This document shows positions 1 to 64,000 of a DNA stretch of 64,000 nucleotides, piece by piece. The stretch's first letter is position 1; each line of letters starts with the position of its first letter. A program made the translations under genes and the position numbers. The notes under the pieces are model-generated. The model searched no databases. It saw only the letters and a program-made list of their open reading frames with translations, and was not told the origin of the DNA. The stretch is from Paludibacter sp. Lineage in GTDB: Bacteria; Bacteroidota; Bacteroidia; Bacteroidales; Paludibacteraceae. The DNA lies in contig JAQUWU010000004.1 of assembly GCA_028692715.1 (NCBI GenBank), forward strand, positions 62,001-126,000, given 5' to 3'.

Positions 1-606
1 AAGCTCAGCATCTTCTTCGTTTCCAATACATACATCTACATATTGCATCAAGGGACGCATAATAGATTGTGCTTTTTCTTTTGTCCAAAGTTTCTTACGG
101 AAGTTTAAGTCAACAGAAACTGTAACACCATTACGTTTAGCTGCTTGACAAGCAAGTTTAGTTAATTCGGCGGATTTGTCTGAAATGGCAGGTGTAATAC
201 CTGACCAGTGAAACCAATCGGCTCCTTTCATGATGGCATCAAAATCGAAATCGGAAGCATCAGCCTCTGCAATTGCCGAATGGGCACGGTCATAAATTAC
301 TTTACTTGGTCGCATTGATGCACCGGTTTCAAGGTAGTAAATACCTACTCTGTCACCTCCACGCGCAATAAAATCGGTATTAACACCAAATTTACGCAAT
401 GCATTAACAGCCGATTGTCCAATCTCGTGAGTTGGCAGTTTTGATACAAAATAAGCTTCATGTCCATAGTTTGCACAGCTAACAGCAACATTTGCTTCTC
501 CTCCACCATAAACAACATCAAATGCATCTGATTGAACAAAGCGCATGTTGCCGGGAGTCGATAAACGGAGCATAATTTCTCCTAAAGTTACAATCTTTTT
601 ACTCAT
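1..606 (-). CDS. kdgK: 2-keto-3-deoxygluconate kinase, PfkB family (partial)
   Basis: The gene reads leftwards from an ATG at 606-604 and runs off the left edge, so 202 codons of a usual ~340 are visible. The protein starts MSKKIVTLGEIMLRLSTPG, typical of Bacteroidetes KdgK, and carries the PfkB glycine-rich substrate loop GGGEANVAVSCANYG at residues 34-48. The family phosphorylates 2-keto-3-deoxygluconate (KDG) to KDPG in the cytoplasm, the common end of galacturonate and unsaturated-uronate breakdown. It lies beside uxaC and the pectin locus, which fits. A candidate promoter (688-695) and a 14-bp motif (716-729) shared with the pectin genes lie upstream. The C-terminal catalytic Asp and ATP-binding region are outside the window. 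A related ribokinase-family sugar kinase is the only real alternative. Confidence 0.85.
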   Translation of the reverse strand, partial: MSKKIVTLGEIMLRLSTPGNMRFVQSDAFDVVYGGGEANVAVSCANYGHEAYFVSKLPTHEIGQSAVNALRKFGVNTDFIARGGDRVGIYYLETGASMRPSKVIYDRAHSAIAEADASDFDFDAIMKGADWFHWSGITPAISDKSAELTKLACQAAKRNGVTVSVDLNFRKKLWTKEKAQSIMRPLMQYVDVCIGNEEDAEL

Positions 607-687
607 TACTAAATATTGAAATGTTTAATGTGAAATAATTTAATTAATTGGTTGACCAAAAATACTGCTTTTTTTTGAATAAAGGGT

Positions 688-695
688 CAAAAATA
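688..695 (-). promoter_or_regulatory. Putative -7 promoter element of kdgK
   Basis: On the minus strand this reads TATTTTTG, matching the Bacteroidetes -7 consensus TAnnTTTG, about 80 bp before the kdgK start. No TTG lies at the usual -33 distance, suggesting that activation is needed. The start of the shared 14-bp motif is exactly 34 bp upstream. Confidence 0.55.
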
Positions 696-715
696 GTTCA
701 TATTTGGATGACTAT

Positions 716-729
716 AGTGTAAAAATTGA
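716..729 (-). promoter_or_regulatory. Shared pectin-locus motif upstream of kdgK
   Basis: The minus strand reads TCAATTTTTACACT. This matches 13 of 14 bases of the site at 29,554-29,567 and lies the same 34 bp from its -7 element. A weaker copy (ACAAATAGTTCACT) lies exactly 21 bp further upstream at 737-750. It is inferred to be an activator site. Confidence 0.55.
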
Positions 730-933
730 TATTTAAAGTGAACTATTTGTTCGTTATTTAATATCTTAGTATTAAAAAAGAATAAAGATAGAATTTTTAT
801 AAATAATACCGATTGTAAAAACAATACAGCCCAATTTCGACTTTCCCTGCTACAACCAGAGCAAGTTCAGCTTATTGCTTAATTTGTTTGTTCCGATACT
901 CGGAATCTCGAAATACTTGATAAACATCGGCAT

Positions 934-986
934 TACCAACTGTAGACATTCAAAATGAATGGATCATTTTAAATGTACAGTTGGTA
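934..986. terminator. Inverted repeat downstream of uxaC
   Basis: TACCAACTGTA (934-944) is complementary to TACAGTTGGTA (976-986), and the stem continues imperfectly inward. It lies 8 bp past the uxaC stop. There is no clear T tract on the minus strand, so termination is plausible but unproven. Confidence 0.45.
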
Positions 987-993
987 TAAACTA

Positions 994-2400
994 CTAAAAT
1001 TTGAAGAAATTTTTAGCATTGTTGTAACTAATATCTTCTACCATTTTTCCAATAAATTCTAATTCCTGATAAGGTAACAATCCATTTTCCACATCATTAG
1101 CTATCAAATTACAAAGGGTACGTCGGAAATATTCATGTCGTGGATAAGAAAGAAAACTACGTGAGTCCGTTAACATACCAACAAATCTGCTTAACAAACC
1201 AAGAACTGAAAGCGAATTCATTTGTTTTTCCATACCATCTTTTTGATCAAGGAACCACCAACCAGAACCAAATTGAATTTTACCGGCAACTGTACCATCC
1301 TGAAAATTACCAATCATAGTTGCAATCACTTCATTATCAGATGGGTTCAGGTTGTAAAGAATAGTTTTAGCTAGTTTATTATTTGTGTCGAGTCTGTTTA
1401 GAAATTTTGACATAGCTTTGGCAGTATTAAAAGTTCCAATAGAGTCGAAACCAGTATCTGCACCTAACTGGTTAAATAATCGAGTGTTATTGTTTCGAAT
1501 AGCACCGAAATGGAATTGTTGTGTCCAGCCTTTTTCCCAATCCATTTCAGCAAAAATAACCATCATTGCCGATTTGAATTTTAAAATTTCTGAATATGAC
1601 AATTCCTTTCCACCGTAAACTTTATTGAATATTGTTTTGATTTCCAATTCTGTATAATCTTCGGCATAAAATTCTTCAATTCCGTGATCCGAAAGTTTAC
1701 AGCCTTGTTCAGCGAAGAAATCCTGACGTTTTCTTAAGGCCAGAATCATATCGTCAAAAGTAGAGATTGTAATACCGGACACACTTGCAAGTTGTTCAAC
1801 ATAAGCACGGAAATTGGCTGAATCTTCCACCGTCATAGCTTTATCAGGACGCCACGTAGGTAACATTTTTATTTCAAAACCATCTTTTCGAGTTTTAATA
1901 TGGTGTTCCAATGAATCAACAGGGTCATCGGTTGTACAAACAACTTCTACCTTATAATGTCTCATTAAGTTTCTAGCTGTAAATTGTGGTGATTGTAATT
2001 TTTCATTACATTCATCAAATATCTCACGAGCTGTTTTCGGAGAAAGTAATTTTTCGATGCCAAAAGCAGTTTTCAGTTCAAGGTGTGTCCAATGATACAA
2101 TGGATTACGCATCGTGTGAGGTACAGTTTCTGCCCATTTTTCAAATTTCTCCCAATCAGAGCTGTCTTTTCCAGTACAGTATTTTTCATCTATACCGTTG
2201 GTACGCATAGCACGCCATTTATAATGATCGCCACCAAGCCAGGCTTCTGTTATTGATTTAAACTGATGATCATTTGCTACCATTGAAGGTACCAAATGGC
2301 AATGATAATCGATAATAGGTTGAGCAGCAGCATGATTGTGGTATAACTGCTGAGCAGTTTCTGTCTGTAACAAGAAATTTTCGTCTAAGAAGTTTTTCAT
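994..2400 (-). CDS. uxaC: Uronate (glucuronate/galacturonate) isomerase
   Basis: The 468-residue protein has the usual length and sequence of UxaC. It carries the metal-binding amidohydrolase-type motif DYHCHL at residues 31-36 and a closing region rich in Arg/His (DSRSFLSYPRHEYFRR) conserved in the family. The enzyme converts D-galacturonate to D-tagaturonate in the cytoplasm, the first step towards 2-keto-3-deoxygluconate, which KdgK phosphorylates. It faces the same way as kdgK but is separated by 387 bp containing an inverted repeat and a kdgK promoter, so the two genes are probably separate units. Its own promoter is not obvious. The neighbouring pectin locus makes galacturonate the likely substrate, although the family also takes glucuronate. 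Confidence 0.95.
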   Translation of the reverse strand: MKNFLDENFLLQTETAQQLYHNHAAAQPIIDYHCHLVPSMVANDHQFKSITEAWLGGDHYKWRAMRTNGIDEKYCTGKDSSDWEKFEKWAETVPHTMRNPLYHWTHLELKTAFGIEKLLSPKTAREIFDECNEKLQSPQFTARNLMRHYKVEVVCTTDDPVDSLEHHIKTRKDGFEIKMLPTWRPDKAMTVEDSANFRAYVEQLASVSGITISTFDDMILALRKRQDFFAEQGCKLSDHGIEEFYAEDYTELEIKTIFNKVYGGKELSYSEILKFKSAMMVIFAEMDWEKGWTQQFHFGAIRNNNTRLFNQLGADTGFDSIGTFNTAKAMSKFLNRLDTNNKLAKTILYNLNPSDNEVIATMIGNFQDGTVAGKIQFGSGWWFLDQKDGMEKQMNSLSVLGLLSRFVGMLTDSRSFLSYPRHEYFRRTLCNLIANDVENGLLPYQELEFIGKMVEDISYNNAKNFFKF

Positions 2401-2790
2401 GATAATTAATTTTTTAAATCGACTGAATTTTACTTAAAAATTGAATATCCATTCTCAATTTTGAATAAAAATGAGTGAAAGATTAATGAATTTGCAATTT
2501 TTAGATTGAATATGATGAATAGAAATAAACAATATAAGTGTTTTTAAATAGTTTTCAAACAGATAAATTTATTTATCTTACTTAAATACAGTAATATAGA
2601 ATTAAAGCTAAGTTGAGAATTAAAATCCCGTGTTCGCCCACGAAGATACGAATAATTTTATATTTACGAAATAGGAGTATGTTTTCTTTCAAATTATGGA
2701 TCTGTGTACGGATATGGACGGGTTGTATATTTCCTTTAAGTAATCGAATTCAAGTATTGTTGTATTTCTTTATTAAAGATAAAAAATGGA

Positions 2791-2893
2791 ACCTGCCTGC
2801 AGCAGGCAGGTTCAAGTATCTGAATATCATATCGCCTTCAACGATATGATATTCAGATACTTGAACCTTAACCTTCCCAGATTTATCTGGGAA
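2791..2893. repeat. Cluster of three palindromes
   Basis: Three inverted repeats follow one another. ACCTGCCTGC (2791-2800) pairs with 2802-2811 around a single A. A perfect 26-bp stem has arms at 2809-2834 and 2842-2867 with a 7-nt loop. TTCCCAGAT (2874-2882) pairs with ATCTGGGAA (2885-2893). The first two overlap by 3 bp. The GC-rich first palindrome stands out in an AT-rich region. No open frame is supported here. Confidence 0.8.
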
Positions 2894-3200
2894 AAATCTT
2901 TTTTCTTATATTCGCCATTTTCAGTTAAATCATTCAAAATCAGCGTTATATTAACTCTTTTAAATGGAACATTATATAGTTTCATTTACTTATATCTATT
3001 AAATACCGAATAAATAGTGACAAAAAATGAATTTTGATTCTTATTTTTACTCCCTACAATATTATTCAAATGAATTGACTTTTAGACTTATAAAATAAAA
3101 GTTGATTAAGTGATTATTGAAATTCGGAATTTATGGCTCAAATCCCAATCTGTTAAATTGATGAACCTGTTTTATGTGATTATATCCATCTAGAACAATG

Positions 3201-3263
3201 TCAAATTCTCCACATTTAATGATAAAAATTGTACATAAATTAAAATATTCCCCTCTATATTTG
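3201..3263 (+). promoter_or_regulatory. Promoter and shared motif upstream of T9SS methylesterase
   Basis: TCAAATTCTCCACA (3201-3214) is a copy of the pectin-locus motif. A degenerate second copy lies 21 bp later (3222-3235), 34 bp before the perfect -7 element TATATTTG (3256-3263). The nearest TTG is 24 bp from the -7 element, longer than usual. Confidence 0.55.
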
Positions 3264-3550
3264 TAGGAAACGAAAATCACAAAAACCTACTCAAAATATT
3301 GAACTCATTTTGTAGGTAATTATTGAATACCATTTGTTGATAAATAGACAGGGTAAGTAAGTGTTTATTGTACATCTTTCAGATCAATTTTAAGTTTGTA
3401 TTTCAAGTGAATGAAAGTGCAGGATGTTGTAGACAATGATTTGGATTTTTGCGGATGTATTAAAAATCAGTAAAAAGGTACGTAGTCAGATATAAAATAA
3501 AATTCTTACAGTAAATAATATCACTAATGTTAACTTTAAAAAACAATTTT

Positions 3551-6500
3551 ATGAGAAAAAAAATCTTCTTTTCATTTTTTGCGCTATTTACTTGTTTCGC
3601 ATGGTCCGGCGCAGAAATCGTGATTATTCCTTGGGCCGGAGTGAATTACAATTTCAATTTGTGTGATGGAAGTATAATAGCGGCAAATTCCGATGTTAAA
3701 ACGGATGTTGATTATGGTATTTTTAGATCTTATCTGGGTACAGGAGTTCCTTACCAGTATAATGGAGCTCAACATGGTGTTGAGTTTAAAGCCGGAAATA
3801 TCATTGAGCTTGATGTGGCAAGAGATGCAACCATCCGGATAGGTGGTTGCCAGTATTCCGGATCTACCTCTACAATAACAGTTTCCGATAAGAACGGTTC
3901 GTATACAGAAACCGTACTTTCAAAAACACCCACCTGTAACGATACCCTTGATTTCGTATACACTGGTCCTGCAACTACAATAAAGATTGATTTTGGGGTA
4001 GGTAAAACCTATGTTCCAAGTATTGATGTAGTTGCCGGTGATGTTGTTCCTGAAGCAGGTCTGACTTATAATTATAAATTCTTTGACGGGAGTGTGCTTC
4101 CACAAGTTACCACCACCAAATATCCTATGTTTGTCACTGCAGATGGTATCTTGACCATGAACAGCAATACTATTAATACTAGTTTGCAGTTCTGGTATCA
4201 TGATGCTACTCATGGAGTTGTGATGTACCCCGGTACAACAATGAAATTTGCTGTGGCAGGTGATGCTACCATTACTTTCGGGACGTGCCAATACAGTGCA
4301 GCTAACGCTGTGTTTAATATAACCGATGAAACAGGAACAGCTTTAGGAACTACCATCGCCAGCGATAATGGTACAGGTGTTGATGGTTCCCACAGTTTTG
4401 TATACAAAGGTGACGCGGGTTTCGTAACAGCTACTTTAAGCAATACAAGTTCTCCCACAGGTGCTGTTTATATACACTATGCAACTATTGAAAATGAAAA
4501 AGCCAAGACCAGTAAAATTGATTCTTGGGACTTTGGAGCTGCACAACTGGATGCACTTAGGTACAATAACCAGTTAACGGAATCTATAATCAACGGATGG
4601 TATCCGTCAACCGTTACTGCTGGATCAACTGGTGCTGTACTTCCAACTTCTTTCACTGCAGGTGTACTTAGTTGGACAGGTGGCGGTAACGATCGTTTAA
4701 GAACATCAAATACTAATCTGACACGCTATGATGCAAACAGTGCACCCATTACAATTGGTGATTCCGTATTGACAGGTTCACTTTATGTGAATTCGAGTGC
4801 TAATATAAGCAGATATTTTACCCTGTCACTGAGTGAGAACGATGAGGTATATCTATACGTTAAATCAAGTGCTTCCAGCATATTGAACTTTATATATGAA
4901 GATGCTGCCGTGCAATCTGATACTGCTAATGTAAGTTCTGCTGGTCGTGTTGTCAGGTTCGTCGCCAAGAATTCAGGTGAATATAAAATCTATGATTCAT
5001 CAGCTAAACCGTTCTATTATCGTGTTTTGAGAAAAGACGCCACTATGGTAAATGTAAGCGGTGCGATGAACGAGACTGCTGCAGCAGATATTCCTTCCGG
5101 CTATAGAATTGTATTTACAAATCATGCAGGTAAATCATGGAATGCAGTTGTCTCGGGCAGTGCATATGCTGGAAAAGTCCCTGCAGGATTTGAATATATG
5201 TTAAGTCTGGCCAATGCCAATGGTTATATTATCAGCAACGGAACTTCACTTACAGTTGAAAAAGATACTATCTACGAAATTGCCGTTACAAGATTGGAAA
5301 TGTATACCGTAAGCGGATCTTTTTTCGGTCTTAATACTTCACAATTGTCGAAATTAAAACTGAACTACAATCCACCTGCTTCGGCAAATAAAATTTTCAT
5401 TCCTGAAACTATTGTAGATGCAGCCAATGCTACTTATACTGCTAAGTTAGAACCTAACTGCAAATATATGATTACAGCTGATGGCGTGAATGATTTTATT
5501 ATTCCGATTGATTCTATCACCATTCATAAGGTTGATACAACTGTCAATATCACTTTCGAAGCAAAACCCGTATACCCGGTAACAATAACTACAGAAGGAT
5601 TAGTCGATTCACTAAAAACAAAATTAAATGTAGTGTTCACCAATCTGAATGAATCGGGTTATGTGTATAGCTTTGCCGATATGAATAATATTAATCTTAG
5701 GGATGGTGTTTACTCTATTTCTTGTACAGGAGTTGACGATGCGCCTGTGGAATTGGGAGCAACATCCAATATAAGTATTAATAGTGGAGCTGGATCAAAG
5801 GCATTAGCTTTTAAAACTGTCACATTTTGGCCTTTCGACGATGTAGTTATCTCGAACGGGACTGCTGCATACAAAGGTTTACTTTTTACAGGAAATATTT
5901 ATAACGAAATTGCCAAGAGCCATCTGGTTGCCAAAAGTAAAGCAAGTATAGAGGTTCCAATGAATCCGGGTGAAAAATTGACGGTTACTTATTATTATGC
6001 CGCTAAATTCTCCATTGCAGGTGGTGATACAATTTCTACGGCAAGTGGCAGCACAAGCACATACGAAAGTACATCGTATCTGTATCCGGGTTCTGAATCT
6101 GGTTACGTTACAATAGGAACCGGTGCAGCAACGACCTATATCACAGATATAGCAGTTGCTAAAACATTGTCTTATGCCGCGATAATTACAGTTGGTGTTG
6201 ATAAAGACTATCAGACGGTAAACGATGCTCTTAGTGCAGTCCGTTCCATGATTCGTCCAAACAAGGAGCGAGTGAAAATTATGGTTGATCCGGGAAACTA
6301 CGAAGAAATGTTGGTGATTGATGTTGATAGTGTTTCTATTGTTAATGCTTCATCAACTCCAAGTATAGCTTTGGTTAATATGGGCGTTGATATTGATGCC
6401 AATGCCGTCAGAATTACTTCTTATTACGGCCACGGATATAATTACTACAGTATGGGCTCAAACCAGAAATGGAGTGCAGATGTATTGAGAGTGAATAAAG

Positions 6501-7648
6501 AAAACGGATATACAAATTATATTAATACAGGTGGAACTTCAACAAGTGGCTCGTACTGGAATGCTACAGTAGTTGTTTCTGCTCCCGGGTTCGTAGCTAA
6601 GAATATCATTTTTGAGAACTCATATAATCAATACATCTCAATGAAAGAATCGGATGATGTTGTTGAAGAATGGGCTACCGGAGGTAAAGGTACTCGCCCA
6701 ACGGTTATAGGAAGTACCGATGTTCAGGCTAAGAGTTTTGTAGAAAGAGCTGCAGCAATTGCCATTACAAATAGCGGTGATAAAACTGTTCTTGACAAAT
6801 GTAGGGTAGTCGGTCGTCAGGATTCGTTCTACGGAGCTGAAGGAGCAAGAGTTGTTGCTTATAAGGGTTCGCTTATGGGCGGAACCGATTATATATTCGG
6901 AGGTATGACATTGATTTGCTACAAAAGTGATCTGGCAATGAATACAAGTGAAACCAGTACGGACGTGTCTTATATTACTGCTGCACAACAAAGTAGTAGC
7001 CGCGGTTTCCTTATGTATGAATGTACCGTAACTTCTGCAAAACCAGGTACCGAAACAGCTTCTGCCTATTTGTCGAAACCCGGTTTATTTGGTCGCCCAT
7101 GGTTAGGTACTACCAGTGAGGTTGTTTTCTACAATACTATGATTGACTCAACAAACTCTACCGGTTTTGAAGGTAAGTCTCTTATTCAACCCGAAGCATG
7201 GTCGTCGAGTCTTGGAGGAGCTTCAGACAAGTGTTATGAATATGGTACGGTTGAACAATCAGGTGAAGATAATTCTGCAAGTCGAATCTCATGGTCGCAT
7301 GTACTAACGACTCCTGTTTTGACAGATGCTATCGATATTACAACCTTCAACTTTACAAAAGGTACCGATAACTGGGATCCTATTCCCAATTTAATTGTAA
7401 ATGACGTTATAAACGGAGTGATCAAACCTCAGACGGTTTCTTCGGTTAAAATTTATGCCTATGGAAATAAACTTTTTGTTTCTAATATTAAATCGAACAC
7501 AAAAATCAATATTTACGGATTGGATGGCTTGTTAATCAAAACACTTGAAACGGATGTTGACACTAATATTACCCTTCAAAAAGGTCTTTGTATTGTGAAA
7601 GCAATAGCTATTGATGGTAATAAAGTTATAAAAGTGTTAATCCAATAA
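3551..7648 (+). CDS. Multidomain pectin methylesterase (CE8) with T9SS tail
   Basis: I take ATG 3551, which begins a clean signal peptide (MRKKIFFSFFALFTCFAWS); an in-frame ATG at 3527 would add eight residues in front. From the chosen start, two related ~130-residue modules (about residues 20-320) are followed by an unidentified sandwich-like domain (320-500), Ig/carboxypeptidase-like repeats, and a partial third copy of the first module before the catalytic domain. The CE8 domain (about 880-1,280) shows VVGRQDSFYG, GGTDYIFGG, SYITAAQQ and FGRPW, which supply the family's Gln, two Asp and Arg. The last ~65 residues are a type-A T9SS sorting domain. It would remove methyl esters from homogalacturonan outside the cell, preparing it for the lyases. 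A strong terminator follows, so it is probably transcribed alone. It is over three times the length of simple CE8 enzymes. Confidence 0.88.
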   Translation: MRKKIFFSFFALFTCFAWSGAEIVIIPWAGVNYNFNLCDGSIIAANSDVKTDVDYGIFRSYLGTGVPYQYNGAQHGVEFKAGNIIELDVARDATIRIGGCQYSGSTSTITVSDKNGSYTETVLSKTPTCNDTLDFVYTGPATTIKIDFGVGKTYVPSIDVVAGDVVPEAGLTYNYKFFDGSVLPQVTTTKYPMFVTADGILTMNSNTINTSLQFWYHDATHGVVMYPGTTMKFAVAGDATITFGTCQYSAANAVFNITDETGTALGTTIASDNGTGVDGSHSFVYKGDAGFVTATLSNTSSPTGAVYIHYATIENEKAKTSKIDSWDFGAAQLDALRYNNQLTESIINGWYPSTVTAGSTGAVLPTSFTAGVLSWTGGGNDRLRTSNTNLTRYDANSAPITIGDSVLTGSLYVNSSANISRYFTLSLSENDEVYLYVKSSASSILNFIYEDAAVQSDTANVSSAGRVVRFVAKNSGEYKIYDSSAKPFYYRVLRKDATMVNVSGAMNETAAADIPSGYRIVFTNHAGKSWNAVVSGSAYAGKVPAGFEYMLSLANANGYIISNGTSLTVEKDTIYEIAVTRLEMYTVSGSFFGLNTSQLSKLKLNYNPPASANKIFIPETIVDAANATYTAKLEPNCKYMITADGVNDFIIPIDSITIHKVDTTVNITFEAKPVYPVTITTEGLVDSLKTKLNVVFTNLNESGYVYSFADMNNINLRDGVYSISCTGVDDAPVELGATSNISINSGAGSKALAFKTVTFWPFDDVVISNGTAAYKGLLFTGNIYNEIAKSHLVAKSKASIEVPMNPGEKLTVTYYYAAKFSIAGGDTISTASGSTSTYESTSYLYPGSESGYVTIGTGAATTYITDIAVAKTLSYAAIITVGVDKDYQTVNDALSAVRSMIRPNKERVKIMVDPGNYEEMLVIDVDSVSIVNASSTPSIALVNMGVDIDANAVRITSYYGHGYNYYSMGSNQKWSADVLRVNKENGYTNYINTGGTSTSGSYWNATVVVSAPGFVAKNIIFENSYNQYISMKESDDVVEEWATGGKGTRPTVIGSTDVQAKSFVERAAAIAITNSGDKTVLDKCRVVGRQDSFYGAEGARVVAYKGSLMGGTDYIFGGMTLICYKSDLAMNTSETSTDVSYITAAQQSSSRGFLMYECTVTSAKPGTETASAYLSKPGLFGRPWLGTTSEVVFYNTMIDSTNSTGFEGKSLIQPEAWSSSLGGASDKCYEYGTVEQSGEDNSASRISWSHVLTTPVLTDAIDITTFNFTKGTDNWDPIPNLIVNDVINGVIKPQTVSSVKIYAYGNKLFVSNIKSNTKINIYGLDGLLIKTLETDVDTNITLQKGLCIVKAIAIDGNKVIKVLIQ

Positions 7649-7668
7649 GTTGGAATTTCCAATGAATT

Positions 7669-7703
7669 AAAGAGGTTGTTCATATTGAACAACCTCTTTT
7701 TTT
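7669..7703 (+). terminator. Rho-independent terminator after methylesterase
   Basis: A perfect 14-bp stem (7669-7682 with 7686-7699), a 3-nt loop and a T tract. Confidence 0.9.
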
Positions 7704-7823
7704 ACTATCAGATTTTTAAGTATTTATGTGGTAGAAAAAAATATATTTAGGCTTTTGTAATCTTACTTCATTCATAGAATCATAACTTCAATAAAATGAA
7801 AAAAAGGACAATAAGTATTTAAG

Positions 7824-7887
7824 TCAAATATTCCACAGTAAAAGGTCAATTTTTGAACATAATAAAAATGTCATAGTCCTACTTTTG
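7824..7887 (+). promoter_or_regulatory. susC promoter with two motif copies
   Basis: TCAAATATTCCACA (7824-7837) and TCAATTTTTGAACA (7846-7859) are direct copies 22 bp apart. They begin 56 and 34 bp before TACTTTTG (7880-7887), a perfect TAnnTTTG element. The nearest TTG is 24 bp away. The leader to the susC ATG is about 45 nt. Confidence 0.6.
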
Positions 7888-7935
7888 TTTACGTAAAGTT
7901 ATAATCTATTAATAATTGTAATACATGAGTAAACA

Positions 7936-10900
7936 ATGAATGAATCAAAAAAACTAAAACAACGACTTTTTAGGCGGATGTTGATGAGCTTGCTTACTGT
8001 ACTTTTCACTTTTAATGCGCTGAATGCACAAGTGAAATCAGTTACAGGAATTGTAAAAGATGCCAATGGCGAAGCTATTATTGGTGCAACTGTAAGGGTA
8101 AATGGTACAACAATTGGTGCAGTAACGAATTTAGATGGACAATTTATTTTAAGTGTCCCGGCAAATGCTAAAACCTTAGATATTTCATATGTAGGTATGA
8201 AAAATCAGGAAGTTTCCATTAAATCCGGAAAAATAATTGTTACACTTATTGAAGATACGCAAATATTAAATGAAGTGGTGGCAATTGGATATGGAACTGC
8301 TAGACGTAAAGATATAACTGGTTCTGTTTCTTCAATTAATGCCGAAGCAATTTCTTCTGTTCCGGTTTCTTCTGCTATCGAAGCTATGTCAGGAAAGCTG
8401 GCTGGTGTACAAATTACAACTACTGAAGGTTCGCCCGATGCTGAAATGAAAATCCGTGTTCGTGGTGGAGGTTCTATCACGGGTGATAATACTCCATTAT
8501 TTATTGTTGATGGATTTCCTGTAAATTCAATTAATGATATTGCTCCTAATGATATCGAATCTATTGATGTATTAAAGGATGCATCTTCAACAGCTATTTA
8601 TGGATCCCGTGGTGCAAATGGGGTTGTAATAGTAACAACAAAAAGTGGAAAAGTAGGGAAAATCAATGTTAACTATAACGCCTATGTTAGTTGGAAGAAA
8701 ATTGCAAAAACTTTGGATGTTTTAACAGCACAAGATTATGCTAAATGGCAATACGAATTAGCATTGTTAGATAATGATAATGATCCTTCCAGTTACGAAA
8801 AATTCTTTGGTAATTATCAGGATATTGATTTGTACGATAACGTAGCAACAAATAATTGGCAACAACAGGTTTTTGGTCAAACAGGGTTTACTTTCAATCA
8901 TAATTTAAGCATTGATGGTGGAACTGATAAAAGTAAATTTGCATTCAATTATAGTCGCATAGATGATAAAGCTATTATGCAACTATCTAATTTCAAACGC
9001 GATAATCTTAGCTTGAAATTGTCAAATAAACCAACAAAAAATATTAGTATCGATTTTTCTACCCGTTATTCAGGAACAGAAATTAATGGTGGGGGAGCAA
9101 ATGAGCAAAACGAGAAATCAAGTGCTGATTCCCGGTTGAAATATGCCATGTTATATACACCATTCCCAATTAAAAACTTTACATCCGACAGTGGCGCAGC
9201 TGATGATACTGAAGACAGTAACTTATATAACCCATTAGTTGCCATTCCCGATAATAACCAAAAACGCGAACGTATTACATTTAATATGGCGGGTAGTGTT
9301 ACTTGGGAAGTTATTGATAATTTAAAATTGAAAACAGATTTTGGCTATGATGATTACAGAAATAATGATAGTCGCTTTTATGGTACGACTACTTATTATG
9401 TAAAAAACCTAAGTAATACAGCCCTTAATACAGTAGCCGGATTTCCTGCTGTAATTCTTACAAATACAGCTCAAAGCACATTTCGAAACACGAATACTTT
9501 AAATTATGATTTTAAAAAGCTATTGACTAATAAAAATCACCATTTAAATATATTGTTGGGACAGGAATATATACTTGAACAATCTCAAGTATTAACTAAT
9601 AATATACAAGGATTCCCTTCAAATTTCACTTCAGACAATGCATTTAAATTGACAACTCAGGGAGTGCCTCTTGAAACAAACAATTTTTATAGTCCTAATG
9701 ACGTACTCTTATCTTTCTTTGGACGTGCAAATTATGATTATATGAGTCGTTATCTGTTAAGTGCAACATTCCGTGCCGATGGCTCAAGTAAATTTTCGCC
9801 AGGAAATCAATGGGGTTATTTCCCTTCAGCTGCTTTTGCCTGGAGAGTTTCGTCAGAACCTTTTATGGAATCAACAAAAAGTTGGCTCGACGATATGAAA
9901 CTTCGCGTAAGTTTAGGCTCAGCAGGAAATAATAATATTCCTTCAGGACAAATTGCTCAATCTTATGAATCGAAAACAACATCGTGGATAGATGGAATAA
10001 GTTCTTATTGGGCTCCATCAAAAACAATGTCGAATCCTGATTTGAAATGGGAAACTACTGTTACAAGAAATATCGGATTGGACTTTACTCTTTTGAAAAG
10101 TTCATTAAGTGGATCATTGGAAGTGTATCTGAATACAACATCCGATTTGTTAATCCAATTTCCAGTCGCAGGTACCGGATACGATTACCAATATAGAAAT
10201 ATGGGCGAAACCGAAAACCGTGGACTTGAGGCTACTTTGAATTGGTTTGCAATCGATAAGAAAAATTACGGCTTGAGTTTTAGTGGAAATATCGGATTCA
10301 ATAAGAACAAAATAAATTCTTTGGGAATAATGAGTGATTTTGGATCTGCATCAGGTTGGGCATCAACTGAAGTAAATAATGATTATTGGATTGCAAAAGG
10401 CGGCTCTGTAGGTGAAATGTTTGGTTATATATCTGATGGTAGATACGAAGTTTCAGATTTTTCAGGTTACGACGAAGCTACCGGTAAATGGATATTGAAT
10501 AGTGATGTAACTGACTGTACGGCAGTAATTGGAACATTAAGACCAGGTTCGATGAAGTTAAAAGATTTAAATGATGATGGTAAAGTTACCGAAGATGATA
10601 ATGACCGTACAATTATTGGTAATACAAATCCTGTTCACACAGGAGGTATGAGTTTAAATGGCCGTTTGTATGGATTTGATTTATCTGCAAATTTCAATTG
10701 GAGCGTTGGTAACGATATATACAATGCCAATAAAATTGAATATACTTCAACCAGTAAATATCAATATAGAAATATGATTTCGATAATGTCGGATGGTTCT
10801 CGTTGGACGAATTTGAATGCTGATGGTACAATTAATAATAATCCGGATGAATTGGCTGCAATGAATGCAAACACAACAATGTGGTCGCCTTATATGAAGA

Positions 10901-11178
10901 AATTTGTTTTCTCCGACTGGGCTGTTGAGGATGGATCATTCCTTCGTTTAAATACATTAACTTTGGGATATACATTACCAACAACTGTTGTAGGCAAACT
11001 GAAAATTCAGAAACTCAGATTGTATGTAACCGGATATAATGTGTTTACTTTAACAAATTATACAGGTTTCGATCCTGAAGTGTCAACTCGTCGTAAAACG
11101 GCTTTAACCCCAGGAGTTGATTATTCGGCATATCCCAAAAGTCGTCAGATATTAGTAGGTTTGAATTTGAATTTTTAA
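7936..11178 (+). CDS. SusC/RagA-family TonB-dependent outer membrane transporter
   Basis: The 1,080-residue protein has a signal peptide ending at about residue 31 (FNALNAQ) and a carboxypeptidase-regulatory-like domain (about 35-115, VTGIVKDANGEAIIGATV). A TonB-dependent plug follows (about 125-235), with the SusC signature GYGTARRKDITGSVSSI and KDASSTAIYGSRGANGVV, and then a large beta-barrel ending in Phe (GLNLNF), as outer membrane barrels do. It would import pectic oligosaccharides with energy from TonB, capped by the SusD lipoprotein encoded 21 bp downstream. The promoter carries two copies of the locus motif. Substrate is inferred from neighbours only. Confidence 0.95.
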   Translation: MNESKKLKQRLFRRMLMSLLTVLFTFNALNAQVKSVTGIVKDANGEAIIGATVRVNGTTIGAVTNLDGQFILSVPANAKTLDISYVGMKNQEVSIKSGKIIVTLIEDTQILNEVVAIGYGTARRKDITGSVSSINAEAISSVPVSSAIEAMSGKLAGVQITTTEGSPDAEMKIRVRGGGSITGDNTPLFIVDGFPVNSINDIAPNDIESIDVLKDASSTAIYGSRGANGVVIVTTKSGKVGKINVNYNAYVSWKKIAKTLDVLTAQDYAKWQYELALLDNDNDPSSYEKFFGNYQDIDLYDNVATNNWQQQVFGQTGFTFNHNLSIDGGTDKSKFAFNYSRIDDKAIMQLSNFKRDNLSLKLSNKPTKNISIDFSTRYSGTEINGGGANEQNEKSSADSRLKYAMLYTPFPIKNFTSDSGAADDTEDSNLYNPLVAIPDNNQKRERITFNMAGSVTWEVIDNLKLKTDFGYDDYRNNDSRFYGTTTYYVKNLSNTALNTVAGFPAVILTNTAQSTFRNTNTLNYDFKKLLTNKNHHLNILLGQEYILEQSQVLTNNIQGFPSNFTSDNAFKLTTQGVPLETNNFYSPNDVLLSFFGRANYDYMSRYLLSATFRADGSSKFSPGNQWGYFPSAAFAWRVSSEPFMESTKSWLDDMKLRVSLGSAGNNNIPSGQIAQSYESKTTSWIDGISSYWAPSKTMSNPDLKWETTVTRNIGLDFTLLKSSLSGSLEVYLNTTSDLLIQFPVAGTGYDYQYRNMGETENRGLEATLNWFAIDKKNYGLSFSGNIGFNKNKINSLGIMSDFGSASGWASTEVNNDYWIAKGGSVGEMFGYISDGRYEVSDFSGYDEATGKWILNSDVTDCTAVIGTLRPGSMKLKDLNDDGKVTEDDNDRTIIGNTNPVHTGGMSLNGRLYGFDLSANFNWSVGNDIYNANKIEYTSTSKYQYRNMISIMSDGSRWTNLNADGTINNNPDELAAMNANTTMWSPYMKKFVFSDWAVEDGSFLRLNTLTLGYTLPTTVVGKLKIQKLRLYVTGYNVFTLTNYTGFDPEVSTRRKTALTPGVDYSAYPKSRQILVGLNLNF

Positions 11179-11199
11179 ATTGTAAAAATTAAGAAAAAA

Positions 11200-12984
11200 A
11201 TGAAAAATATAATATTAAAAACATTTTTAGGCATATTGATAGCTGGAACAGTGAGTTCTTGTTCCGATGTGTTAGATGCGCCAGCTCAATCATCGTTGGA
11301 TGAAGGTATAATTTTTTCAACTCCGGTTTTGGCGGAAGGTGCTGTAATGGGAATACATCAATCCTTTTTAGAAACAAATTCATATAGAGGTCGTTTCATT
11401 CCGTTTTATGGTATGAATACAGATGTTGAATGGTACAACTCTTCTGAAAACGTAACGGACGACCGTGCATTATTAACCGGTTATAATCCAAGTGTTAGTA
11501 GTATTCAGATGAATTCGGACAATAATGCTTGGGCAAAAATGTATGAAGCTATAGAACGTGCAAATTTGTGTATCAGAGGTTTAAGAACCTACGGTAATAT
11601 CGAATCAAACAGTGAATTAGCCCACTTATTAGGCGAATCGCTTACTTTAAGAGCATTTATTTATAATGATTTGGTTAAAGCATGGGGCGATGTTCCTGCA
11701 CGTTTTGAGCCAATTACAGGAATTACAATTTATATTCCAAAATCTGATAGAGATGTTATTTACAAACAGATTCTGTCCGATTTACTCGAAGCAGAAGATC
11801 TTGTTGCATGGCCAAATGCCTCAACTATAACAAGTTCAACGGAGAGAGTGAACAAAGCATTTGTTAAAGGTTTACGTGCTAGAATTGCATTAGCAGCTGC
11901 AGGATATGGACAACGTCCGGATGGAACTATTCGCAGAAGTACTGATCCTGAACTAACCGTTGAAAAAATGTACACGATTGCAAAAAATGAATGTTTGGAT
12001 GTTATTGCAAGTGAAACATGTACACTTGGTAGCTTTGAAAAAAACTTTCGCAATTTATGTCAGGATGATGTGACTGCCGGTTTGGAATCACTTTATGAAT
12101 TACCTTTTTCTGAAGGTCGTGGTCGTGTATTGTACACTTTTGGTGTAAAACATACAACTATCGATAAATATACAAGTCAGACTCAGGGAGGGGCAAATGG
12201 ACCTCTTCCATATCTTTACTATGATTATGACAAAGATGATATTCGTCGTGATATTACTTGTGTACCTTACGAATGGACTGATGGAAAACAGGTTCCCAGA
12301 AAGTTAAGTTCATGGTGTTTTGGTAAACTTCGTTATGAATGGATGAATCGTGTGGTTTCTTCTACAAATGATGATGGAGTGAATTGGCAGGTAATGCGTT
12401 ATGCAGATATTTATTTAATGGCTGCTGAAGCTATTAATGAACTGGAAGGGCCCACAAATGCAGAACCATATCTTAAAAAGATACACGAACGTGCTTTCCC
12501 AAATAATCCGGATAAAGTAACAACATTTATGAATGCAGCAGATGTTAGTAAAGAATCGTTTTTCAATGCAATTGTTGAAGAAAGAGGATTTGAATTTGCC
12601 GGAGAAATGCTTAGAAAATCAGACTTAATTCGTTGGAATTTACTTTCAACAAAATTAATCGAAGCAAGAGACAAATTGGAAGCACTTGCTAACCGTACTG
12701 GGAAATATGCTGATTTACCTATATCTATTTATTACAAAACTGCCGATGATGGCGAAACAGTGCAAATTTATGGTTTGGAACATGGCGATACCGACGAAGC
12801 AGGAGTGGCGCTTGGTTATGAATCTACAAAAGGATGGTTTGTAAGTAATGGATTAAATAATCTTACTGATGTTAAAATTAACTCAATTTATCAAAAAGAT
12901 CCCGATACTCGACAGTTTTGGCCTATTTGGAAAACATTTATTGACTCTAGCAACGGTTTGCTTACGAATGATTACGGTTATTAA
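11200..12984 (+). CDS. SusD/RagB-family nutrient-binding lipoprotein
   Basis: The 594-residue protein begins with a lipoprotein signal peptide (LIAGTVSSC, lipid-attached Cys about residue 21). It contains the SusD TPR-like helices, seen in LRAFIYNDLVKAWGDVP (about 150-166), and the C-terminal SusD region with RYADIYLMAAEAINE and EERGFEFAGE. It would sit on the cell surface as the lid of the SusC transporter and bind pectic oligosaccharides. The gene follows susC by 21 bp and precedes a third lipoprotein gene by 27 bp, so the three form one transcript that ends at a terminator near 14,615-14,656. Specificity cannot be read directly. Confidence 0.95.
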   Translation: MKNIILKTFLGILIAGTVSSCSDVLDAPAQSSLDEGIIFSTPVLAEGAVMGIHQSFLETNSYRGRFIPFYGMNTDVEWYNSSENVTDDRALLTGYNPSVSSIQMNSDNNAWAKMYEAIERANLCIRGLRTYGNIESNSELAHLLGESLTLRAFIYNDLVKAWGDVPARFEPITGITIYIPKSDRDVIYKQILSDLLEAEDLVAWPNASTITSSTERVNKAFVKGLRARIALAAAGYGQRPDGTIRRSTDPELTVEKMYTIAKNECLDVIASETCTLGSFEKNFRNLCQDDVTAGLESLYELPFSEGRGRVLYTFGVKHTTIDKYTSQTQGGANGPLPYLYYDYDKDDIRRDITCVPYEWTDGKQVPRKLSSWCFGKLRYEWMNRVVSSTNDDGVNWQVMRYADIYLMAAEAINELEGPTNAEPYLKKIHERAFPNNPDKVTTFMNAADVSKESFFNAIVEERGFEFAGEMLRKSDLIRWNLLSTKLIEARDKLEALANRTGKYADLPISIYYKTADDGETVQIYGLEHGDTDEAGVALGYESTKGWFVSNGLNNLTDVKINSIYQKDPDTRQFWPIWKTFIDSSNGLLTNDYGY

Positions 12985-13011
12985 TTATGATCCTTTAAAT
13001 TATAAATTGTT

Positions 13012-14607
13012 ATGAATAAAATAATAAATAAATTAACTTATATATTAGGTTTAACCGCCGTTATTTTTACTGCGGGATGTGAAGATATTCCATTGGAGGT
13101 GACAAGTTTAAATACTGATAGATTATTTTCTCCTATCGGAATTGAAGCGAAAGTGACAAATAAAACTCAGGTAACATTGGATTGGGTTTTAAATGCTAAT
13201 GCTGAAAGCTATACAATTGAAGTATTTGCCGACGATAGTTTGACCTTTTCGGGTTCCCCTGTAATGACTATTGAAGGAATAGAGAATTCTCAGTTACCTT
13301 ATACTATATTAACCGGATTAATTGGGCAAACTAATTATTCTGTACGTGTAAAAGCTGTTGGTGCGAATATAACAGAATCGAAATGGATGGGAATTTTCTT
13401 TAAAACTGATGCGGAACAAATAATGACAGCAGTTGTAGATAGTGAAATACAAGCACATCAGGTTATTCTAAATTGGACACCAGGAGAAACAGCAACAAAC
13501 ATAGTGTTAACTGCCGGTGAGAATGTGGTTTCACATGAAGTTACTGAGGACGAAATTACAGCCGGTAAAGCAATTGTTACAGGATTATTGGAAGATGCCA
13601 GTTATACCGCTAAGCTTATGAAAGATAGTAAAATACGTGGTAGCGCAAATTTCGTTACGTTGATTGACTTAACTGCTGCAGGAACTATTGTCGTGAATCC
13701 GGGAGATGATTTAGGAAGCATTATTTTAGGAGCTGCTGCCGATTCAAGAATTGTAATTGTAACTACAAGCGATAATGATGAATATTTTGTGGGTGGAGCA
13801 ACTTTAGAATTGGATAAAAATATTTCTATTCGTGGTTATTCCAAGATAAACAAACCTATTTTACATGTCCATTTTAGACCAATGGTATCAAATACATCGT
13901 TAACGGTCAGAGATGTAATTTTAAATGGTAGTAGTAATGGTACTCTCAGAGATCATTTATTACAATTTACAGTTACCGATACCCAAAGTGGAGATTATTA
14001 TTTTAAAGATTGTGTTATTACTAATTATAATAAATCTTTGGTTGCAGGTGCAAGTGGGATTGTGGTATCAATAAACTCGTTCTCACTTATTAATTGTAAA
14101 GTATCAAACATACTTACAAACAGTGCTGATTGTATTGATGTTCGTTCTGGATGTATAGTGAATGCAACATTGGAAAATTCTACATTTACCAATTGTGCTC
14201 CAGCTCGTGACTTCTTCCGTTTGGATGATTCATCTGCAGCATTCCCGGATAAAACGTCGACAATTACTGTAAATAAATGCTCTTTCAGTGGAGTTAGTAA
14301 TGATGCATCCCGCAGATTATTATATGTGCGTTTTGTTAATAACAATATTTCATTTAACAATAATGTAGTTGCAAATTCATTAGGTTGTTACACAAATAAT
14401 GCTGCAACAATTGCAACATTTAGTGGAAATAATTATTTTAACGCTGATAATTTTATTACTTACACCGGAACTCTTATTGGGGTTGTAACTGATTTAGGAA
14501 TATATACTAAACTTGATCCGGGATTTGCAGATGTTGCGAATGCAAATCTGACTATTTCAAATACAACTTTATTGGAAAAGGCTGTAGGTGCAAATATCAG
14601 TTGGTAG
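13012..14607 (+). CDS. Surface lipoprotein, DUF4957/DUF5123-like, with fibronectin III repeats
   Basis: The 531-residue protein has a lipoprotein signal (LTAVIFTAGC, Cys about residue 23). Two fibronectin-III-like domains follow (about 40-215: TQVTLDWVLNANAESYTIEV and HQVILNWTPGETATNIVLT), then a right-handed beta-helix (about 230-520) rich in Asn ladders such as YYFKDCVITNYNKS. This layout matches DUF4957/DUF5123 proteins that commonly stand third after SusCD in pectin loci, where they act as surface glycan-binding proteins. No lyase active-site residues are evident, so binding rather than cleavage is inferred. It closes the susCD transcript. Confidence 0.82.
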   Translation: MNKIINKLTYILGLTAVIFTAGCEDIPLEVTSLNTDRLFSPIGIEAKVTNKTQVTLDWVLNANAESYTIEVFADDSLTFSGSPVMTIEGIENSQLPYTILTGLIGQTNYSVRVKAVGANITESKWMGIFFKTDAEQIMTAVVDSEIQAHQVILNWTPGETATNIVLTAGENVVSHEVTEDEITAGKAIVTGLLEDASYTAKLMKDSKIRGSANFVTLIDLTAAGTIVVNPGDDLGSIILGAAADSRIVIVTTSDNDEYFVGGATLELDKNISIRGYSKINKPILHVHFRPMVSNTSLTVRDVILNGSSNGTLRDHLLQFTVTDTQSGDYYFKDCVITNYNKSLVAGASGIVVSINSFSLINCKVSNILTNSADCIDVRSGCIVNATLENSTFTNCAPARDFFRLDDSSAAFPDKTSTITVNKCSFSGVSNDASRRLLYVRFVNNNISFNNNVVANSLGCYTNNAATIATFSGNNYFNADNFITYTGTLIGVVTDLGIYTKLDPGFADVANANLTISNTTLLEKAVGANISW

Positions 14608-14614
14608 AAATAGT

Positions 14615-14660
14615 ATTACAATCCATATAAAATCATGGTTTTATGTGGATTGTAATTTTA
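14615..14660 (+). terminator. Terminator after the susCD operon
   Basis: An 18-bp stem with one wobble pair (14615-14632 with 14639-14656) and a 6-nt loop, followed by TTTTAAAA. Confidence 0.85.
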
Positions 14661-14730
14661 AAAATTTGAAAATACTTAACAATAACTTCGTTTATCTGTA
14701 AAAAAACAATACATCAAAATTTACATCATA

Positions 14731-16374
14731 ATGGATTTCATAAAGCAAATAGTAAAACCAATATTGTTATCAGGTTTAATAATGGTTTCGACTTTTATCG
14801 AAGCAAAGAATCCTTATAACCAATACTTCAAGGATATTTCATTTTCAATGGAAAAGATAAAAGCTCCGGTTTTTAAGAAAAATAAAGTGCTTATTAGCGA
14901 TTTCGGCGGAATTGGTGATGGCTATACACTTAACACAAAGGCTTTTGAAAGTGCTGTTAATGCTCTTTCGAATAAAGGTGGGGGTCAACTTATTGTTCCT
15001 GCAGGAGTATGGTTTACAGGTCCTATCATTCTTAAATCAAACATAAATCTTCATCTTGAAAAGGGAGCATTAATATTATTTTCGCCCGATTTTGATTTGT
15101 ATCCTTTGGTCAATACAAATTTTGAAGGTTTGGATACAAGGCGTTGTCAATCTCCTGTTTCAGCTCGTAATGCCGAAAATATTGCAATAACCGGTGAAGG
15201 AACGATTGATGGTTCGGGTGAAGCATGGCGTCCATTGAAAAAGTCAAAAGTAACTGAGGCATACTGGAAAAAAGTTGTGAAATCGGGTGGTGTGTTGAGA
15301 GATGATTCTTACTGGGTTCCTTCCGAAAGTTCCTTGAAAGGAATTGACGTTAGTGATATGAATGTACCCCGTGGTAATCCAACAGAAGCGGAATGGTTAG
15401 AAATAAAGGATTTTTTACGACCTGTAATGATCAGTTTTATCAATTGTAAAAATGTTTTATTAAAAGATATTTTGGTTCAGAATTCTCCTGCCTGGACTAT
15501 TCACCCATTCATGTGTACAAATGTAATTGTTGATAATATTACTGTAAAAAACCCATCTTTTGCTCAAAATGCAGATGGAATTGATGTGGAATCCTGTAAA
15601 AATGTGCTCATTGTGAATAGCACTTTTGATGTGGGCGACGATGCCATTTGCATTAAATCCGGTAAAGATGAACAGGGTAGAAAAAGAGCTACTCCAACAG
15701 AGAACGTTATTGTAGATAATTGTAAAGTTTTTCAGGGTCACGGTGGTTTTGTGGTAGGAAGTGAAATGTCGGGTGGTGCAAAAAACATCTCGGTTCGAAA
15801 TTGTCAGTTTCTTGGTACTGATGTAGGTTTACGTTTTAAAAGTAATCGAGGTAGAGGTGGAGTTGTCGAAAACATCTATATTAGTGATATTTATATGTTT
15901 AATATTGCTACTGATTCATTTTTGTTCGATCTTTTTTATGGTGGAAAATCAGCTTCTGAAGCATTGGAAGATGGTGATAAAACACCGGAAGATACACTGA
16001 TTCCAGCAGTAACTGAAAAAACTCCAGATTTTAAAAATATCTATGTGAAAAATATAGTTTCACGTAACGCTCGTAGAGCAATGTTTTTCAATGGCTTACC
16101 TGAAATGAATATTTCCAATATTAATGTCGAAAATGCATTTATTACTTCGGAATTTGGAGCTGAATTAAGTGAGTCGGATGGTATTAAATTTAAAAACATT
16201 CATATAATGCCCTCTTCAGGCCCGGCATTGATGCTAAAAAACGTAAAGAATTTTGATTTAAGTGATTTTTATTTTCCTGAAACTTTAATGCAGGTAGTGA
16301 AAATTGAAGGGAAATCTGAAAATATTAAGCTACCTTTGAATATTGATAAAAATAAGATTGTAGGATTAAAATAA
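14731..16374 (+). CDS. GH28 polygalacturonase
   Basis: The 547-residue protein has an N-terminal signal sequence (about 1-24, LIMVSTFIEA) and a parallel beta-helix. GH28 active-site segments are in order: QNADGIDVESCKN (about 279-291), GDDAICIKSGKD (about 302-313), GHGGFVVGSEMSGG (about 335-348) and RFKSNRGRGG (about 370-379). These supply the three Asp and the His, Arg and Lys of the family. It hydrolyses galacturonan, most likely as an exo-acting periplasmic enzyme because it has neither a T9SS tail nor a lipobox. A GH105 gene follows by 23 bp, and a terminator closes the pair. It could act on unsaturated or rhamnogalacturonan-derived ends; the sequence alone does not decide. Confidence 0.92.
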   Translation: MDFIKQIVKPILLSGLIMVSTFIEAKNPYNQYFKDISFSMEKIKAPVFKKNKVLISDFGGIGDGYTLNTKAFESAVNALSNKGGGQLIVPAGVWFTGPIILKSNINLHLEKGALILFSPDFDLYPLVNTNFEGLDTRRCQSPVSARNAENIAITGEGTIDGSGEAWRPLKKSKVTEAYWKKVVKSGGVLRDDSYWVPSESSLKGIDVSDMNVPRGNPTEAEWLEIKDFLRPVMISFINCKNVLLKDILVQNSPAWTIHPFMCTNVIVDNITVKNPSFAQNADGIDVESCKNVLIVNSTFDVGDDAICIKSGKDEQGRKRATPTENVIVDNCKVFQGHGGFVVGSEMSGGAKNISVRNCQFLGTDVGLRFKSNRGRGGVVENIYISDIYMFNIATDSFLFDLFYGGKSASEALEDGDKTPEDTLIPAVTEKTPDFKNIYVKNIVSRNARRAMFFNGLPEMNISNINVENAFITSEFGAELSESDGIKFKNIHIMPSSGPALMLKNVKNFDLSDFYFPETLMQVVKIEGKSENIKLPLNIDKNKIVGLK

Positions 16375-16397
16375 TAAGGTTCATTGTAGAAATAATT

Positions 16398-17570
16398 ATG
16401 AGAAATTTTTTGAATTATTTTGTTGCAAGTATTTTACTCTTTTCTTTTGTTCAGGTTGAAGCTAAACAAAAGTATTATGTACGGATGGCCGATTCAGAAA
16501 TAAAACGCAATCCGGAAAGCTGGATGGTAGATTTTTCGCCCAAGTTAAAATGGGATTATTGTCATGGACTTGAATTGCAATCGATATTTGATGTATGGAA
16601 GAAAACTGGCAATAAAAAGTATTTCGAATATGTAAATAGTTATGCAGATACGATAATTGACAATAATGGTAAAATTTTTGGATACAAACAGCTTGATTAT
16701 AATATTGACCGTGTAAATCCGGGTAAAATGCTATTTCAGTTATACGGTGACACTAAAACTGAAAAGTACCTTCAGTCTATCGAAATTCTTCGTGATCAGA
16801 TGAAAACTCATCCACGTACCAGTGAAGGCGGTTTTTGGCATAAAAAGATTTACCCGAATCAAATGTGGTTGGATGGTTTATATATGGCTTCTCCTTTTTT
16901 GGCAGAATATGCCTATAAAATGAATGAACCAGCACTTTATGATGACGTTGCTAACCAGATTATATTAATGGCAAAGCATGGATCTGATGTTCGAACCGGA
17001 CTATATTATCATGCATGGGACGAAAGTAAAGAGCAACGTTGGGCGAATAAAGTAACAGGTCAATCGCCAAATTTTTGGTCGCGAAGTATGGGCTGGTACA
17101 TGATGGCCATAGTAGATGTGTTGGAGTTTTTGCCAGAAAATCATCCAAAAAGACCAGAAATAATTAGAATTCTAAAAGATTTTAGTGTAGCATTGGAAAA
17201 ATTTCAGGATAAAAAAAGCGGAATGTGGTATCAGGTAACTGATATGGGCGGAAAAGAAGGAAACTATCTTGAATCATCAGCTTCGGCCATGTTTATTTAC
17301 AGTTGGGTTAAAGCCGGACAAAATGGGTATTTGCCAAAAACCTTTTTGTGTAAGGGTAAAAAAGCATATTTAAATTACATAAAACAATTTGTGGTGGAGA
17401 ATTCCGATGGAACAATATCAATCACCAATGCATGTTCAGTGGCAGGTTTGGGTGGCAGTCCAAATTACAGAGATGGTAGTTATAACTATTATATTTCCGA
17501 ACCAAAACGAGATAATGATGCAAAAGCTGTAGGGCCGTTTATAATGGTTAGCGTATTATTAAATAAATAG
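16398..17570 (+). CDS. GH105 unsaturated rhamnogalacturonyl/galacturonyl hydrolase (periplasmic type)
   Basis: The 390-residue protein has a signal peptide (about 1-23) and the alpha/alpha-barrel of GH105. Family segments seen are KWDYCHGLELQSI, GGFWHKKIYPNQMWLDGLYMA with the likely catalytic Asp at about 159, and FWSRSMGWYMMAIVDVLE. It removes the 4,5-unsaturated uronic acid that pectin lyases leave at the non-reducing end. It has no T9SS tail, so the periplasm is likely, downstream of SusCD import. It pairs with the GH28 gene in front (23 bp). A second GH105 at 28,010 differs by carrying a T9SS tail. Confidence 0.92.
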   Translation: MRNFLNYFVASILLFSFVQVEAKQKYYVRMADSEIKRNPESWMVDFSPKLKWDYCHGLELQSIFDVWKKTGNKKYFEYVNSYADTIIDNNGKIFGYKQLDYNIDRVNPGKMLFQLYGDTKTEKYLQSIEILRDQMKTHPRTSEGGFWHKKIYPNQMWLDGLYMASPFLAEYAYKMNEPALYDDVANQIILMAKHGSDVRTGLYYHAWDESKEQRWANKVTGQSPNFWSRSMGWYMMAIVDVLEFLPENHPKRPEIIRILKDFSVALEKFQDKKSGMWYQVTDMGGKEGNYLESSASAMFIYSWVKAGQNGYLPKTFLCKGKKAYLNYIKQFVVENSDGTISITNACSVAGLGGSPNYRDGSYNYYISEPKRDNDAKAVGPFIMVSVLLNK

Positions 17571-17614
17571 ATTTCATCAACTTCAGGATTTCTGTTGTTG
17601 CAAAAAAATACACA

Positions 17615-17660
17615 TTCAACTACTGTCGGATTATTTACAACTGACAGCAGTTGAATTTTT
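17615..17660 (+). terminator. Terminator after the GH28-GH105 pair
   Basis: A 13-bp stem with one mismatch (17615-17627 with 17643-17655) followed by five T. Confidence 0.75.
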
Positions 17661-17690
17661 CTGATTAATATGAGTATTAATAAATAGAAT

Positions 17691-19349
17691 ATGAAGAAAC
17701 TTAAGATCATTTTTAGTTTAGTCCTTATTATTTCAGCCTTAACGGCTCAAACTCCTGCATTTCCCGGAGCAGAAGGTGGCGGAATGTATACAACCGGAGG
17801 TCGTGGTGGCAAAGTATTGTATGTAACCTCGCTTGCTGATGATGGATCTTCAGGTACTTTTCGTTGGGCAATCAATCAATCAGGAGCCAGAATTATTGAA
17901 TTTAAAGTTTCAGGGCTCATTGAATTAAAAAGCAATATCTCCATTAAAAATGGGAATCTAACCATTGCCGGACAAACAGCTCCCGGTGATGGAATTTGTT
18001 TTAAAGATTATGATATTACTGTGGATGGAGACAATATTATTATCCGATATATCCGTGTTCGGTTGGGAAATGGAATTCTTTCGCGCGAAAGTGATGCCAT
18101 TGGTGGCAGATACCAGAAAAATATAATTTTAGATCATTGTTCTTTTAGTTGGAGTATTGACGAATGTGCATCTTTCTATTCGAATGAAAATTTCACTATG
18201 CAATGGTGTTTTATTACCGAATCGTTGAATAATGCAGGACATTCAAAAGGTGCACATGGCTATGGTGGTTTATGGGGTGGAAAAAATGCTAGTTTTCATC
18301 ATAATCTTATTGCACACCATAATAGCCGGAATCCACGCTTCAATGGCTGGAAACGTTCCGGTTTAAGTTATACAAATCCACAGGACGAAGAACGGCTTGA
18401 TTTTAGAAATAATGTAATTTACAATTGGGGCGATAATAGTTCATATGGTGGAGAAGCACTTGGGAAATACAATATGGTAGCGAACTATTTTAAATACGGT
18501 CCGGGTACAAAATCAAGTATAAAATCAAAAATTACTCAGGTTGATATTGATGCGGATATTGTTACTTATGCTCCTGGATTTGGACAATATTTTATACGGG
18601 ATAACTATGTATATGGAAATACTTCAGTAACAAATGATAACTGGACAGGTGTAACTTATGCTTCCGGTGTAAATCAAACAAGTTGCAGAGCAGATGTTCC
18701 TTTTCAAAGTGTTTCTATTTCCCAACATACGGCTATAAAAGCGTTTGAAAAGGTTATGGAATACGGTGGTGCATCACTTTCGCGCGATACTATCGATAGA
18801 AGAATTGTACGTGAAGCGAAAGAGGGTACTGCAACTTATTCAGGCTATATAACCAATCGTCCCGGATTAATTGATACTCCGGATGACGTTGGTGGTTGGC
18901 CGGAATATAATTCTACAATGGCTCCGGCAGATTCGAATGCAGATGGAATACCAGATGGTTGGCTCGAAACAAATTATCCCGGAAAAACGTCTACCAATGC
19001 AGATGAAAATGGATATACTTACCTTGATTTATATTTGGCAAGTCTGGTGCAAACAATTACCGAAAATCAGAATTCAGAAGCTATTATTTCCGGAATATTT
19101 TTACCTGAAATAAATTCAAATAAGAATGTTACAGTAAATTATCAGGCTAACTCGAAAAATCTTCAACTTGAATCTTCTTTTAATATTAAAATAATTTCTA
19201 TCTTTGACTATGCTGGAAGATTGATTAAAACAATTCCTACAAACGCTCAAAAAGTAAATTTAGATGTAAATGACCTGAAAAAATCAGTGTATATCATTAA
19301 AGCAACTTTGTCTAATTCAACTGTAACTACCATTAAAATAGTTATTTAG
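17691..19349 (+). CDS. Pectate lyase, PL1 family, with T9SS tail
   Basis: The 552-residue protein has a signal peptide ending LTAQ (about residue 19). A PL1 beta-helix (about 22-400) opens with FPGAEGGGMYTTGGRGGKV and includes ILDHCSFSWSIDECASFY and HHNSRNPRFNGWKRSG, the latter holding the family's catalytic Arg region. A DSNADGIPDGWLE calcium-type segment (about 408-422) precedes the C-terminal type-A sorting domain (about 475-552). It cleaves de-esterified homogalacturonan by beta-elimination, exported by T9SS to the surface or medium. Its neighbour 15 bp downstream is a close relative without the tail, a tandem duplication followed by loss or gain of the export domain. Confidence 0.93.
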   Translation: MKKLKIIFSLVLIISALTAQTPAFPGAEGGGMYTTGGRGGKVLYVTSLADDGSSGTFRWAINQSGARIIEFKVSGLIELKSNISIKNGNLTIAGQTAPGDGICFKDYDITVDGDNIIIRYIRVRLGNGILSRESDAIGGRYQKNIILDHCSFSWSIDECASFYSNENFTMQWCFITESLNNAGHSKGAHGYGGLWGGKNASFHHNLIAHHNSRNPRFNGWKRSGLSYTNPQDEERLDFRNNVIYNWGDNSSYGGEALGKYNMVANYFKYGPGTKSSIKSKITQVDIDADIVTYAPGFGQYFIRDNYVYGNTSVTNDNWTGVTYASGVNQTSCRADVPFQSVSISQHTAIKAFEKVMEYGGASLSRDTIDRRIVREAKEGTATYSGYITNRPGLIDTPDDVGGWPEYNSTMAPADSNADGIPDGWLETNYPGKTSTNADENGYTYLDLYLASLVQTITENQNSEAIISGIFLPEINSNKNVTVNYQANSKNLQLESSFNIKIISIFDYAGRLIKTIPTNAQKVNLDVNDLKKSVYIIKATLSNSTVTTIKIVI

Positions 19350-19364
19350 AAAAATATCTTTAAA

Positions 19365-20756
19365 ATGAAATTTTTAAAAGAAACAGCTCTCTTTTTTTGT
19401 ATTCTACTTTCCCTGACAGTTTATTCCCAAACACCCGCTTTTCCTGGAGCTGAAGGAGGTGGAATGTTTACAACCGGCGGACGAGGAGGAAAGGTGATTT
19501 ATGTAACTTCATTAGCCGACGATGATTCAAAAGGTACATTCCGTTGGGCTGTTTATCAGAAATATCCCAGAACTATACTCTTTAAAGTTTCCGGAATTAT
19601 TAGTTTGACCAAGTCTTTGTCAATAAAATCTGGTGATTTGACTATAGCAGGACAATCAGCTCCCGGTGATGGAATTTGTATTAAGGATTATAATGTCAAT
19701 GTTAATGCTGATAATATAATTATCCGTTTTATTCGTTTTCGTTTGGGCGATTTGGTAAAAGATCACGAACCAGATGCCTATGGTGGAAATAATCAGAAGA
19801 ACATTATAATAGACCATTGTTCATCCAGTTGGTCGGTGGACGAATGTGCTTCTTTCTATTCTAATGAGAATTTTACGATGCAATGGTGTATCATTTCAGA
19901 GGCTTTGAATAATTCGGAACACCCAAAAGGTGCACATGGATATGGTGGAATATGGGGTGGTAAAAATGCTTCATTTCACCACAATCTAATTGCTAATAAT
20001 AGCAGCCGAAATCCACGTTTCAATGGTTTCAAACGTTCAGGATTGAAATATAGGAATTCTCAGGATGAGGAAAGAGTCGATTTCAGAAACAATGTGATTT
20101 ATAATTGGGGAACGCACAGTTCGTATGGCGGCGAAAGTGGAACTTATAATATTGTAGGTAATTATTTTAAAGCTGGACCCGGAACGAATCCAAAAACAGC
20201 CGATCGTATCACGCAGGTAGATATGGACAAAGATCCTTCGAAATGTCCTCCGGGATATGGCAGGTATTTTATTCAGGATAATTATGTATTTGGTTATCCA
20301 AAAGTAACCAAAAATAACTGGGAGGGTGTCTATTTAAAAACAGGCGTAAACGAGGATGACTGTAAACAATTAAAGCCCTATAAATATACTGCTATAACTG
20401 AACAGTCTGCTGAAAATGCTTTCCAAAAAGTAGTGAATTATTCTGGAGCATCTTTAAAAAGAGATACTGTTGATGGAAGAATTTGTTACGAGGTTAAAAC
20501 CGGAACTTCCACTTTTATAGGTTCACAATCCGGAAAACCCGGACTTATCGATTCGCAAACAGATGTTGGCGGTTGGCCTGAGTACAAATCGCTTCCTGCA
20601 CCAGTCGATATAAATAACGATGGAATACCTGATGGTTGGTTAGAGAAAAACTACCCTTGTAAAGTTGCTACAGACTTAAATAACGACGGATATACCTATC
20701 TTGAAGTGTATTTAAATAGTTTGGTTGAACCCATAACCCTTGATCAATTAAAATAA
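19365..20756 (+). CDS. Pectate lyase, PL1 family, without T9SS tail
   Basis: The 463-residue protein is a paralogue of the preceding gene, with near-identical segments such as FPGAEGGGMFTTGGRGGKV, SVDECASFYSNENFTMQWC and SSRNPRFNGFKRSGLKY. It has a signal peptide (about 1-21, LTVYSQ) and ends soon after the INNDGIPDGWLE segment, with no sorting domain. Export to the periplasm is therefore expected, where it would cut imported galacturonan oligomers. It is only 15 bp from its paralogue and 6 bp from the methylesterase that follows, so the three are co-transcribed. Confidence 0.93.
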   Translation: MKFLKETALFFCILLSLTVYSQTPAFPGAEGGGMFTTGGRGGKVIYVTSLADDDSKGTFRWAVYQKYPRTILFKVSGIISLTKSLSIKSGDLTIAGQSAPGDGICIKDYNVNVNADNIIIRFIRFRLGDLVKDHEPDAYGGNNQKNIIIDHCSSSWSVDECASFYSNENFTMQWCIISEALNNSEHPKGAHGYGGIWGGKNASFHHNLIANNSSRNPRFNGFKRSGLKYRNSQDEERVDFRNNVIYNWGTHSSYGGESGTYNIVGNYFKAGPGTNPKTADRITQVDMDKDPSKCPPGYGRYFIQDNYVFGYPKVTKNNWEGVYLKTGVNEDDCKQLKPYKYTAITEQSAENAFQKVVNYSGASLKRDTVDGRICYEVKTGTSTFIGSQSGKPGLIDSQTDVGGWPEYKSLPAPVDINNDGIPDGWLEKNYPCKVATDLNNDGYTYLEVYLNSLVEPITLDQLK

Positions 20757-20762
20757 AGTAGA

Positions 20763-21713
20763 ATGAAGAAGTTGTCAGTATTATTTTTGATTTTCATTAG
20801 TGTAACAGTTTGTTCGCAAGAACATTACGACATTGTTGTTGACCGTAACGGTACTGGTCATTTCAGAAATATTCAACAAGCGATAGATTCTGTCAGGGCA
20901 TTTAATCCTGCTGGAAGAGTTACTATTTTTATTAAAAAAGGTTTTTACAAGGAAAAACTCGTTCTTCCAACTCATGTTTGTAATGTACGTTTGCTGGGCG
21001 AAGATAAATTCCAAACGATTATAAATTACGACGATCATGCCAACATCAATAAGATGGGGACTTTCCGAACTTCTACATTTAAGATTATTGGAAATGACAT
21101 TACGCTTGAAAATCTTACTGTTGAAAATTCGGCTGCTCAACTCGGACAAGCTGTAGCATTACATGTTGAAGGCGATCGAATTGTTTTTAAAAACTGTCGT
21201 TTCCTTGGGAATCAGGATACAATTTATACAGGAAGAGAAAATATGCGTCAATATTTTGTTGACTGTTATATTGAAGGAACTACTGATTTTATTTTTGGCC
21301 CGAGCACTGCGTGGTTCGAAAATTGCGAAATTGTTTGTAAACGAAATTCGTATATAACTGCTGCCAGCACTCCACAAAATATTAAATATGGTTATATTTT
21401 TAATCGTTGTACTATAAAGCTAGCTGATGATGTGACTACAGAGTATTTAGGGCGCCCGTGGAGAGCCTACGCCATGACTTTGTTTATGAATAGTAGTTTA
21501 CCAAGAGGCATTAAAGCAATTGGTTGGGATAACTGGCGAAATCCAGAAAATGAAAAAACAGCCAGATATATGGAATTTAATAATACTGGCGAAGGTGCTA
21601 ATACTTCTGAACGTCCAAAATGGATTAAATTACTATCTAAAAAAGAGGCTGAAGAATATACTGTTGAAAATGTGATGAAAGGTTGCGATGGTTGGAATCC
21701 ACAGGCTAATTAA
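20763..21713 (+). CDS. Pectin methylesterase, CE8, periplasmic type
   Basis: The 316-residue protein has a signal peptide (about 1-19, SVTVCSQ) and a single CE8 beta-helix domain of normal length. Family segments are GQAVALHVEGDR, FLGNQDTIYTGREN, CYIEGTTDFIFGPSTAWFE, SYITAAST and EYLGRPWRAYA, giving the two catalytic Asp, the Gln and the Arg. It removes methyl groups from oligogalacturonides, probably in the periplasm, since it lacks the tail present on the 3,551-7,648 enzyme. It is 6 bp from the PL1 gene upstream, consistent with demethylation and cleavage acting together. Confidence 0.94.
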   Translation: MKKLSVLFLIFISVTVCSQEHYDIVVDRNGTGHFRNIQQAIDSVRAFNPAGRVTIFIKKGFYKEKLVLPTHVCNVRLLGEDKFQTIINYDDHANINKMGTFRTSTFKIIGNDITLENLTVENSAAQLGQAVALHVEGDRIVFKNCRFLGNQDTIYTGRENMRQYFVDCYIEGTTDFIFGPSTAWFENCEIVCKRNSYITAASTPQNIKYGYIFNRCTIKLADDVTTEYLGRPWRAYAMTLFMNSSLPRGIKAIGWDNWRNPENEKTARYMEFNNTGEGANTSERPKWIKLLSKKEAEEYTVENVMKGCDGWNPQAN

Positions 21714-21775
21714 GCAATCATTATTTTGATTTGAAAAAGAAATAAAATATATATTTACCTTAAAATCTAAAAATC

Positions 21776-23131
21776 ATGAACAGGCGAAATTTCTTAACTA
21801 CTTCATCGGTGGTGGCTGCCGGTGCACTTCTAAGTTCTATTCCGGGAATTACGGAAGCAAAAAATGACAGAAAAACAGGAAATGAATTGACAAAAAAGAA
21901 AAGAATTGCTCTCATCGGAACCGGTTCACGTGGTACTTCCATGTGGGGAAAAGCTGTTATCAAAGATTATAGTGATTTTGTTGAATATGTTGGTTTATGT
22001 GATATAAATCCGGGTAGGGTAGAAGCTGCTAAAAACTACATGGGTGCAACTTGTCCAACTTTTACCGATTTCGAAACCATGATGAAGGAGGTAAAGCCTG
22101 ATGTGCTTATTGTTACAGTAAATGATTATTTACACGATAAATATATTGTTAGGGGACTTGAATTAGGTTGCGATGTAATTTCCGAAAAGCCAATGACAAC
22201 CGATGAAGTAAAATGTCAGGCAATTTTGGATGCGGAAAGAAAATCAGGAAAAAAATTAACCGTCACTTTCAATTATCGATATTCTCCTCATCGTTCCAAA
22301 ATTTGGGAATTGATCCAAAGCGGCGAAATCGGTGAAGTAACATCAGTCGATTTCCATTGGTATCTCGACACAAGTCATGGTGCTGATTATTTCCGTCGCT
22401 GGCATCGCAAACGTGAATTCAGTGGCTCACTTTGGGTGCATAAATCAACTCATCATTTCGATTTATTAGGTTGGTGGCTCGATTCTGAACCCGAAGAAGT
22501 ATATGCTTCAGGTAAATTAGAATTTTATGGGAAAAATGGCAAACAGCGAGGAAAAAATTGTAGATCGTGCAGTCATAAAGATAGCTGCGATTTCTATTGG
22601 GATGTAGATAAGAATGCCTACTATAAAATGTTATATACCGACAACGAAAAGTATGATGGATATTTACGTGATGGTTGCGTATTTAAAGAGGATATTGATA
22701 TTTTTGATAAAATGGCTGCAACCATAAAATATGCCAATGGAGTTCAGGTAGCCTATTCTGTTGTTACTTATGCTCCCTACGAAGGATATCGAATTGCCTT
22801 TAACGGAACAAAAGGACGAATTGATGCCTGGATTGAAGAAAAAAATCCTGTTTATCAATCGGATTACGACGAAATAATGGTTACACATAATTTCGGAAAA
22901 CGCGATTTCTATCGTGTTTTAAAAAGTGAAGGTCATGGTGGTGGCGATAAATTGTTACACGATCACATTTTTACAAATAAAAAAGAGGATCCGTTTAAGC
23001 AAGCAGCAGGAGTCCGCGATGGCGCTTTTTCAATTTTAACAGGTGTAGCTGCTCGAAAAAGTTGTGATAGTGGAAAACCTATCAAAATTGCTGATCTGAC
23101 CGATTTGGTTCCAAAATCCAAAAAGAGTTAA
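21776..23131 (+). CDS. Tat-exported Gfo/Idh/MocA-family oxidoreductase
   Basis: The 451-residue protein starts MNRRNFLTTSSVVAAGALL, a twin-arginine signal ending near LLSSIPGITEA. A Rossmann fold follows with GTGSRGTSMWGKAV (about 47-60) for NAD binding, then CDVISEKPMTT, whose EKP is the family's conserved motif. A Cys-rich insert NCRSCSHKDSC (about 262-272) is present. Export after folding would allow it to carry bound NAD(H) to the periplasm, as in GH109-type members that use NAD transiently to break glycosidic bonds. It is 62 bp after the methylesterase and 30 bp before a lyase gene, clearly inside the pectin cluster. The substrate is unknown; a uronate or an acetylated pectic sugar can be suggested but not shown. 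Confidence 0.85.
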   Translation: MNRRNFLTTSSVVAAGALLSSIPGITEAKNDRKTGNELTKKKRIALIGTGSRGTSMWGKAVIKDYSDFVEYVGLCDINPGRVEAAKNYMGATCPTFTDFETMMKEVKPDVLIVTVNDYLHDKYIVRGLELGCDVISEKPMTTDEVKCQAILDAERKSGKKLTVTFNYRYSPHRSKIWELIQSGEIGEVTSVDFHWYLDTSHGADYFRRWHRKREFSGSLWVHKSTHHFDLLGWWLDSEPEEVYASGKLEFYGKNGKQRGKNCRSCSHKDSCDFYWDVDKNAYYKMLYTDNEKYDGYLRDGCVFKEDIDIFDKMAATIKYANGVQVAYSVVTYAPYEGYRIAFNGTKGRIDAWIEEKNPVYQSDYDEIMVTHNFGKRDFYRVLKSEGHGGGDKLLHDHIFTNKKEDPFKQAAGVRDGAFSILTGVAARKSCDSGKPIKIADLTDLVPKSKKS

Positions 23132-23161
23132 ACATAATACTCAAAATCAATACGTAAAAAA

Positions 23162-24979
23162 TTGAAAAAGTCATTGTTTTTCATTTTTTTTCTTTTCATA
23201 TCCATCAATATTAGCTGTCGGGCACAACAAATTGCCAATTACGGAGTGGAAGGTTGGGCTACTTATACTATAGGAGGTAAAGGTGGCAGGATTATCCGCG
23301 TGACCAATCTCAATGAGAGTGGGACAGGCTCATTTGTAGAAGCAATAGCTGCTACTGGACCCAGAATAATCGTTTTTGATATAGGAGGAGTGATAAACAT
23401 GAATGGATCTTCCAAATCAATAAAGAATCCTTATGTAACTATTGCCGGCCAAACTGCCCCCGGGAAAGGCATAACATTTATTAATGGAGGTTTGAACATT
23501 AGTACTCACGATGTAATTCTCCAACATGTTAAAATTCGTCCCGGAGCAGCCGGACATGAAATAGGTTTCTGGGAACCTGATGCATTCTCTACCATTGGTG
23601 CATTTAACGTTATCATTGATCATTGTTCTTTTACCTGGGCTGTTGACGAAAATTGTTCAGCTTCCGGCGATCGTTTTAATGGTGCTACACCCGATGACTG
23701 GAGAAATAACACTTCCCATGCTGTCACTATAAGCAATAATATCATTGCTGAAGGATTAAGTTTTGCTACACACTCCAAAGGTGAACATTCTAAAGGCACA
23801 CTAGTACACGATAATACTTCCGATATTGCCATTCTTCATAATCTTTATTCTTGCAATAGAGATAGAAATCCATTATTTAAAGGTGGTGCAAGAGGTGTTA
23901 TAGTAAACAATTTTATTTATAATCCCGGATCGGCAGCTATGAGTTTTGGTCTGGTAGATACTGAATGGACTGATTATGAATATCAAATTGGAGAAATTTC
24001 CATTGTTGGTAATTATTTGCAGCCTGGCTCAAGTACAAGTGCCAGCCTTGCTTTGCTGAAAATTGGTAATGGGCCATGTGAGATATTTATGTCGGATAAT
24101 ATCTCAAATAAACCATCTGGAAGTATTCAAAACGAATGCAAAGGTGAAATATTGAAAATTGTTTCGGCTAAGTCCATTTGGAACGATAATATTCACGTAC
24201 TACCGGTGATGGATGTACAACAAAATATAGTAAAAAATGCAGGAGCCAGACCTTGGAACAGGGATGAAATTGATACAAGGATTATAAATGATATGGTGAC
24301 CGGTAATGGAAAAATTATTAACTATGAAACGGAAGTTGGAGGTTATCCTGACTATGCCCCGATATTCGAATCATTTCAGGAAGATAAATGGAACCTGGAT
24401 TATATGCTGAAACTCTCTCCTAATCTTACTATTGTAACTCCGAACTCCGGACAACTTTTTTTTAAAGACTCAGTCTATACAATTGAATCGCTGATGAATA
24501 GAAATGATAATACAATCAATTATTTAGAGTTGTTAGTCAATGGTAATTCCGTAGGAAAATTAAGTCAAACCCCATATAAATGGGATATTTGTATCAAAGA
24601 CACCGGCAATTACGAGTTATTGGTAGTTGCTGATATTGATAGCATGATGAAAACAGCGACAAAAACTTCCCATATTCGCGTAATCAATCCATCATCTACA
24701 TTTGTAAAACAAAACAAATCAACAACACTTTCCTACTCATTTTCACCAAATCCGTTTCGGGTAAATACAAACATCAGTTACAATTTATCTGAACCAATGT
24801 TTGTTAAACTTGAAATTTATAATATCATGGGAACTCTGGTTGGTTCTTTGGTTAACGAATTTCAATCTGAAGGTGAGTATAATTTAAATTGGGAACCTCA
24901 AAATTTGCCTTCAGGTATTTATTTTAGCAATTTGCAGACAGGAAATGATGTGTTGTGCAGTAAATTAATATATCAATAG
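23162..24979 (+). CDS. PL1-like pectate lyase with T9SS tail
   Basis: The 605-residue protein is read from a TTG start, because only this start gives a complete signal peptide (MKKSLFFIFFLFISINISC) and no nearby ATG does. The beta-helix (about 25-400) has YVTIAGQTAPGKGITF, IIDHCSFTWAVDENCSASGD and NRDRNPLFKGGARG, the last matching the catalytic Arg region of PL1. It is more divergent than the two tandem PL1 copies. An Ig-like region (about 425-515) precedes a type-A T9SS tail containing SFSPNPFRVNTNISYNLSEP. It likely cleaves a pectic polymer outside the cell. It follows the oxidoreductase gene by 30 bp. Confidence 0.85.
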   Translation: MKKSLFFIFFLFISINISCRAQQIANYGVEGWATYTIGGKGGRIIRVTNLNESGTGSFVEAIAATGPRIIVFDIGGVINMNGSSKSIKNPYVTIAGQTAPGKGITFINGGLNISTHDVILQHVKIRPGAAGHEIGFWEPDAFSTIGAFNVIIDHCSFTWAVDENCSASGDRFNGATPDDWRNNTSHAVTISNNIIAEGLSFATHSKGEHSKGTLVHDNTSDIAILHNLYSCNRDRNPLFKGGARGVIVNNFIYNPGSAAMSFGLVDTEWTDYEYQIGEISIVGNYLQPGSSTSASLALLKIGNGPCEIFMSDNISNKPSGSIQNECKGEILKIVSAKSIWNDNIHVLPVMDVQQNIVKNAGARPWNRDEIDTRIINDMVTGNGKIINYETEVGGYPDYAPIFESFQEDKWNLDYMLKLSPNLTIVTPNSGQLFFKDSVYTIESLMNRNDNTINYLELLVNGNSVGKLSQTPYKWDICIKDTGNYELLVVADIDSMMKTATKTSHIRVINPSSTFVKQNKSTTLSYSFSPNPFRVNTNISYNLSEPMFVKLEIYNIMGTLVGSLVNEFQSEGEYNLNWEPQNLPSGIYFSNLQTGNDVLCSKLIYQ

Positions 24980-25120
24980 ATAGTTCCAAATTTTTTTAAC
25001 TCGCTATCCTCTATTGGATAAAATGATTTACTTTCCCTTACCTGTTAAAAATAATTGACCCAAATTCATAGAGTATATTATCTATTTTTTAAGTTGATAA
25101 AATCATGTGTATTAAATATG

Positions 25121-25162
25121 TCATTTTCTCCACATAATACTTTTAATCTAAAACTACTTTCG
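25121..25162 (+). promoter_or_regulatory. Promoter and shared motif upstream of PL9
   Basis: TCATTTTCTCCACA (25121-25134) starts 34 bp before TACTTTCG (25155-25162), a one-base variant of TAnnTTTG. There is no -33 TTG at normal spacing. The words ACTTTCG and ACGTCAAGTTATAA resemble the susC start region (ACTTTTG, ACGTAAAGTTATAA). Confidence 0.5.
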
Positions 25163-25199
25163 TAACGTCAAGTTATAAGAAAATCTTAATTTAATCATT

Positions 25200-27923
25200 A
25201 TGAAAAGAATTTACACATTAGTTCTTATTGTGTTTTGTTTTATTGGATTATCATCTGCCAGAACAATTTATGTTTCTACTTCCGGAAATGATTCAAATCC
25301 CGGAACTGAAATCTCACCTTATCTAAACATACAAAAATCAGTTGATGAAGCGCAACCCGGTGATATGATTTATCTTCGTGGTGGAACTTATATGCTTACC
25401 AAACGGGTTAAGATTGAAAAAGCGGGAACAGAAATGGCTAGAATCAGTATGTTTGCCTATCCGGGCGAACGGGTTATTATTGATGGAACAAACCAAGTTG
25501 TGACCAGTGTAAATGATTTTAAACAAGCCCGTTGTTTCTACGTCAATCATTTTGGTGATTACTGGCATTTCAAAAATCTTGAATTTTGCAATGCAAAAGA
25601 TAATGGACTGAAGCTGGAAGGAAGTTACAATATCGTTGAGAATTGTAAATTCTATAATAATAATGATACCGGTCTTCAAATTGGAATGTATAAAGATTTC
25701 TCAATAGAAGAAACACAATCGTTTCCTATCTCGGGCGAACCTCAATTTAATCCGAATTATAGTTATTGCAAATATAATCAGGTAATCAATTGCGATGCAT
25801 GGAATAATTACGATAGTAAATCATTTAGTGGTAGCGATGATGGTGGTGATGCTGATGGATTTGCCTGTAAACTTTTTCCGGGTCCGGGAACTGAATTTCA
25901 CGGTTGCCGTGCATGGAATAATTCTGATGATAACTGGGATTTATACATGGTGTATCATCCAATCGTAATTGAGAAATGTTGGAGTTGGAACGCAGGTAAA
26001 AGATCCGATGGGTCAACACCCGGTAATGGAAACGGATTTAAACTTGGTGGCGGTGGAACAGCTGGAGGAGCCGCATTTGCACAGTCGGTTGGTGCTCATG
26101 TAGTTCATAATTGTGTTGCTTTTGATTGTGCTCATAAAGGATTCGATCAGAATAACGCTTATGAGGCAATGTATTTGTTTAATAATGTGTCATTTGGTAA
26201 TGAATATAACTACCGATTCCCAACCATTTTTATGTACGGTACTATGTACATGCGTAATAATATTGGGTTCAAACCAACAGTTTTGAATCATGAATTCCTT
26301 TCAATTGATAAAGTTGGAGCACAAGTACCAAATACAGACTATAATAGCTGGACAACTTTTGATGGTTGCGATCCATATAAAGATGGAAATAAAGTAGATG
26401 GTACAAAAGTATTTGTTCAGGATCATGCTGCTCAATTTAAAAGTGTATCATCCGATTTGTTTCTTGCTGATCGTCAGACTGATGGAAGTTTGCCGGATAA
26501 TGATTTCTGTAAATTAATTACAGGAAGTAAATTTATCAATGCCGGTGAAAATGTTGAGAATTTTTCTCCGGCTGCACACAGTCCGGGTGGATTAACTTTA
26601 GCTCCGATTTCAATACTTTACAATGATGGAAAAGCGGATATGGGTGCTTTTGAAACAGGTGATCCAACAACAGCAACTTTTTCACTTATTTCAGGTAAAG
26701 CAAATCAATTTGTATTTACCGGGACTGCCATTCAAACAACAATTTATAAATGGGGTGGGGCTGCAACTGATGTAACTGTAAGCGATGTTCCTGCTGGACT
26801 CATTGTAGTGAAAGATGCTATTGCAAAAACGGTTACTATCTCTGGAATCCCAACAGCTGAAGGTATCTACTCAATTGTAAACGTTGGAGGTACAAATACT
26901 ATAACATTAACAGGAACAATTAAAATTTCGACTGTAGCACCGGCTATTTTACAACTCACATCCGGAAAAGCTGCTCAGGAAGTATTTTTTGAAAATGCAA
27001 TTGAGACAATGGTATTTACCTGGGGTGGAGGTGCTACCGATGTTACATATACTGCACTTACTGCAGGTTTACAAGCGGTAAAAGATGCAACCGCCAAAAC
27101 CTTAACCATTTCAGGAATTCCTTCAGATGATGGCTTATTCGCCGTAAGTTCAGTTGGAGGAATGGAAGGATCGGTAGTTGAATTCAATTGTAATATAACC
27201 CGTGTCTTGCCAACAAAAATTTTGACAGGCGATTGGTATCATTTACAGGATTCAATAAATCATTTACCTGCAGATTTGCAAAACGTACTTTCTATCGGGA
27301 CTACAAACAGTTCTTATCCTACTGTGTTGAATCCTGTATATGTAGAATCAACCGATTCTGCTCCAAGTGGTTGTACTATTGGTGCAATTAATGTAGAACG
27401 TAGTGGTGGTTATGTTCAGTGGACAATACCTAGTTTAGTGGAATTGAAATCAAATATTCATTTTACAGGAACACGTACTCTTAATGTTGAATGGACAATA
27501 GATGGTGTTACAAAAACATGGACTTCTGCGTCTTTAAGTAAACAGACTATGCTTAACTGGGATCTGATGCTAGCCATTGGGTTGGAACCAACAAAAAAAC
27601 CGGTAACAATAAAATTTATCAATACTACTTCATCAGGAGGAATAAGAATGTACGATTTCTATGTGCAAACCTATGATGTTCCTTCAGTTATTGAATCAGT
27701 AAAAGTTCAGGAAACCCAATTTCCGATGTATCAGACTGAAACAGCATTGATAGTTTATGGCGAAATATCTTCATTGAAGGTGTTTAATTTATCAGGTAGG
27801 TTAGTCTCTGAATCAATTATGTCACAATTAGTAGAAACAAACAAATTAAACAAAGGGGTTTATCTTGTTCAAGTAAAAGATAAAGCCGGACGAATTATAA
27901 ATCAGAAATTCATAAAAAATTAA
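25200..27923 (+). CDS. Pectate lyase, PL9 family, with T9SS tail
   Basis: The 907-residue protein has a signal peptide (about 1-20) followed by TIYVSTSGNDSNPGTEISPY, the usual opening of PL9. The calcium and catalytic region is SGSDDGGDADGFACKL (about 210-225), where the Asp cluster binds calcium and the Lys is the family's base. After the beta-helix (to about 490) come two related ~90-residue domains (about 495-670, GKANQFVFTGTAIQTTIYKW and GKAAQEVFFENAIETMVFTW), a sandwich domain of unknown type (about 680-820), and a T9SS tail. It cuts polygalacturonate outside the cell. Its own promoter carries the locus motif. The weak hairpin after the stop suggests a single-gene unit or partial read-through to GH105. 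Confidence 0.92.
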   Translation: MKRIYTLVLIVFCFIGLSSARTIYVSTSGNDSNPGTEISPYLNIQKSVDEAQPGDMIYLRGGTYMLTKRVKIEKAGTEMARISMFAYPGERVIIDGTNQVVTSVNDFKQARCFYVNHFGDYWHFKNLEFCNAKDNGLKLEGSYNIVENCKFYNNNDTGLQIGMYKDFSIEETQSFPISGEPQFNPNYSYCKYNQVINCDAWNNYDSKSFSGSDDGGDADGFACKLFPGPGTEFHGCRAWNNSDDNWDLYMVYHPIVIEKCWSWNAGKRSDGSTPGNGNGFKLGGGGTAGGAAFAQSVGAHVVHNCVAFDCAHKGFDQNNAYEAMYLFNNVSFGNEYNYRFPTIFMYGTMYMRNNIGFKPTVLNHEFLSIDKVGAQVPNTDYNSWTTFDGCDPYKDGNKVDGTKVFVQDHAAQFKSVSSDLFLADRQTDGSLPDNDFCKLITGSKFINAGENVENFSPAAHSPGGLTLAPISILYNDGKADMGAFETGDPTTATFSLISGKANQFVFTGTAIQTTIYKWGGAATDVTVSDVPAGLIVVKDAIAKTVTISGIPTAEGIYSIVNVGGTNTITLTGTIKISTVAPAILQLTSGKAAQEVFFENAIETMVFTWGGGATDVTYTALTAGLQAVKDATAKTLTISGIPSDDGLFAVSSVGGMEGSVVEFNCNITRVLPTKILTGDWYHLQDSINHLPADLQNVLSIGTTNSSYPTVLNPVYVESTDSAPSGCTIGAINVERSGGYVQWTIPSLVELKSNIHFTGTRTLNVEWTIDGVTKTWTSASLSKQTMLNWDLMLAIGLEPTKKPVTIKFINTTSSGGIRMYDFYVQTYDVPSVIESVKVQETQFPMYQTETALIVYGEISSLKVFNLSGRLVSESIMSQLVETNKLNKGVYLVQVKDKAGRIINQKFIKN

Positions 27924-27931
27924 TATCTTTG
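27924..27931 (+). promoter_or_regulatory. Possible -7 element upstream of the second GH105
   Basis: TATCTTTG matches TAnnTTTG directly after the PL9 stop codon. No TTG is visible at the -33 distance and no shared motif was found, so this is weak. Confidence 0.3.
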
Positions 27932-27960
27932 TAATCCTGTCAGTTACACAATTGTCAGGA
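27932..27960 (+). terminator. Weak hairpin after PL9
   Basis: ATCCTG pairs with CAGGAT, extended by a few pairs after one mismatch, followed by a T-rich stretch. It may attenuate rather than end transcription. Confidence 0.4.
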
Positions 27961-28009
27961 TTTACAATTTTCTTATTTTACTATTATTGATTAAAAACTT
28001 AATTTCAAC

Positions 28010-29476
28010 ATGAGTATCAAATCAAATTTTATCCTGTCAGTATTGTTGGTCTTTTCTTTTAGCATATTTGCCGAAACCATTCCTTATTCTCAACGTATGA
28101 CAAATTCCCAAATGTCGCGTAGTGGATCATTAAGTAGTTGGGATTATCCCGATGGCCTTTTTGTGGAATCGATTTTAAAAGTCTATGCTAAATATGGTGG
28201 AAGCACCTATTACAATTATGCTTTGAACTATGCAAAAGCAACTGTTAATTCAACCACAGGAAAAATAGGGTCTGGTTATAGTTTTACAGCCTATACATTA
28301 GACAACGTCAATCCTGGAATGTTTTTGCTGGATGTTTATAACAGGGATGGCTCGTCACAATTTAAAATTGCATTGGACACTTTATACAAACAATTGCAAA
28401 AACAGCCACGAACTACTGATGGCGGTTATTGGCATAAACAAACCTATCCAAATCAAATGTGGCTCGATGGATTGTATATGGGAACACGTTATTATGCAGC
28501 ATACGAAAAGCAATTTGACAATGGTTTAAAATATGATGATATCGTAAACCAATTTGTGCTGATTCACAGTAAAACATACGACCCGGAATTCCAGTTGAAT
28601 TATCATGCATGGTCGGCAACCCCGACGGATGCGAACTCGTTTTGGGCAAATGAGAATGACCCATTTAAAGGTTGTTCTAAAGAATTTTGGGCTCGTGGAT
28701 TGGGATGGTATGCTGCGGCATTGGTCGATGTGTTGGAAATTTTACCTGAAAATTATGCAAAACGGCAAGAATTGTTGGATATTCTGAATCAGGTAGCAGC
28801 CGGTATAAAACGCTGGCAAGATCCTGTAAGTGGTTGTTGGTATCAATTGCTTCGCTATGATAGTTCAATGACATCTAATGGAACACCGAATTATATTGAA
28901 GCATCAGCATCCAGTATGTATACTTATGCACTCCTTAAAGCTATTCGTTTAAATTTGATATCGAATGCCGATTATTTACCAACTGCCACAAAGGCGTATC
29001 AGGGATTGCTTGATAATTTTATTTCGCAAGATTCAAATGGTAATTTATCGTTAAACCGAATTTGTCGTTCAGCCGGATTAGGACCAGCATCCAATACTTC
29101 GCGCGATGGAACTATTAATTATTACCTGAATGGGAGCGATGCCGGAAGTATTGTTTCTAATGATTTAAAAGGTGTTGGACCATTTATTATGGCCAGTGTG
29201 GAATATGAAACATTGAATAATTCAACTGCAACTATAACTTTAAAAAAAAACTCAAATAGTCAATACAATGTTGTAAGTAATAAGAATAATGTAAGAATTC
29301 AGTCTCCAGTAAATAATATTTCAGATGTAAGTATTTACAATTCAAATGGTATTGAAATAAATCATTGGCAAGGTCGCGATTATAGTGAAGTTTTAATTCC
29401 ACTTTCAAACTTTCGACAAGGATTATACTTTTTTAGAATTAATGGCTATGTATTAAAACGGATTATTAATATTTAA
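28010..29476 (+). CDS. GH105 unsaturated uronyl hydrolase with T9SS tail
   Basis: The 488-residue protein has a signal peptide (about 1-21) and a GH105 alpha/alpha-barrel (about 25-405). Segments include GGYWHKQTYPNQMWLDGLYM with the likely catalytic Asp near residue 153, and FWARGLGWYAAALVDVLE. The final ~80 residues form a type-A sorting domain (VSIYNSNGIEINHW ... RQGLYFFRINGYVLKR). GH105 enzymes normally work in the cytoplasm or periplasm, so a T9SS tail, which directs release or anchoring outside, is notable. A run of nine A at 29,242-29,250 lies at the junction between the barrel and the tail. Confidence 0.9.
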   Translation: MSIKSNFILSVLLVFSFSIFAETIPYSQRMTNSQMSRSGSLSSWDYPDGLFVESILKVYAKYGGSTYYNYALNYAKATVNSTTGKIGSGYSFTAYTLDNVNPGMFLLDVYNRDGSSQFKIALDTLYKQLQKQPRTTDGGYWHKQTYPNQMWLDGLYMGTRYYAAYEKQFDNGLKYDDIVNQFVLIHSKTYDPEFQLNYHAWSATPTDANSFWANENDPFKGCSKEFWARGLGWYAAALVDVLEILPENYAKRQELLDILNQVAAGIKRWQDPVSGCWYQLLRYDSSMTSNGTPNYIEASASSMYTYALLKAIRLNLISNADYLPTATKAYQGLLDNFISQDSNGNLSLNRICRSAGLGPASNTSRDGTINYYLNGSDAGSIVSNDLKGVGPFIMASVEYETLNNSTATITLKKNSNSQYNVVSNKNNVRIQSPVNNISDVSIYNSNGIEINHWQGRDYSEVLIPLSNFRQGLYFFRINGYVLKRIINI

Positions 29477-29505
29477 TGCGTTTGTAATTTATTCCTATTC
29501 AAGCT

Positions 29506-29551
29506 AAAAATGCAGAAAAATTGACCTAAAAGTCAATTTTTCTGCATTTTT
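29506..29551. terminator. Strong hairpin terminator after GH105
   Basis: A perfect 20-bp stem (29506-29525 with 29532-29551), a 6-nt loop and T-rich ends on both strands. Its right arm also contains TCAATTTTTCTGCA (29533-29546), which lies exactly 21 bp before the locus motif at 29554. Confidence 0.85.
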
Positions 29552-29553
29552 AG

Positions 29554-29595
29554 TCAATTTTTACACAAGGTTTTAATGATTAAATTATATATTTG
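29554..29595 (+). promoter_or_regulatory. Promoter and shared motif upstream of the interrupted T9SS gene
   Basis: TCAATTTTTACACA (29554-29567) starts 34 bp before the perfect -7 element TATATTTG (29588-29595). No -33 TTG is seen. A second copy 21 bp upstream overlaps the terminator stem. Confidence 0.55.
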
Positions 29596-29639
29596 TTTTT
29601 ATATAATTTCAATTTTATAAACATTTAAATTTAATTATT

Positions 29640-31475
29640 ATGAAAAGAAAAATTACAAAATTAATGGCACTAACACTCTAGCTATTGTTGACAACATGGA
29701 ACGCTGAGGCACAAGTTTATCATTCAATAACAGCTGAAACTACAATTATTTTAACCCAAGAAAATGTTGCTGCGGCAGATTATATGACAGCAACTGATAA
29801 CTGGGTAACAGGTAAAAGTTATTGTGGTTTATCCGGAGTAACCTTATTCAATATGAGTAGTGTCGGTAGAATAATGACGATTAATGTGTCAGGTGTTGCT
29901 GCCTTTGATCTTTCTGTTCAAAATACTACAGCCGATAGAAATTTTATTCTCACAATTGGTAGTGGTGATCCGGTTACTGTAGCTCACGATGCAAGTGGTT
30001 GCCAATTATTTCATTATGCAACCGGAAATACAGGAGATATTACTATTAAGCTAGAAGGTGGTGGTATAGGTTTTGTTTATCCATCTATAATTACTCTTTA
30101 TCCACCGGCAAATCCAACAATTTCCCAGTTTGTTGCAGAAGGGGTAACTGCCACTATTGATGAAGTAAATAAAACAATTACAGCAGAGTTGCCAAGTGGG
30201 ACTAATCTTACAACTATTGAACCTATTGTTACTATAGGGGGAACAGCTACAAGTTATACTCCTCTAGGTGCCCAGAACTTTTCCGCTGGTGCTGTTAATT
30301 ACATAGTAACTGATGGACAGACAGTTCCAACGACTGCAACATATGCTGTAACATTGAAGGCTGCAACAGTTGCCAGTTCAGAAAAAGATCTTACGGACGT
30401 TATGATTGGAGGTAAAACTCCGATGTTTAATAGTGAAACAAATACTTATAGTATTGTATTACCAAAAGCATCGAGTTTGACTCAAGCTGTTTCGTTTACT
30501 TTGCCTATTGCAGCTTCAGCAGATTTTACTTCTGGTACAGATGTTGACTTAAGTTCTACTCAGGACATTACAGTAACAGCTCAGGATAATACTACGAAAG
30601 TCTTTCATTTTATGGCTACTGTAGGAACAAAGAACATAGCATATGTTACGTTAGCAACTGGGAATGACGATCCATATTTACTCGAAAGTTTACTTTCAAA
30701 AGGATATTATGTAGAAAATGTAATTGCTGACGCTCAGACCGTAAGTTTTTTTGATAGTTTTGATTTGGCTATTCTATTTGATGTGGTTAATAGTTCTAAT
30801 GCAGCTGCTGTAAATATGGCTGGATTAATCGGTACAAAACGCTTCCTTAACTTGAAAGCTTATATGTATGGTAAGACAGGATGGCCAACAGGTGGAGGTG
30901 TTAATTTTACCGATCCGGATGCTGTACAAAAGGCTACTGTAATGACCGATTATGTATCACATCCAATATTTTTAGGTCTAACATTTGCCGATGTTGATGT
31001 AACACTAGTTGATGCAGGTGGTACTTACAGAGCTTTGCAAGGTGTTACAACTCCTGGTTCAGGTACTGTTATTGCTACAGTAGCGAATAATCCAACTGCA
31101 GCAAACATCATTGAAGATAATAGTGTTGAAAGTGCTATGTATATGTTTATTGGTTTGGCTAATGGTGGTTCTACTTATGGTCTGGCTAATATAAGTGCAG
31201 ATGGTAAAAAATTATTGGATAACGCTGTAGAATACTTATTAGGAGATACTAAATATGTTCCGAATTCTACTTCATTAAAAGGATTAGAAATCTCTGGGGT
31301 TACATTTGATGGTACTACTATTCATAATGCTCAAAATGTACTTTTAAACGTTTATGATATTGCAGGTAGATTAATTGTAAGTTCAACAAATGATATTCAA
31401 ATGTCCGGAATTTCGAAAGGAACTTATATTGTTCGAAGCAATAATGGTGTTTTGAAAATTGCATTAATAAAATAG
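29640..31475 (+). pseudogene. T9SS-tailed secreted protein interrupted by an amber codon
   Basis: The ATG at 29640 opens a signal peptide (MKRKITKLMALTL) that stops at TAG, 29679-29681. The same frame continues without a break (LLLTTWNAEAQVYHS) to 31475. A TTG at 29685 could restart translation but would lose the charged and hydrophobic parts of the signal. One T-to-A change from TTG (Leu) would explain it, restoring an ideal signal peptide. The 612-codon product has a beta-sandwich-like N-terminus, Ig-like repeats, a region with LATGNDDPYLLESLLSKG that resembles no family I recognise, and a T9SS tail. The rest of the frame is intact, so the lesion is recent, a sequencing error, or suppressed. 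Confidence 0.8.
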
Positions 31476-31509
31476 TTTTCAGATAAAATTAATAATTTAG
31501 TTAATCTAG

Positions 31510-31543
31510 AAAGCGCAACGTTGTGATAACGTTGCGCTTTTTT
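31510..31543 (+). terminator. Rho-independent terminator
   Basis: A perfect 13-bp GC-rich stem (31510-31522 with 31528-31540), a 5-nt loop, then a run of T. It closes the pectin region. Confidence 0.92.
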
Positions 31544-31560
31544 AGTGCGCCGTACTTGAT

Positions 31561-31665
31561 ATAAGTAATGAGAAAAATATAATGTCTCATTGATAAACTC
31601 GTAATATTCTGTTTGTCAACTATTTATTGAATAGTAAATGGTTTATTGTTTTAATGGTACATACT
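31561..31665. repeat. Dispersed ~105-bp intergenic repeat, copy A
   Basis: Matches the reverse complement of 36917-37019. The first 53 bp (from TAAGTAATGA to CTGTTT) differ at only about four positions; similarity then fades but continues through AGTAAATGG and AATGGTA words. No coding frame spans it. Confidence 0.75.
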
Positions 31666-31785
31666 TAAAATACCGATTGTACAAAAAAAATACCGATTTG
31701 TTGAATGAATTAGGCTGACCTAAAAAATGTTGTTAATAAAATAATTTGACTAAATCTGTTTTTATTCGGAAAGAACTTCTTATTA

Positions 31786-32667
31786 TCACATAAAGAATAA
31801 ACTAGCTCCGGCAATACTGATTACTGCGCCAATTATTTGCTGGGGCTTGATTTTTTCTTTGAACATAATAGCTGAAGGAAGAATAATGAAGATTGGAACC
31901 AGAGACATTAGCGTGGAAGCAATTCCGGTTTTTGTCTGTTGAATGGCAAACAAAGATAAAGCCACTCCGATAAATGGTCCGAAAAACGACCCGATAGTAA
32001 CTGATTGTATTCCACTTGAATGCGTAAATGCTTTGGCAAGTTTTTTCCAACGACCCAAAAAGGTTATCAAAATGGCAAAACTTAGTAATCCAAATACAGC
32101 TCTAATTTGAGTTGCCGCTATCGGATCATAATCTCCCATTCCTTTTTTGCTCAAAATTAGTCCAACTGCTTGACCTAGAGCTCCCCCAAATGCCAATAAA
32201 AATCCTTTAAATGAAATGTTTAGTCTCATTCTTTTATTTGAAATAGCTATGATAATTCCAATTAAACTAATGGCAATTGCTGATATGCTTTTTATAGATA
32301 ATATCTCGTCCAGAAAAAACCATCCAATAATAGCTGTTAGCATAGGAGCCAGACTCATAATTAATGCCGCTGTTCGAGAACCAATCAGCATATAAGATTG
32401 GAATAGAAACATATCGCCTAAAAAGAATCCGATAAATCCCGATAAACCTAACCAAAACCATTGATAGCCTGTTGCATCGGTGGGAATAAATGCGCCTCGT
32501 GTAAAAAAAGTAGTAATTCCCAAAAAACCGATAGCAAATAATAACCGAATGAAATTAACTGATAATGAGCCGATTTTATACCCTGCCTTTTCAAAAAATA
32601 CGGCACTCATGGTCCAGCAAACGGCCACACCTAATCCGGCAAACTCTCCTATATGCGATTGAAACAC
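31786..32667 (-). CDS. DMT-superfamily (EamA) transporter
   Basis: The 293-residue protein starts at a GTG and has about ten predicted membrane segments in two EamA repeats. Features include LGLSGFIGFFLGDMFLFQSY, IGSRTAALIMSLAPMLTAII and, in the second repeat, GIASTLMSLVPIFIILPSAI, the usual drug/metabolite transporter pattern. It would sit in the inner membrane and export or import a small metabolite that cannot be predicted. It stands between the pectin locus and a divergent hypothetical gene and shows no link to either. Confidence 0.85.
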   Translation of the reverse strand: MFQSHIGEFAGLGVAVCWTMSAVFFEKAGYKIGSLSVNFIRLLFAIGFLGITTFFTRGAFIPTDATGYQWFWLGLSGFIGFFLGDMFLFQSYMLIGSRTAALIMSLAPMLTAIIGWFFLDEILSIKSISAIAISLIGIIIAISNKRMRLNISFKGFLLAFGGALGQAVGLILSKKGMGDYDPIAATQIRAVFGLLSFAILITFLGRWKKLAKAFTHSSGIQSVTIGSFFGPFIGVALSLFAIQQTKTGIASTLMSLVPIFIILPSAIMFKEKIKPQQIIGAVISIAGASLFFM

Positions 32668-32814
32668 GTTTCTTTTATTTTAAAAAATTTAGAGTGCAAA
32701 GATAAGTATCTAATTCCATATTTTAATGAGAAATTGTATATTTATACTATTGGTTTCATTAAACTGATGATTAAAATACTCCGTTTGTATATAAAGAGTT
32801 CGTAATAATTTTGC

Positions 32815-32822
32815 TACCTTTG
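32815..32822 (+). promoter_or_regulatory. -7 promoter element upstream of the hypothetical gene and rlmB
   Basis: TACCTTTG matches TAnnTTTG, 58 bp before the GTG at 32880. A TTG lies upstream but 27 bp away, so the -33 element is unclear. Confidence 0.45.
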
Positions 32823-32879
32823 TAGACCGTAAATGAAAAGAATTGTTTATTTTTAATTGTTCATAATTAAATAGTTACA

Positions 32880-33284
32880 GTGCCAAAAGAAGATTATTTA
32901 CTAAAGTATCTGGAAAAACTGAGTCGTGTTATTGCTGCAATGATTGGGTTAAGAGAAAAGGGATTTCTGGATGACTCAATAAAATTAGCAGAAGAAACGT
33001 ACAAAGAATTGCTCGATCTGGATATTGATAAATTGCTAAAAATGCCGGTAAGTGAGTTTTCAGTTCTTCTTAAAACAACTGGATATTCTGCCAAATATCT
33101 TGAAGCATTAGCCGAATTAACAACTGAATTGGCAAATTCATTTATGATATTGAAAAATGAACAAGCACAGAATATCTATACAAAAGCACTTGAAATTTAT
33201 TCTTTATTGAATGAAAAAGACAAAACTTTTTCTTTTGAAAGAGAAACCAAAATTTCGAAATTAAAAGAGCTAATTAATAAATAA
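32880..33284 (+). CDS. Hypothetical helical protein, 134 residues
   Basis: Translation is read from a GTG. The protein is all-helical in appearance and rich in Glu, Leu and Lys. It starts MPKEDYLLKYLEKLSRVIAAM, reminiscent of DUF6483-type proteins that open with a DY..R.IEQL.R.LA pattern, but the match is only by eye. A second half (LAELTTELANSFMILKNEQA ... ALEIYSLLNE) looks TPR-like. There is no signal peptide or membrane segment. It lies 65 bp before rlmB with its own promoter-like element, so co-transcription is possible. Function unknown. Confidence 0.65.
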   Translation: MPKEDYLLKYLEKLSRVIAAMIGLREKGFLDDSIKLAEETYKELLDLDIDKLLKMPVSEFSVLLKTTGYSAKYLEALAELTTELANSFMILKNEQAQNIYTKALEIYSLLNEKDKTFSFERETKISKLKELINK

Positions 33285-33349
33285 CGGTATTACAAAGTGA
33301 TAAATATCACGAACTTAATCTCAAACTAAAGCTAAATATCTTATTAAAA

Positions 33350-34114
33350 ATGATAAACTACAAAAACAAACAACATCCCGAAAAGGATATGATTTTCGGT
33401 ATTCGTGCCGTAATTGAAGCCATTCAGTCCGGAAAAGAAATGGATAAAATTCTGTTGCGTCGTGATATGACCAGCGAATTATCTCGCGAATTATTTGCGG
33501 CATTAAACGGTTTACAGGTTCCTGTTCAATATGTTCCACTTGAAAAGTTGAACAAAATGACAATGAAAAACCATCAGGGAGCAATTGCTTTCATTTCTCC
33601 AGTAGCTTATCAACGTATAGAAGATATTATTCCCGGAATTTACGAAGAAGGTCGCTTGCCTTTTATTGTTGTGTTGGATGGTGTTACCGATGTTCGTAAC
33701 TTCGGAGCTATTGCCCGTACGTGTGAATGTGCCGGAGTGGATGCTATTGTTGTTCCAACTAAAGGTGGGGCAGGAATTACTGCAGACGGAGTTAAAACTT
33801 CAGCAGGAGCTTTGCTTAAAATTCCGGTTTGTCGTGAAGCAAACCTTGGAAATGCGATAAAATTTTTAGCTGCATCGGGCATTAAACTGATTGCTGCCAG
33901 CGAAAAAGCAACGAAAAACTATACTGAAGCCCGTTTTACTGAACCTGTTGCATTTATCATGGGATCAGAAGATGAAGGCGTGTCGCCAGACTATTTAAAG
34001 CTCTGCGATGAAATAGTAAGCATCCCCATGTTAGGAACAATAAACTCTTTAAACGTTTCGGTTGCAGCAGGTGTGTTGATTTATGAAGGAGTGAGACAAA
34101 GACAAATGATCTAA
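33350..34114 (+). CDS. rlmB: 23S rRNA (guanosine-2'-O-)-methyltransferase, TrmH/SpoU family
   Basis: The 254-residue protein has the substrate-binding N-domain (FGIRAVIEAIQSGKEMDKIL, about residues 12-31) and a SPOUT methyltransferase domain with all three motifs. These are NFGAIARTCECAGVDAI (about 117-133), FIMGSEDEGVS (about 202-212) and ISIPMLGTINSLNVSVAAGV (about 222-241). RlmB methylates G2251 of 23S rRNA in the peptidyl-transferase region. Length and layout are normal. Assignment within the TrmH family (RlmB rather than a close relative) rests on the N-domain. Confidence 0.9.
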   Translation: MINYKNKQHPEKDMIFGIRAVIEAIQSGKEMDKILLRRDMTSELSRELFAALNGLQVPVQYVPLEKLNKMTMKNHQGAIAFISPVAYQRIEDIIPGIYEEGRLPFIVVLDGVTDVRNFGAIARTCECAGVDAIVVPTKGGAGITADGVKTSAGALLKIPVCREANLGNAIKFLAASGIKLIAASEKATKNYTEARFTEPVAFIMGSEDEGVSPDYLKLCDEIVSIPMLGTINSLNVSVAAGVLIYEGVRQRQMI

Positions 34115-34146
34115 TGATTTTTTGATGTGTTAATGTAATGAATAAA

Positions 34147-34227
34147 TCATCATATTATCTCATCATCTCATCATCTCATCATCACATCATCTCATCATCA
34201 CATCATCTCATCATCACATCATCACAT
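34147..34227. repeat. 8-bp tandem repeat tract TCATCWCA
   Basis: About eight copies of TCATC(A/T)CA alternate between the A and T forms, bounded by a shorter degenerate lead-in. The tract fills the rlmB to RluA-family intergenic space, ending about 22 bp before the next start codon. Spacing is far too short for a CRISPR array. Confidence 0.9.
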
Positions 34228-34249
34228 TACTAAATTATCACATTAAAAA

Positions 34250-34927
34250 ATGACTGTACTTTACGAAGATAACCATATAATAGCTGTAAATAAAACCTGT
34301 TCGGAAATTGTACAGGGAGATAAAACCGGCGATGAACCGCTTTCGGAAACAATTAAAAAATATCTGAAAGAGAAATACAATAAACAAGGAGAAGTTTTCT
34401 GTGGGGTGACTCACCGTCTCGATCGTCCGGTGAGTGGTGTAGTTTTGTTTGCAAAAACAAGCAAAGCACTTACTCGTTTAAACGATATGTTTAAAAATCA
34501 GGAAGTTAAAAAGACATATTGGGCATTGGTGAAAGAAAAGCCTACTTTCTCAGATGGTCGTTTAGAACATTATTTGGTGCGAAACGAAAAGCAAAATAAA
34601 TCGGTGGCATACGAGAAAATAGTTCCGAATGCAAAAAAAGCGGCACTAAGCTATAAATTGATTGCACAATCCGACACTTATTTTTTACTCGAAGTTCATT
34701 TAGAAACGGGACGTCATCATCAAATTCGTTGCCAGTTAGCCAAAATAGGTTGTCCGATTAAGGGTGATTTAAAATATGGTTTTGCCCGCTCAAATCCCAA
34801 TGGTGGCATCAGTCTTCATGCACGAAATGTGGAATTTGTGCATCCGGTCTCACAAAAATTAATTCAAATAACAGCACCTGTTCCCCAAGACGACAAATTG
34901 TGGTTGACCTTTGAGAAGATGGTTTAA
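34250..34927 (+). CDS. RluA-family pseudouridine synthase
   Basis: The 225-residue protein has the family's catalytic motif THRLDRPVSGVVLFAKT (about 54-70, with Asp58 as nucleophile), plus LVRNEKQNKS and the C-terminal ETGRHHQIRCQLAKIGCPI. It converts uridine to pseudouridine in rRNA or tRNA. It lacks the N-terminal S4 domain found in RluC/RluD, and at this length resembles the short RluA or TruC-like members; the exact target is not predictable. It lies 135 bp after rlmB, separated by a tandem-repeat tract. Confidence 0.88.
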   Translation: MTVLYEDNHIIAVNKTCSEIVQGDKTGDEPLSETIKKYLKEKYNKQGEVFCGVTHRLDRPVSGVVLFAKTSKALTRLNDMFKNQEVKKTYWALVKEKPTFSDGRLEHYLVRNEKQNKSVAYEKIVPNAKKAALSYKLIAQSDTYFLLEVHLETGRHHQIRCQLAKIGCPIKGDLKYGFARSNPNGGISLHARNVEFVHPVSQKLIQITAPVPQDDKLWLTFEKMV

Positions 34928-34970
34928 CTTTTTATTGGGATAAGCAATTCTCAATCGCTTGAAAATAGAA

Positions 34971-35154
34971 GAGGCTGTCTCAAAACAAAAAAAAGGACGA
35001 AAATTACATTAATAACAGCAAATTTACATAAATAATAAACCGTTGGAATTGTGTTATTTACAGAATTTAGTAGCTGTAGTATATGTGTCCTTTTTCGTAA
35101 TTTACGCTTGACTATCGGTAAACAAGTTCAGAACAACTTTTTTGAGACAGTCTA
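34971..35154. mobile_element. MITE-like element with terminal inverted repeats
   Basis: CTGTCTCAAAA (34975-34985) is complementary to TTTTGAGACAG (35140-35150). The ends, GAGGCTGTCTC and GAGACAGTCTA, resemble ends I associate with IS1182-like insertion sequences (from memory, not searched). The ~180-bp interior carries no convincing open frame. No clear target duplication is seen. It lies between two converging genes, where an insertion would do little harm. Confidence 0.6.
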
Positions 35155-35162
35155 TGGTAATA

Positions 35163-36536
35163 TTATAATTTTTCAAAAACCTCTTTCGCAAAAGTTTCCA
35201 AACCCGGATCACGTGCACCCATAAGTAATAAAACGCAGGGTTCACTGAAATGACTTTTTAGTTCTTCAACCAAATTTTTTCTATCTTCTACAAAAAAAGC
35301 ATTTTTACCCAATTTTTGAATGTCAATTATCAAATCGTTTGCCGATATATCTTTTATTGCCGAACCACCAGCATAAAAAATCTCGGACATCCAAATTTCA
35401 TCTTCGGGACGAAGCACGGCTACGATTTCCTGAACAAAGTCATTACGCAGGAATCGGGTAGGACCGTAGCCATGTGGTTGAAACCATGCAATTACTTTTG
35501 GAGCAATAGGTTGGCAGGCAGAAATAGAAGCAGCACATTTGGCAGGGTTATGGGCATAATCGTCGATAAGTGTAACATCGTTTTTCTTCCCAATAATTTG
35601 ATGGCGACGGAAAATACCTTCATATTTTGCTAAAGCTTCTGCAGCAGTTTCAAAACTTACTCCCAATTTATTAACCACGGCTATGGCTGCCAACGCATTT
35701 TCCATATTATGTTTTCCAACAGTGTTCATATTCACAGTTGTGCCATTTACCTTAAATTGTATCTGAAAGCCTTTTTGCTGAAAATTTATTCCTATATAAC
35801 CTGCTTTTTGTGATGAGTTGGTGGCAAAATCATTTTCTCCGTGTGTTGATAATTGAGCAGCAAGTTTATTCGAACGATTAGTAATAAAAATATTTTTTGT
35901 ATTATTGCGAAAGATTTCAAAGATTTTCATTAACTCGTCAATTTCTTGATGATCTTTTTCAATATTCAACAGTAATCCGATTTCAGGATGATATTGAACA
36001 ATTGATCCATCACTTTCATCAGCTTCAATAACCAACCATTCGCCTTTACCTACTTTTGCGTTGCCAATTTTTCCTTCACGAATAATACTAGTTAATCCGG
36101 CTCCGCTTATTATACTTGGTGCTAATCCTGCGTATTGCAAAATATCAAAAATCATAGCAGATGTTGTGCTCTTTCCCGAAGTACCCCCAACAGCTATTGT
36201 TTTTTTGCTTTCAGCAATTAATGCCAACACTTGTGATCGTCGTAAAATAGGAATATTCATTTCACGAGCCTTTTTTACCTCAAAAACTGTATCCTCTATT
36301 GCTGTGGACACAACCACTAAATCCGTTTTGTCTGTAATACCGGAACCATCTTGTAAAAAGCATTTAATAGTTTCGGCTTCGAGTTTTTCTTTCGTGTCAT
36401 TCGGTGTGTCTGCCAAGAAATAACGATCGCTTCCACTTACGTCTTTACCTATACCTTGGAGGTATTGAGCAATTGCACTCATGCCAGTACCGGCTATACC
36501 AATAAAAAAGATATTATTGAAATTGTTGATTGTCAT
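35163..36536 (-). CDS. Mur ligase family protein, MurC/Mpl-like
   Basis: The 457-residue protein has a Rossmann N-domain (FIGIAGTGMSAIAQYLQGIG, about residues 11-30) and an ATP loop GGTSGKSTTSAM (about 117-128). The conserved stretches EADESDGSIVQYHPEI, NIEKDHQEIDE, DDYAHNPAKCAA and the C-terminal QPHGYGPTR are also present. MurC joins L-Ala to UDP-MurNAc, and Mpl joins a recycled tripeptide to it. The gene stands alone, outside any division/cell-wall cluster, which favours a recycling ligase or a second MurC-like enzyme over the essential MurC. GKS in the loop, where MurC usually has GKT, is a small departure. A TACTTTTG element (minus strand, 36574-36581) could be its promoter. Confidence 0.8.
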   Translation of the reverse strand: MTINNFNNIFFIGIAGTGMSAIAQYLQGIGKDVSGSDRYFLADTPNDTKEKLEAETIKCFLQDGSGITDKTDLVVVSTAIEDTVFEVKKAREMNIPILRRSQVLALIAESKKTIAVGGTSGKSTTSAMIFDILQYAGLAPSIISGAGLTSIIREGKIGNAKVGKGEWLVIEADESDGSIVQYHPEIGLLLNIEKDHQEIDELMKIFEIFRNNTKNIFITNRSNKLAAQLSTHGENDFATNSSQKAGYIGINFQQKGFQIQFKVNGTTVNMNTVGKHNMENALAAIAVVNKLGVSFETAAEALAKYEGIFRRHQIIGKKNDVTLIDDYAHNPAKCAASISACQPIAPKVIAWFQPHGYGPTRFLRNDFVQEIVAVLRPEDEIWMSEIFYAGGSAIKDISANDLIIDIQKLGKNAFFVEDRKNLVEELKSHFSEPCVLLLMGARDPGLETFAKEVFEKL

Positions 36537-36872
36537 ATTATTACAATTATATGCTTGTTTTTTTTTCGAATATCAAAAGTAAGAAATAAAAAATGTATTT
36601 AATACTATTTTGTGTCGAATTATGACAATATTAATTTTCTGTGCCAAGATGTAAATTTGGTCACACCTATTAATAGATGTCAACAATAAATTAACATTTG
36701 GTTACAGATTCCATCTTTAAACGTCATATATACTAAAGTTCGTTCTAAAATATTCATTTTCACAATAAGCTAAGTTGCAAAGAAAAAACAATTAAGTTTT
36801 CTCTTTATGTCAAATTGATGTTATTGTAAAATGTTAAATTAGTAACTTTACAGTTTGTGTATTAGCGACTTA

Positions 36873-36888
36873 CGTAACGATTGTTACG
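36873..36888. promoter_or_regulatory. Palindromic operator-like site
   Basis: CGTAAC-GATT-GTTACG is a perfect 6-bp inverted repeat with a 4-bp spacer, in an otherwise featureless stretch about 285 bp before the hydrolase start. It is too short for a terminator and has no T tract. The binding protein is unknown. Confidence 0.35.
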
Positions 36889-36916
36889 CAAATAATATCA
36901 ATATATGCCATCTATG

Positions 36917-37019
36917 TATTTACCATTACACAATGTACCATTTACGATTTAATAAAAAGAAGATAAACAGCATATTACGAGTTTATTAATGAGACATTAT
37001 ATTATTTTCATTACTTAAA
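36917..37019. repeat. Dispersed ~105-bp intergenic repeat, copy B
   Basis: Reverse-complement match of 31561-31665, strongest over 36966-37018. It lies about 155 bp upstream of the hydrolase gene. Confidence 0.75.
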
Positions 37020-37172
37020 TTGGTAGATGACAATTTGTTTAATTGTTTTTCTAACGAAGCCATTGCTATAATAAGATCAAAAAAATTCATATCTCAAAAC
37101 CTATTTTTTTTGAAATAAATTAGTATTAAAAAAAAATCTTTATTTTTAAAACCAAAATTAAATTCTAGTACT

Positions 37173-38834
37173 ATGTATTTAACATGTAATTACTCATTAA
37201 TAAAATCAGGTAAGCTAGTGATTATTATCATTGGATGCATGCTATTCCCTTTTACAATTCAATCGGCAACAGGTAACTGGAATAGTAGCGTAACAGGTGG
37301 TAGTATTGTTTATACAACTTCAGAATCTGCTACACCTCAGAAAGATGCTTCCGGTAATAATTTGACAGTAGTATATCTCGAAAATTTGATTATGAGTAAA
37401 ATAGGACAAAATACGAATGCTGATGATGTGAATTGGTTGCTTTCAATGGGATATCGCGTTATTGAGTTAGATTATGCCAATCATACAAATACTGTAACAC
37501 CTAAAATTAATGATGATATTATTGCTATAAATAAAGCCATAAATAATGGTTCATTTTGTGGTTTAAGCAATTGTTCTAAATATCGCTCATGGGTGTTATT
37601 CGAAGGTTACAGAATAGCACGCGATGTCCCTTATTTTGTTGACGATCCTACTGTTTATAATTATTCAGCAGCTTATGAAACAGGTGATTCCTTACGAATG
37701 GACATTGTTTATCCGGCAAATTCTTCGGTACCTGTCCCAGTCGTTATATCCTTTTCGTACAGCAACAGTTATTTCGGTTCTGCAAATATCAATCAACGTT
37801 TTAATCTTGGAAACACGCTAGCCAGCTTCAATGATTCATTTTTGGAAGGAGCACCTGCCAATGGTATTGCATGGGCAATTGCCGATCATCCAAAGTATTG
37901 TCCGTGGGGAAATGGTAAACCTGTTAATCCTACCGATAATAAAACTTATGCATCCTATGAAACAAATCCTGATGCTGCCCAAAAAGTAAAATCTGCCATT
38001 CGTACACTTCGTACAAAAGGAGTGGGATTTGGTTTATCCGGCAAGATAGGTGTATATGGTTTTTCGAGAGGTTCCGATGCAGGATCAATGGCTGTTGGCG
38101 ACAGAACTGTAACCGAATTTGAAAATGTCGGTTTTAATATTGGTGTTTCGGACGATGTACAAGTCGCAGCGCTTGGGTCAGGTGTATTCGACTTTACAAA
38201 AATTTATGATGTAACAGATGATGGTGATTCAAATCTGGAATCAAAATGTCCGATAGCATGGGGCCCATTGTCTTCAAATTTTGCCCTGTGGGAAACAATG
38301 GGTTCAGCATATCTGGCCGAAACCTCGGCTTCAGCACCGGTTATTTTCTTTTATAACACCACCGATGCCGCATATTATCAAAGTCAAATTGCCAGTTTTA
38401 AGTCAAAATTAGATTTACTTCTTGTACCCACAGAAACTGTGATTAATTACGGTACCGGACATGCAGTACCTCAAACAAGTGTGCCTTTATCAAAATTGTA
38501 TGATTTCTTCAAAGTATATCTAACTCCACCTTCAGTTTCAACCGGATTCAAAAATATTACAATGAATACGAATGAAAATTTGCAACTTGTGGTTTCGCAA
38601 AATACAGCTAAAGATGAATTGAATGTGATATTCAGACCTCAAAACGATGATAAAGTTCAAATTTCACTTTGCAATTTGTCAGGTACTTTATTGTTTAATT
38701 TGGAAAAACGGTATGACATAACTGGTTCTGTAAATGAAAGCATTCAACTTAGACCATTACATCTTTCAAAAGGTATATATTTTGTAAAGGTGGCAAATGG
38801 AAATTTTAAGAGTACAAGAAAAATAATTTTATAG
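37173..38834 (+). CDS. Secreted alpha/beta-hydrolase (putative esterase) with T9SS tail
   Basis: The 553-residue protein has an N-terminal membrane/signal segment (about 12-30, LVIIIIGCMLFPFTIQSA). An alpha/beta-hydrolase region (about 150-450) has a nucleophile elbow YGFSRGSDAGS with Ser about residue 298. A candidate acid lies in FFYNTTDAAYY, and a candidate His in NYGTGHAVPQTS (about 430). The last ~75 residues are a T9SS sorting domain. Overall shape suggests an esterase acting on plant polysaccharide decorations (acetyl or feruloyl), but it does not match a carbohydrate-esterase family I can name. It stands alone, ending at a terminator. A peptidase or lipase is possible. Confidence 0.7.
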   Translation: MYLTCNYSLIKSGKLVIIIIGCMLFPFTIQSATGNWNSSVTGGSIVYTTSESATPQKDASGNNLTVVYLENLIMSKIGQNTNADDVNWLLSMGYRVIELDYANHTNTVTPKINDDIIAINKAINNGSFCGLSNCSKYRSWVLFEGYRIARDVPYFVDDPTVYNYSAAYETGDSLRMDIVYPANSSVPVPVVISFSYSNSYFGSANINQRFNLGNTLASFNDSFLEGAPANGIAWAIADHPKYCPWGNGKPVNPTDNKTYASYETNPDAAQKVKSAIRTLRTKGVGFGLSGKIGVYGFSRGSDAGSMAVGDRTVTEFENVGFNIGVSDDVQVAALGSGVFDFTKIYDVTDDGDSNLESKCPIAWGPLSSNFALWETMGSAYLAETSASAPVIFFYNTTDAAYYQSQIASFKSKLDLLLVPTETVINYGTGHAVPQTSVPLSKLYDFFKVYLTPPSVSTGFKNITMNTNENLQLVVSQNTAKDELNVIFRPQNDDKVQISLCNLSGTLLFNLEKRYDITGSVNESIQLRPLHLSKGIYFVKVANGNFKSTRKIIL

Positions 38835-38884
38835 ATTTAAATATTTTTTTAAGTTGAAACAATTTGTTTTCAGCACTTAATTTT

Positions 38885-38926
38885 AAACCTCTTCTCGGAA
38901 ATATCTGTGAGAGGTTTTTTGTTTTA
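38885..38926 (+). terminator. Terminator after the secreted hydrolase
   Basis: AAACCTCT pairs with AGAGGTTT across a ~17-nt loop and is followed by a T run. Confidence 0.7.
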
Positions 38927-39131
38927 TTCAATGTAGTATATAACTCTAATATTTTCTTAAAAAAAACATGAAAAGATAGTTTTGTTGATAAATTTTTAAA
39001 AAATATTTTCAAGAAAATTAATATTTTATCGCTCAGTTGTTATTGTATTTTTCAACTTAAAATTGTAAGATTTTAAATAAATTGCAATCTATTTATTTAA
39101 ATGGGTTTATCTATTTTAATTCAAATATACT

Positions 39132-39179
39132 TATTGTATTTTAAACAATATATAAAGCGTTGTTATTGTAGTTGCTACA
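39132..39179. promoter_or_regulatory. Two candidate operators before the xylose operon
   Basis: TATTGT-N7-ACAATA (39132-39150) and TGTAG-TTG-CTACA (39167-39179) are inverted repeats about 45-95 bp upstream of the promoter's -33 element. Either could bind the Nudix-type regulator encoded next. This is inferred from position. Confidence 0.35.
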
Positions 39180-39225
39180 GTATTCAATGTATTGGTAATG
39201 TGTTTTATAACATATGCGAATTACA

Positions 39226-39255
39226 TTGTTTATATTGAAATATATTCTATTTTTG
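39226..39255 (+). promoter_or_regulatory. Promoter of the xylose operon
   Basis: TTG (39226-39228), 19-bp spacer, TATTTTTG (39248-39255): an ideal Bacteroidetes housekeeping promoter about 25 bp before the regulator's start codon. Confidence 0.75.
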
Positions 39256-39280
39256 TGTTTTAAACTAATCATCTGAACCC

Positions 39281-39982
39281 ATGTCAAACGAAAATACATA
39301 TAATCCGCATGTCTCAGTTGACTGTGTAGTTTTTGGCTTCGACAGCGATAATTTAAAAGTGCTGTTGATTGAAAGAACCATCAAAGAACAAAACGAATCA
39401 TATAACGACAAAAAACTTCCCGGAAGTATTATTTTAAATGATGAAAACCTTGATGAAGCTGCTTCCAGGGTTTTGACAGAACTGACAGGTCTGAAGAATA
39501 TTTATTTGAGTCAGTTTAGAAGTTTTGGAGGCCCTGAAAGGACAAAGAATCCGAGAGATATTTTGTGGCTTGAAAATACAACGCAATTAAAAATTGGTCG
39601 TATAGTTACGGTTGCTTATGTAGCTTTGATTAAAATCGACCGGAAGATACTTTCAAATTCCGAAGAAACATCGGCAAACTGGTATGATCTGAATGATGTA
39701 ACGAAAATGAAAATGGCTTTTGATCATGCTGATATAATCAATAGAGGTCTTGAATATATCCGTCATAGAATGGATATTGAACCTCATTTACTTTTTGAAT
39801 TGTTGCCAAGAAAATTTACTATTTCACAATTACGAACTTTATATGATACCGTTCATCAAACACGCTCTGATGTTCGTAATTTTCAAAAAAAAGTGGCACA
39901 ATGGTCTTATGTGGTAGCACTTGAAGAACTAGAGGAAGGTGTTCCCCATAGGGCAGCGAGACTTTATAAATATAAAAAATAG
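39281..39982 (+). CDS. xylR: Nudix-type (NrtR-like) transcriptional regulator of xylose genes
   Basis: The 233-residue protein has a Nudix-fold N-domain (about 8-140) and a C-terminal winged helix (about 160-233) with PRKFTISQLRTLYDTVHQ and HRAARLYKYK, as in NrtR/AraR-type regulators. The Nudix box is degraded: where REUxEExGU is expected the protein has RVLTELTGL, so two of the three Glu are lost and hydrolysis is unlikely. The domain probably senses a sugar or sugar phosphate. The order regulator-xylB-xylA-xylE matches the xylose operon I recall from Bacteroides thetaiotaomicron, where this gene type is called XylR. It is first in its operon behind a strong promoter, so it probably represses itself. 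Confidence 0.8.
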   Translation: MSNENTYNPHVSVDCVVFGFDSDNLKVLLIERTIKEQNESYNDKKLPGSIILNDENLDEAASRVLTELTGLKNIYLSQFRSFGGPERTKNPRDILWLENTTQLKIGRIVTVAYVALIKIDRKILSNSEETSANWYDLNDVTKMKMAFDHADIINRGLEYIRHRMDIEPHLLFELLPRKFTISQLRTLYDTVHQTRSDVRNFQKKVAQWSYVVALEELEEGVPHRAARLYKYKK

Positions 39983-39990
39983 CTACTAAC

Positions 39991-40018
39991 AGCCCCCTAA
40001 CCCCCTAAAGGGGGAATT
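39991..40018 (+). repeat. GC-rich dispersed repeat, copy 1
   Basis: AGCCCCCTAACCCCCTAAAG followed by GGGGAATT, a word pattern often scattered through Bacteroidetes genomes. It lies between the regulator and xylB, in inverted orientation to copy 2 at 40100-40126. Confidence 0.75.
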
Positions 40019-40060
40019 GAAAAATTGTATTGATTATTACAACAAGATATTTATAATTAT

Positions 40061-41596
40061 ATGGAAAATAAAATGAATAAACCAAACGAAGCTATTTCTA
40101 ACTCCCCCTTCAGGGGGTCGGGGGCCTTTTTATTTGGTTATGATTTAGGTAGTTCGTCTGTTAAGGCGAGTTTGGTAAATGCCGAAACAGGTGAATGTGT
40201 ATCGAGCGCATTTTTCCCAAAAAAAGAAATGGAGATAATTTCGGTAAAAGCCGGTTGGGCCGAACAAGATACTGAAGTCTGGTGGAAGAATCTGAAACTG
40301 GCTACACAGGTTGTTTTGGAAGAATCGGCTGTAAATCCTGCAGCGATTAAGGCTATAGGTATTTCGTATCAAATGCATGGCTTGGTGCTTGTAGACGAAA
40401 ACCAACAGGCAATTCGTAATTCCATTATCTGGTGTGACAGCCGTGCAGTTCCTTACGGACAAAAGGCATTTGAAGAAATTGGAGGTAAGATGTGTTTATC
40501 GAATTTGTTGAATTCTCCAGGAAATTTTACCTTGTCGAAAATGGCCTGGGTAAAAGAAAATGAGCCTGAAAACTTTGCAAAAGCCAAATATTATATGTTA
40601 CCCGGTGATTATCTGGCCATGCGTATGACAGGCAAAGCTTGTACAACAGTTTCCGGATTATCGGAGGGAATTTCATGGGATTTTAAAGCTGAACGTCCTG
40701 CGCAATTTCTACTTGACTATTTTGGGTTTGAAAGCAGCCTGATTCCTGAAATTGTTCCTGCTTTCGGTCAACAAGGGACTTTAAAAACCGATATAGCTTC
40801 CGAGCTTGGATTGGCTGCAGGAACTCCTGTAACTTATCGTGCCGGCGATCAACCAAACAATGCTTTATCACTTAATGTGTTAAATCCGGGTGAAATTGCT
40901 GCAACCGGTGGTACTTCGGGTGTGGTTTACGGTGTAAACGATGATGCTAAGTATGATCCACAATCGCGTGTAAACTCTTTTGCTCACGTGAATCATACGA
41001 AAGAAGCCCCTCGTGTAGGTGTTTTGCTTTGCATCAACGGTACTGCGATTTTAAACACCTGGATTAAAAACAATGTGGCACCCGAAGGGATTAGTTATGC
41101 AGAAATGAATGAACTGGCAGCCGGAATACCTGTTGGTAGTGAAGGTGTCAGTATTATTCCTTTTGGTAACGGAGCCGAACGTGTATTGGGAAATCAGGAA
41201 CCAAATTGCTCTATTCATGGAATAAACTTTAACCGAATTAGCAAAGCGCATTTAATACGTGCAGCTCATGAAGGAATTGCATTTTCATTTAAATATGGAA
41301 TGGATATAATGAACAAAATGGGCATCGAAACCAAAACTATTCGTGCCGGGTATGCCAATTTATTCTTAAGCCCTATTTTCCGTCAAACTTTGGCCAATAT
41401 TACCGGAGCAACTATTGAACTTTATAATACTGATGGTTCTGTTGGTGCAGCCCGTGGAGCCGGAATAGGAGCGGGAATTTATAAAGACGCAGAAGAAGCT
41501 TTTGCTAGCTTGAAGAAAATTCAGGTTGTAGTTCCCGAAGCTTGTGACAGGGAAGCTACGAAGGTGGCTTATGAAAAATGGCTGAAGTACGTTTAA
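40061..41596 (+). CDS. xylB: Xylulokinase, FGGY family
   Basis: The 511-residue protein carries the FGGY ATPase motif LFGYDLGSSSVKASLV (about 24-39). IIWCDSRAVPYGQKA has the catalytic-region Asp, and GDQPNNALSLNV, GEIAATGGTSGVVYG and the closing GAARGAGIGAG are also typical. It phosphorylates D-xylulose to xylulose 5-phosphate. The N-terminus is unusual: usual family members begin almost directly at YDLGSSS, but here about 25 residues precede it, and residues 14-22 (NSPFRGSGA) are encoded by a GC-rich dispersed repeat (40100-40126). The start at 40061 is the first ATG, with another at 40073. xylA follows by 132 bp. Confidence 0.93.
   Translation: MENKMNKPNEAISNSPFRGSGAFLFGYDLGSSSVKASLVNAETGECVSSAFFPKKEMEIISVKAGWAEQDTEVWWKNLKLATQVVLEESAVNPAAIKAIGISYQMHGLVLVDENQQAIRNSIIWCDSRAVPYGQKAFEEIGGKMCLSNLLNSPGNFTLSKMAWVKENEPENFAKAKYYMLPGDYLAMRMTGKACTTVSGLSEGISWDFKAERPAQFLLDYFGFESSLIPEIVPAFGQQGTLKTDIASELGLAAGTPVTYRAGDQPNNALSLNVLNPGEIAATGGTSGVVYGVNDDAKYDPQSRVNSFAHVNHTKEAPRVGVLLCINGTAILNTWIKNNVAPEGISYAEMNELAAGIPVGSEGVSIIPFGNGAERVLGNQEPNCSIHGINFNRISKAHLIRAAHEGIAFSFKYGMDIMNKMGIETKTIRAGYANLFLSPIFRQTLANITGATIELYNTDGSVGAARGAGIGAGIYKDAEEAFASLKKIQVVVPEACDREATKVAYEKWLKYV
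40100..40126 (-). repeat. GC-rich dispersed repeat, copy 2, inside xylB
   Basis: The reverse complement (GGCCCCCGACCCCCTGAAGG then GGGAGTT) is an imperfect copy of 39991-40018. It has an in-frame length of 27 bp and encodes xylB residues 14-22. With copy 1 it could form a long mRNA hairpin whose loop holds the xylB start codon. Confidence 0.75.
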
Positions 41597-41728
41597 TATG
41601 CTAATTTGAAAATGTGCTAATGTGCCAATGAAAGGTGCGAAGCAAATAAATATTAATAATGACCCAAAAAATAACAGAAAAAACAAATTCTTAGGAATAT
41701 ATCAATAAATAACTAAATATTAAAGATT

Positions 41729-43045
41729 ATGAGTACAAAAGTTTATTTCCCAACAGTGGAAAAAATCAAATTCGAAGGAAAAGAAAGTAAAAACCCAATG
41801 GCATTTCGTTATTACGATGCCGATAAAGTGGTTTATGGTAAACCCATGAAAGAATGGCTTAAATTCAATATGGCTTGGTGGCATACATTGTGTGCAGAAG
41901 GTAGTGATCAATTTGGAGGTGGTACACAAGTTCACCCATGGGTTGGAGCTCCTGATGCTTTACAGGCCGCTAAAGATAAGATGGATGCAGGTTTTGAATT
42001 TATGCAAAAAGCCAATATTGATTATTATTGTTTTCATGATATCGATTTAATTAGCGAAGGAAGTTGCATTGCCGAATACGAAGCTAATATGAAAGCTATT
42101 GTTGCTTATGCAAAACAAAAACAAGCTGAAACAGGGATCAAATTGATGTGGGGTACTGCAAATGTTTTCTCTTCAGCTCGTTATATGAATGGTGCAAGTA
42201 CCAATCCTGATTTTAATACAGCTGCACGTGCAATGGTTCAGATTAAAAACGCCATGGATGCAACAATCGAATTAGGTGGTAAAGCTTATGTTTTCTGGGG
42301 AGGTCGCGAAGGTTACATGTCTTTGTTGAATACCAACATGAAACGTGAAAAACAACACATGGGTATGATGTTGACTAAAGCTCGTGATTATGCTCGTGCA
42401 AAAGGATTCAAAGGAGTTTTTCTTATTGAACCAAAACCAATGGAACCAATGAAACATCAATATGATGTGGATACCGAAACGGTTATCGGATTCCTGAAAG
42501 AATATGGTTTGGAAAAAGATTTCAAAATAAATATCGAAGTAAACCATGCAACTTTGGCCGGTCATACTTTCGAACACGAATTGCAATGTGCGGTAGATCG
42601 CGGTATGCTTGGTGCTATCGACGCTAACCGTGGAGATGTTCAAAATGGTTGGGATACAGATCAGTTCCCTATCGATATTTATGAATTGACTCAGGCTATG
42701 TTAGTTATACTTCAAGGTGGTGGTATGCAAGGTGGCGGTGTAAACTTCGACGCTAAACTTCGTCGTAATTCAACCGACTTGGATGATTTATTTATTGCTC
42801 ATATCTCAGGAATGGATGTAATGGCTCGTGCTTTGGAAGCTGCAGCAGCAATTTTGGAAGAATCTCCTTATAAGAAAATGGTTTCTGACCGTTATGCTTC
42901 TTTCGATGCCGGCAAAGGTAAAGAGTTTGAAGAAGGAAAATTATCTTTCGAAGATTGTGTTGCTTATGCAAAATCGCAAGGTGAACCAAAACAAATAAGT
43001 GGTAAACAAGAACTTTACGAAGCTATCGTAAATATGTATATTTAA
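41729..43045 (+). CDS. xylA: Xylose isomerase
   Basis: The 438-residue protein matches class II xylose isomerases in length and motifs. CFHDIDLI (101-108) holds the catalytic His103 and its Asp partner, [17 protein letters not shown] and [15 protein letters not shown] hold metal-binding Glu, and [36 protein letters not shown] and [14 protein letters not shown] follow. It interconverts D-xylose and D-xylulose in the cytoplasm. It sits between xylB (132 bp upstream) and xylE (84 bp downstream) in one operon. The spacer before it contains repetitive AATGTGCTAATGTG-like words but no terminator. Confidence 0.98.
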
Positions 43046-43049
43046 TCAG

Positions 43050-43120
43050 ACAAAAGAACAAAGAACAAAGAGCAAAGACGATTTCAGTCTTATCTTTGTT
43101 CTTTAATCTTTGCTCTTAAA
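43050..43120. repeat. Repetitive AAAGAACAAAG tract between xylA and xylE
   Basis: CAAAGAACAAAGAGCAAAG words recur, and the complementary words CTTTGTTCTTTAATCTTTGC follow within 25 bp, giving an imperfect hairpin. No T tract follows, so xylE is probably still co-transcribed. Confidence 0.55.
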
Positions 43121-43129
43121 TCTAAAAAT

Positions 43130-44503
43130 ATGAACACGCAAAAGGGTAGTAAATTTTTCATTTTCGGAATCACACTCGTCGCAACATTAGGAGGTCTGTT
43201 ATTTGGATACGACACGGCAGTTATTTCAGGTGCTGAGAAAGCATTACAAAATTATTTTCAAACTAGTGATGTTTTACACGGAATAACTATATCTAGTGCT
43301 TTGATTGGTTGTATCATTGGTGGAATAATTTCAGGTGTTTTAGCATCGAAATTCGGACGAAAAAAATCGTTAATGTTCGCAGCTTTTATGTTTTTCATAT
43401 CAGCTCTGGGATCAGGTTATCCTGAATTTCTATTTTTTCAAAAAGGCGATACATCAGGTAGTTTAATATTTATGTTTATCACCTATCGTATAATTGGAGG
43501 TATTGGTGTTGGACTTGCATCCGCTATTACACCAATGTATATTGCTGAAATTGCACCTGCAGATATTCGCGGTAAATTAGTTTCATGGAATCAATTTGCC
43601 ATTATTTTTGGTATGTTGGTGGTTTATTATGTAAATTATTTTATTGCTGTAGGACAGCCTATCGAGTGGATTTATAAAGAAGGTTGGCGTTGGATGTTTG
43701 CATCTGAAGCTATACCAGCCGGCATTTTTGCTGTTTTATTATTCTTGGTTCCCGAAACTCCACGTTACCTTGTACTTACCAATCAAAATGAAAAAGCATT
43801 TTCGGTACTTACAAAAATCAGTGGAACAACCGTTGCAAAACAAATTCTAGATGACATTAAAGCCACTGCTCATGAGACCACCGGAAAACTATTTTCGTAT
43901 GGATGGAAGGTGGTGCTAATTGGAATTCTATTGTCTGTTTTCCAACAATTTGTTGGTATAAATGTAGTTCTTTATTATGCCCCCCGAATTTTCGAAAGTA
44001 TGGGAGTCGGTCGTGATACGTCAATGTTACAAACGATAGTAATGGGTTTTGTGAATATTGCATTTACGTTAGTGGCTATTTTTACAGTAGATAAGTTTGG
44101 GCGAAAACCTTTGTTGATTATCGGATCGATCGGTATGGCAATTGGGATGTTTGCAATCAGCGGACTAGCTTATTCAGAAGTTATTGGTGTTAGTACTCTC
44201 GTGTTTATTATTATCTATACTGCATCGTTTATGATGTCTTGGGGACCAATTTGCTGGGTATTGATTTCTGAGATCTTCCCGAACACAATTCGTGGAAAAG
44301 CGATTGCTATTGCAGTAGCAGCACAATGGATAGCAAACTTTATAGTTTCTTCAACTTTCCCAAGTCTTATTAGTTTCAGTTCCACATTTACATATGCATT
44401 ATACGGATTTATGTCTGTATTGTCTGCAATATTTGTTTGGAAAATGGTTCCTGAAACCAAAGGCAAAACATTGGAAGATATGTCTAAATTGTGGAAAAAA
44501 TAA
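43130..44503 (+). CDS. xylE: D-xylose/proton symporter, MFS sugar porter
   Basis: The 457-residue protein has 12 predicted membrane segments and the sugar-porter signatures GGLLFGYDTAVISGAEKAL (about 20-38), SKFGRKKSL, PETPRYLVL, GINVVLYYAPRIF, DKFGRKPLLIIG and the final PETKGKTLEDM. It carries xylose across the inner membrane with protons. As the last gene of the regulator-xylB-xylA-xylE operon, followed by hairpins, it supplies substrate to the isomerase. Another pentose or hexose could be taken, but the operon makes xylose most likely. Confidence 0.93.
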   Translation: MNTQKGSKFFIFGITLVATLGGLLFGYDTAVISGAEKALQNYFQTSDVLHGITISSALIGCIIGGIISGVLASKFGRKKSLMFAAFMFFISALGSGYPEFLFFQKGDTSGSLIFMFITYRIIGGIGVGLASAITPMYIAEIAPADIRGKLVSWNQFAIIFGMLVVYYVNYFIAVGQPIEWIYKEGWRWMFASEAIPAGIFAVLLFLVPETPRYLVLTNQNEKAFSVLTKISGTTVAKQILDDIKATAHETTGKLFSYGWKVVLIGILLSVFQQFVGINVVLYYAPRIFESMGVGRDTSMLQTIVMGFVNIAFTLVAIFTVDKFGRKPLLIIGSIGMAIGMFAISGLAYSEVIGVSTLVFIIIYTASFMMSWGPICWVLISEIFPNTIRGKAIAIAVAAQWIANFIVSSTFPSLISFSSTFTYALYGFMSVLSAIFVWKMVPETKGKTLEDMSKLWKK

Positions 44504-44513
44504 AGTCATTGAC

Positions 44514-44535
44514 TCCCGAATTCTATCGGGATTTT
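44514..44535 (+). terminator. Terminator after xylE
   Basis: TCCCGA (44514-44519) pairs with TCGGGA (44526-44531), then TTTT. Confidence 0.65.
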
Positions 44536-44555
44536 CATTTACTATTTACAATAAA

Positions 44556-44597
44556 ATCGTCCCGGAGTTCTACAAAGAATTTCGGGACGATCTTTAT
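44556..44597. terminator. Second hairpin between xylE and phzF-like gene
   Basis: ATCGTCCCG (44556-44564) pairs with CGGGACGAT (44583-44591) over an 18-nt loop, with CTTTATTT after it. It shares the words TCCCG and AATTTCGGGA with the hairpin just upstream, which suggests duplication. Confidence 0.55.
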
Positions 44598-44656
44598 TTA
44601 TGGCAAAGCATTAAGCTAAAATTATTCATATATTTGCAAATCAAAAAATATAGAAC

Positions 44657-45481
44657 ATGAATGAGAAAACAATTTATCAGGTAGATGCTTTTACCAATAC
44701 GCCTTTCAAGGGCAATCCGGCAGGTGTGATGATTGTTGACGATAAATTCCCGGCAGAAATGATGCAGAATTTGGCCATGGAAATGAATTTGTCCGAAACG
44801 GCTTTTATCATTCCCAATGAAAATGAGTTTCGGATACGGTATTTTACGCCAACCTGTGAAGTTCCGCTTTGTGGACAGGCAACGCTCGCCAGTGCTCATA
44901 TTATCTATGAATTGGGATTGAAAAAAGAAGATGAGTCTATAGCCTTTAAAGCGGAAGGTGCCGACCTTACAATTAGCAAACAAGGCGATTGGATAGCTAT
45001 GAACTTTCCGGCATACCCTTTGCAAGATATGGAAATTCATGCCGATTTTAAAGCCAGTGTAGGATTTGAACCGTTGGAAATGTATTCCAGCATGTACGAT
45101 TGGGTGATTGCCGTTGCAGATTCGGAAGCCGCAATCTTAAGCGCAACCCCTGACTTTGAACGAATGAAAACCAATGGACTTGGGGAATTGATGATAACTG
45201 CCAAGGGCGAACAACCCGATCGTGATTTCGTATTGCGTGTATTTGCTCCTTCGTCAGGAATAAGCGAAGATCCGGTAACAGGTTCAGCTCATTGTGCATT
45301 AACACCTTTATGGCATATGAAGACCGGAAAAGTGGAATTTAATTCCCTACAACTTTCCAAACGTACCGGTCGGTTAAAAGTGAAACTTCTTGGTGGCCGT
45401 GTAGAAATAAAAGGACAGGCGATTACAGTTTTTCAAGCTCATTTAAAAATCTATGATTCAAGGAAATCTATATCTGAATAA
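44657..45481 (+). CDS. PhzF-family isomerase-like protein
   Basis: The 274-residue protein shows the PhzF pattern YQVDAFTNTPFKGNPAGV (about 7-24), MNLSETAFI with the family's catalytic Glu (residue 47), EFRIRYFTPTCEVPLCGQAT, and SGISEDPVTGSAHCALTP near the C-terminus. Family members resemble diaminopimelate epimerase folds; PhzF itself isomerises a phenazine precursor, but most bacterial relatives have no known substrate. No phenazine genes are near. It is a single gene between two terminators. Confidence 0.85.
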   Translation: MNEKTIYQVDAFTNTPFKGNPAGVMIVDDKFPAEMMQNLAMEMNLSETAFIIPNENEFRIRYFTPTCEVPLCGQATLASAHIIYELGLKKEDESIAFKAEGADLTISKQGDWIAMNFPAYPLQDMEIHADFKASVGFEPLEMYSSMYDWVIAVADSEAAILSATPDFERMKTNGLGELMITAKGEQPDRDFVLRVFAPSSGISEDPVTGSAHCALTPLWHMKTGKVEFNSLQLSKRTGRLKVKLLGGRVEIKGQAITVFQAHLKIYDSRKSISE

Positions 45482-45490
45482 AGTCAAAAA

Positions 45491-45522
45491 GGTCCAAAGA
45501 TTTTAAACCGAATCTTTGGACC
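45491..45522. terminator. Bidirectional terminator
   Basis: A perfect 12-bp stem (45491-45502 with 45511-45522) between converging genes. Confidence 0.75.
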
Positions 45523-45549
45523 ATATGTCTATTAGACAATCAAATATAT

Positions 45550-48264
45550 TTACTTTACGATCATTTTTTGTCCCCTACCATTTTGTTGATTATCATTGCT
45601 ATAATTAACGAAATAAATACCCTGAGAAACATCAAGTACAACCGTGTTTTGTCCTGTCTTAATTTCTTGAACCTTAATTATTTTTCCCAAAATATCTGCT
45701 ACGATAATCTTTCCAGCTTGCATTTCATCATCTAGTTGAATCGAAAAACGTCCATTGGTTGGGTTTGGATAAATGCTAAATCCAGACAGTTGTTTATCGT
45801 TAAGCCCTGCATTAACATAATCATATGCTTCAGATAAACTTGTACACCCATTTTTGTTGGCTACTTCTATTACATAAGCGCCATCTTCTGTTGGGATATA
45901 ACTCTTCTCGGTAGCTCCACTAATTGGGTCTAAATAACCACTTATGACATCTCCTACTCGAATATACCATTGAAATCCAGAAGCAGGTGTTGAAATCAAC
46001 AATCCAGACGCTTCAGAAATTACAGCCTGTTCGGGCAAAGCAAAACGTTCAATTGTCAAAGTGTCTGAGTTTTCGCCAACACAATCATTTTCGCTTAAAT
46101 ATGCCCACAGCTTAACATCACCAATGTGTGCCAAATTCCAAGTAACACGAACATCATTTCCTGTTGCTGACAAGCTTCCTGCAGTTTCAGGCTCAATGAC
46201 CCAATTAATGCTGGCTTGTGGATTACTATTTATGGTGCTATATATGTTGACATTGATATTTTTACAGACTTCGGTAATACCTGTTGGTTTAGGTAATTTA
46301 TCAAGAGAACACTCATTTTGATCCGAAGTAAAATCATAGGGTTCAGATAAACTTGTACACCCGCTTTGATTGGCTACTTCCACAACATAAGCACCATCTT
46401 CTGTTGGTGAATAACTTTTCCCTGTTGCTCCATTAATTGGATCAAGATAGCCATTTATGGCATCCCCTACTCTAATATACCATTGAAATCCAGATGCAGG
46501 TGTTGAAATCAACACTCCAGATACTTCTGAAATTACAGCCTTTTCGGGCAAAGCAAAACGTTCAATTGTCAAAGTGTCTGAGTTTTCGCCAACACAATCA
46601 TTTTCGCTTAAATATGCCCACAGCTTAACATCACCAATGTGTGCCAAATTCCAAGTAACACGAACATCATTTCCTGTTGCTGACAAGCTTCCTGCAGTTT
46701 CAGGCTCAATGACCCAATTAATGCTGGCTTGTGGATTACTATTTATGGTGCTATATATGTTGACATTGATATTTTCACAGACTTCGGTAATACCTGTTGG
46801 TTTAGGTAATTTATCAAGAGCACATTCTGGTACATCTTTCACTAATTTATACAATTCAGCACCAGTATTGTTTTCTAATTCTGCTTGAAAACACAAAGTG
46901 TTTTTCAAAGTAAAAAAGCTTCCATAAGCTCTATTATAATTCATGAATTGAAAATCTAGAGCTTCATGAGCTATTGGGGTTTCAGTACTTGAACCAATAG
47001 AATATAAATAGGGTTGTCCAAAAACACTTGTATTCATTGTAAAATAAAATCGATTGTTGAAATTGAGCAGATTTCTGGGAGTCGAAGTTTCATTATCGTG
47101 ATGACCATAAAAAAGAACTGTGCCGTCAGTTGTACCATCACTAACCCAAAGTTGTGTTCCACTGTCTTCGTTTCTGGCTGCAAAAAAGATTTTATTATCA
47201 AAAGCACATAAATCATAAGGGGTGGAAGAATAAGGAGTACTGCCATTCATGCCCGGATTAATATCTTTTACTAAAACTGTTCCCGCCTCTGTACCGTCTG
47301 TCTTCCATAATTCATAACCCAATTCTTCGGTTTTGCCTTTAAAGAATAATTCAGCATTGAGTTCTACCATTTTATCTTCGGTAACTCCATACCCTCCATC
47401 AGGATTAATATCTTTTATCTCCTGAGTTCCTTCAGATGTACCATCCGTTTTCCATAATTCCAAACCATGGTCTAGTTTCCCTTTAAAAATAAGCATGCCA
47501 TTAAAAACCATTAAATCGTCTGTTTCAGGGGTTTGCTCGGCAGGAAGATTACTTAATCGTAAAGTACCCGAAGGAGTTCCATCGGTATACCATATTTCAT
47601 TAAAGTAATAATTTGATTTAAAGTTTGTTCTGGCTGTAAAAAAGAGTAAATTGTTATATACTATAAAATTATTGGGATAAGAAGATTTCCCATCTTCGGG
47701 TAAGATATCTTTTACCAATACAGTACCACTTTCTGTTCCATCGGTTTTCCAAAGTTCTTGTCCTGATTCATAACTTCCTTTCGCATGAAAATACAATTCA
47801 TCTTTATACACACACATAACTGGGGCGGTTGGATTTAATGCCCCTAAGCTACCTTCAGCAATATCTTTTACCATGGTAGTCCCTTCTTCAGTTCCATCGG
47901 TACACCACAATTCAAAGCCATGTATGCCATCAGAAGCTCTAAAATATACTTTATCATTGTACGTGTGAAAATATTCAGGATGTGAAGAGTTAGGAGAATC
48001 ATAACTATCTAAAACTGGATCAATATCTTTCACCATGTAAGTACCTTCAGTAGTTCCATTGGTGCGCCAAAGCTCGTAGCCGCAATCAGTACTCCACTTC
48101 TGAAAGATCATAATGGAATCTCCAATATACCCAAAATCAGTACCGATAGAGTGATAGCTACTGCCTGCTTTGGTATCGTAAAACTTAACAATTTTCTCAT
48201 TTTGTGCTTGAACTATTATTGTGACAAATAATAAGATACTTAGGGATATAATATATTTTTTCAT
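45550..48264 (-). CDS. T9SS surface protein with ELWxxDGT repeats and duplicated Ig-like domains
   Basis: The 904-residue protein has a signal peptide (about 1-20) and at least seven ELWxTDGTxxGT repeats (about 50-430; for example ELWKTDGTEAGTVLVKDI), which form beta-propeller-like arrays in secreted Bacteroidetes proteins. Then comes a nearly perfect duplication of a 171-residue unit (residues about 480-650 and 651-821). Each unit has an Ig-like part (NWVIEPETAGSLSATGNDVR) and an Ig-like or lectin-like part. A type-A T9SS tail follows (about 829-904, FSIYPNPTNGRFSIQLDDEM). An adhesin or surface-binding role is inferred. It is the last gene of the minus-strand run led by the histidine kinase. 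Confidence 0.82.
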   Translation of the reverse strand: MKKYIISLSILLFVTIIVQAQNEKIVKFYDTKAGSSYHSIGTDFGYIGDSIMIFQKWSTDCGYELWRTNGTTEGTYMVKDIDPVLDSYDSPNSSHPEYFHTYNDKVYFRASDGIHGFELWCTDGTEEGTTMVKDIAEGSLGALNPTAPVMCVYKDELYFHAKGSYESGQELWKTDGTESGTVLVKDILPEDGKSSYPNNFIVYNNLLFFTARTNFKSNYYFNEIWYTDGTPSGTLRLSNLPAEQTPETDDLMVFNGMLIFKGKLDHGLELWKTDGTSEGTQEIKDINPDGGYGVTEDKMVELNAELFFKGKTEELGYELWKTDGTEAGTVLVKDINPGMNGSTPYSSTPYDLCAFDNKIFFAARNEDSGTQLWVSDGTTDGTVLFYGHHDNETSTPRNLLNFNNRFYFTMNTSVFGQPYLYSIGSSTETPIAHEALDFQFMNYNRAYGSFFTLKNTLCFQAELENNTGAELYKLVKDVPECALDKLPKPTGITEVCENINVNIYSTINSNPQASINWVIEPETAGSLSATGNDVRVTWNLAHIGDVKLWAYLSENDCVGENSDTLTIERFALPEKAVISEVSGVLISTPASGFQWYIRVGDAINGYLDPINGATGKSYSPTEDGAYVVEVANQSGCTSLSEPYDFTSDQNECSLDKLPKPTGITEVCKNINVNIYSTINSNPQASINWVIEPETAGSLSATGNDVRVTWNLAHIGDVKLWAYLSENDCVGENSDTLTIERFALPEQAVISEASGLLISTPASGFQWYIRVGDVISGYLDPISGATEKSYIPTEDGAYVIEVANKNGCTSLSEAYDYVNAGLNDKQLSGFSIYPNPTNGRFSIQLDDEMQAGKIIVADILGKIIKVQEIKTGQNTVVLDVSQGIYFVNYSNDNQQNGRGQKMIVK
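45802..46827. repeat. 513-bp tandem duplication inside the ELWxxDGT protein gene
   Basis: Two direct copies, 46315-46827 and 45802-46314, 513 bp apart, encode 171-residue units that are almost identical over the first ~115 residues and drift afterwards. The open antisense frames inside them also repeat at this interval, reflecting near-identity at the DNA level. Confidence 0.9.
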
Positions 48265-48326
48265 GTTTGGGTTTTTTAATTAAATCAATAAATCAATATT
48301 TGTAGTGTACATCTTATGAATTGGGA

Positions 48327-50015
48327 CTATTCCTTTATAAATCTCTTTACACCAGTCCCTTTATCCGTTTTCACTGTTAGTAAATAAATTCCTGAGTTAA
48401 GTTCCGAAATATCAATGCTAGCGCTTTCAAAATTATTAATCTGTTTAACCGACTTTCCGTTAATATCAATTATCTGAATAACTGATATTTTCAACTCATT
48501 ATTGATTTTGATAAACTGACTTGCAGGATTAGGATAAATGGAGAATTCTATGTTTGAAACCACATTTCTAACTGCTGTGATATAATTGGCAAGATGTGGA
48601 TAACCATCATTTTTATTCGGGTCAATACTCCAAATGCTTGAGAAATCCCAACTATTGAAAGTTGAAGCTGTTTTCATTTCCGAAGTCGTTTTTCCTTCAG
48701 CACCTTTAGAACTAGCTAACTCACTTGTAGTAATATCCCAATATGAATTAGTGATAATTCCCTTGTAATCTGCCGGATAATCATCATTATTCATCCCTGC
48801 GAAACCACCAATATCAGTATATCGAGTATTCACGGCAGTAACTTTTCCTGTTGAATAGCAATTAATTAACTGAGCTTTAACCGTATTTTCCCCTGCGAAA
48901 CCTCCAACATATTGATGCCCCTCAACGGTTGCATGTACATCACCTCTGCTATAACAATCTTTAATTATAGCAGCACCTTGTTCGTTGGCACCCACAAAAC
49001 CACCAACGACTTTATTGCCGGTAACTTTTCCTGTAGCATAAGATTTTTCAATACTACCATTATTTGTACCTACAAATCCGCCAACCTCAGAGTCTTCTGT
49101 GCTCACTTCTCCCATCGCATAACAAAGCGAAATTGATCCAGACATATTTGCTCCTACAAATCCACCTGCATTTTCAGATGCTTCGCCTGTTAGGATTACC
49201 GAACTTGTAGAATAAGAGTTTATAATAGTCGATTGATAGACATATCCTACAAAACCACCTGTATATTTGCTGTCGCTAGTTACAGCACCTGTAGAATAGC
49301 AGTTGGTTGCCGAAGAATTATAGCATGTCCCGATAAAACCTCCTACATTGTCGTTACCACTTACATCTCCGGTTGCATAACTATCGGTTACTTCAGAATT
49401 ATTATATAAATAAGCAATAAGTCCTCCTGCATAATTTTGTGTTCCCGGTAAATTTACCGACGACATACAATTACTAATTGTAGCGTTATCAGTTTTGGCG
49501 ATTAGTCCACCGATATATTCATCTCCATTTATAGTTCCAGAAGATTTACAGTTATTAACAGTAGTTGTTTTACAAGTACCAATCAATGCTGCTGCTCCAG
49601 CCTTAGTTGAAAATATATCACAATTTTCCAATGTCAGGTTTTCAATGGTTGCATCTTCCGTTTTACAAAACAACGCCGGCATAGTACCATTCATTTCGCT
49701 GTGAATATATAATCCTGTGATTTTAAATCCATTTCCATCAAAAGTTCCGGTAAATTTATCTAAATATCCTGTTGCAATAGGTTTAAAACCGCTTATGTCT
49801 GAATATTCTGTCCAGGCACTTGTTGCAGAGGCATCAATATTATTATCTAATTTAAATTTATCGCCCCAAGAACTTGAGTTTTCTGTCATCCATTTTAGGT
49901 TTTCAAGTGTCGAAACGTTTCTGAAACCATCCGCATCAGTGTCTGTAGGTTCAACTTGTGCATAAATTGCAGCAGCTAAAAAAATCAATACAAAGAATGT
50001 AAAAGTCTTTTTCAT
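48327..50015 (-). CDS. GLUG-repeat secreted protein with T9SS tail
   Basis: The 562-residue protein has a signal peptide (about 1-19, LAAAIYAQ). Repeats of about 25-40 residues follow (about 85-415) with the GLUG pattern, such as VGGFIGTCYNSSATNCYSTG and VGGFVGTNNGSIEKSYATG. A segment SYWDITTSELASSKGAEGKT typical of these proteins and a T9SS tail (about 485-562) complete it. GLUG proteins are beta-helical surface or secreted proteins often linked to adhesion. It is 17 bp from the lipocalin-like gene and 62 bp from the ELWxxDGT gene, in one probable operon with the upstream LytTR regulators. No enzyme motif is visible. Confidence 0.85.
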   Translation of the reverse strand: MKKTFTFFVLIFLAAAIYAQVEPTDTDADGFRNVSTLENLKWMTENSSSWGDKFKLDNNIDASATSAWTEYSDISGFKPIATGYLDKFTGTFDGNGFKITGLYIHSEMNGTMPALFCKTEDATIENLTLENCDIFSTKAGAAALIGTCKTTTVNNCKSSGTINGDEYIGGLIAKTDNATISNCMSSVNLPGTQNYAGGLIAYLYNNSEVTDSYATGDVSGNDNVGGFIGTCYNSSATNCYSTGAVTSDSKYTGGFVGYVYQSTIINSYSTSSVILTGEASENAGGFVGANMSGSISLCYAMGEVSTEDSEVGGFVGTNNGSIEKSYATGKVTGNKVVGGFVGANEQGAAIIKDCYSRGDVHATVEGHQYVGGFAGENTVKAQLINCYSTGKVTAVNTRYTDIGGFAGMNNDDYPADYKGIITNSYWDITTSELASSKGAEGKTTSEMKTASTFNSWDFSSIWSIDPNKNDGYPHLANYITAVRNVVSNIEFSIYPNPASQFIKINNELKISVIQIIDINGKSVKQINNFESASIDISELNSGIYLLTVKTDKGTGVKRFIKE

Positions 50016-50032
50016 TTTCTTGTAATTTAAGT

Positions 50033-51247
50033 TTATTTTATTTCTTGTAATTCGTATACATAGTAATGTCCGAAAGTTTTATCAGGATTATCCTCAATGA
50101 TTTTAGCATATATGCCGGGTTTGTCATTTATTAGCCAAAGTTTTTTAGCAATACCTGAAGGGTTAATTGTTTCCAAAACCGTACAATCAAATGTTCCGGC
50201 AGGAGTTGTGACCGATTCACTAGCACTTATGCGAAAAATTTGATCATACAAAGGATAAAGTGGCAGGCTGTATTCATCATTCAGATAAAGTTCGTTGTCT
50301 TCGGGAACATTATAGCGATCGAATCCATTAAAGATATAATCGATATGTAACTCATCATATTCCAGGTTGGCACGCACATTGGCCATTAGTATTTTGTTAT
50401 TAAAAGCTTCAGTGCCATTGATAAGCACAGCGTAATTATAAACCAATTGTTTTACTGGGATTAGACTATTCCTTTTTTCCTCCCATCCTTTCCAAGGTAA
50501 TTTTTCTTTATCAGCTTCGTATTTGTATTCACCATCTTGAGTGTAAAAGTCCTCTTCAGTAAAAGTGAGACGCTCAATTTTAGGAGAGTTTTGCATCACT
50601 CTTTTTCCGGTATAAGTGTTTGATTTACTTTCTAACACAATAGAATTTTTATCGTATTTTATAATTTTACTATCGCCATGGAAAGTGCCTTCTCCATGTA
50701 ATCCAATCATTATAAGGGACTTTCTTTGTTTATCAAAAATCCAAGTGCCATTGAATATTGATTTTGAATACGCTTCTTTAACCACAATTTTGAAAACATC
50801 AGGTTCACTTAGAATGACTATCGTTTTTACTTCAGGAAGTGAATCAGTTATAAATTCCCAGGTTCCAATTAATCCTGAGTTTTTATTACTACTTACTATT
50901 TTCGTTTTATCCAGCTTTTTGTAGAAGTGTTTTCCTCCAGCTTTGTCCATTTCAAGCTCATCTTTGTTAAGTTTCAATATTTTACCGGTTCCATTAAAAT
51001 CTTTGTCAAAACTAGATTTTAATACTATGGCATTACTTTTTTTATCATAATCCCAAGTTCCTACATCAATTCCCATCATACAAAATATACCACCTTCTTT
51101 AAAATCAGCTGTTTGATAGGGACGTTGAATTTCATTGCCAAGCTCATACTTTACTAATAGCCATGAACCGATTAGTCCGGATTTCTGAGCATTTGCATAA
51201 AGCCCAAATGCTATAAAAAAAATTATTAGTTGAACCATTTTTTTCAT
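50033..51247 (-). CDS. Secreted protein with two lipocalin-like repeats
   Basis: The 404-residue protein has a signal peptide (about 1-20, FGLYANAQ). Two related halves in the N-terminal region begin GLIGSWLLVKYEL (about 24) and GLIGTWEFITDSL (about 124), each followed by TWDYDKKSN- or TWIFDKQRK-type turns, as in lipocalin-like barrel domains. The C-terminal half (about 245-404), with NAYVLINGTEA-like and SVTTPAGTFDCTVLETI segments, resembles DUF3108-type domains, but I cannot name it with confidence. There is no T9SS tail, so periplasmic or outer-membrane-associated. It lies 11 bp from the LytTR gene and 17 bp from the GLUG gene. Confidence 0.65.
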   Translation of the reverse strand: MKKMVQLIIFFIAFGLYANAQKSGLIGSWLLVKYELGNEIQRPYQTADFKEGGIFCMMGIDVGTWDYDKKSNAIVLKSSFDKDFNGTGKILKLNKDELEMDKAGGKHFYKKLDKTKIVSSNKNSGLIGTWEFITDSLPEVKTIVILSEPDVFKIVVKEAYSKSIFNGTWIFDKQRKSLIMIGLHGEGTFHGDSKIIKYDKNSIVLESKSNTYTGKRVMQNSPKIERLTFTEEDFYTQDGEYKYEADKEKLPWKGWEEKRNSLIPVKQLVYNYAVLINGTEAFNNKILMANVRANLEYDELHIDYIFNGFDRYNVPEDNELYLNDEYSLPLYPLYDQIFRISASESVTTPAGTFDCTVLETINPSGIAKKLWLINDKPGIYAKIIEDNPDKTFGHYYVYELQEIK

Positions 51248-51258
51248 TGCTTTATCTA

Positions 51259-51609
51259 TTAGAATGAATTGGTATTGATAACGCTGGATTTTATTATTTC
51301 CATAATTTCTTTGCGTTTACGGGTTGAAATAGGAATTTTGATTTGATTTTTAAGAATCAGGCAATAATCAGGAGTTTTATCAATCAATATAATATGATTC
51401 CGATTGACCAGATAGGATTGATGGGGGCGTAGGAAATTATTTCCTTCCAGCATTTTTTGCACCAATTTAATTCCTTTTGAAACAACAATCGTTTCACCGT
51501 TTTGCAAAAATAGGGTAGTGGTTGTATTGTCCGATTGACAATACAAAATATCAGTAGGGTCGATAAAAAAAACGGAGTTTTTTGTGTTAATCGGAATTCG
51601 CTTTGTCAT
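51259..51609 (-). CDS. Stand-alone LytTR DNA-binding protein
   Basis: The 116-residue protein is a single LytTR domain, with NTKNSVFFIDPTDILYCQSD, FLRPHQSYLVNRNHIILIDK and IPISTRKRKEIMEIIK, and no receiver domain in front. It resembles the C-terminal half of the response regulator encoded just upstream and may have arisen from it. It would bind DNA directly, perhaps competing with or helping that regulator. A TATATTTG element (minus strand, 51629-51636) lies just upstream without a -33 TTG, and three GAAAGCG repeats lie behind it. It leads straight into three secreted-protein genes. Confidence 0.85.
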   Translation of the reverse strand: MTKRIPINTKNSVFFIDPTDILYCQSDNTTTTLFLQNGETIVVSKGIKLVQKMLEGNNFLRPHQSYLVNRNHIILIDKTPDYCLILKNQIKIPISTRKRKEIMEIIKSSVINTNSF

Positions 51610-51628
51610 ATTATTGTCCTTTGTTTCT

Positions 51629-51636
51629 CAAATATA
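51629..51636 (-). promoter_or_regulatory. -7 element upstream of the stand-alone LytTR gene
   Basis: The minus strand reads TATATTTG. No TTG is found 17-23 bp upstream, which suggests that an activator is needed. Confidence 0.5.
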
Positions 51637-51668
51637 CAATAATACATTTTAAGAAAAGGAGGAAAATT

Positions 51669-51731
51669 GGAAAGCGCAATTGTTTATCTTGAAAGCGTAG
51701 CGATATATCTTGAAAGCGTTAGAGTTGCTCC
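51669..51731 (-). promoter_or_regulatory. Triple 21-bp direct repeat (candidate LytTR sites)
   Basis: GAAAGCG occurs at 51670, 51691 and 51712, exactly 21 bp apart, and similarity extends into the spacers (TTTATCT, TATATCT). LytTR regulators typically bind direct repeats spaced by about two helical turns. The last unit overlaps the end of the response regulator gene. Confidence 0.6.
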
Positions 51732-52468
51732 AGTAATTCTATTAGGGCTTTTTTTCGGCGATTTGAAACAGGAATTTCATGTTTTGAGTTCAATAAAATA
51801 AATCCACCATCACTTTTATCTATCTTCTTGACATGGTGTAAATTAACCAGATAAGATTGATGAGGTCTGAAAAAACCTGAATCAGCAAGAATATCCTCAT
51901 AGAAAACGATGCCTTTAGCGACCATTATTTTTTCACCATCCTGCATAAAAAAGGTGGTGTAACTATTATCACTTTTAGCGAACAAAATGTCCGGAATATG
52001 TACTATATGAAGCGCTTCCGTTGTACGGACTACAATTTTTTGTTGTGAATTCTTTGGCTGAATATTATTTAACAACAAGTCGGATTGTTCTTGAATTTGC
52101 TCATTTTTATTAATTAAATGAATAGCACTTTGTACAGCTTGTTCAAATTCTACCGCATTTACAGGTTTTAAAACATAATCGATGGCATGAAATTTAATTG
52201 CTTTGAGTGCATATTTATTAAAAGCGGTAATAAAAACCACCATAAACGAATAAGGTTTCAGTTTTTGCAATAGTTGAAAACCCGAACCACCTTTTATTTC
52301 AATATCAAGCAATACTAAATCTGGTTGCACTTCTTGAATTAAAGAGTAAGCACTATCAACAGAATCGGCTTCTCCAAGGACTTCTACTTCTGGAAAATAA
52401 TCTGCAAGCAGGCGGATGTTCGTTGTACGTAAACCTGCATCATCGTCAATTATAACAGTTCTAATCAT
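51719..52468 (-). CDS. LytTR-family response regulator
   Basis: The 249-residue protein has a receiver domain (about 1-120) with the phospho-acceptor Asp55 in LVLLDIEIKGG, the acidic pocket at IIDDD (about 6-10) and the VLKPV Lys (about 100). A LytTR DNA-binding domain (about 145-245) follows, with FRPHQSYLVNLHHVKKIDK. It overlaps the end of the histidine kinase gene by 8 bp, a classical cognate pair. It probably activates the downstream surface-protein genes, perhaps via the three repeats at 51669-51731. Confidence 0.92.
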   Translation of the reverse strand: MIRTVIIDDDAGLRTTNIRLLADYFPEVEVLGEADSVDSAYSLIQEVQPDLVLLDIEIKGGSGFQLLQKLKPYSFMVVFITAFNKYALKAIKFHAIDYVLKPVNAVEFEQAVQSAIHLINKNEQIQEQSDLLLNNIQPKNSQQKIVVRTTEALHIVHIPDILFAKSDNSYTTFFMQDGEKIMVAKGIVFYEDILADSGFFRPHQSYLVNLHHVKKIDKSDGGFILLNSKHEIPVSNRRKKALIELLEQL

Positions 52469-54401
52469 AGTTTAATATTGGAAGTTGAATAATAACAAGT
52501 ACTCCTTGTTTTGTTTTATCTAAGTCGTTTAGGTTCTGAATTTCAAAGTTAAGTCTTTTTTTAAATTTATGTTCAATTCCTTTTCTACGTAGTTGAAATA
52601 TTTCTATTGCTCTGGATTTGTGGCCTTTATTTGTATTTTCATGCAATCCCTTGCCATTGTCATCAATCTTAACTGTAATATATTCCCCGTTTTCCTGAAT
52701 ACTGAGGACTAGTTTTCCCAGATAAGTTAAATCATTTAAACCATGTTTTATGGCATTTTCAACAAATGGTTGTAAAAGCATCGGCGGTATTTTGATAAAA
52801 TCAGTTTCCATTTCTTCATCAATAGTATATTCAACTTCAAAGGGTTTTTCCAGACTTGCTTTTTGCAGCTCTATGTAATTTTTCAACATTTCAATTTCTT
52901 CTTTCAAGGTGATGGATTCCTTTGAAGAAAACTCCATTACCGAACGACTCAGAGAACCAAACCGACTCAGATATTCTGCCGCTTTGCTTGCTTCATTCTT
53001 ATACAGATAAACTTGTATGGAACCCATCACATTAAATATAAAATGTGGATTCATCTGAGAAAGTAGTAATTGCTGTTGAAGTTCACTTTGTTTGAATGCA
53101 GCTTCTTTCCGCCTATAATAAAACAGTAGTAATACAAACAGTACTATTACGAAAAGTAAACCTATAAATAAAACAGCTAAGCGAATTCGTTGATTTTTAA
53201 TTTCATTCTCTGCTGAAAGGAGTTCAATTTGTTGTTCTTTGTCTTTGATTTCATATTTCGTCTCTAGTTCGGCAATATTATTTTTTACATCTGTCGACGA
53301 AATGGAATCATTAAGCCTATAATATTGTTCCAAATAATCTGTTGCTTTTTCAAACTGACGATTCGTTTTATAAAACTCAGCAATAAATTTTATGGAATTG
53401 GCTTGTTGTTTAAGCAAATTGCACTCTGTAGAGTGTTGAAGCGCTGCTTTTGAAAAAAACAAAGCTAAGTTTTTATTATTTTTCTTTTGATAAAGTTCGG
53501 CTAAATACAAGTTTTCTTCTGACACTCCCATACAATCAGAAATCTCTTCAGACAATTTCAACGATTTTTTATGGTACTCAATCGACTTATCGTATAATCC
53601 AAGTTTATTATAAGTGTCAGCCAAATTTCCCAAACCTTCAGCTATTCCTCTGTTCCAACCAATTTGTGTGGAATAATCCAGCACACGTTTATAGCAAACC
53701 AAACAACTATCATACATACCCCGGTCATTGTATAAATTGCCTATTTCATTATAAAAAATTGCTTTATTTGAAGGTGAGATGCTGTCGTTTTTTTGCATCT
53801 CTGCTCTTGCAAGTTGCAAATAATATTCTTCTTGATTCTCGTTGTTTAAAAGCTGTTGAATTACAGCAAGTTTCATGTAGTTGTTGAATATACGGGGGTG
53901 CTTTGTTTTTTTTCTAATCTCCAATGATTTAAGTAAACAATCGGTCGCATTTTTATATTTACCCATATCTTTGTAAGCAGCAGCCATGTTTTCGTAACTA
54001 TTCGATGCATACTCTATTTTTTTCATCGCCAGGTTTATCTCAAGCGCTTTTGCAAAGTAGCTTACTGCCTCTTTGTTTTTGCCCATACAACTATTCGAAA
54101 TTCCCAATTTATTGTATATTTCAGCCAAATACCCACTATCTACTTTTTCATGTTGCAATTCAAGCATTTTATTCACCACTTTCTCGTATTTCTCCCAATC
54201 CCCTTTATACTCATAAAAATTTGATAATGTTTTGAGTAGACTGTTTTTTTCTTCAAAATCAGTTGATTTTTTAAAACATTGCTGAAGACTATCAATTTGA
54301 ACTTGTGTGTATGTTTGTGCAATGAGTAAGGAAGGACGGAATAAAAAGAAAAATACGAATAGAAAAAATGGAGTAGGTAGAATTTTAAATGGTTTTATCA
54401 T
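52461..54401 (-). CDS. TPR-containing sensor histidine kinase (LytS/YehU type)
   Basis: The 646-residue protein has a signal segment (about 1-29) and a periplasmic TPR array (about 50-385), with ISNSCMGKNKEAVSYFAKAL and KLGLYDKSIEYHKKSLKLS. A membrane helix (about 408-427), a His_kinase domain with LLLSQMNPHFIFN (His at about 453) and an ATPase domain with PPMLLQPFVENAIKHGL and DDNGKGL follow. Its extracytoplasmic TPR array probably senses a protein or peptide. It is the first gene of the minus-strand run, with a good promoter at 54444-54474, and overlaps the regulator gene. Confidence 0.92.
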   Translation of the reverse strand: MIKPFKILPTPFFLFVFFFLFRPSLLIAQTYTQVQIDSLQQCFKKSTDFEEKNSLLKTLSNFYEYKGDWEKYEKVVNKMLELQHEKVDSGYLAEIYNKLGISNSCMGKNKEAVSYFAKALEINLAMKKIEYASNSYENMAAAYKDMGKYKNATDCLLKSLEIRKKTKHPRIFNNYMKLAVIQQLLNNENQEEYYLQLARAEMQKNDSISPSNKAIFYNEIGNLYNDRGMYDSCLVCYKRVLDYSTQIGWNRGIAEGLGNLADTYNKLGLYDKSIEYHKKSLKLSEEISDCMGVSEENLYLAELYQKKNNKNLALFFSKAALQHSTECNLLKQQANSIKFIAEFYKTNRQFEKATDYLEQYYRLNDSISSTDVKNNIAELETKYEIKDKEQQIELLSAENEIKNQRIRLAVLFIGLLFVIVLFVLLLFYYRRKEAAFKQSELQQQLLLSQMNPHFIFNVMGSIQVYLYKNEASKAAEYLSRFGSLSRSVMEFSSKESITLKEEIEMLKNYIELQKASLEKPFEVEYTIDEEMETDFIKIPPMLLQPFVENAIKHGLNDLTYLGKLVLSIQENGEYITVKIDDNGKGLHENTNKGHKSRAIEIFQLRRKGIEHKFKKRLNFEIQNLNDLDKTKQGVLVIIQLPILNYD

Positions 54402-54443
54402 GATTATAGATTATTCATTTGGTAAAATCGCAGTTAAATTTCA

Positions 54444-54474
54444 CAAATATAACCATATTTTTTATATTGACCAA
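54444..54474 (-). promoter_or_regulatory. Promoter of the kinase-LytTR operon
   Basis: On the minus strand TTG (54474-54472), 20-bp spacer, TATATTTG (54451-54444), about 40 bp before the start codon. Confidence 0.7.
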
Positions 54475-54668
54475 CCTATTCAATTTATTTTAATGAATAG
54501 AGTAAACCTAATTATTTGGTTATAAAAATGGAGTGAATGTAAATCTGAATAATGGATTAATTTAATAATAGGTTGTTAGATGACATGTTATCAGCGCATT
54601 GATAATTCGTGAAGTAGATACATATTCTTTTAATTGGTGGACAAATTCTTACAATTGAAATCAACTAT

Positions 54669-54698
54669 TTGATAGCTGTAATTTTTAAATTAGTTTTG
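54669..54698 (+). promoter_or_regulatory. Promoter of the GH43 gene
   Basis: TTG (54669-54671), 19-bp spacer, TAGTTTTG (54691-54698), about 70 bp before the ATG. Confidence 0.6.
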
Positions 54699-54768
54699 TA
54701 TGCAATAAACTTCCGGTAGTTGTAAATTATAATTCCAATAGCTTTGGGAGTAAATAAATCAAACATTT

Positions 54769-55750
54769 ATGAAAAAACCAATCGTTCTTTTGCTCACTAT
54801 TTTTAGTACTTGCTTACTATTCAGTCAGGAAGTTACGCGTGATACTACCTTTTGCTCCGAGGGAAATCCTGTTATCCGGTACAAATACACGGCCGATCCG
54901 GCTGCTATGGTTTATAACAATAAGTTTTACCTGTATACAGGTCATGATATTTGTCCTCCAAAGCAGGAACGTTACGTGATGAAAGACTGGTGCGTTTTTT
55001 TCATCGGAAGATCTGAGAACCTGGACGGAACATCCAACTCCTTTGCGGACTTCCGATTTTGCATGGGCAAGCGGTGATGCGTGGGCTTCTCAGGTAATTG
55101 AGCGAAACGGAAAATTCTATTGGTATGTGGCCGTAAGTCATGGTACTATTCACGGGAAAGCAATTGGAGTGGCAGTTTCCGATTGTCCAATTGGTCCATT
55201 TAAAGATGCAAAAGGTTCTGCCATTATTACGAATGATTTAACTACTAAGTATACAAAAATTAGTTGGGATGATATTGATCCAACTGTTTTTATTGATGAT
55301 GATAATCAAGCGTATCTATTTTGGGGAAACACACAATGTTATTATGTGAAACTCAAAGAAAATATGATTGATACGATTGGTCCTATTATGGCAGTTCCGA
55401 ATTTACCACAATTTACCGAAGCACCATGGCTACATAAAAATAAAGGTTGGTACTACCTTTCGTATGCGTCTGAATTTCCTGAAAAAATAGTGTACGCAAT
55501 GAGCAAGAAAATTACAGGTCCATGGCAATATAAAGGTATCCTGAACGAATTAGCCGGAAACTCCAATACCAACCATCAGGCCATTGTGAAATTTAAAGGC
55601 AAATGGTATTTTGTTTATCACAATGGCGGAGCGGATGTAGGTGGAAGTAGTTTTCATAGATCAGTTTGCATTGACAAACTTTTCTACAACAAAGATGGTA
55701 CTATGAAACGCATACAAATGTCAACTGAAGGAGTAGTTGGACTGAAATAA
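54769..55750 (+). pseudogene. GH43 glycoside hydrolase, broken by a frameshift
   Basis: The first frame (54769 on) gives a signal peptide (LLLTIFSTCLLFSQ) and the GH43 base motif YTADPAAMVYNNKFYLYTGHD. After MKDWCVFF it departs from the family and stops at 55077. The other frame reads SSEDLRTWTEHPTPLRTS from about 55001, then carries on through IDPTVFIDDDNQAYLFWGN and TEAPWLHKNKGWYYLSYAS to 55750. All three GH43 acidic residues are therefore present but split between frames. The break lies at a run of seven T (54995-55001); six T would restore WCVFSSEDL. The intact ~327-residue enzyme would cut arabinan or xylan side chains. It may be a real lesion, a slip-prone tract or a sequencing error. 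Confidence 0.88.
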
Positions 55751-55859
55751 CTCTTAGCAACTTCAATAAATTAAAATATTATCTTGATACATCTAGCCTT
55801 AAAAAATCTATCGTTTTGAACGGTATTGATTGTAAGTGATTGAATTGTAGTAGGCTAAT

Positions 55860-57419
55860 TTAAAATGGCATATCGTCATTTTTTCCCACTCCCGGAAAAG
55901 GACTGGCATTTTGTGGATTCAGCATTGCATTATCCTTATAAAGACCGTTTGCCGATGCATCGTTCATTTTTGATGAAATAACCTGATATCCTGAGTTAAA
56001 TGGATTGTCATCGGAATCTTTATCATCTTTATTCATAAACTTCGCAAAAACAGCTTTAAATTTCAATTGAACATCACCCGTTGCACCGTTACGGTGTTTT
56101 GCAACAATGATTTCGGCAATCCCTAATAAAGAATTACCCTGTGCATCTTCGGTTAAGTGATAATATTCCGGTCGGTGAATAAAGCAAACCATATCGGCAT
56201 CCTGCTCAATAGCACCCGATTCACGCAAATCGGATAATTGAGGTCGTTTGCCTTCAAGTCCGGTACGACCTTCAACTCCACGATTCAGCTGCGAAAGAGC
56301 AATAATTGGAATGTCTAATTCTTTTGCCAAACCTTTAAGTGAACGGGATATGATACTTACTTCTTGTTCTCGACTACCAAAACTCATACCGCTTGCATTC
56401 ATCAACTGTAAATAGTCAATAATTAGACATTGAACGTTATGTTCACGTACTAATCTGCGTGCTTTACTTCTTAATTCAAATACGGATAAACTTGGTGTGT
56501 CATCAATATAAATAGGAGCATCAATCAAATCAACAATATCTTTATCAAATTTTTCCCATTCAGCTTTGTCGAGTTGCCCATTTTTAATTTTTTCACCCTC
56601 CAACTCGCAAACGTTCATTATTAAACGGTTTACTAACTGAACATTTGACATTTCCAGCGAAAAAATTGCAACAGGTGAATTGTAATTCACACCCATATTC
56701 TTTGCCATTGAAAGTACAAAAGCCGTTTTTCCCATCGCTGGACGTGCTGCAATAACAATTAAATCGGATCTTTGCCATCCGGATGTAATTTTATCTAAAC
56801 TATGAAATCCGGTGGGGACGCCACTTGCACCTTGCTTAGTAGCTGCTACCTGCATTCTGTGAATTGCTTCGTCAATTACAGGGCTAATTTGCGTAACATC
56901 TTTCTTTAGGTTGCGTTGTGAAACTTCAAAAAGCATTCCTTCTGCCTCCTGCATCAAATCGTCTACATCCGATTTATCATCAAAAGCTTTGGTTTGAATT
57001 TCGGTTGAAATCCTAATTAATTCACGAGCAAGGAATTTCTGAACTATAATACGCGCATGATATTCCAAATGGGCTGCCGAAGATACTTTTGCGGTAAGTA
57101 AAGTGATGTAATATGGTCCGCCAACATCGTCTATTGTTCCTGATTTGCGCAACTGCTCTGTAACTGTATGCATATCTACTGGTTCCTGATGCATAGCCAA
57201 TGAGACTATTGCTTCAAAAATTTTCTGATGTGCAACTTTGTAAAAACATTCGGGCTTAAGTATTTCAGAAATAAGTGAATAAGCATCTTTCTCTATCATG
57301 ATGGCACCCAACACTGCTTCTTCAAGTTCAGGTGCTTGAGGAGGAAGTTTGCCATATTCATTGGCCGAAATAGGTGTGGAAGTTGATGTTTTTTTTGAAT
57401 AATTACGTTTTTCAGCCAT
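55860..57419 (-). CDS. dnaB: Replicative DNA helicase
   Basis: The 519-residue protein has the DnaB N-domain (PQAPELEEAVLGAIMIEKDA, about 26-45) and the RecA-like helicase domain with Walker A ARPAMGKTAFVLS, the B-type LIIDYLQLM and the DnaB motif LKGLAKELDIPIIALSQLNR. The C-terminus has an acidic/polar tail ending DDMPF. It unwinds DNA at the replication fork as a hexamer. It is divergent from ispE, with 229 bp between them. A TACTTTTG element (minus strand, 57469-57476) may be its promoter. Confidence 0.98.
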   Translation of the reverse strand: MAEKRNYSKKTSTSTPISANEYGKLPPQAPELEEAVLGAIMIEKDAYSLISEILKPECFYKVAHQKIFEAIVSLAMHQEPVDMHTVTEQLRKSGTIDDVGGPYYITLLTAKVSSAAHLEYHARIIVQKFLARELIRISTEIQTKAFDDKSDVDDLMQEAEGMLFEVSQRNLKKDVTQISPVIDEAIHRMQVAATKQGASGVPTGFHSLDKITSGWQRSDLIVIAARPAMGKTAFVLSMAKNMGVNYNSPVAIFSLEMSNVQLVNRLIMNVCELEGEKIKNGQLDKAEWEKFDKDIVDLIDAPIYIDDTPSLSVFELRSKARRLVREHNVQCLIIDYLQLMNASGMSFGSREQEVSIISRSLKGLAKELDIPIIALSQLNRGVEGRTGLEGKRPQLSDLRESGAIEQDADMVCFIHRPEYYHLTEDAQGNSLLGIAEIIVAKHRNGATGDVQLKFKAVFAKFMNKDDKDSDDNPFNSGYQVISSKMNDASANGLYKDNAMLNPQNASPFPGVGKNDDMPF

Positions 57420-57564
57420 TAAAAAATTTACTATTTTTTGATTTACAATTTACTTTTTTAGAGGGATTCAAAAGTACAAAAGATTTCCCAAAGTCTCATA
57501 TTATTTTTTTCAACAAATTATCCACAATTCTTCAATTTTTGAATTATCAAATATAAAATTTTCT

Positions 57565-57572
57565 TATCTTTG
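57565..57572 (+). promoter_or_regulatory. Promoter element of ispE
   Basis: TATCTTTG with TTG (57539-57541) at a 23-bp spacer, about 75 bp before the ATG. Confidence 0.5.
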
Positions 57573-57648
57573 ATTGCTTTTTAAAAAAGGCATTAGCTAA
57601 ATCAATAATTTAACGATTTAACCCATTAACCATTCAGCCAATCATAAA

Positions 57649-58467
57649 ATGATATCATACCCAAATGCAAAAATAAACATCGGACTAAATGTAGTTGAAA
57701 AACGTCTGGATGGTTACCATAATATTGAAACAGTTTTCTATCCGATTGGATTATGCGATGTGCTGGAGGTGGATTTTTCTGAAACGTGTACGGACTACAG
57801 TTTCTCTTCATCCGGAATTACTATCGATGGTGATCCCGAAGATAATTTAATCGTAAAAGCGTATAGATTATTGCGTTCCAAATATCAGTTTCCGGCTGTT
57901 GATATCTCATTATTGAAACAGATACCTTTTGGTGCGGGACTTGGTGGCGGTTCGGCTGATGCTGCATTTATGCTAAAAGCTTTAAATGAGTTGTTTAACT
58001 TGAAAATAACCCCTAAAAGGTTAGAGATATTAGCTGCTAAATTAGGTGCCGATTGCCCGGTTTTCATACGCAACAAACCCGCATTCGCAACGGGGATTGG
58101 AAATGCGTTCATATCCATTGATTTATCATTAAATGGATATTTTTTATTGCTTGTAAAACCGGATATTCATGTGTCAACACCGGAGGCTTATTCGTTAGTT
58201 GTGCCTGAAAAACCTGAATTTTCATTACAAGAGTTGATTAAAGCACCCGTTTCAGAATGGAAATCAACTATTAAAAACGACTTTGAAAAATCTGTCTTTA
58301 AAACACATCCTGTCATCGAAAAAATTAAATTTCAATTATATGATATGGGGGCAAAGTATGCTTCAATGTCCGGATCTGGTTCTTCTGTATATGGCATTTT
58401 TGAAGATGTGCCTGAGAAAAATGATTTGTTTGCCGGTTGCTTCGTGGCAGGAGGTCAATTAGAATAA
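57649..58467 (+). CDS. ispE: 4-diphosphocytidyl-2-C-methyl-D-erythritol kinase
   Basis: The 272-residue protein is a GHMP kinase with PNAKINIGLNVVEKRLDGYH at the N-terminus (Lys8 and the YH pair), the ATP loop PFGAGLGGGSADAAFML (about 91-107) and the C-terminal MSGSGSSVYGIF. It phosphorylates CDP-methylerythritol in the non-mevalonate isoprenoid pathway. Length is normal. It reads towards gyrA, 199 bp away, with a separate gyrA promoter. Confidence 0.96.
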   Translation: MISYPNAKINIGLNVVEKRLDGYHNIETVFYPIGLCDVLEVDFSETCTDYSFSSSGITIDGDPEDNLIVKAYRLLRSKYQFPAVDISLLKQIPFGAGLGGGSADAAFMLKALNELFNLKITPKRLEILAAKLGADCPVFIRNKPAFATGIGNAFISIDLSLNGYFLLLVKPDIHVSTPEAYSLVVPEKPEFSLQELIKAPVSEWKSTIKNDFEKSVFKTHPVIEKIKFQLYDMGAKYASMSGSGSSVYGIFEDVPEKNDLFAGCFVAGGQLE

Positions 58468-58599
58468 ATAAAAATGAATCTATGTAATTGAAATACAGAT
58501 AAATATGATCTGATTTCTAACTTATTAGTTAAATTATTTTTTCTTCAAGAAAACTATAATTTAACTTGATTTCAGATTCATAATTTTTTGATTTTTTAC

Positions 58600-58630
58600 T
58601 TGCCTAATTCAAGAAAAAGCAGTACTTTAG
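58600..58630 (+). promoter_or_regulatory. Promoter of gyrA
   Basis: TTG (58600-58602), 20-bp spacer, TACTTTAG (58623-58630), a one-base variant of TAnnTTTG. Confidence 0.55.
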
Positions 58631-58666
58631 TGCGATTTTTTAGATAGAAATAAAATTAAAAAATAG

Positions 58667-61285
58667 ATGATAGATCAAGACAGAATTATTAAGGTAAACA
58701 TTGACGAAGAAATGAAGTCTTCGTACATCGACTACTCCATGTCGGTAATTGTTTCACGTGCATTACCAGATGTTCGTGATGGATTTAAACCAGTACACCG
58801 CAGGGTTTTATTCGGGATGAATGAATTGGGAAATAATTCCGATAAGCCCTATAAAAAATCTGCACGTATCGTTGGGGAAGTAATGGGTAAGTATCACCCA
58901 CATGGTGACTCATCCATTTATGGAACATTGGTTCGTATGGCTCAGCACTGGTCAATGCGCTATCCCTTGGTGGATGGACAAGGAAACTTTGGTTCGGTTG
59001 ATGGTGACAGTCCTGCTGCCATGCGTTATACCGAGGCACGTTTACGTAAATTGTCAGAAGATATGTTGATTGATATCAACAAGGACACTGTTGATTTCCA
59101 ATTAAACTTTGATGATACATTAAAAGAACCGACAGTTTTACCAAGTCGTATCCCTAATTTATTGGTGAACGGTTCATCCGGTATCGCTGTGGGTATGGCA
59201 ACGAATATGGCTCCTCACAACCTTTCGGAAGTGGTGGATGCAACAATTGCTTATATCAACAATAATGATATAGAATTTGAAGAGCTACTTAAATATGTAA
59301 AAGCACCCGATTTTCCAACAGGTGGAATCATTTATGGTTATGCCGGGGTAAAAGATGCTTTTGAAACAGGGCGTGGACGTATTGTTGTTCGTTCCAAAGT
59401 TGATATCGAAATTGACGCTCAGGGAAGAGAAAAAATTGTTATCAATGAAATTCCTTATCAAGTTAATAAAGTAGATTTGATTAAAGCTATCGTAGCTTTA
59501 GTGGAAGAAAAGAAAGTTGAAGGTATTTCTCATATCAATGACGAATCCGACCGTGAAGGTATGCGCATTATTGTTGATGTAAAACGGGATGCTAACTCAA
59601 GTGTTGTATTAAATAAATTATTTAAATATACTGCGTTACAATCCTCATTTAGTGTGAATAACATTGCGCTTGTGCATGGTCGTCCACAGATGTTGAACCT
59701 GAAAGATCTGATTCATTATTTCGTAGAGCACAGACATGATGTTGTCATTCGTAGAACAAAATTTGAATTAGCAGAAGCTGAAAAGCGCGCTCATTTATTG
59801 GAAGGTTTTATGATTATACTTGATAATTTGGATGAGGCCATTCAGATTATTCGTAATTCAAAAACTCCTGAGGAAGCTCGTAATGCATTGATGGAACGTT
59901 TTGGTTTGTCTGATATTCAATCCAGAGCTGTTGTTGAAATGCGTTTACGCCAGTTAACTGGAATGGAACAAGACAAACTTCGTGCAGAATACGAAGAAGT
60001 GTTGAGTTTAATTGCCGGCTTAAAGGAAATTCTCGAAAAAGTGGAATTGCGGATGCAAATCATTAAAGATGAATTGCTTGAGGTGAAGGCTAAATATGGT
60101 GACGAACGCCGGACACAAATCGTTTATTCTTCAGAAGAATTTAATCCTGAAGATTTTTATGCTGATGATGAAATGATTATTACTATTTCGCATCTTGGGT
60201 ATGTTAAACGTACAGCATTGTCTGAATTCCGGTCACAAGGTCGGGGAGGAGTTGGTTCGAAAGGAAGTGATTCGCGTGATGAAGATTTTATTGAACATAT
60301 TTATCCCGCATCTATGCACAACACCATGCTTTTCTTTACTCAAAAGGGAAAATGTTATTGGTTGAAAGTATATGAAATTCCGGAAGGAAGTAAAAACTCA
60401 AAAGGGCGTGCTATTCAAAATATGTTGAATATTGATGGTGATGATAAGGTAAATGCTTTTATTCGTGTGAAAGGAGCTTTGACTGATCAAGAGTATATCA
60501 ATTCTCATTATCTTATTTTCTGTACTAAAAATGGTGTAGTGAAAAAAACTTCTCTCGAAGCTTATTCTCGTCCACGCCAAAACGGTGTAAATGCAATTAC
60601 TATTCGTGAAGACGATCAGGTTATACGAGTACGTTTGACTGATGGTGATTCTGAAATATTAATGGCTAATAAAAACGGTCGAGCTATTCGCTTTCATGAA
60701 TCTAAAGTTCGTATAATGGGTCGTACAGCAACCGGAGTTAGAGGAATGACGCTTGATAATGATGGTCAAGACGAAGTAGTTGGCATGATTTGTGTAAATA
60801 AAGAGAAGAATGAAACTATTATGGTTGTTTCTCAACAAGGTTACGGAAAAAGGACGCTGCTCGATGAAATAGATGACGAAGGAAATTTATTACATGATGA
60901 AAATGGTGAAACAATACCAGTTTATCGTGTTACCAACCGCGGTGGTAAAGGTGTAAAAACTATTAGCATAACCGAAAAAACAGGTAAATTAGTTACCATT
61001 AAGAATGTAAATGATGACAGTGATTTAATGATTATCAATAAATCTGGCATTACAATCCGTCTGAAAGTGGCTAATGTTCGTGTAATGGGTAGAGCTACTC
61101 AGGGTGTAAGGTTGATAAATCTCGAAAAACGTAATGATGAAATTGCTTCAGTTTGTAAAGTTATTTCGGAACCGGAAGAAGAAGTAATAGAAATAATTTC
61201 TGATACCATTACTGATACTATTACTGATATTGATGGTGTAAATAATTCATCTGTTTCTGATATTGAAGAAACAACGGAAAACTAA
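58667..61285 (+). CDS. gyrA: DNA gyrase subunit A
   Basis: The 872-residue protein has the breakage-reunion domain with [19 protein letters not shown] (about 75-93) and the catalytic Tyr121 in [10 protein letters not shown], a coiled-coil arm, and a C-terminal pinwheel domain with repeated RG-turn segments. The GyrA-box is [13 protein letters not shown] (about 523-535), which supports gyrase rather than topoisomerase IV. An acidic tail contains [11 protein letters not shown]. It introduces negative supercoils with GyrB. The residue equivalent to E. coli Asp87 is Gly86, while the Ser83 equivalent is Ser82. Confidence 0.97.
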
Positions 61286-61294
61286 ATTTTGATT

Positions 61295-61326
61295 GAAAGA
61301 AGCGGTAACATGATACCGTTTCTTTC
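61295..61326 (+). terminator. Hairpin after gyrA
   Basis: A 13-bp stem with one G-T pair (61295-61307 with 61314-61326), T-rich on the right arm. Confidence 0.6.
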
Positions 61327-61359
61327 ATAAAATACTATAAATTAAAAACATAACTCATC

Positions 61360-62580
61360 ATGAAAAAAATTATTTTATCATTATTTATGGTGTTAACCAT
61401 AACATCCTCTTTTGCACAAAAGAAAATTGTTTCGCAGGCAAAAAACAAAGCATTAATGGAGACTCCTGATTTTGCCGGAGCGAGAGAATTAATAAATCAG
61501 GCTTTAAAGGATTCAACAACTGCCAATTTAGCTGAAACATGGTATGTAGCAGGTCTTATTGGAAACAAAGAGAATGAATCTCTGTATAATAAAGCTATTT
61601 TAGGCCAAAAATTTGACGCAGATGTAAAAGGAAAAGCAATTTTAGAATCTTACGATTATTTTCTAAAAGCAATTAAGCTTGATTCTGTTCCTGATAAAAA
61701 AGGAAGAGTAAGACCAAAATATTCTAAAGACATTATTTCAAATATCAAAGAATATTATACAACTCAACAAAATTTAGTTGCATATGGAGCTCATTTATTT
61801 GAACAAAAAGATTATAAAGCTGCAAATAAGGCATTTGATGTATTTCTTGAAATCCCTAAATTGCCTTTTGTTAAAAATGAAATCCCTATGGATTCTACTT
61901 ACAACATGATTATGTACTATGATGCTATTGCATGTACAAATGCTAAGTTGCATGATGAAGCTATAAAATTGTATGAGAGCCTGAAAGATAAAGATTATGA
62001 AACTAAAGCAGTATATCAATTACTTTATGAAGAATATGTAAGTAAAAAAGATACTGTGAATTTCGTAAAAACATTAAAACAAGGTTTTGAAAAATTCCCT
62101 TCAGAAGCATGGTTTTTACAAAACCTGATTAACTACTTTATTTATACAAAACAAGTGCCTGAAGCATTGGATTATTTAGGTAAAGCTATTGAACGTGAAC
62201 CAACTATGGCTCAATACAGGTATGTAAAAGGTAATTTGGATGAATCGCAGGGAAATCTGGATGAAGCTCGTGCTTCATTTGAGAAAGCACTGGAACTTGA
62301 TCCAACACTTGCCGATGCGTATGCAGGTGTAGGCAGATTGTATTACAATAAAGCCGTTAAAATGTTAGATGAAGCTAATAACATTAAAGATATTAAAAAG
62401 TATAATGCAGCACAAAAGGCAGCAGAAGATGTCTTTAAAGAATCATTACCTTTCTTTCAAAAAGCTACAAAGTTAAGTCCTAAAGAAATTGAATTTAAAC
62501 GTACACTAAAAACACTTTATTATCGTTTAAAAATGGATAAAGAGTTCGAAGCTGTCAGCAAAGAAATTGATGCAATGTAA
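61360..62580 (+). CDS. Secreted TPR protein
   Basis: The 406-residue protein has a signal peptide (about 1-19, LTITSSFAQ) and several TPR-like helices. The clearest is a pair near 255-325 (YRYVKGNLDESQGNLDEARA, then FEKALELDPTLADAYAGVGR). A stretch near 330-375 is rich in Lys and Ala. It is probably periplasmic and acts in protein-protein contacts; no partner can be named. It follows gyrA by 74 bp and a hairpin, and ends at a bidirectional terminator shared with pyrF. Confidence 0.85.
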   Translation: MKKIILSLFMVLTITSSFAQKKIVSQAKNKALMETPDFAGARELINQALKDSTTANLAETWYVAGLIGNKENESLYNKAILGQKFDADVKGKAILESYDYFLKAIKLDSVPDKKGRVRPKYSKDIISNIKEYYTTQQNLVAYGAHLFEQKDYKAANKAFDVFLEIPKLPFVKNEIPMDSTYNMIMYYDAIACTNAKLHDEAIKLYESLKDKDYETKAVYQLLYEEYVSKKDTVNFVKTLKQGFEKFPSEAWFLQNLINYFIYTKQVPEALDYLGKAIEREPTMAQYRYVKGNLDESQGNLDEARASFEKALELDPTLADAYAGVGRLYYNKAVKMLDEANNIKDIKKYNAAQKAAEDVFKESLPFFQKATKLSPKEIEFKRTLKTLYYRLKMDKEFEAVSKEIDAM

Positions 62581-62597
62581 TTCTTTTATAATCTAAT

Positions 62598-62633
62598 AAA
62601 AAAGCTCTTAATCAATCGATTAAGAGCTTTTTT
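62598..62633. terminator. Bidirectional terminator
   Basis: A perfect 16-bp stem (62598-62613 with 62618-62633) with a 4-nt loop, with A and T runs on its two ends, between converging genes. Confidence 0.92.
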
Positions 62634-62651
62634 ATTGTAAATATATGTGTT

Positions 62652-63485
62652 TTATATCAATCCTTTGTTTTTAAGCAGTGTTTGCATAACCTCCTGAACT
62701 TTTTGTGCTTCGCTTCTCGCAGCAACAGCATAATCACTATCAGATGAAGCATAAATTATTTGACGGGAAGAATTTACTAAAAGTCCGCAAGTATTGTTTA
62801 AACCATACTTGGCCACTTCTTCGAGACTTCCGCCCTGAGCACCTACTCCCGGAACAAGTAAGAAATGGTCGGGGACAATAGCACGAACATCAGTAAGCAT
62901 TTCAGCTTTTGTTGCACCAACCACATACATCATATTATTGTCGTTGCCCCACTTAAGTGACGTTCTTAAAACCTTCTGAAATAAAAATTCACCTTCTATA
63001 TCTCGCATAAATTGAAAGTCGTAAGCACCTTTATTTGAAGTCAGGGCAAGTAATGTAACCCATTTACCTTCATAAGTAAGAAAAGGTGATACTGAATCTT
63101 CACCCATATACGGAGCCACAGTAACCGAATCAAATTCCATGTTTCCAAAAAAAGTTCGTGCATATATTGCAGATGTGTTTCCAATATCACCTCGTTTTGC
63201 ATCGGCAATAATAAACTGATCGGGATAATTTTCACGAATGTAATCTATTGTACGTTCCAATACTTCCCAACCTTCCAATCCCAGACTTTCATAAAAAGCC
63301 AAATTTGGTTTGTAGGCTACGCAAAGGTCGGCTGTAGCATCAATAATTGCTTTATTGAATTCGAAAATTGCATCATCTGTTTTGTCAAATAAAAATTCCG
63401 GAATCTTATTTACATCCGTATCTAATCCAACACAAAGAAAGGATTTTTTGCGTTGGATATTTTCAAATAATTCTTGTTTAGTCAT
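62652..63485 (-). CDS. pyrF: Orotidine 5'-phosphate decarboxylase
   Basis: The 277-residue protein has the catalytic [10 protein letters not shown] (residues 95-104, with Asp95, Lys97 and Asp100), the N-terminal [15 protein letters not shown] and the C-terminal [14 protein letters not shown] and [14 protein letters not shown]. The length and motif spacing match the subfamily 2 enzymes common in Bacteroidetes. It makes UMP in pyrimidine synthesis. It follows prfA by 108 bp in the same direction, a pairing I recall from other Bacteroidetes. Confidence 0.96.
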
Positions 63486-63593
63486 TTTATTGGTATCTTA
63501 AATTCCCTTGATTAGAGCGAATTATTAGTATGTTATTATTTTTACCTAAATTTATTTTGCTCCAGAAGTTCTCCTTATGCGATTTTGTAACGA

Positions 63594-64000
63594 TTATAAT
63601 TCACTTTCTTTCAATCGTTCAGAATTTTCAGCCACGATTAATTGATCAATAACACCCTGAATATCACCTCCCATAAAAGCAGCTAAATTGTAAATGGTAT
63701 AATTGATTCTATGATCAGTTATTCTTCCTTGTGGATAATTGTATGTGCGAATTTTAGCTGAACGATCACCAGTAGAAACCATTGTTTTTCGTTTTGATCC
63801 TATTTCGTCGAGGTATTTTTGATGCTCAATGGCATAAATACGGGAACGAAGTTCTATCATAGCTTTTGCTTTATTTTTATGCTGCGACTTTTCGTCCTGA
63901 CATTGTACCGTTATTCCTGACGGAATATGCACTAAGCGTATTGCTGAATAGGTAGTGTTTACAGATTGTCCACCAGCACCCGAAGAACAAAATGTGTCAA
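63594..64000 (-). CDS. prfA: Peptide chain release factor 1 (partial)
   Basis: The frame ends at 63594 and runs off the right edge, so about 134 C-terminal residues are visible. The segment next to the edge reads [20 protein letters not shown] and includes the GGQ motif that triggers peptide release. It continues as [16 protein letters not shown] and later [13 protein letters not shown]-like sequence ([18 protein letters not shown]) as in class I release factors. The SPF-type versus PxT stop-recognition motif lies outside the window, so RF1 is inferred from the pairing with pyrF and overall sequence; RF2 is possible. Confidence 0.9.

Follow-up and report, generated by a model that had tools for sequence, protein, structure and literature searches.

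Hybrid two-component systems (HTCSs) form a major class among the glycan regulators of Bacteroides (PMC11253607, available part). The available part of PMC3878776 describes their sites as direct repeats with an average distance of 21 bp. The closest described systems are HTCS_Rgu-1 and HTCS_Rgu-2, that is, the BT4111/BT4124 and BT4178/BT4182 rhamnogalacturonan regulons of Bacteroides thetaiotaomicron, whose sites are direct repeats of 12 bp with a 9 bp spacer or of 14 bp with a 6 bp spacer. According to the same text, HTCS_Hep and HTCS_Fru are the sole HTCS regulons that contain genes for inner-membrane transporters and cytoplasmic kinases, and control of glucuronate/galacturonate catabolism is attributed to regulators of the LacI type, KdgR and UxaR among them. 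The HTCS BT4124 binds its own susC promoter in EMSA, and studies of the receiver and DNA-binding domains of BT4124 and BT4663 report phosphorylation-dependent binding to susC promoters as well as a conserved inhibitory motif, S/CHIP-DK (PMC11253607, available part). A published distance from an HTCS site to the −7 element was not found in the literature searched, which included the available parts of PMC3878776 and PMC11253607.

The window considered here is the whole 64,000-nucleotide stretch of Paludibacter DNA that was analysed. It carries five promoters in a pectin utilization locus, in front of kdgK, a methylesterase gene, susC, a PL9 lyase gene and a T9SS-type gene (Table 1). Where both boxes are present, they form a direct repeat with a spacing near 21 bp, as in HTCS regulons. 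With a probability of roughly 0.8, the two boxes are half-sites of the predicted binding element of an AraC-type HTCS that would sense pectin fragments in the periplasm. Such a regulator would resemble HTCS_Rgu-1 and HTCS_Rgu-2, which are also AraC-type HTCSs with a periplasmic sensor and whose targets are pectin lyases, esterases and SusC/SusD; the sites are likened by layout (PMC3878776, available part).

Table 1. Boxes, −7 elements and genes in the window. P is the probability of the distal box at a random place; offsets run from start to start.
Feature	Positions	Strand	Remarks
kdgK, PfkB family, probable KDG kinase	1..606	−	truncated at window edge
Palindrome TTGGTTGACCAA	648..659	+	downstream of kdgK −7; overlaps second TAnTTTTG
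kdgK −7 element TATTTTTG	688..695	−	read directly
kdgK proximal box TCAATTTTTACACT	716..729	−	offset 34 to −7
kdgK distal box, weak	737..750	−	21 bp upstream; distal score 6.9, P 0.003
Methylesterase distal box TCAAATTCTCCACA	3201..3214	+	exact to the earlier note's consensus; distal score 17.1, P 5e-5
Methylesterase proximal box, degenerate	3222..3235	+	proximal score 1.6
Methylesterase −7 element TATATTTG	3256..3263	+	
Large pectin methylesterase, PF01095	3527..7648	+	1373 aa
susC distal box TCAAATATTCCACA	7824..7837	+	distal score 20.1, spacing 22, P 2e-5
susC proximal box TCAATTTTTGAACA	7846..7859	+	
susC −7 element TACTTTTG	7880..7887	+	
susC-susD pair	7936..12984	+	pectin utilization locus
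PL9 proximal box TCATTTTCTCCACA	25121..25134	+	without distal copy (P 0.70)
PL9 −7 element TACTTTCG	25155..25162	+	one mismatch to TAnnTTTG
PL9-type pectate lyase	25200..27923	+	Pel9A-like beta helix
Perfect 22-bp inverted repeat, 6-nt loop	29504-29525/29532-29553	+	3′ arm holds distal box 29533-29546
T9SS-gene distal box	29533..29546	+	P 0.001
T9SS-gene proximal box TCAATTTTTACACA	29554..29567	+	exact
T9SS-gene −7 element TATATTTG	29588..29595	+	
T9SS-type gene	29640..31475	+	tail match just below cut-off

An earlier note on this DNA had proposed that the proximal box starts 34 bp from the start of the −7 element, and the coordinates, read directly, bear this out at kdgK (729 to 695, minus strand), susC (7846 to 7880), PL9 (25121 to 25155) and the T9SS gene (29554 to 29588). 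The distances claimed from the distal box are likewise right, being 55 bp at the methylesterase (3201 to 3256) and 56 bp at susC (7824 to 7880). The −7 element is an exact TAnnTTTG in all promoters except that of PL9. As also claimed, a −33 TTG is missing at all five: none lies within 4 bp of the expected place, 22 bp upstream of −7, and within the 60 bp preceding each −7 element TTG occurs at 27 in the methylesterase and susC promoters and nowhere else. The proximal box occupies the expected −33 place. The sigma-ABfr promoter is TTTG-N19-TAnnTTTG. A −33 TTTG about 19 bp from the −7 element is found at none of the five promoters. In sigma-ABfr promoters, TTTG around −33 has also been described with variable spacing (PMC7366714, available part).

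The further copies proposed 21-22 bp farther out were confirmed in part: those of susC and the methylesterase gene are convincing, kdgK and the T9SS gene have weak ones, and PL9 has none. At the T9SS gene, the copy at 29533, 21 bp from 29554, is present but is also part of an arm of the perfect inverted repeat, a putative terminator that likely belongs to the preceding GH88 gene. Read from ATG 29640, the T9SS gene runs into an in-frame TAG at codon 14 (29679-29681), within what appears to be its signal peptide. The T9SS tail match of the PL9 lyase is below its cut-off. The kdgK product has a PfkB match above the 25.8-bit cut-off, its 202-aa fragment matches KDG-kinase NCBIfam models below their cut-offs, and beyond the window edge the gene is followed by genes for a KDPG aldolase and an MFS transporter.

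The 14-mer alone was rejected as evidence, being at chance level in the window: with at most two mismatches it occurs 27 times against a mean of 23.5, and 22 of 100 shuffles reach 27. This speaks for a chance AT-rich motif common to the five promoters. The signal, however, is the composite of box and −7 element and not the 14-mer by itself. When up to three mismatches are allowed, the composite 14-mer N20 TAnnTTTG occurs 46 times in this genome of 4.85 Mb and the backwards pattern 19 times; with at most two mismatches, the counts over 40 genomes of the genus are 145 and 20. A model of the two boxes only, made from relatives and not including the −7 element, was run on 14 genomes outside its training. 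An exact TAnnTTTG stands at offset 34 in 33 of its 52 matches, while the remaining 45 offsets account for 5 between them; without this genome, from which the earlier note's pattern came, the count is 29 of 44. Equal frequency of the motif without a −7 element at 34 bp would have told against the proposed regulon, and it is not what is seen. The chance reading is refuted by this spacing test, composite enrichment and recurrence at homologous genes stand against it as well, and it retains practically no credibility.

The rigid distance to a −7-like box would also suit an extended alternative-sigma promoter, in which the boxes are promoter elements and not activator sites. This explanation is very improbable, as the −7 element is of the housekeeping type, TAnnTTTG, a repeated pair of boxes on the same side of the helix, 21-22 bp apart, is not what sigma factors recognize, the distal box may stand at a spacing of either 21 or 22, and the distribution of the element tracks an HTCS. 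An ECF sigma is disfavoured on the same grounds.

The half-site reading was also examined with a matrix built from 21 sites of relatives, no site of this genome being included. It ranks the five noted promoters first in the window (51.4, 38.4, 29.4, 28.5 and 17.3; next independent place 9.2; top of 20 simulated windows 12.9), a result independent only in its distal part because the training sites were chosen with the earlier proximal-plus-(−7) pattern. The PL9 score of 17.3 is not significant genome-wide alone, other stretches of the genome reaching 14.2 and 16.0; the site was accepted because site-bearing PL9 homologues exist in five relatives (58-81% identity). Among the 21 training sites, the distal offset with the highest score (permitted range 19-24) is 19 once and 21 or 22 in the other 20. 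Some distal boxes among these training sites are weak.

In related genomes the motif recurs in front of homologous pectin genes, the second point on which the proposal could have failed. It precedes close susC homologues in 15 genomes including this one (the others 43-71% identical), 10 PL9 homologues (32-100% identity) among 82 examined sites, the large methylesterase in three relatives and GH28 homologues of 26-31% identity. In contrast to the published assignments (PMC3878776, available part), an HTCS-type site also stands upstream of kdgK, in seven genomes. The targets, SusC/SusD and polysaccharide genes, are kept across genomes with the regulator, as expected of an HTCS regulon.

The regulator of the element is probably an AraC-type HTCS encoded on the same contig about 9 kb past the window end, in line with the earlier statement that it is not in the window. 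The gene (contig positions 135,024-139,388; L022:9024-13388) encodes 1454 aa, with Reg_prop sensor propellers, Y_Y_Y, HisKA, HATPase_c, Response_reg and HTH_18 in a single chain. Its neighbours are a methylesterase gene, a LacI gene and UxaE, and it is divergent from a further site-bearing gene. The position beside pectin genes, the divergent site and the co-occurrence of its clade with the sites all fit the hybrid AraC-type regulator first suggested. As in BT4124 and BT4663, the SHIP part of the inhibitory motif is present; phosphorylation-dependent susC-promoter binding was shown biochemically in that other genus (PMC11253607, available part) and is predicted here.

All 20 genomes that have a member of the HTCS clade carry a best site of E<1e-4, against 2 of the 20 that lack one (Fisher 1.7e-9; 14/14 versus 2/20, p 8.6e-8, without the six training genomes); the p values are optimistic because genomes of one genus are not independent, and the cut-off of 1e-4 was picked after inspection of the table, a third HTCS-less genome (G016) counting at 1e-3. 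The two genomes with a site and without an HTCS-clade match are G046 and G037; in G046, no ATG-started ORF of at least 100 aa lies within about 700 bp downstream of the site. For strict orthologues alone, defined by at least 56% sensor identity, co-occurrence is weaker (14/14 versus 8/26, p 1.4e-5; 8/8 versus 8/18, p 7e-4, without training genomes), because in six further genomes strong sites are accompanied by no closer protein than a relative of 35-39% identity.

These six (G001, G013, G014, G032, G038 and G051) would suit a rival reading, in which another AraC-family protein or related HTCS, for example of the 35-39% identical paralogue clade, binds the element and the adjacent pectin HTCS is not its main regulator. 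The relative's DNA-binding domain in G013, G014, G001 and G051 is 49-52% identical to that of the orthologue and shares RTVFFNKLK; in G038 it is unlike the orthologue's helix (45%), and in the G032 draft it was not found. A paralogue of this kind, C14, is found next to a GH28 gene in this genome too. Conversely, 12 of the 14 strict orthologues adjoin a divergent promoter with the site, and the 14 kb around the C14 paralogue, which was rejected as regulator, contain no site (the matrix scores at most 6.1 there, in L234). Moreover, G032 has the HTCS-neighbour-type element on a small contig, so its orthologue may merely be absent from the draft. A main regulator other than the adjacent HTCS is therefore unlikely; most likely, the half-site is common to the HTCS clade and the relative substitutes for the orthologue in the other genomes.

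LacI and SusR were rejected as binders on architecture. SusR-like regulons share with this one direct repeats on one DNA face and polysaccharide targets, but their repeat centres are 67 or 77 bp apart and not 21-22 bp (PMC3878776, available part).

On the HTCS reading, pectin fragments would be sensed in the periplasm, and phosphorylation in response to this signal would allow dimerization of the DNA-binding domains on GTCAAWWWTnCAC-(7/8)-GTCAATTTTnCACAT, with the half-sites two helical turns apart on one DNA face. The proximal half-site would cover the place of the missing −33 box, 34 bp from the TAnnTTTG −7 element. The protein would be an activator rather than a repressor and, given this position, would contact RNA polymerase and recruit it as class-II activators do. 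It would turn on the genes for lyases, methylesterases, GH28 and the KDG kinase jointly with the susCD pair.

The direct-repeat HTCS-type site is itself an already known form, and the modest novelty lies in the rigid geometry that replaces the −33 box and in the probable KDG kinase gene as target. Promoter architecture is hereby tied to a predicted regulator and regulon in Paludibacter, and no title on such a regulon in this genus was found among those searched. A doubtful, if possible, extension is that a single HTCS lineage governs the whole of pectin use (outer-membrane uptake, lyases, methylesterases, cytoplasmic KDG kinase) via a rigid class-II-like promoter, with the proximal half-site in the −33 place exactly 34 bp from −7 and a site code kept where the sensor is replaced by a 35-39% identical one. 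The rule, which puts the proximal half-site on the −33 position and at exactly 34 bp from the −7 element, is falsifiable. If it generalizes, it would aid HTCS target prediction and explain activation without a −33 box; if other HTCSs obey it, HTCS-dependent promoters could become readable from any Bacteroidota genome.

The regions upstream of 60 susC genes unrelated to pectin (G000, 16; G017, 17; G005, 27) served as a test of generality, a weak one since HTCS and ECF-sigma control were taken together. An exact TAnnTTTG occurs in 33 of the 60 (40 candidates). Direct-repeat similarity does not peak at start −34 for a spacing of 21-22, and in no repeat are 11 or more of the 14 letters identical. 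The full model (R1) gave one weak partial match, at L254, among five loci with 28-40% HTCS homologues (L250, L252, L253, L254 and L260). The five orthologue loci L246-L249 and L251 all match it, yet lend no independent support because they appear to come from the already used G048, G041, G044, G045 and G017.

Elsewhere in this genome, most composite places with three mismatches were judged chance as a group and not counted in the regulon, as were C71:2635, C22:58834 and C27:57870, the last of which lies between genes for a group II intron maturase and a helicase. Candidate places are C98:4175, with E 3.6e-4 in the full model and a small ORF starting 222 bp farther on, and C108:74015, which adjoins the gene of a sodium:solute symporter and scores 22.5, but whose −7 element overlaps the listed start. 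The palindrome in the kdgK promoter is possibly the operator of a second, LacI-type regulator, and one of like form is present in four further kdgK promoters (G013, G015, G017 and G032).

The element at five promoters of the window consists of a distal and a proximal 14-bp box, in direct repeat 21-22 bp apart, followed by a -7 TAnnTTTG. Judged on sequence, it is a putative binding site of one clade of AraC-type hybrid two-component regulators (HTCS), a reading given a probability of about 0.82. The promoters are those of kdgK, a large methylesterase, susC, PL9 and a T9SS-type gene, and each coordinate and distance of the earlier note that was checked by direct reading of the sequence proved correct. 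From the start of the proximal box to that of the -7 there are exactly 34 bp at four promoters, and the distal box lies 55 bp from the -7 at the methylesterase and 56 bp at susC. The -33 TTG described as missing is indeed absent near its place from all five promoters, and the proximal box occupies that place. The absence of a -33 box alone is weak evidence of activation because this box has a looser definition across the phylum; PMC7366714 reports no identifiable -33 box in Flavobacterium johnsoniae and also refers to variable spacing.

By itself the 14-mer shows no enrichment in the window over shuffled sequence. In the whole 4.85-Mb draft genome, whose contig C37 contains the window at 62001-126000, the composite pattern occurs at 46 places with up to 3 mismatches, against 19 for a backwards control, and at 145 against 20 in 40 congeners with up to 2. 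A matrix was built from 21 sites of six relatives, none from the genome of the window. In the window its ranks 1-5 are the five promoters (51.4, 38.4, 29.4, 28.5 and 17.3), with the next independent place at 9.2 and the top of 20 simulated windows at 12.9. The training sites had been chosen by the proximal-plus-(-7) pattern, and therefore the distal box is the independent part of this test; susC and the methylesterase have a strong one, the T9SS-type gene and kdgK a moderate one, and PL9 none.

The distance was evaluated with a model of the two boxes without the -7, run on 14 genomes outside the training set. Boxes do not occur equally often without a -7 at 34 bp: among the 52 matches listed (E<0.05), an exact TAnnTTTG stands at offset 34 in 33 (37 with up to one mismatch), against 5 at the remaining 45 offsets (16 to 61) combined, two of these being at offset 55, where the model was placed on the distal box. 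The window's genome contributes 8 of the 52 and 4 of the 33, and its exclusion leaves 29/44. Matches lacking the -7 at 34 are mostly weaker-scoring ones. Two of the 4 in the window's genome are an identical element at the end of contig C54 and the start of C77, probably an assembly overlap or repeat.

The earlier note had suggested an activator such as an AraC-type hybrid regulator, encoded outside the window, and this interpretation is supported. Among 30 HTH_18 matches in the genome, the regulator has most likely been identified as a protein with a SHIP motif in its receiver (see the table), whose neighbours are a methylesterase, a LacI regulator, UxaE and a PfkB kinase. A further copy of the element (C37:134799-134840, matrix score 41.1) lies between its gene and a divergent T9SS-tailed gene. 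A strict orthologue (sensor identity 56-100%) is present in 14/40 congeners, well separated from the next class (≤39%), and in 12 of these 14 the element is in the divergent promoter adjoining the HTCS gene. The G044 copy stands before a T9SS-tailed gene that lies upstream in the same orientation, and in G050 none was found beside the HTCS gene among the matches listed.

Features of the pectin locus and the candidate regulator
Feature	Position	Remark
kdgK	pectin locus in window	probable KDG kinase
Large pectin methylesterase	pectin locus in window	
SusC/SusD	pectin locus in window	
GH28	pectin locus in window	
GH88 (two)	pectin locus in window	
Another methylesterase	pectin locus in window	
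PL9	pectin locus in window	
T9SS-type gene	pectin locus in window, 29640-31475	
HTCS, 1454 aa	C37:135024-139388	about 9 kb past window end; all HTCS domains

Clade membership (sensor E≤1e-150) was fixed ahead of the site search. A best site at E<1e-4 was found in 20/20 genomes with the clade versus 2/20 without (Fisher 1.7e-9), and in 14/14 versus 2/20 (8.6e-8) minus the six training genomes; these p values, like those for strict orthologues, are optimistic given phylogenetic dependence, and the cut-off was picked after the table had been seen, G016 being a third exception at 1e-3. For strict orthologues only, the figures are 14/14 versus 8/26 (1.4e-5) and, minus training genomes, 8/8 versus 8/18 (7e-4), weaker because six strong-site genomes have a relative at 35-39% identity, in addition to the two exceptions. 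Four of the six relatives have a DNA-binding domain that is 49-52% identical to the orthologue's and likewise contains RTVFFNKLK; that of G038 reaches 45% and lacks this motif, and for G032 the domain was not found. The half-site appears to be common to one HTCS clade. In G013, G014, G001 and G051 (loci L239, L240, L241 and L236) susC homologues retain the element in genomes where a 35-39% identical HTCS stands in for the orthologue, possibly a sensor replacement with conserved site code.

The genes downstream were surveyed at 82 sites (77 of the 96 matches listed with E<1e-3, plus 5 weaker sites of the window's genome). An ORF of at least 100 aa follows 80, its first ATG 11-83 bp past the match end in 67. 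In the comparison proposed by the earlier note, the element does precede homologous pectin genes in relatives: among the matches listed, close susC homologues in at least 15 genomes (100% in the window's own, 43-71% in the rest), at least 10 PL9 (32-100%), three large methylesterases (55-61%) and five GH28 homologues (26-31%), and at least 13 T9SS-tailed genes adjoining the HTCS. Also among them are a family 11 rhamnogalacturonan lyase and four similar proteins of about 400 aa, the one tested being a PF09492 pectic acid lyase. For kdgK there are at least four, and the boxes-only search adds G048, G051 and the window's genome, giving seven genomes. Some sites precede genes without evident pectin role, and two (G046, G037) have no ORF of at least 100 aa. 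The G046 element (L200:9462-9529, E 1.4e-8) is strong, in a genome without a clade match, and over about 700 bp downstream no ATG opens such an ORF; it may be a relic or chance.

An AraC-family activator contacting polymerase in class-II style is expected to have a half-site over the -33 place whose distance to a good -7 is constant. The proximal box, so placed, would allow such contact. Bacteroides HTCS sites are described as direct repeats at a distance of about 21 bp (PMC3878776), and phosphorylation-dependent binding of an HTCS receiver-DNA-binding-domain fragment to a susC promoter is reported elsewhere (PMC11253607). The kind of system is thus already known and no new principle is involved; the new details are the fixed geometry, which was sought and not found at 60 other susC promoters, and the extension into KDG catabolism. 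For Bacteroides thetaiotaomicron, PMC3878776 reports transporters and cytoplasmic kinases in only two HTCS regulons and assigns galacturonate catabolism to LacI-type regulators, whereas seven genomes of the present set carry an HTCS-type element at the probable KDG kinase gene. A palindrome, TTGGTCRACCAA (gene strand), is present in five kdgK promoters (window 648-659; L142, L198, L206 and L225), where it overlaps a second TAnTTTTG; counted from the HTCS-linked -7, this second element starts 28-32 bp further downstream. The palindrome is possibly a LacI-type operator giving dual control, and hints at an additional repressor, which may be the LacI protein whose gene lies beside that of the HTCS. 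Genes for KDPG aldolase, after a 157-bp gap, and an MFS protein follow kdgK and may be co-transcribed with it.

The UxaC of the pectin locus is a glucuronate isomerase. The locus also has two PelZ-like pectate lyases that fall below the NCBIfam cut-off, one of them with a match to a pectate lyase of solved structure (5e-79). In the T9SS-type gene an in-frame TAG stops the reading frame at codon 14, within an apparent signal peptide, while the promoter element is intact; a 64% homologue in G002 is a 635-aa ORF behind an element. A perfect 22-bp inverted repeat at window 29504-29553, whose 3' arm includes the distal box belonging to the promoter that follows, is likely the terminator of the GH88 gene.
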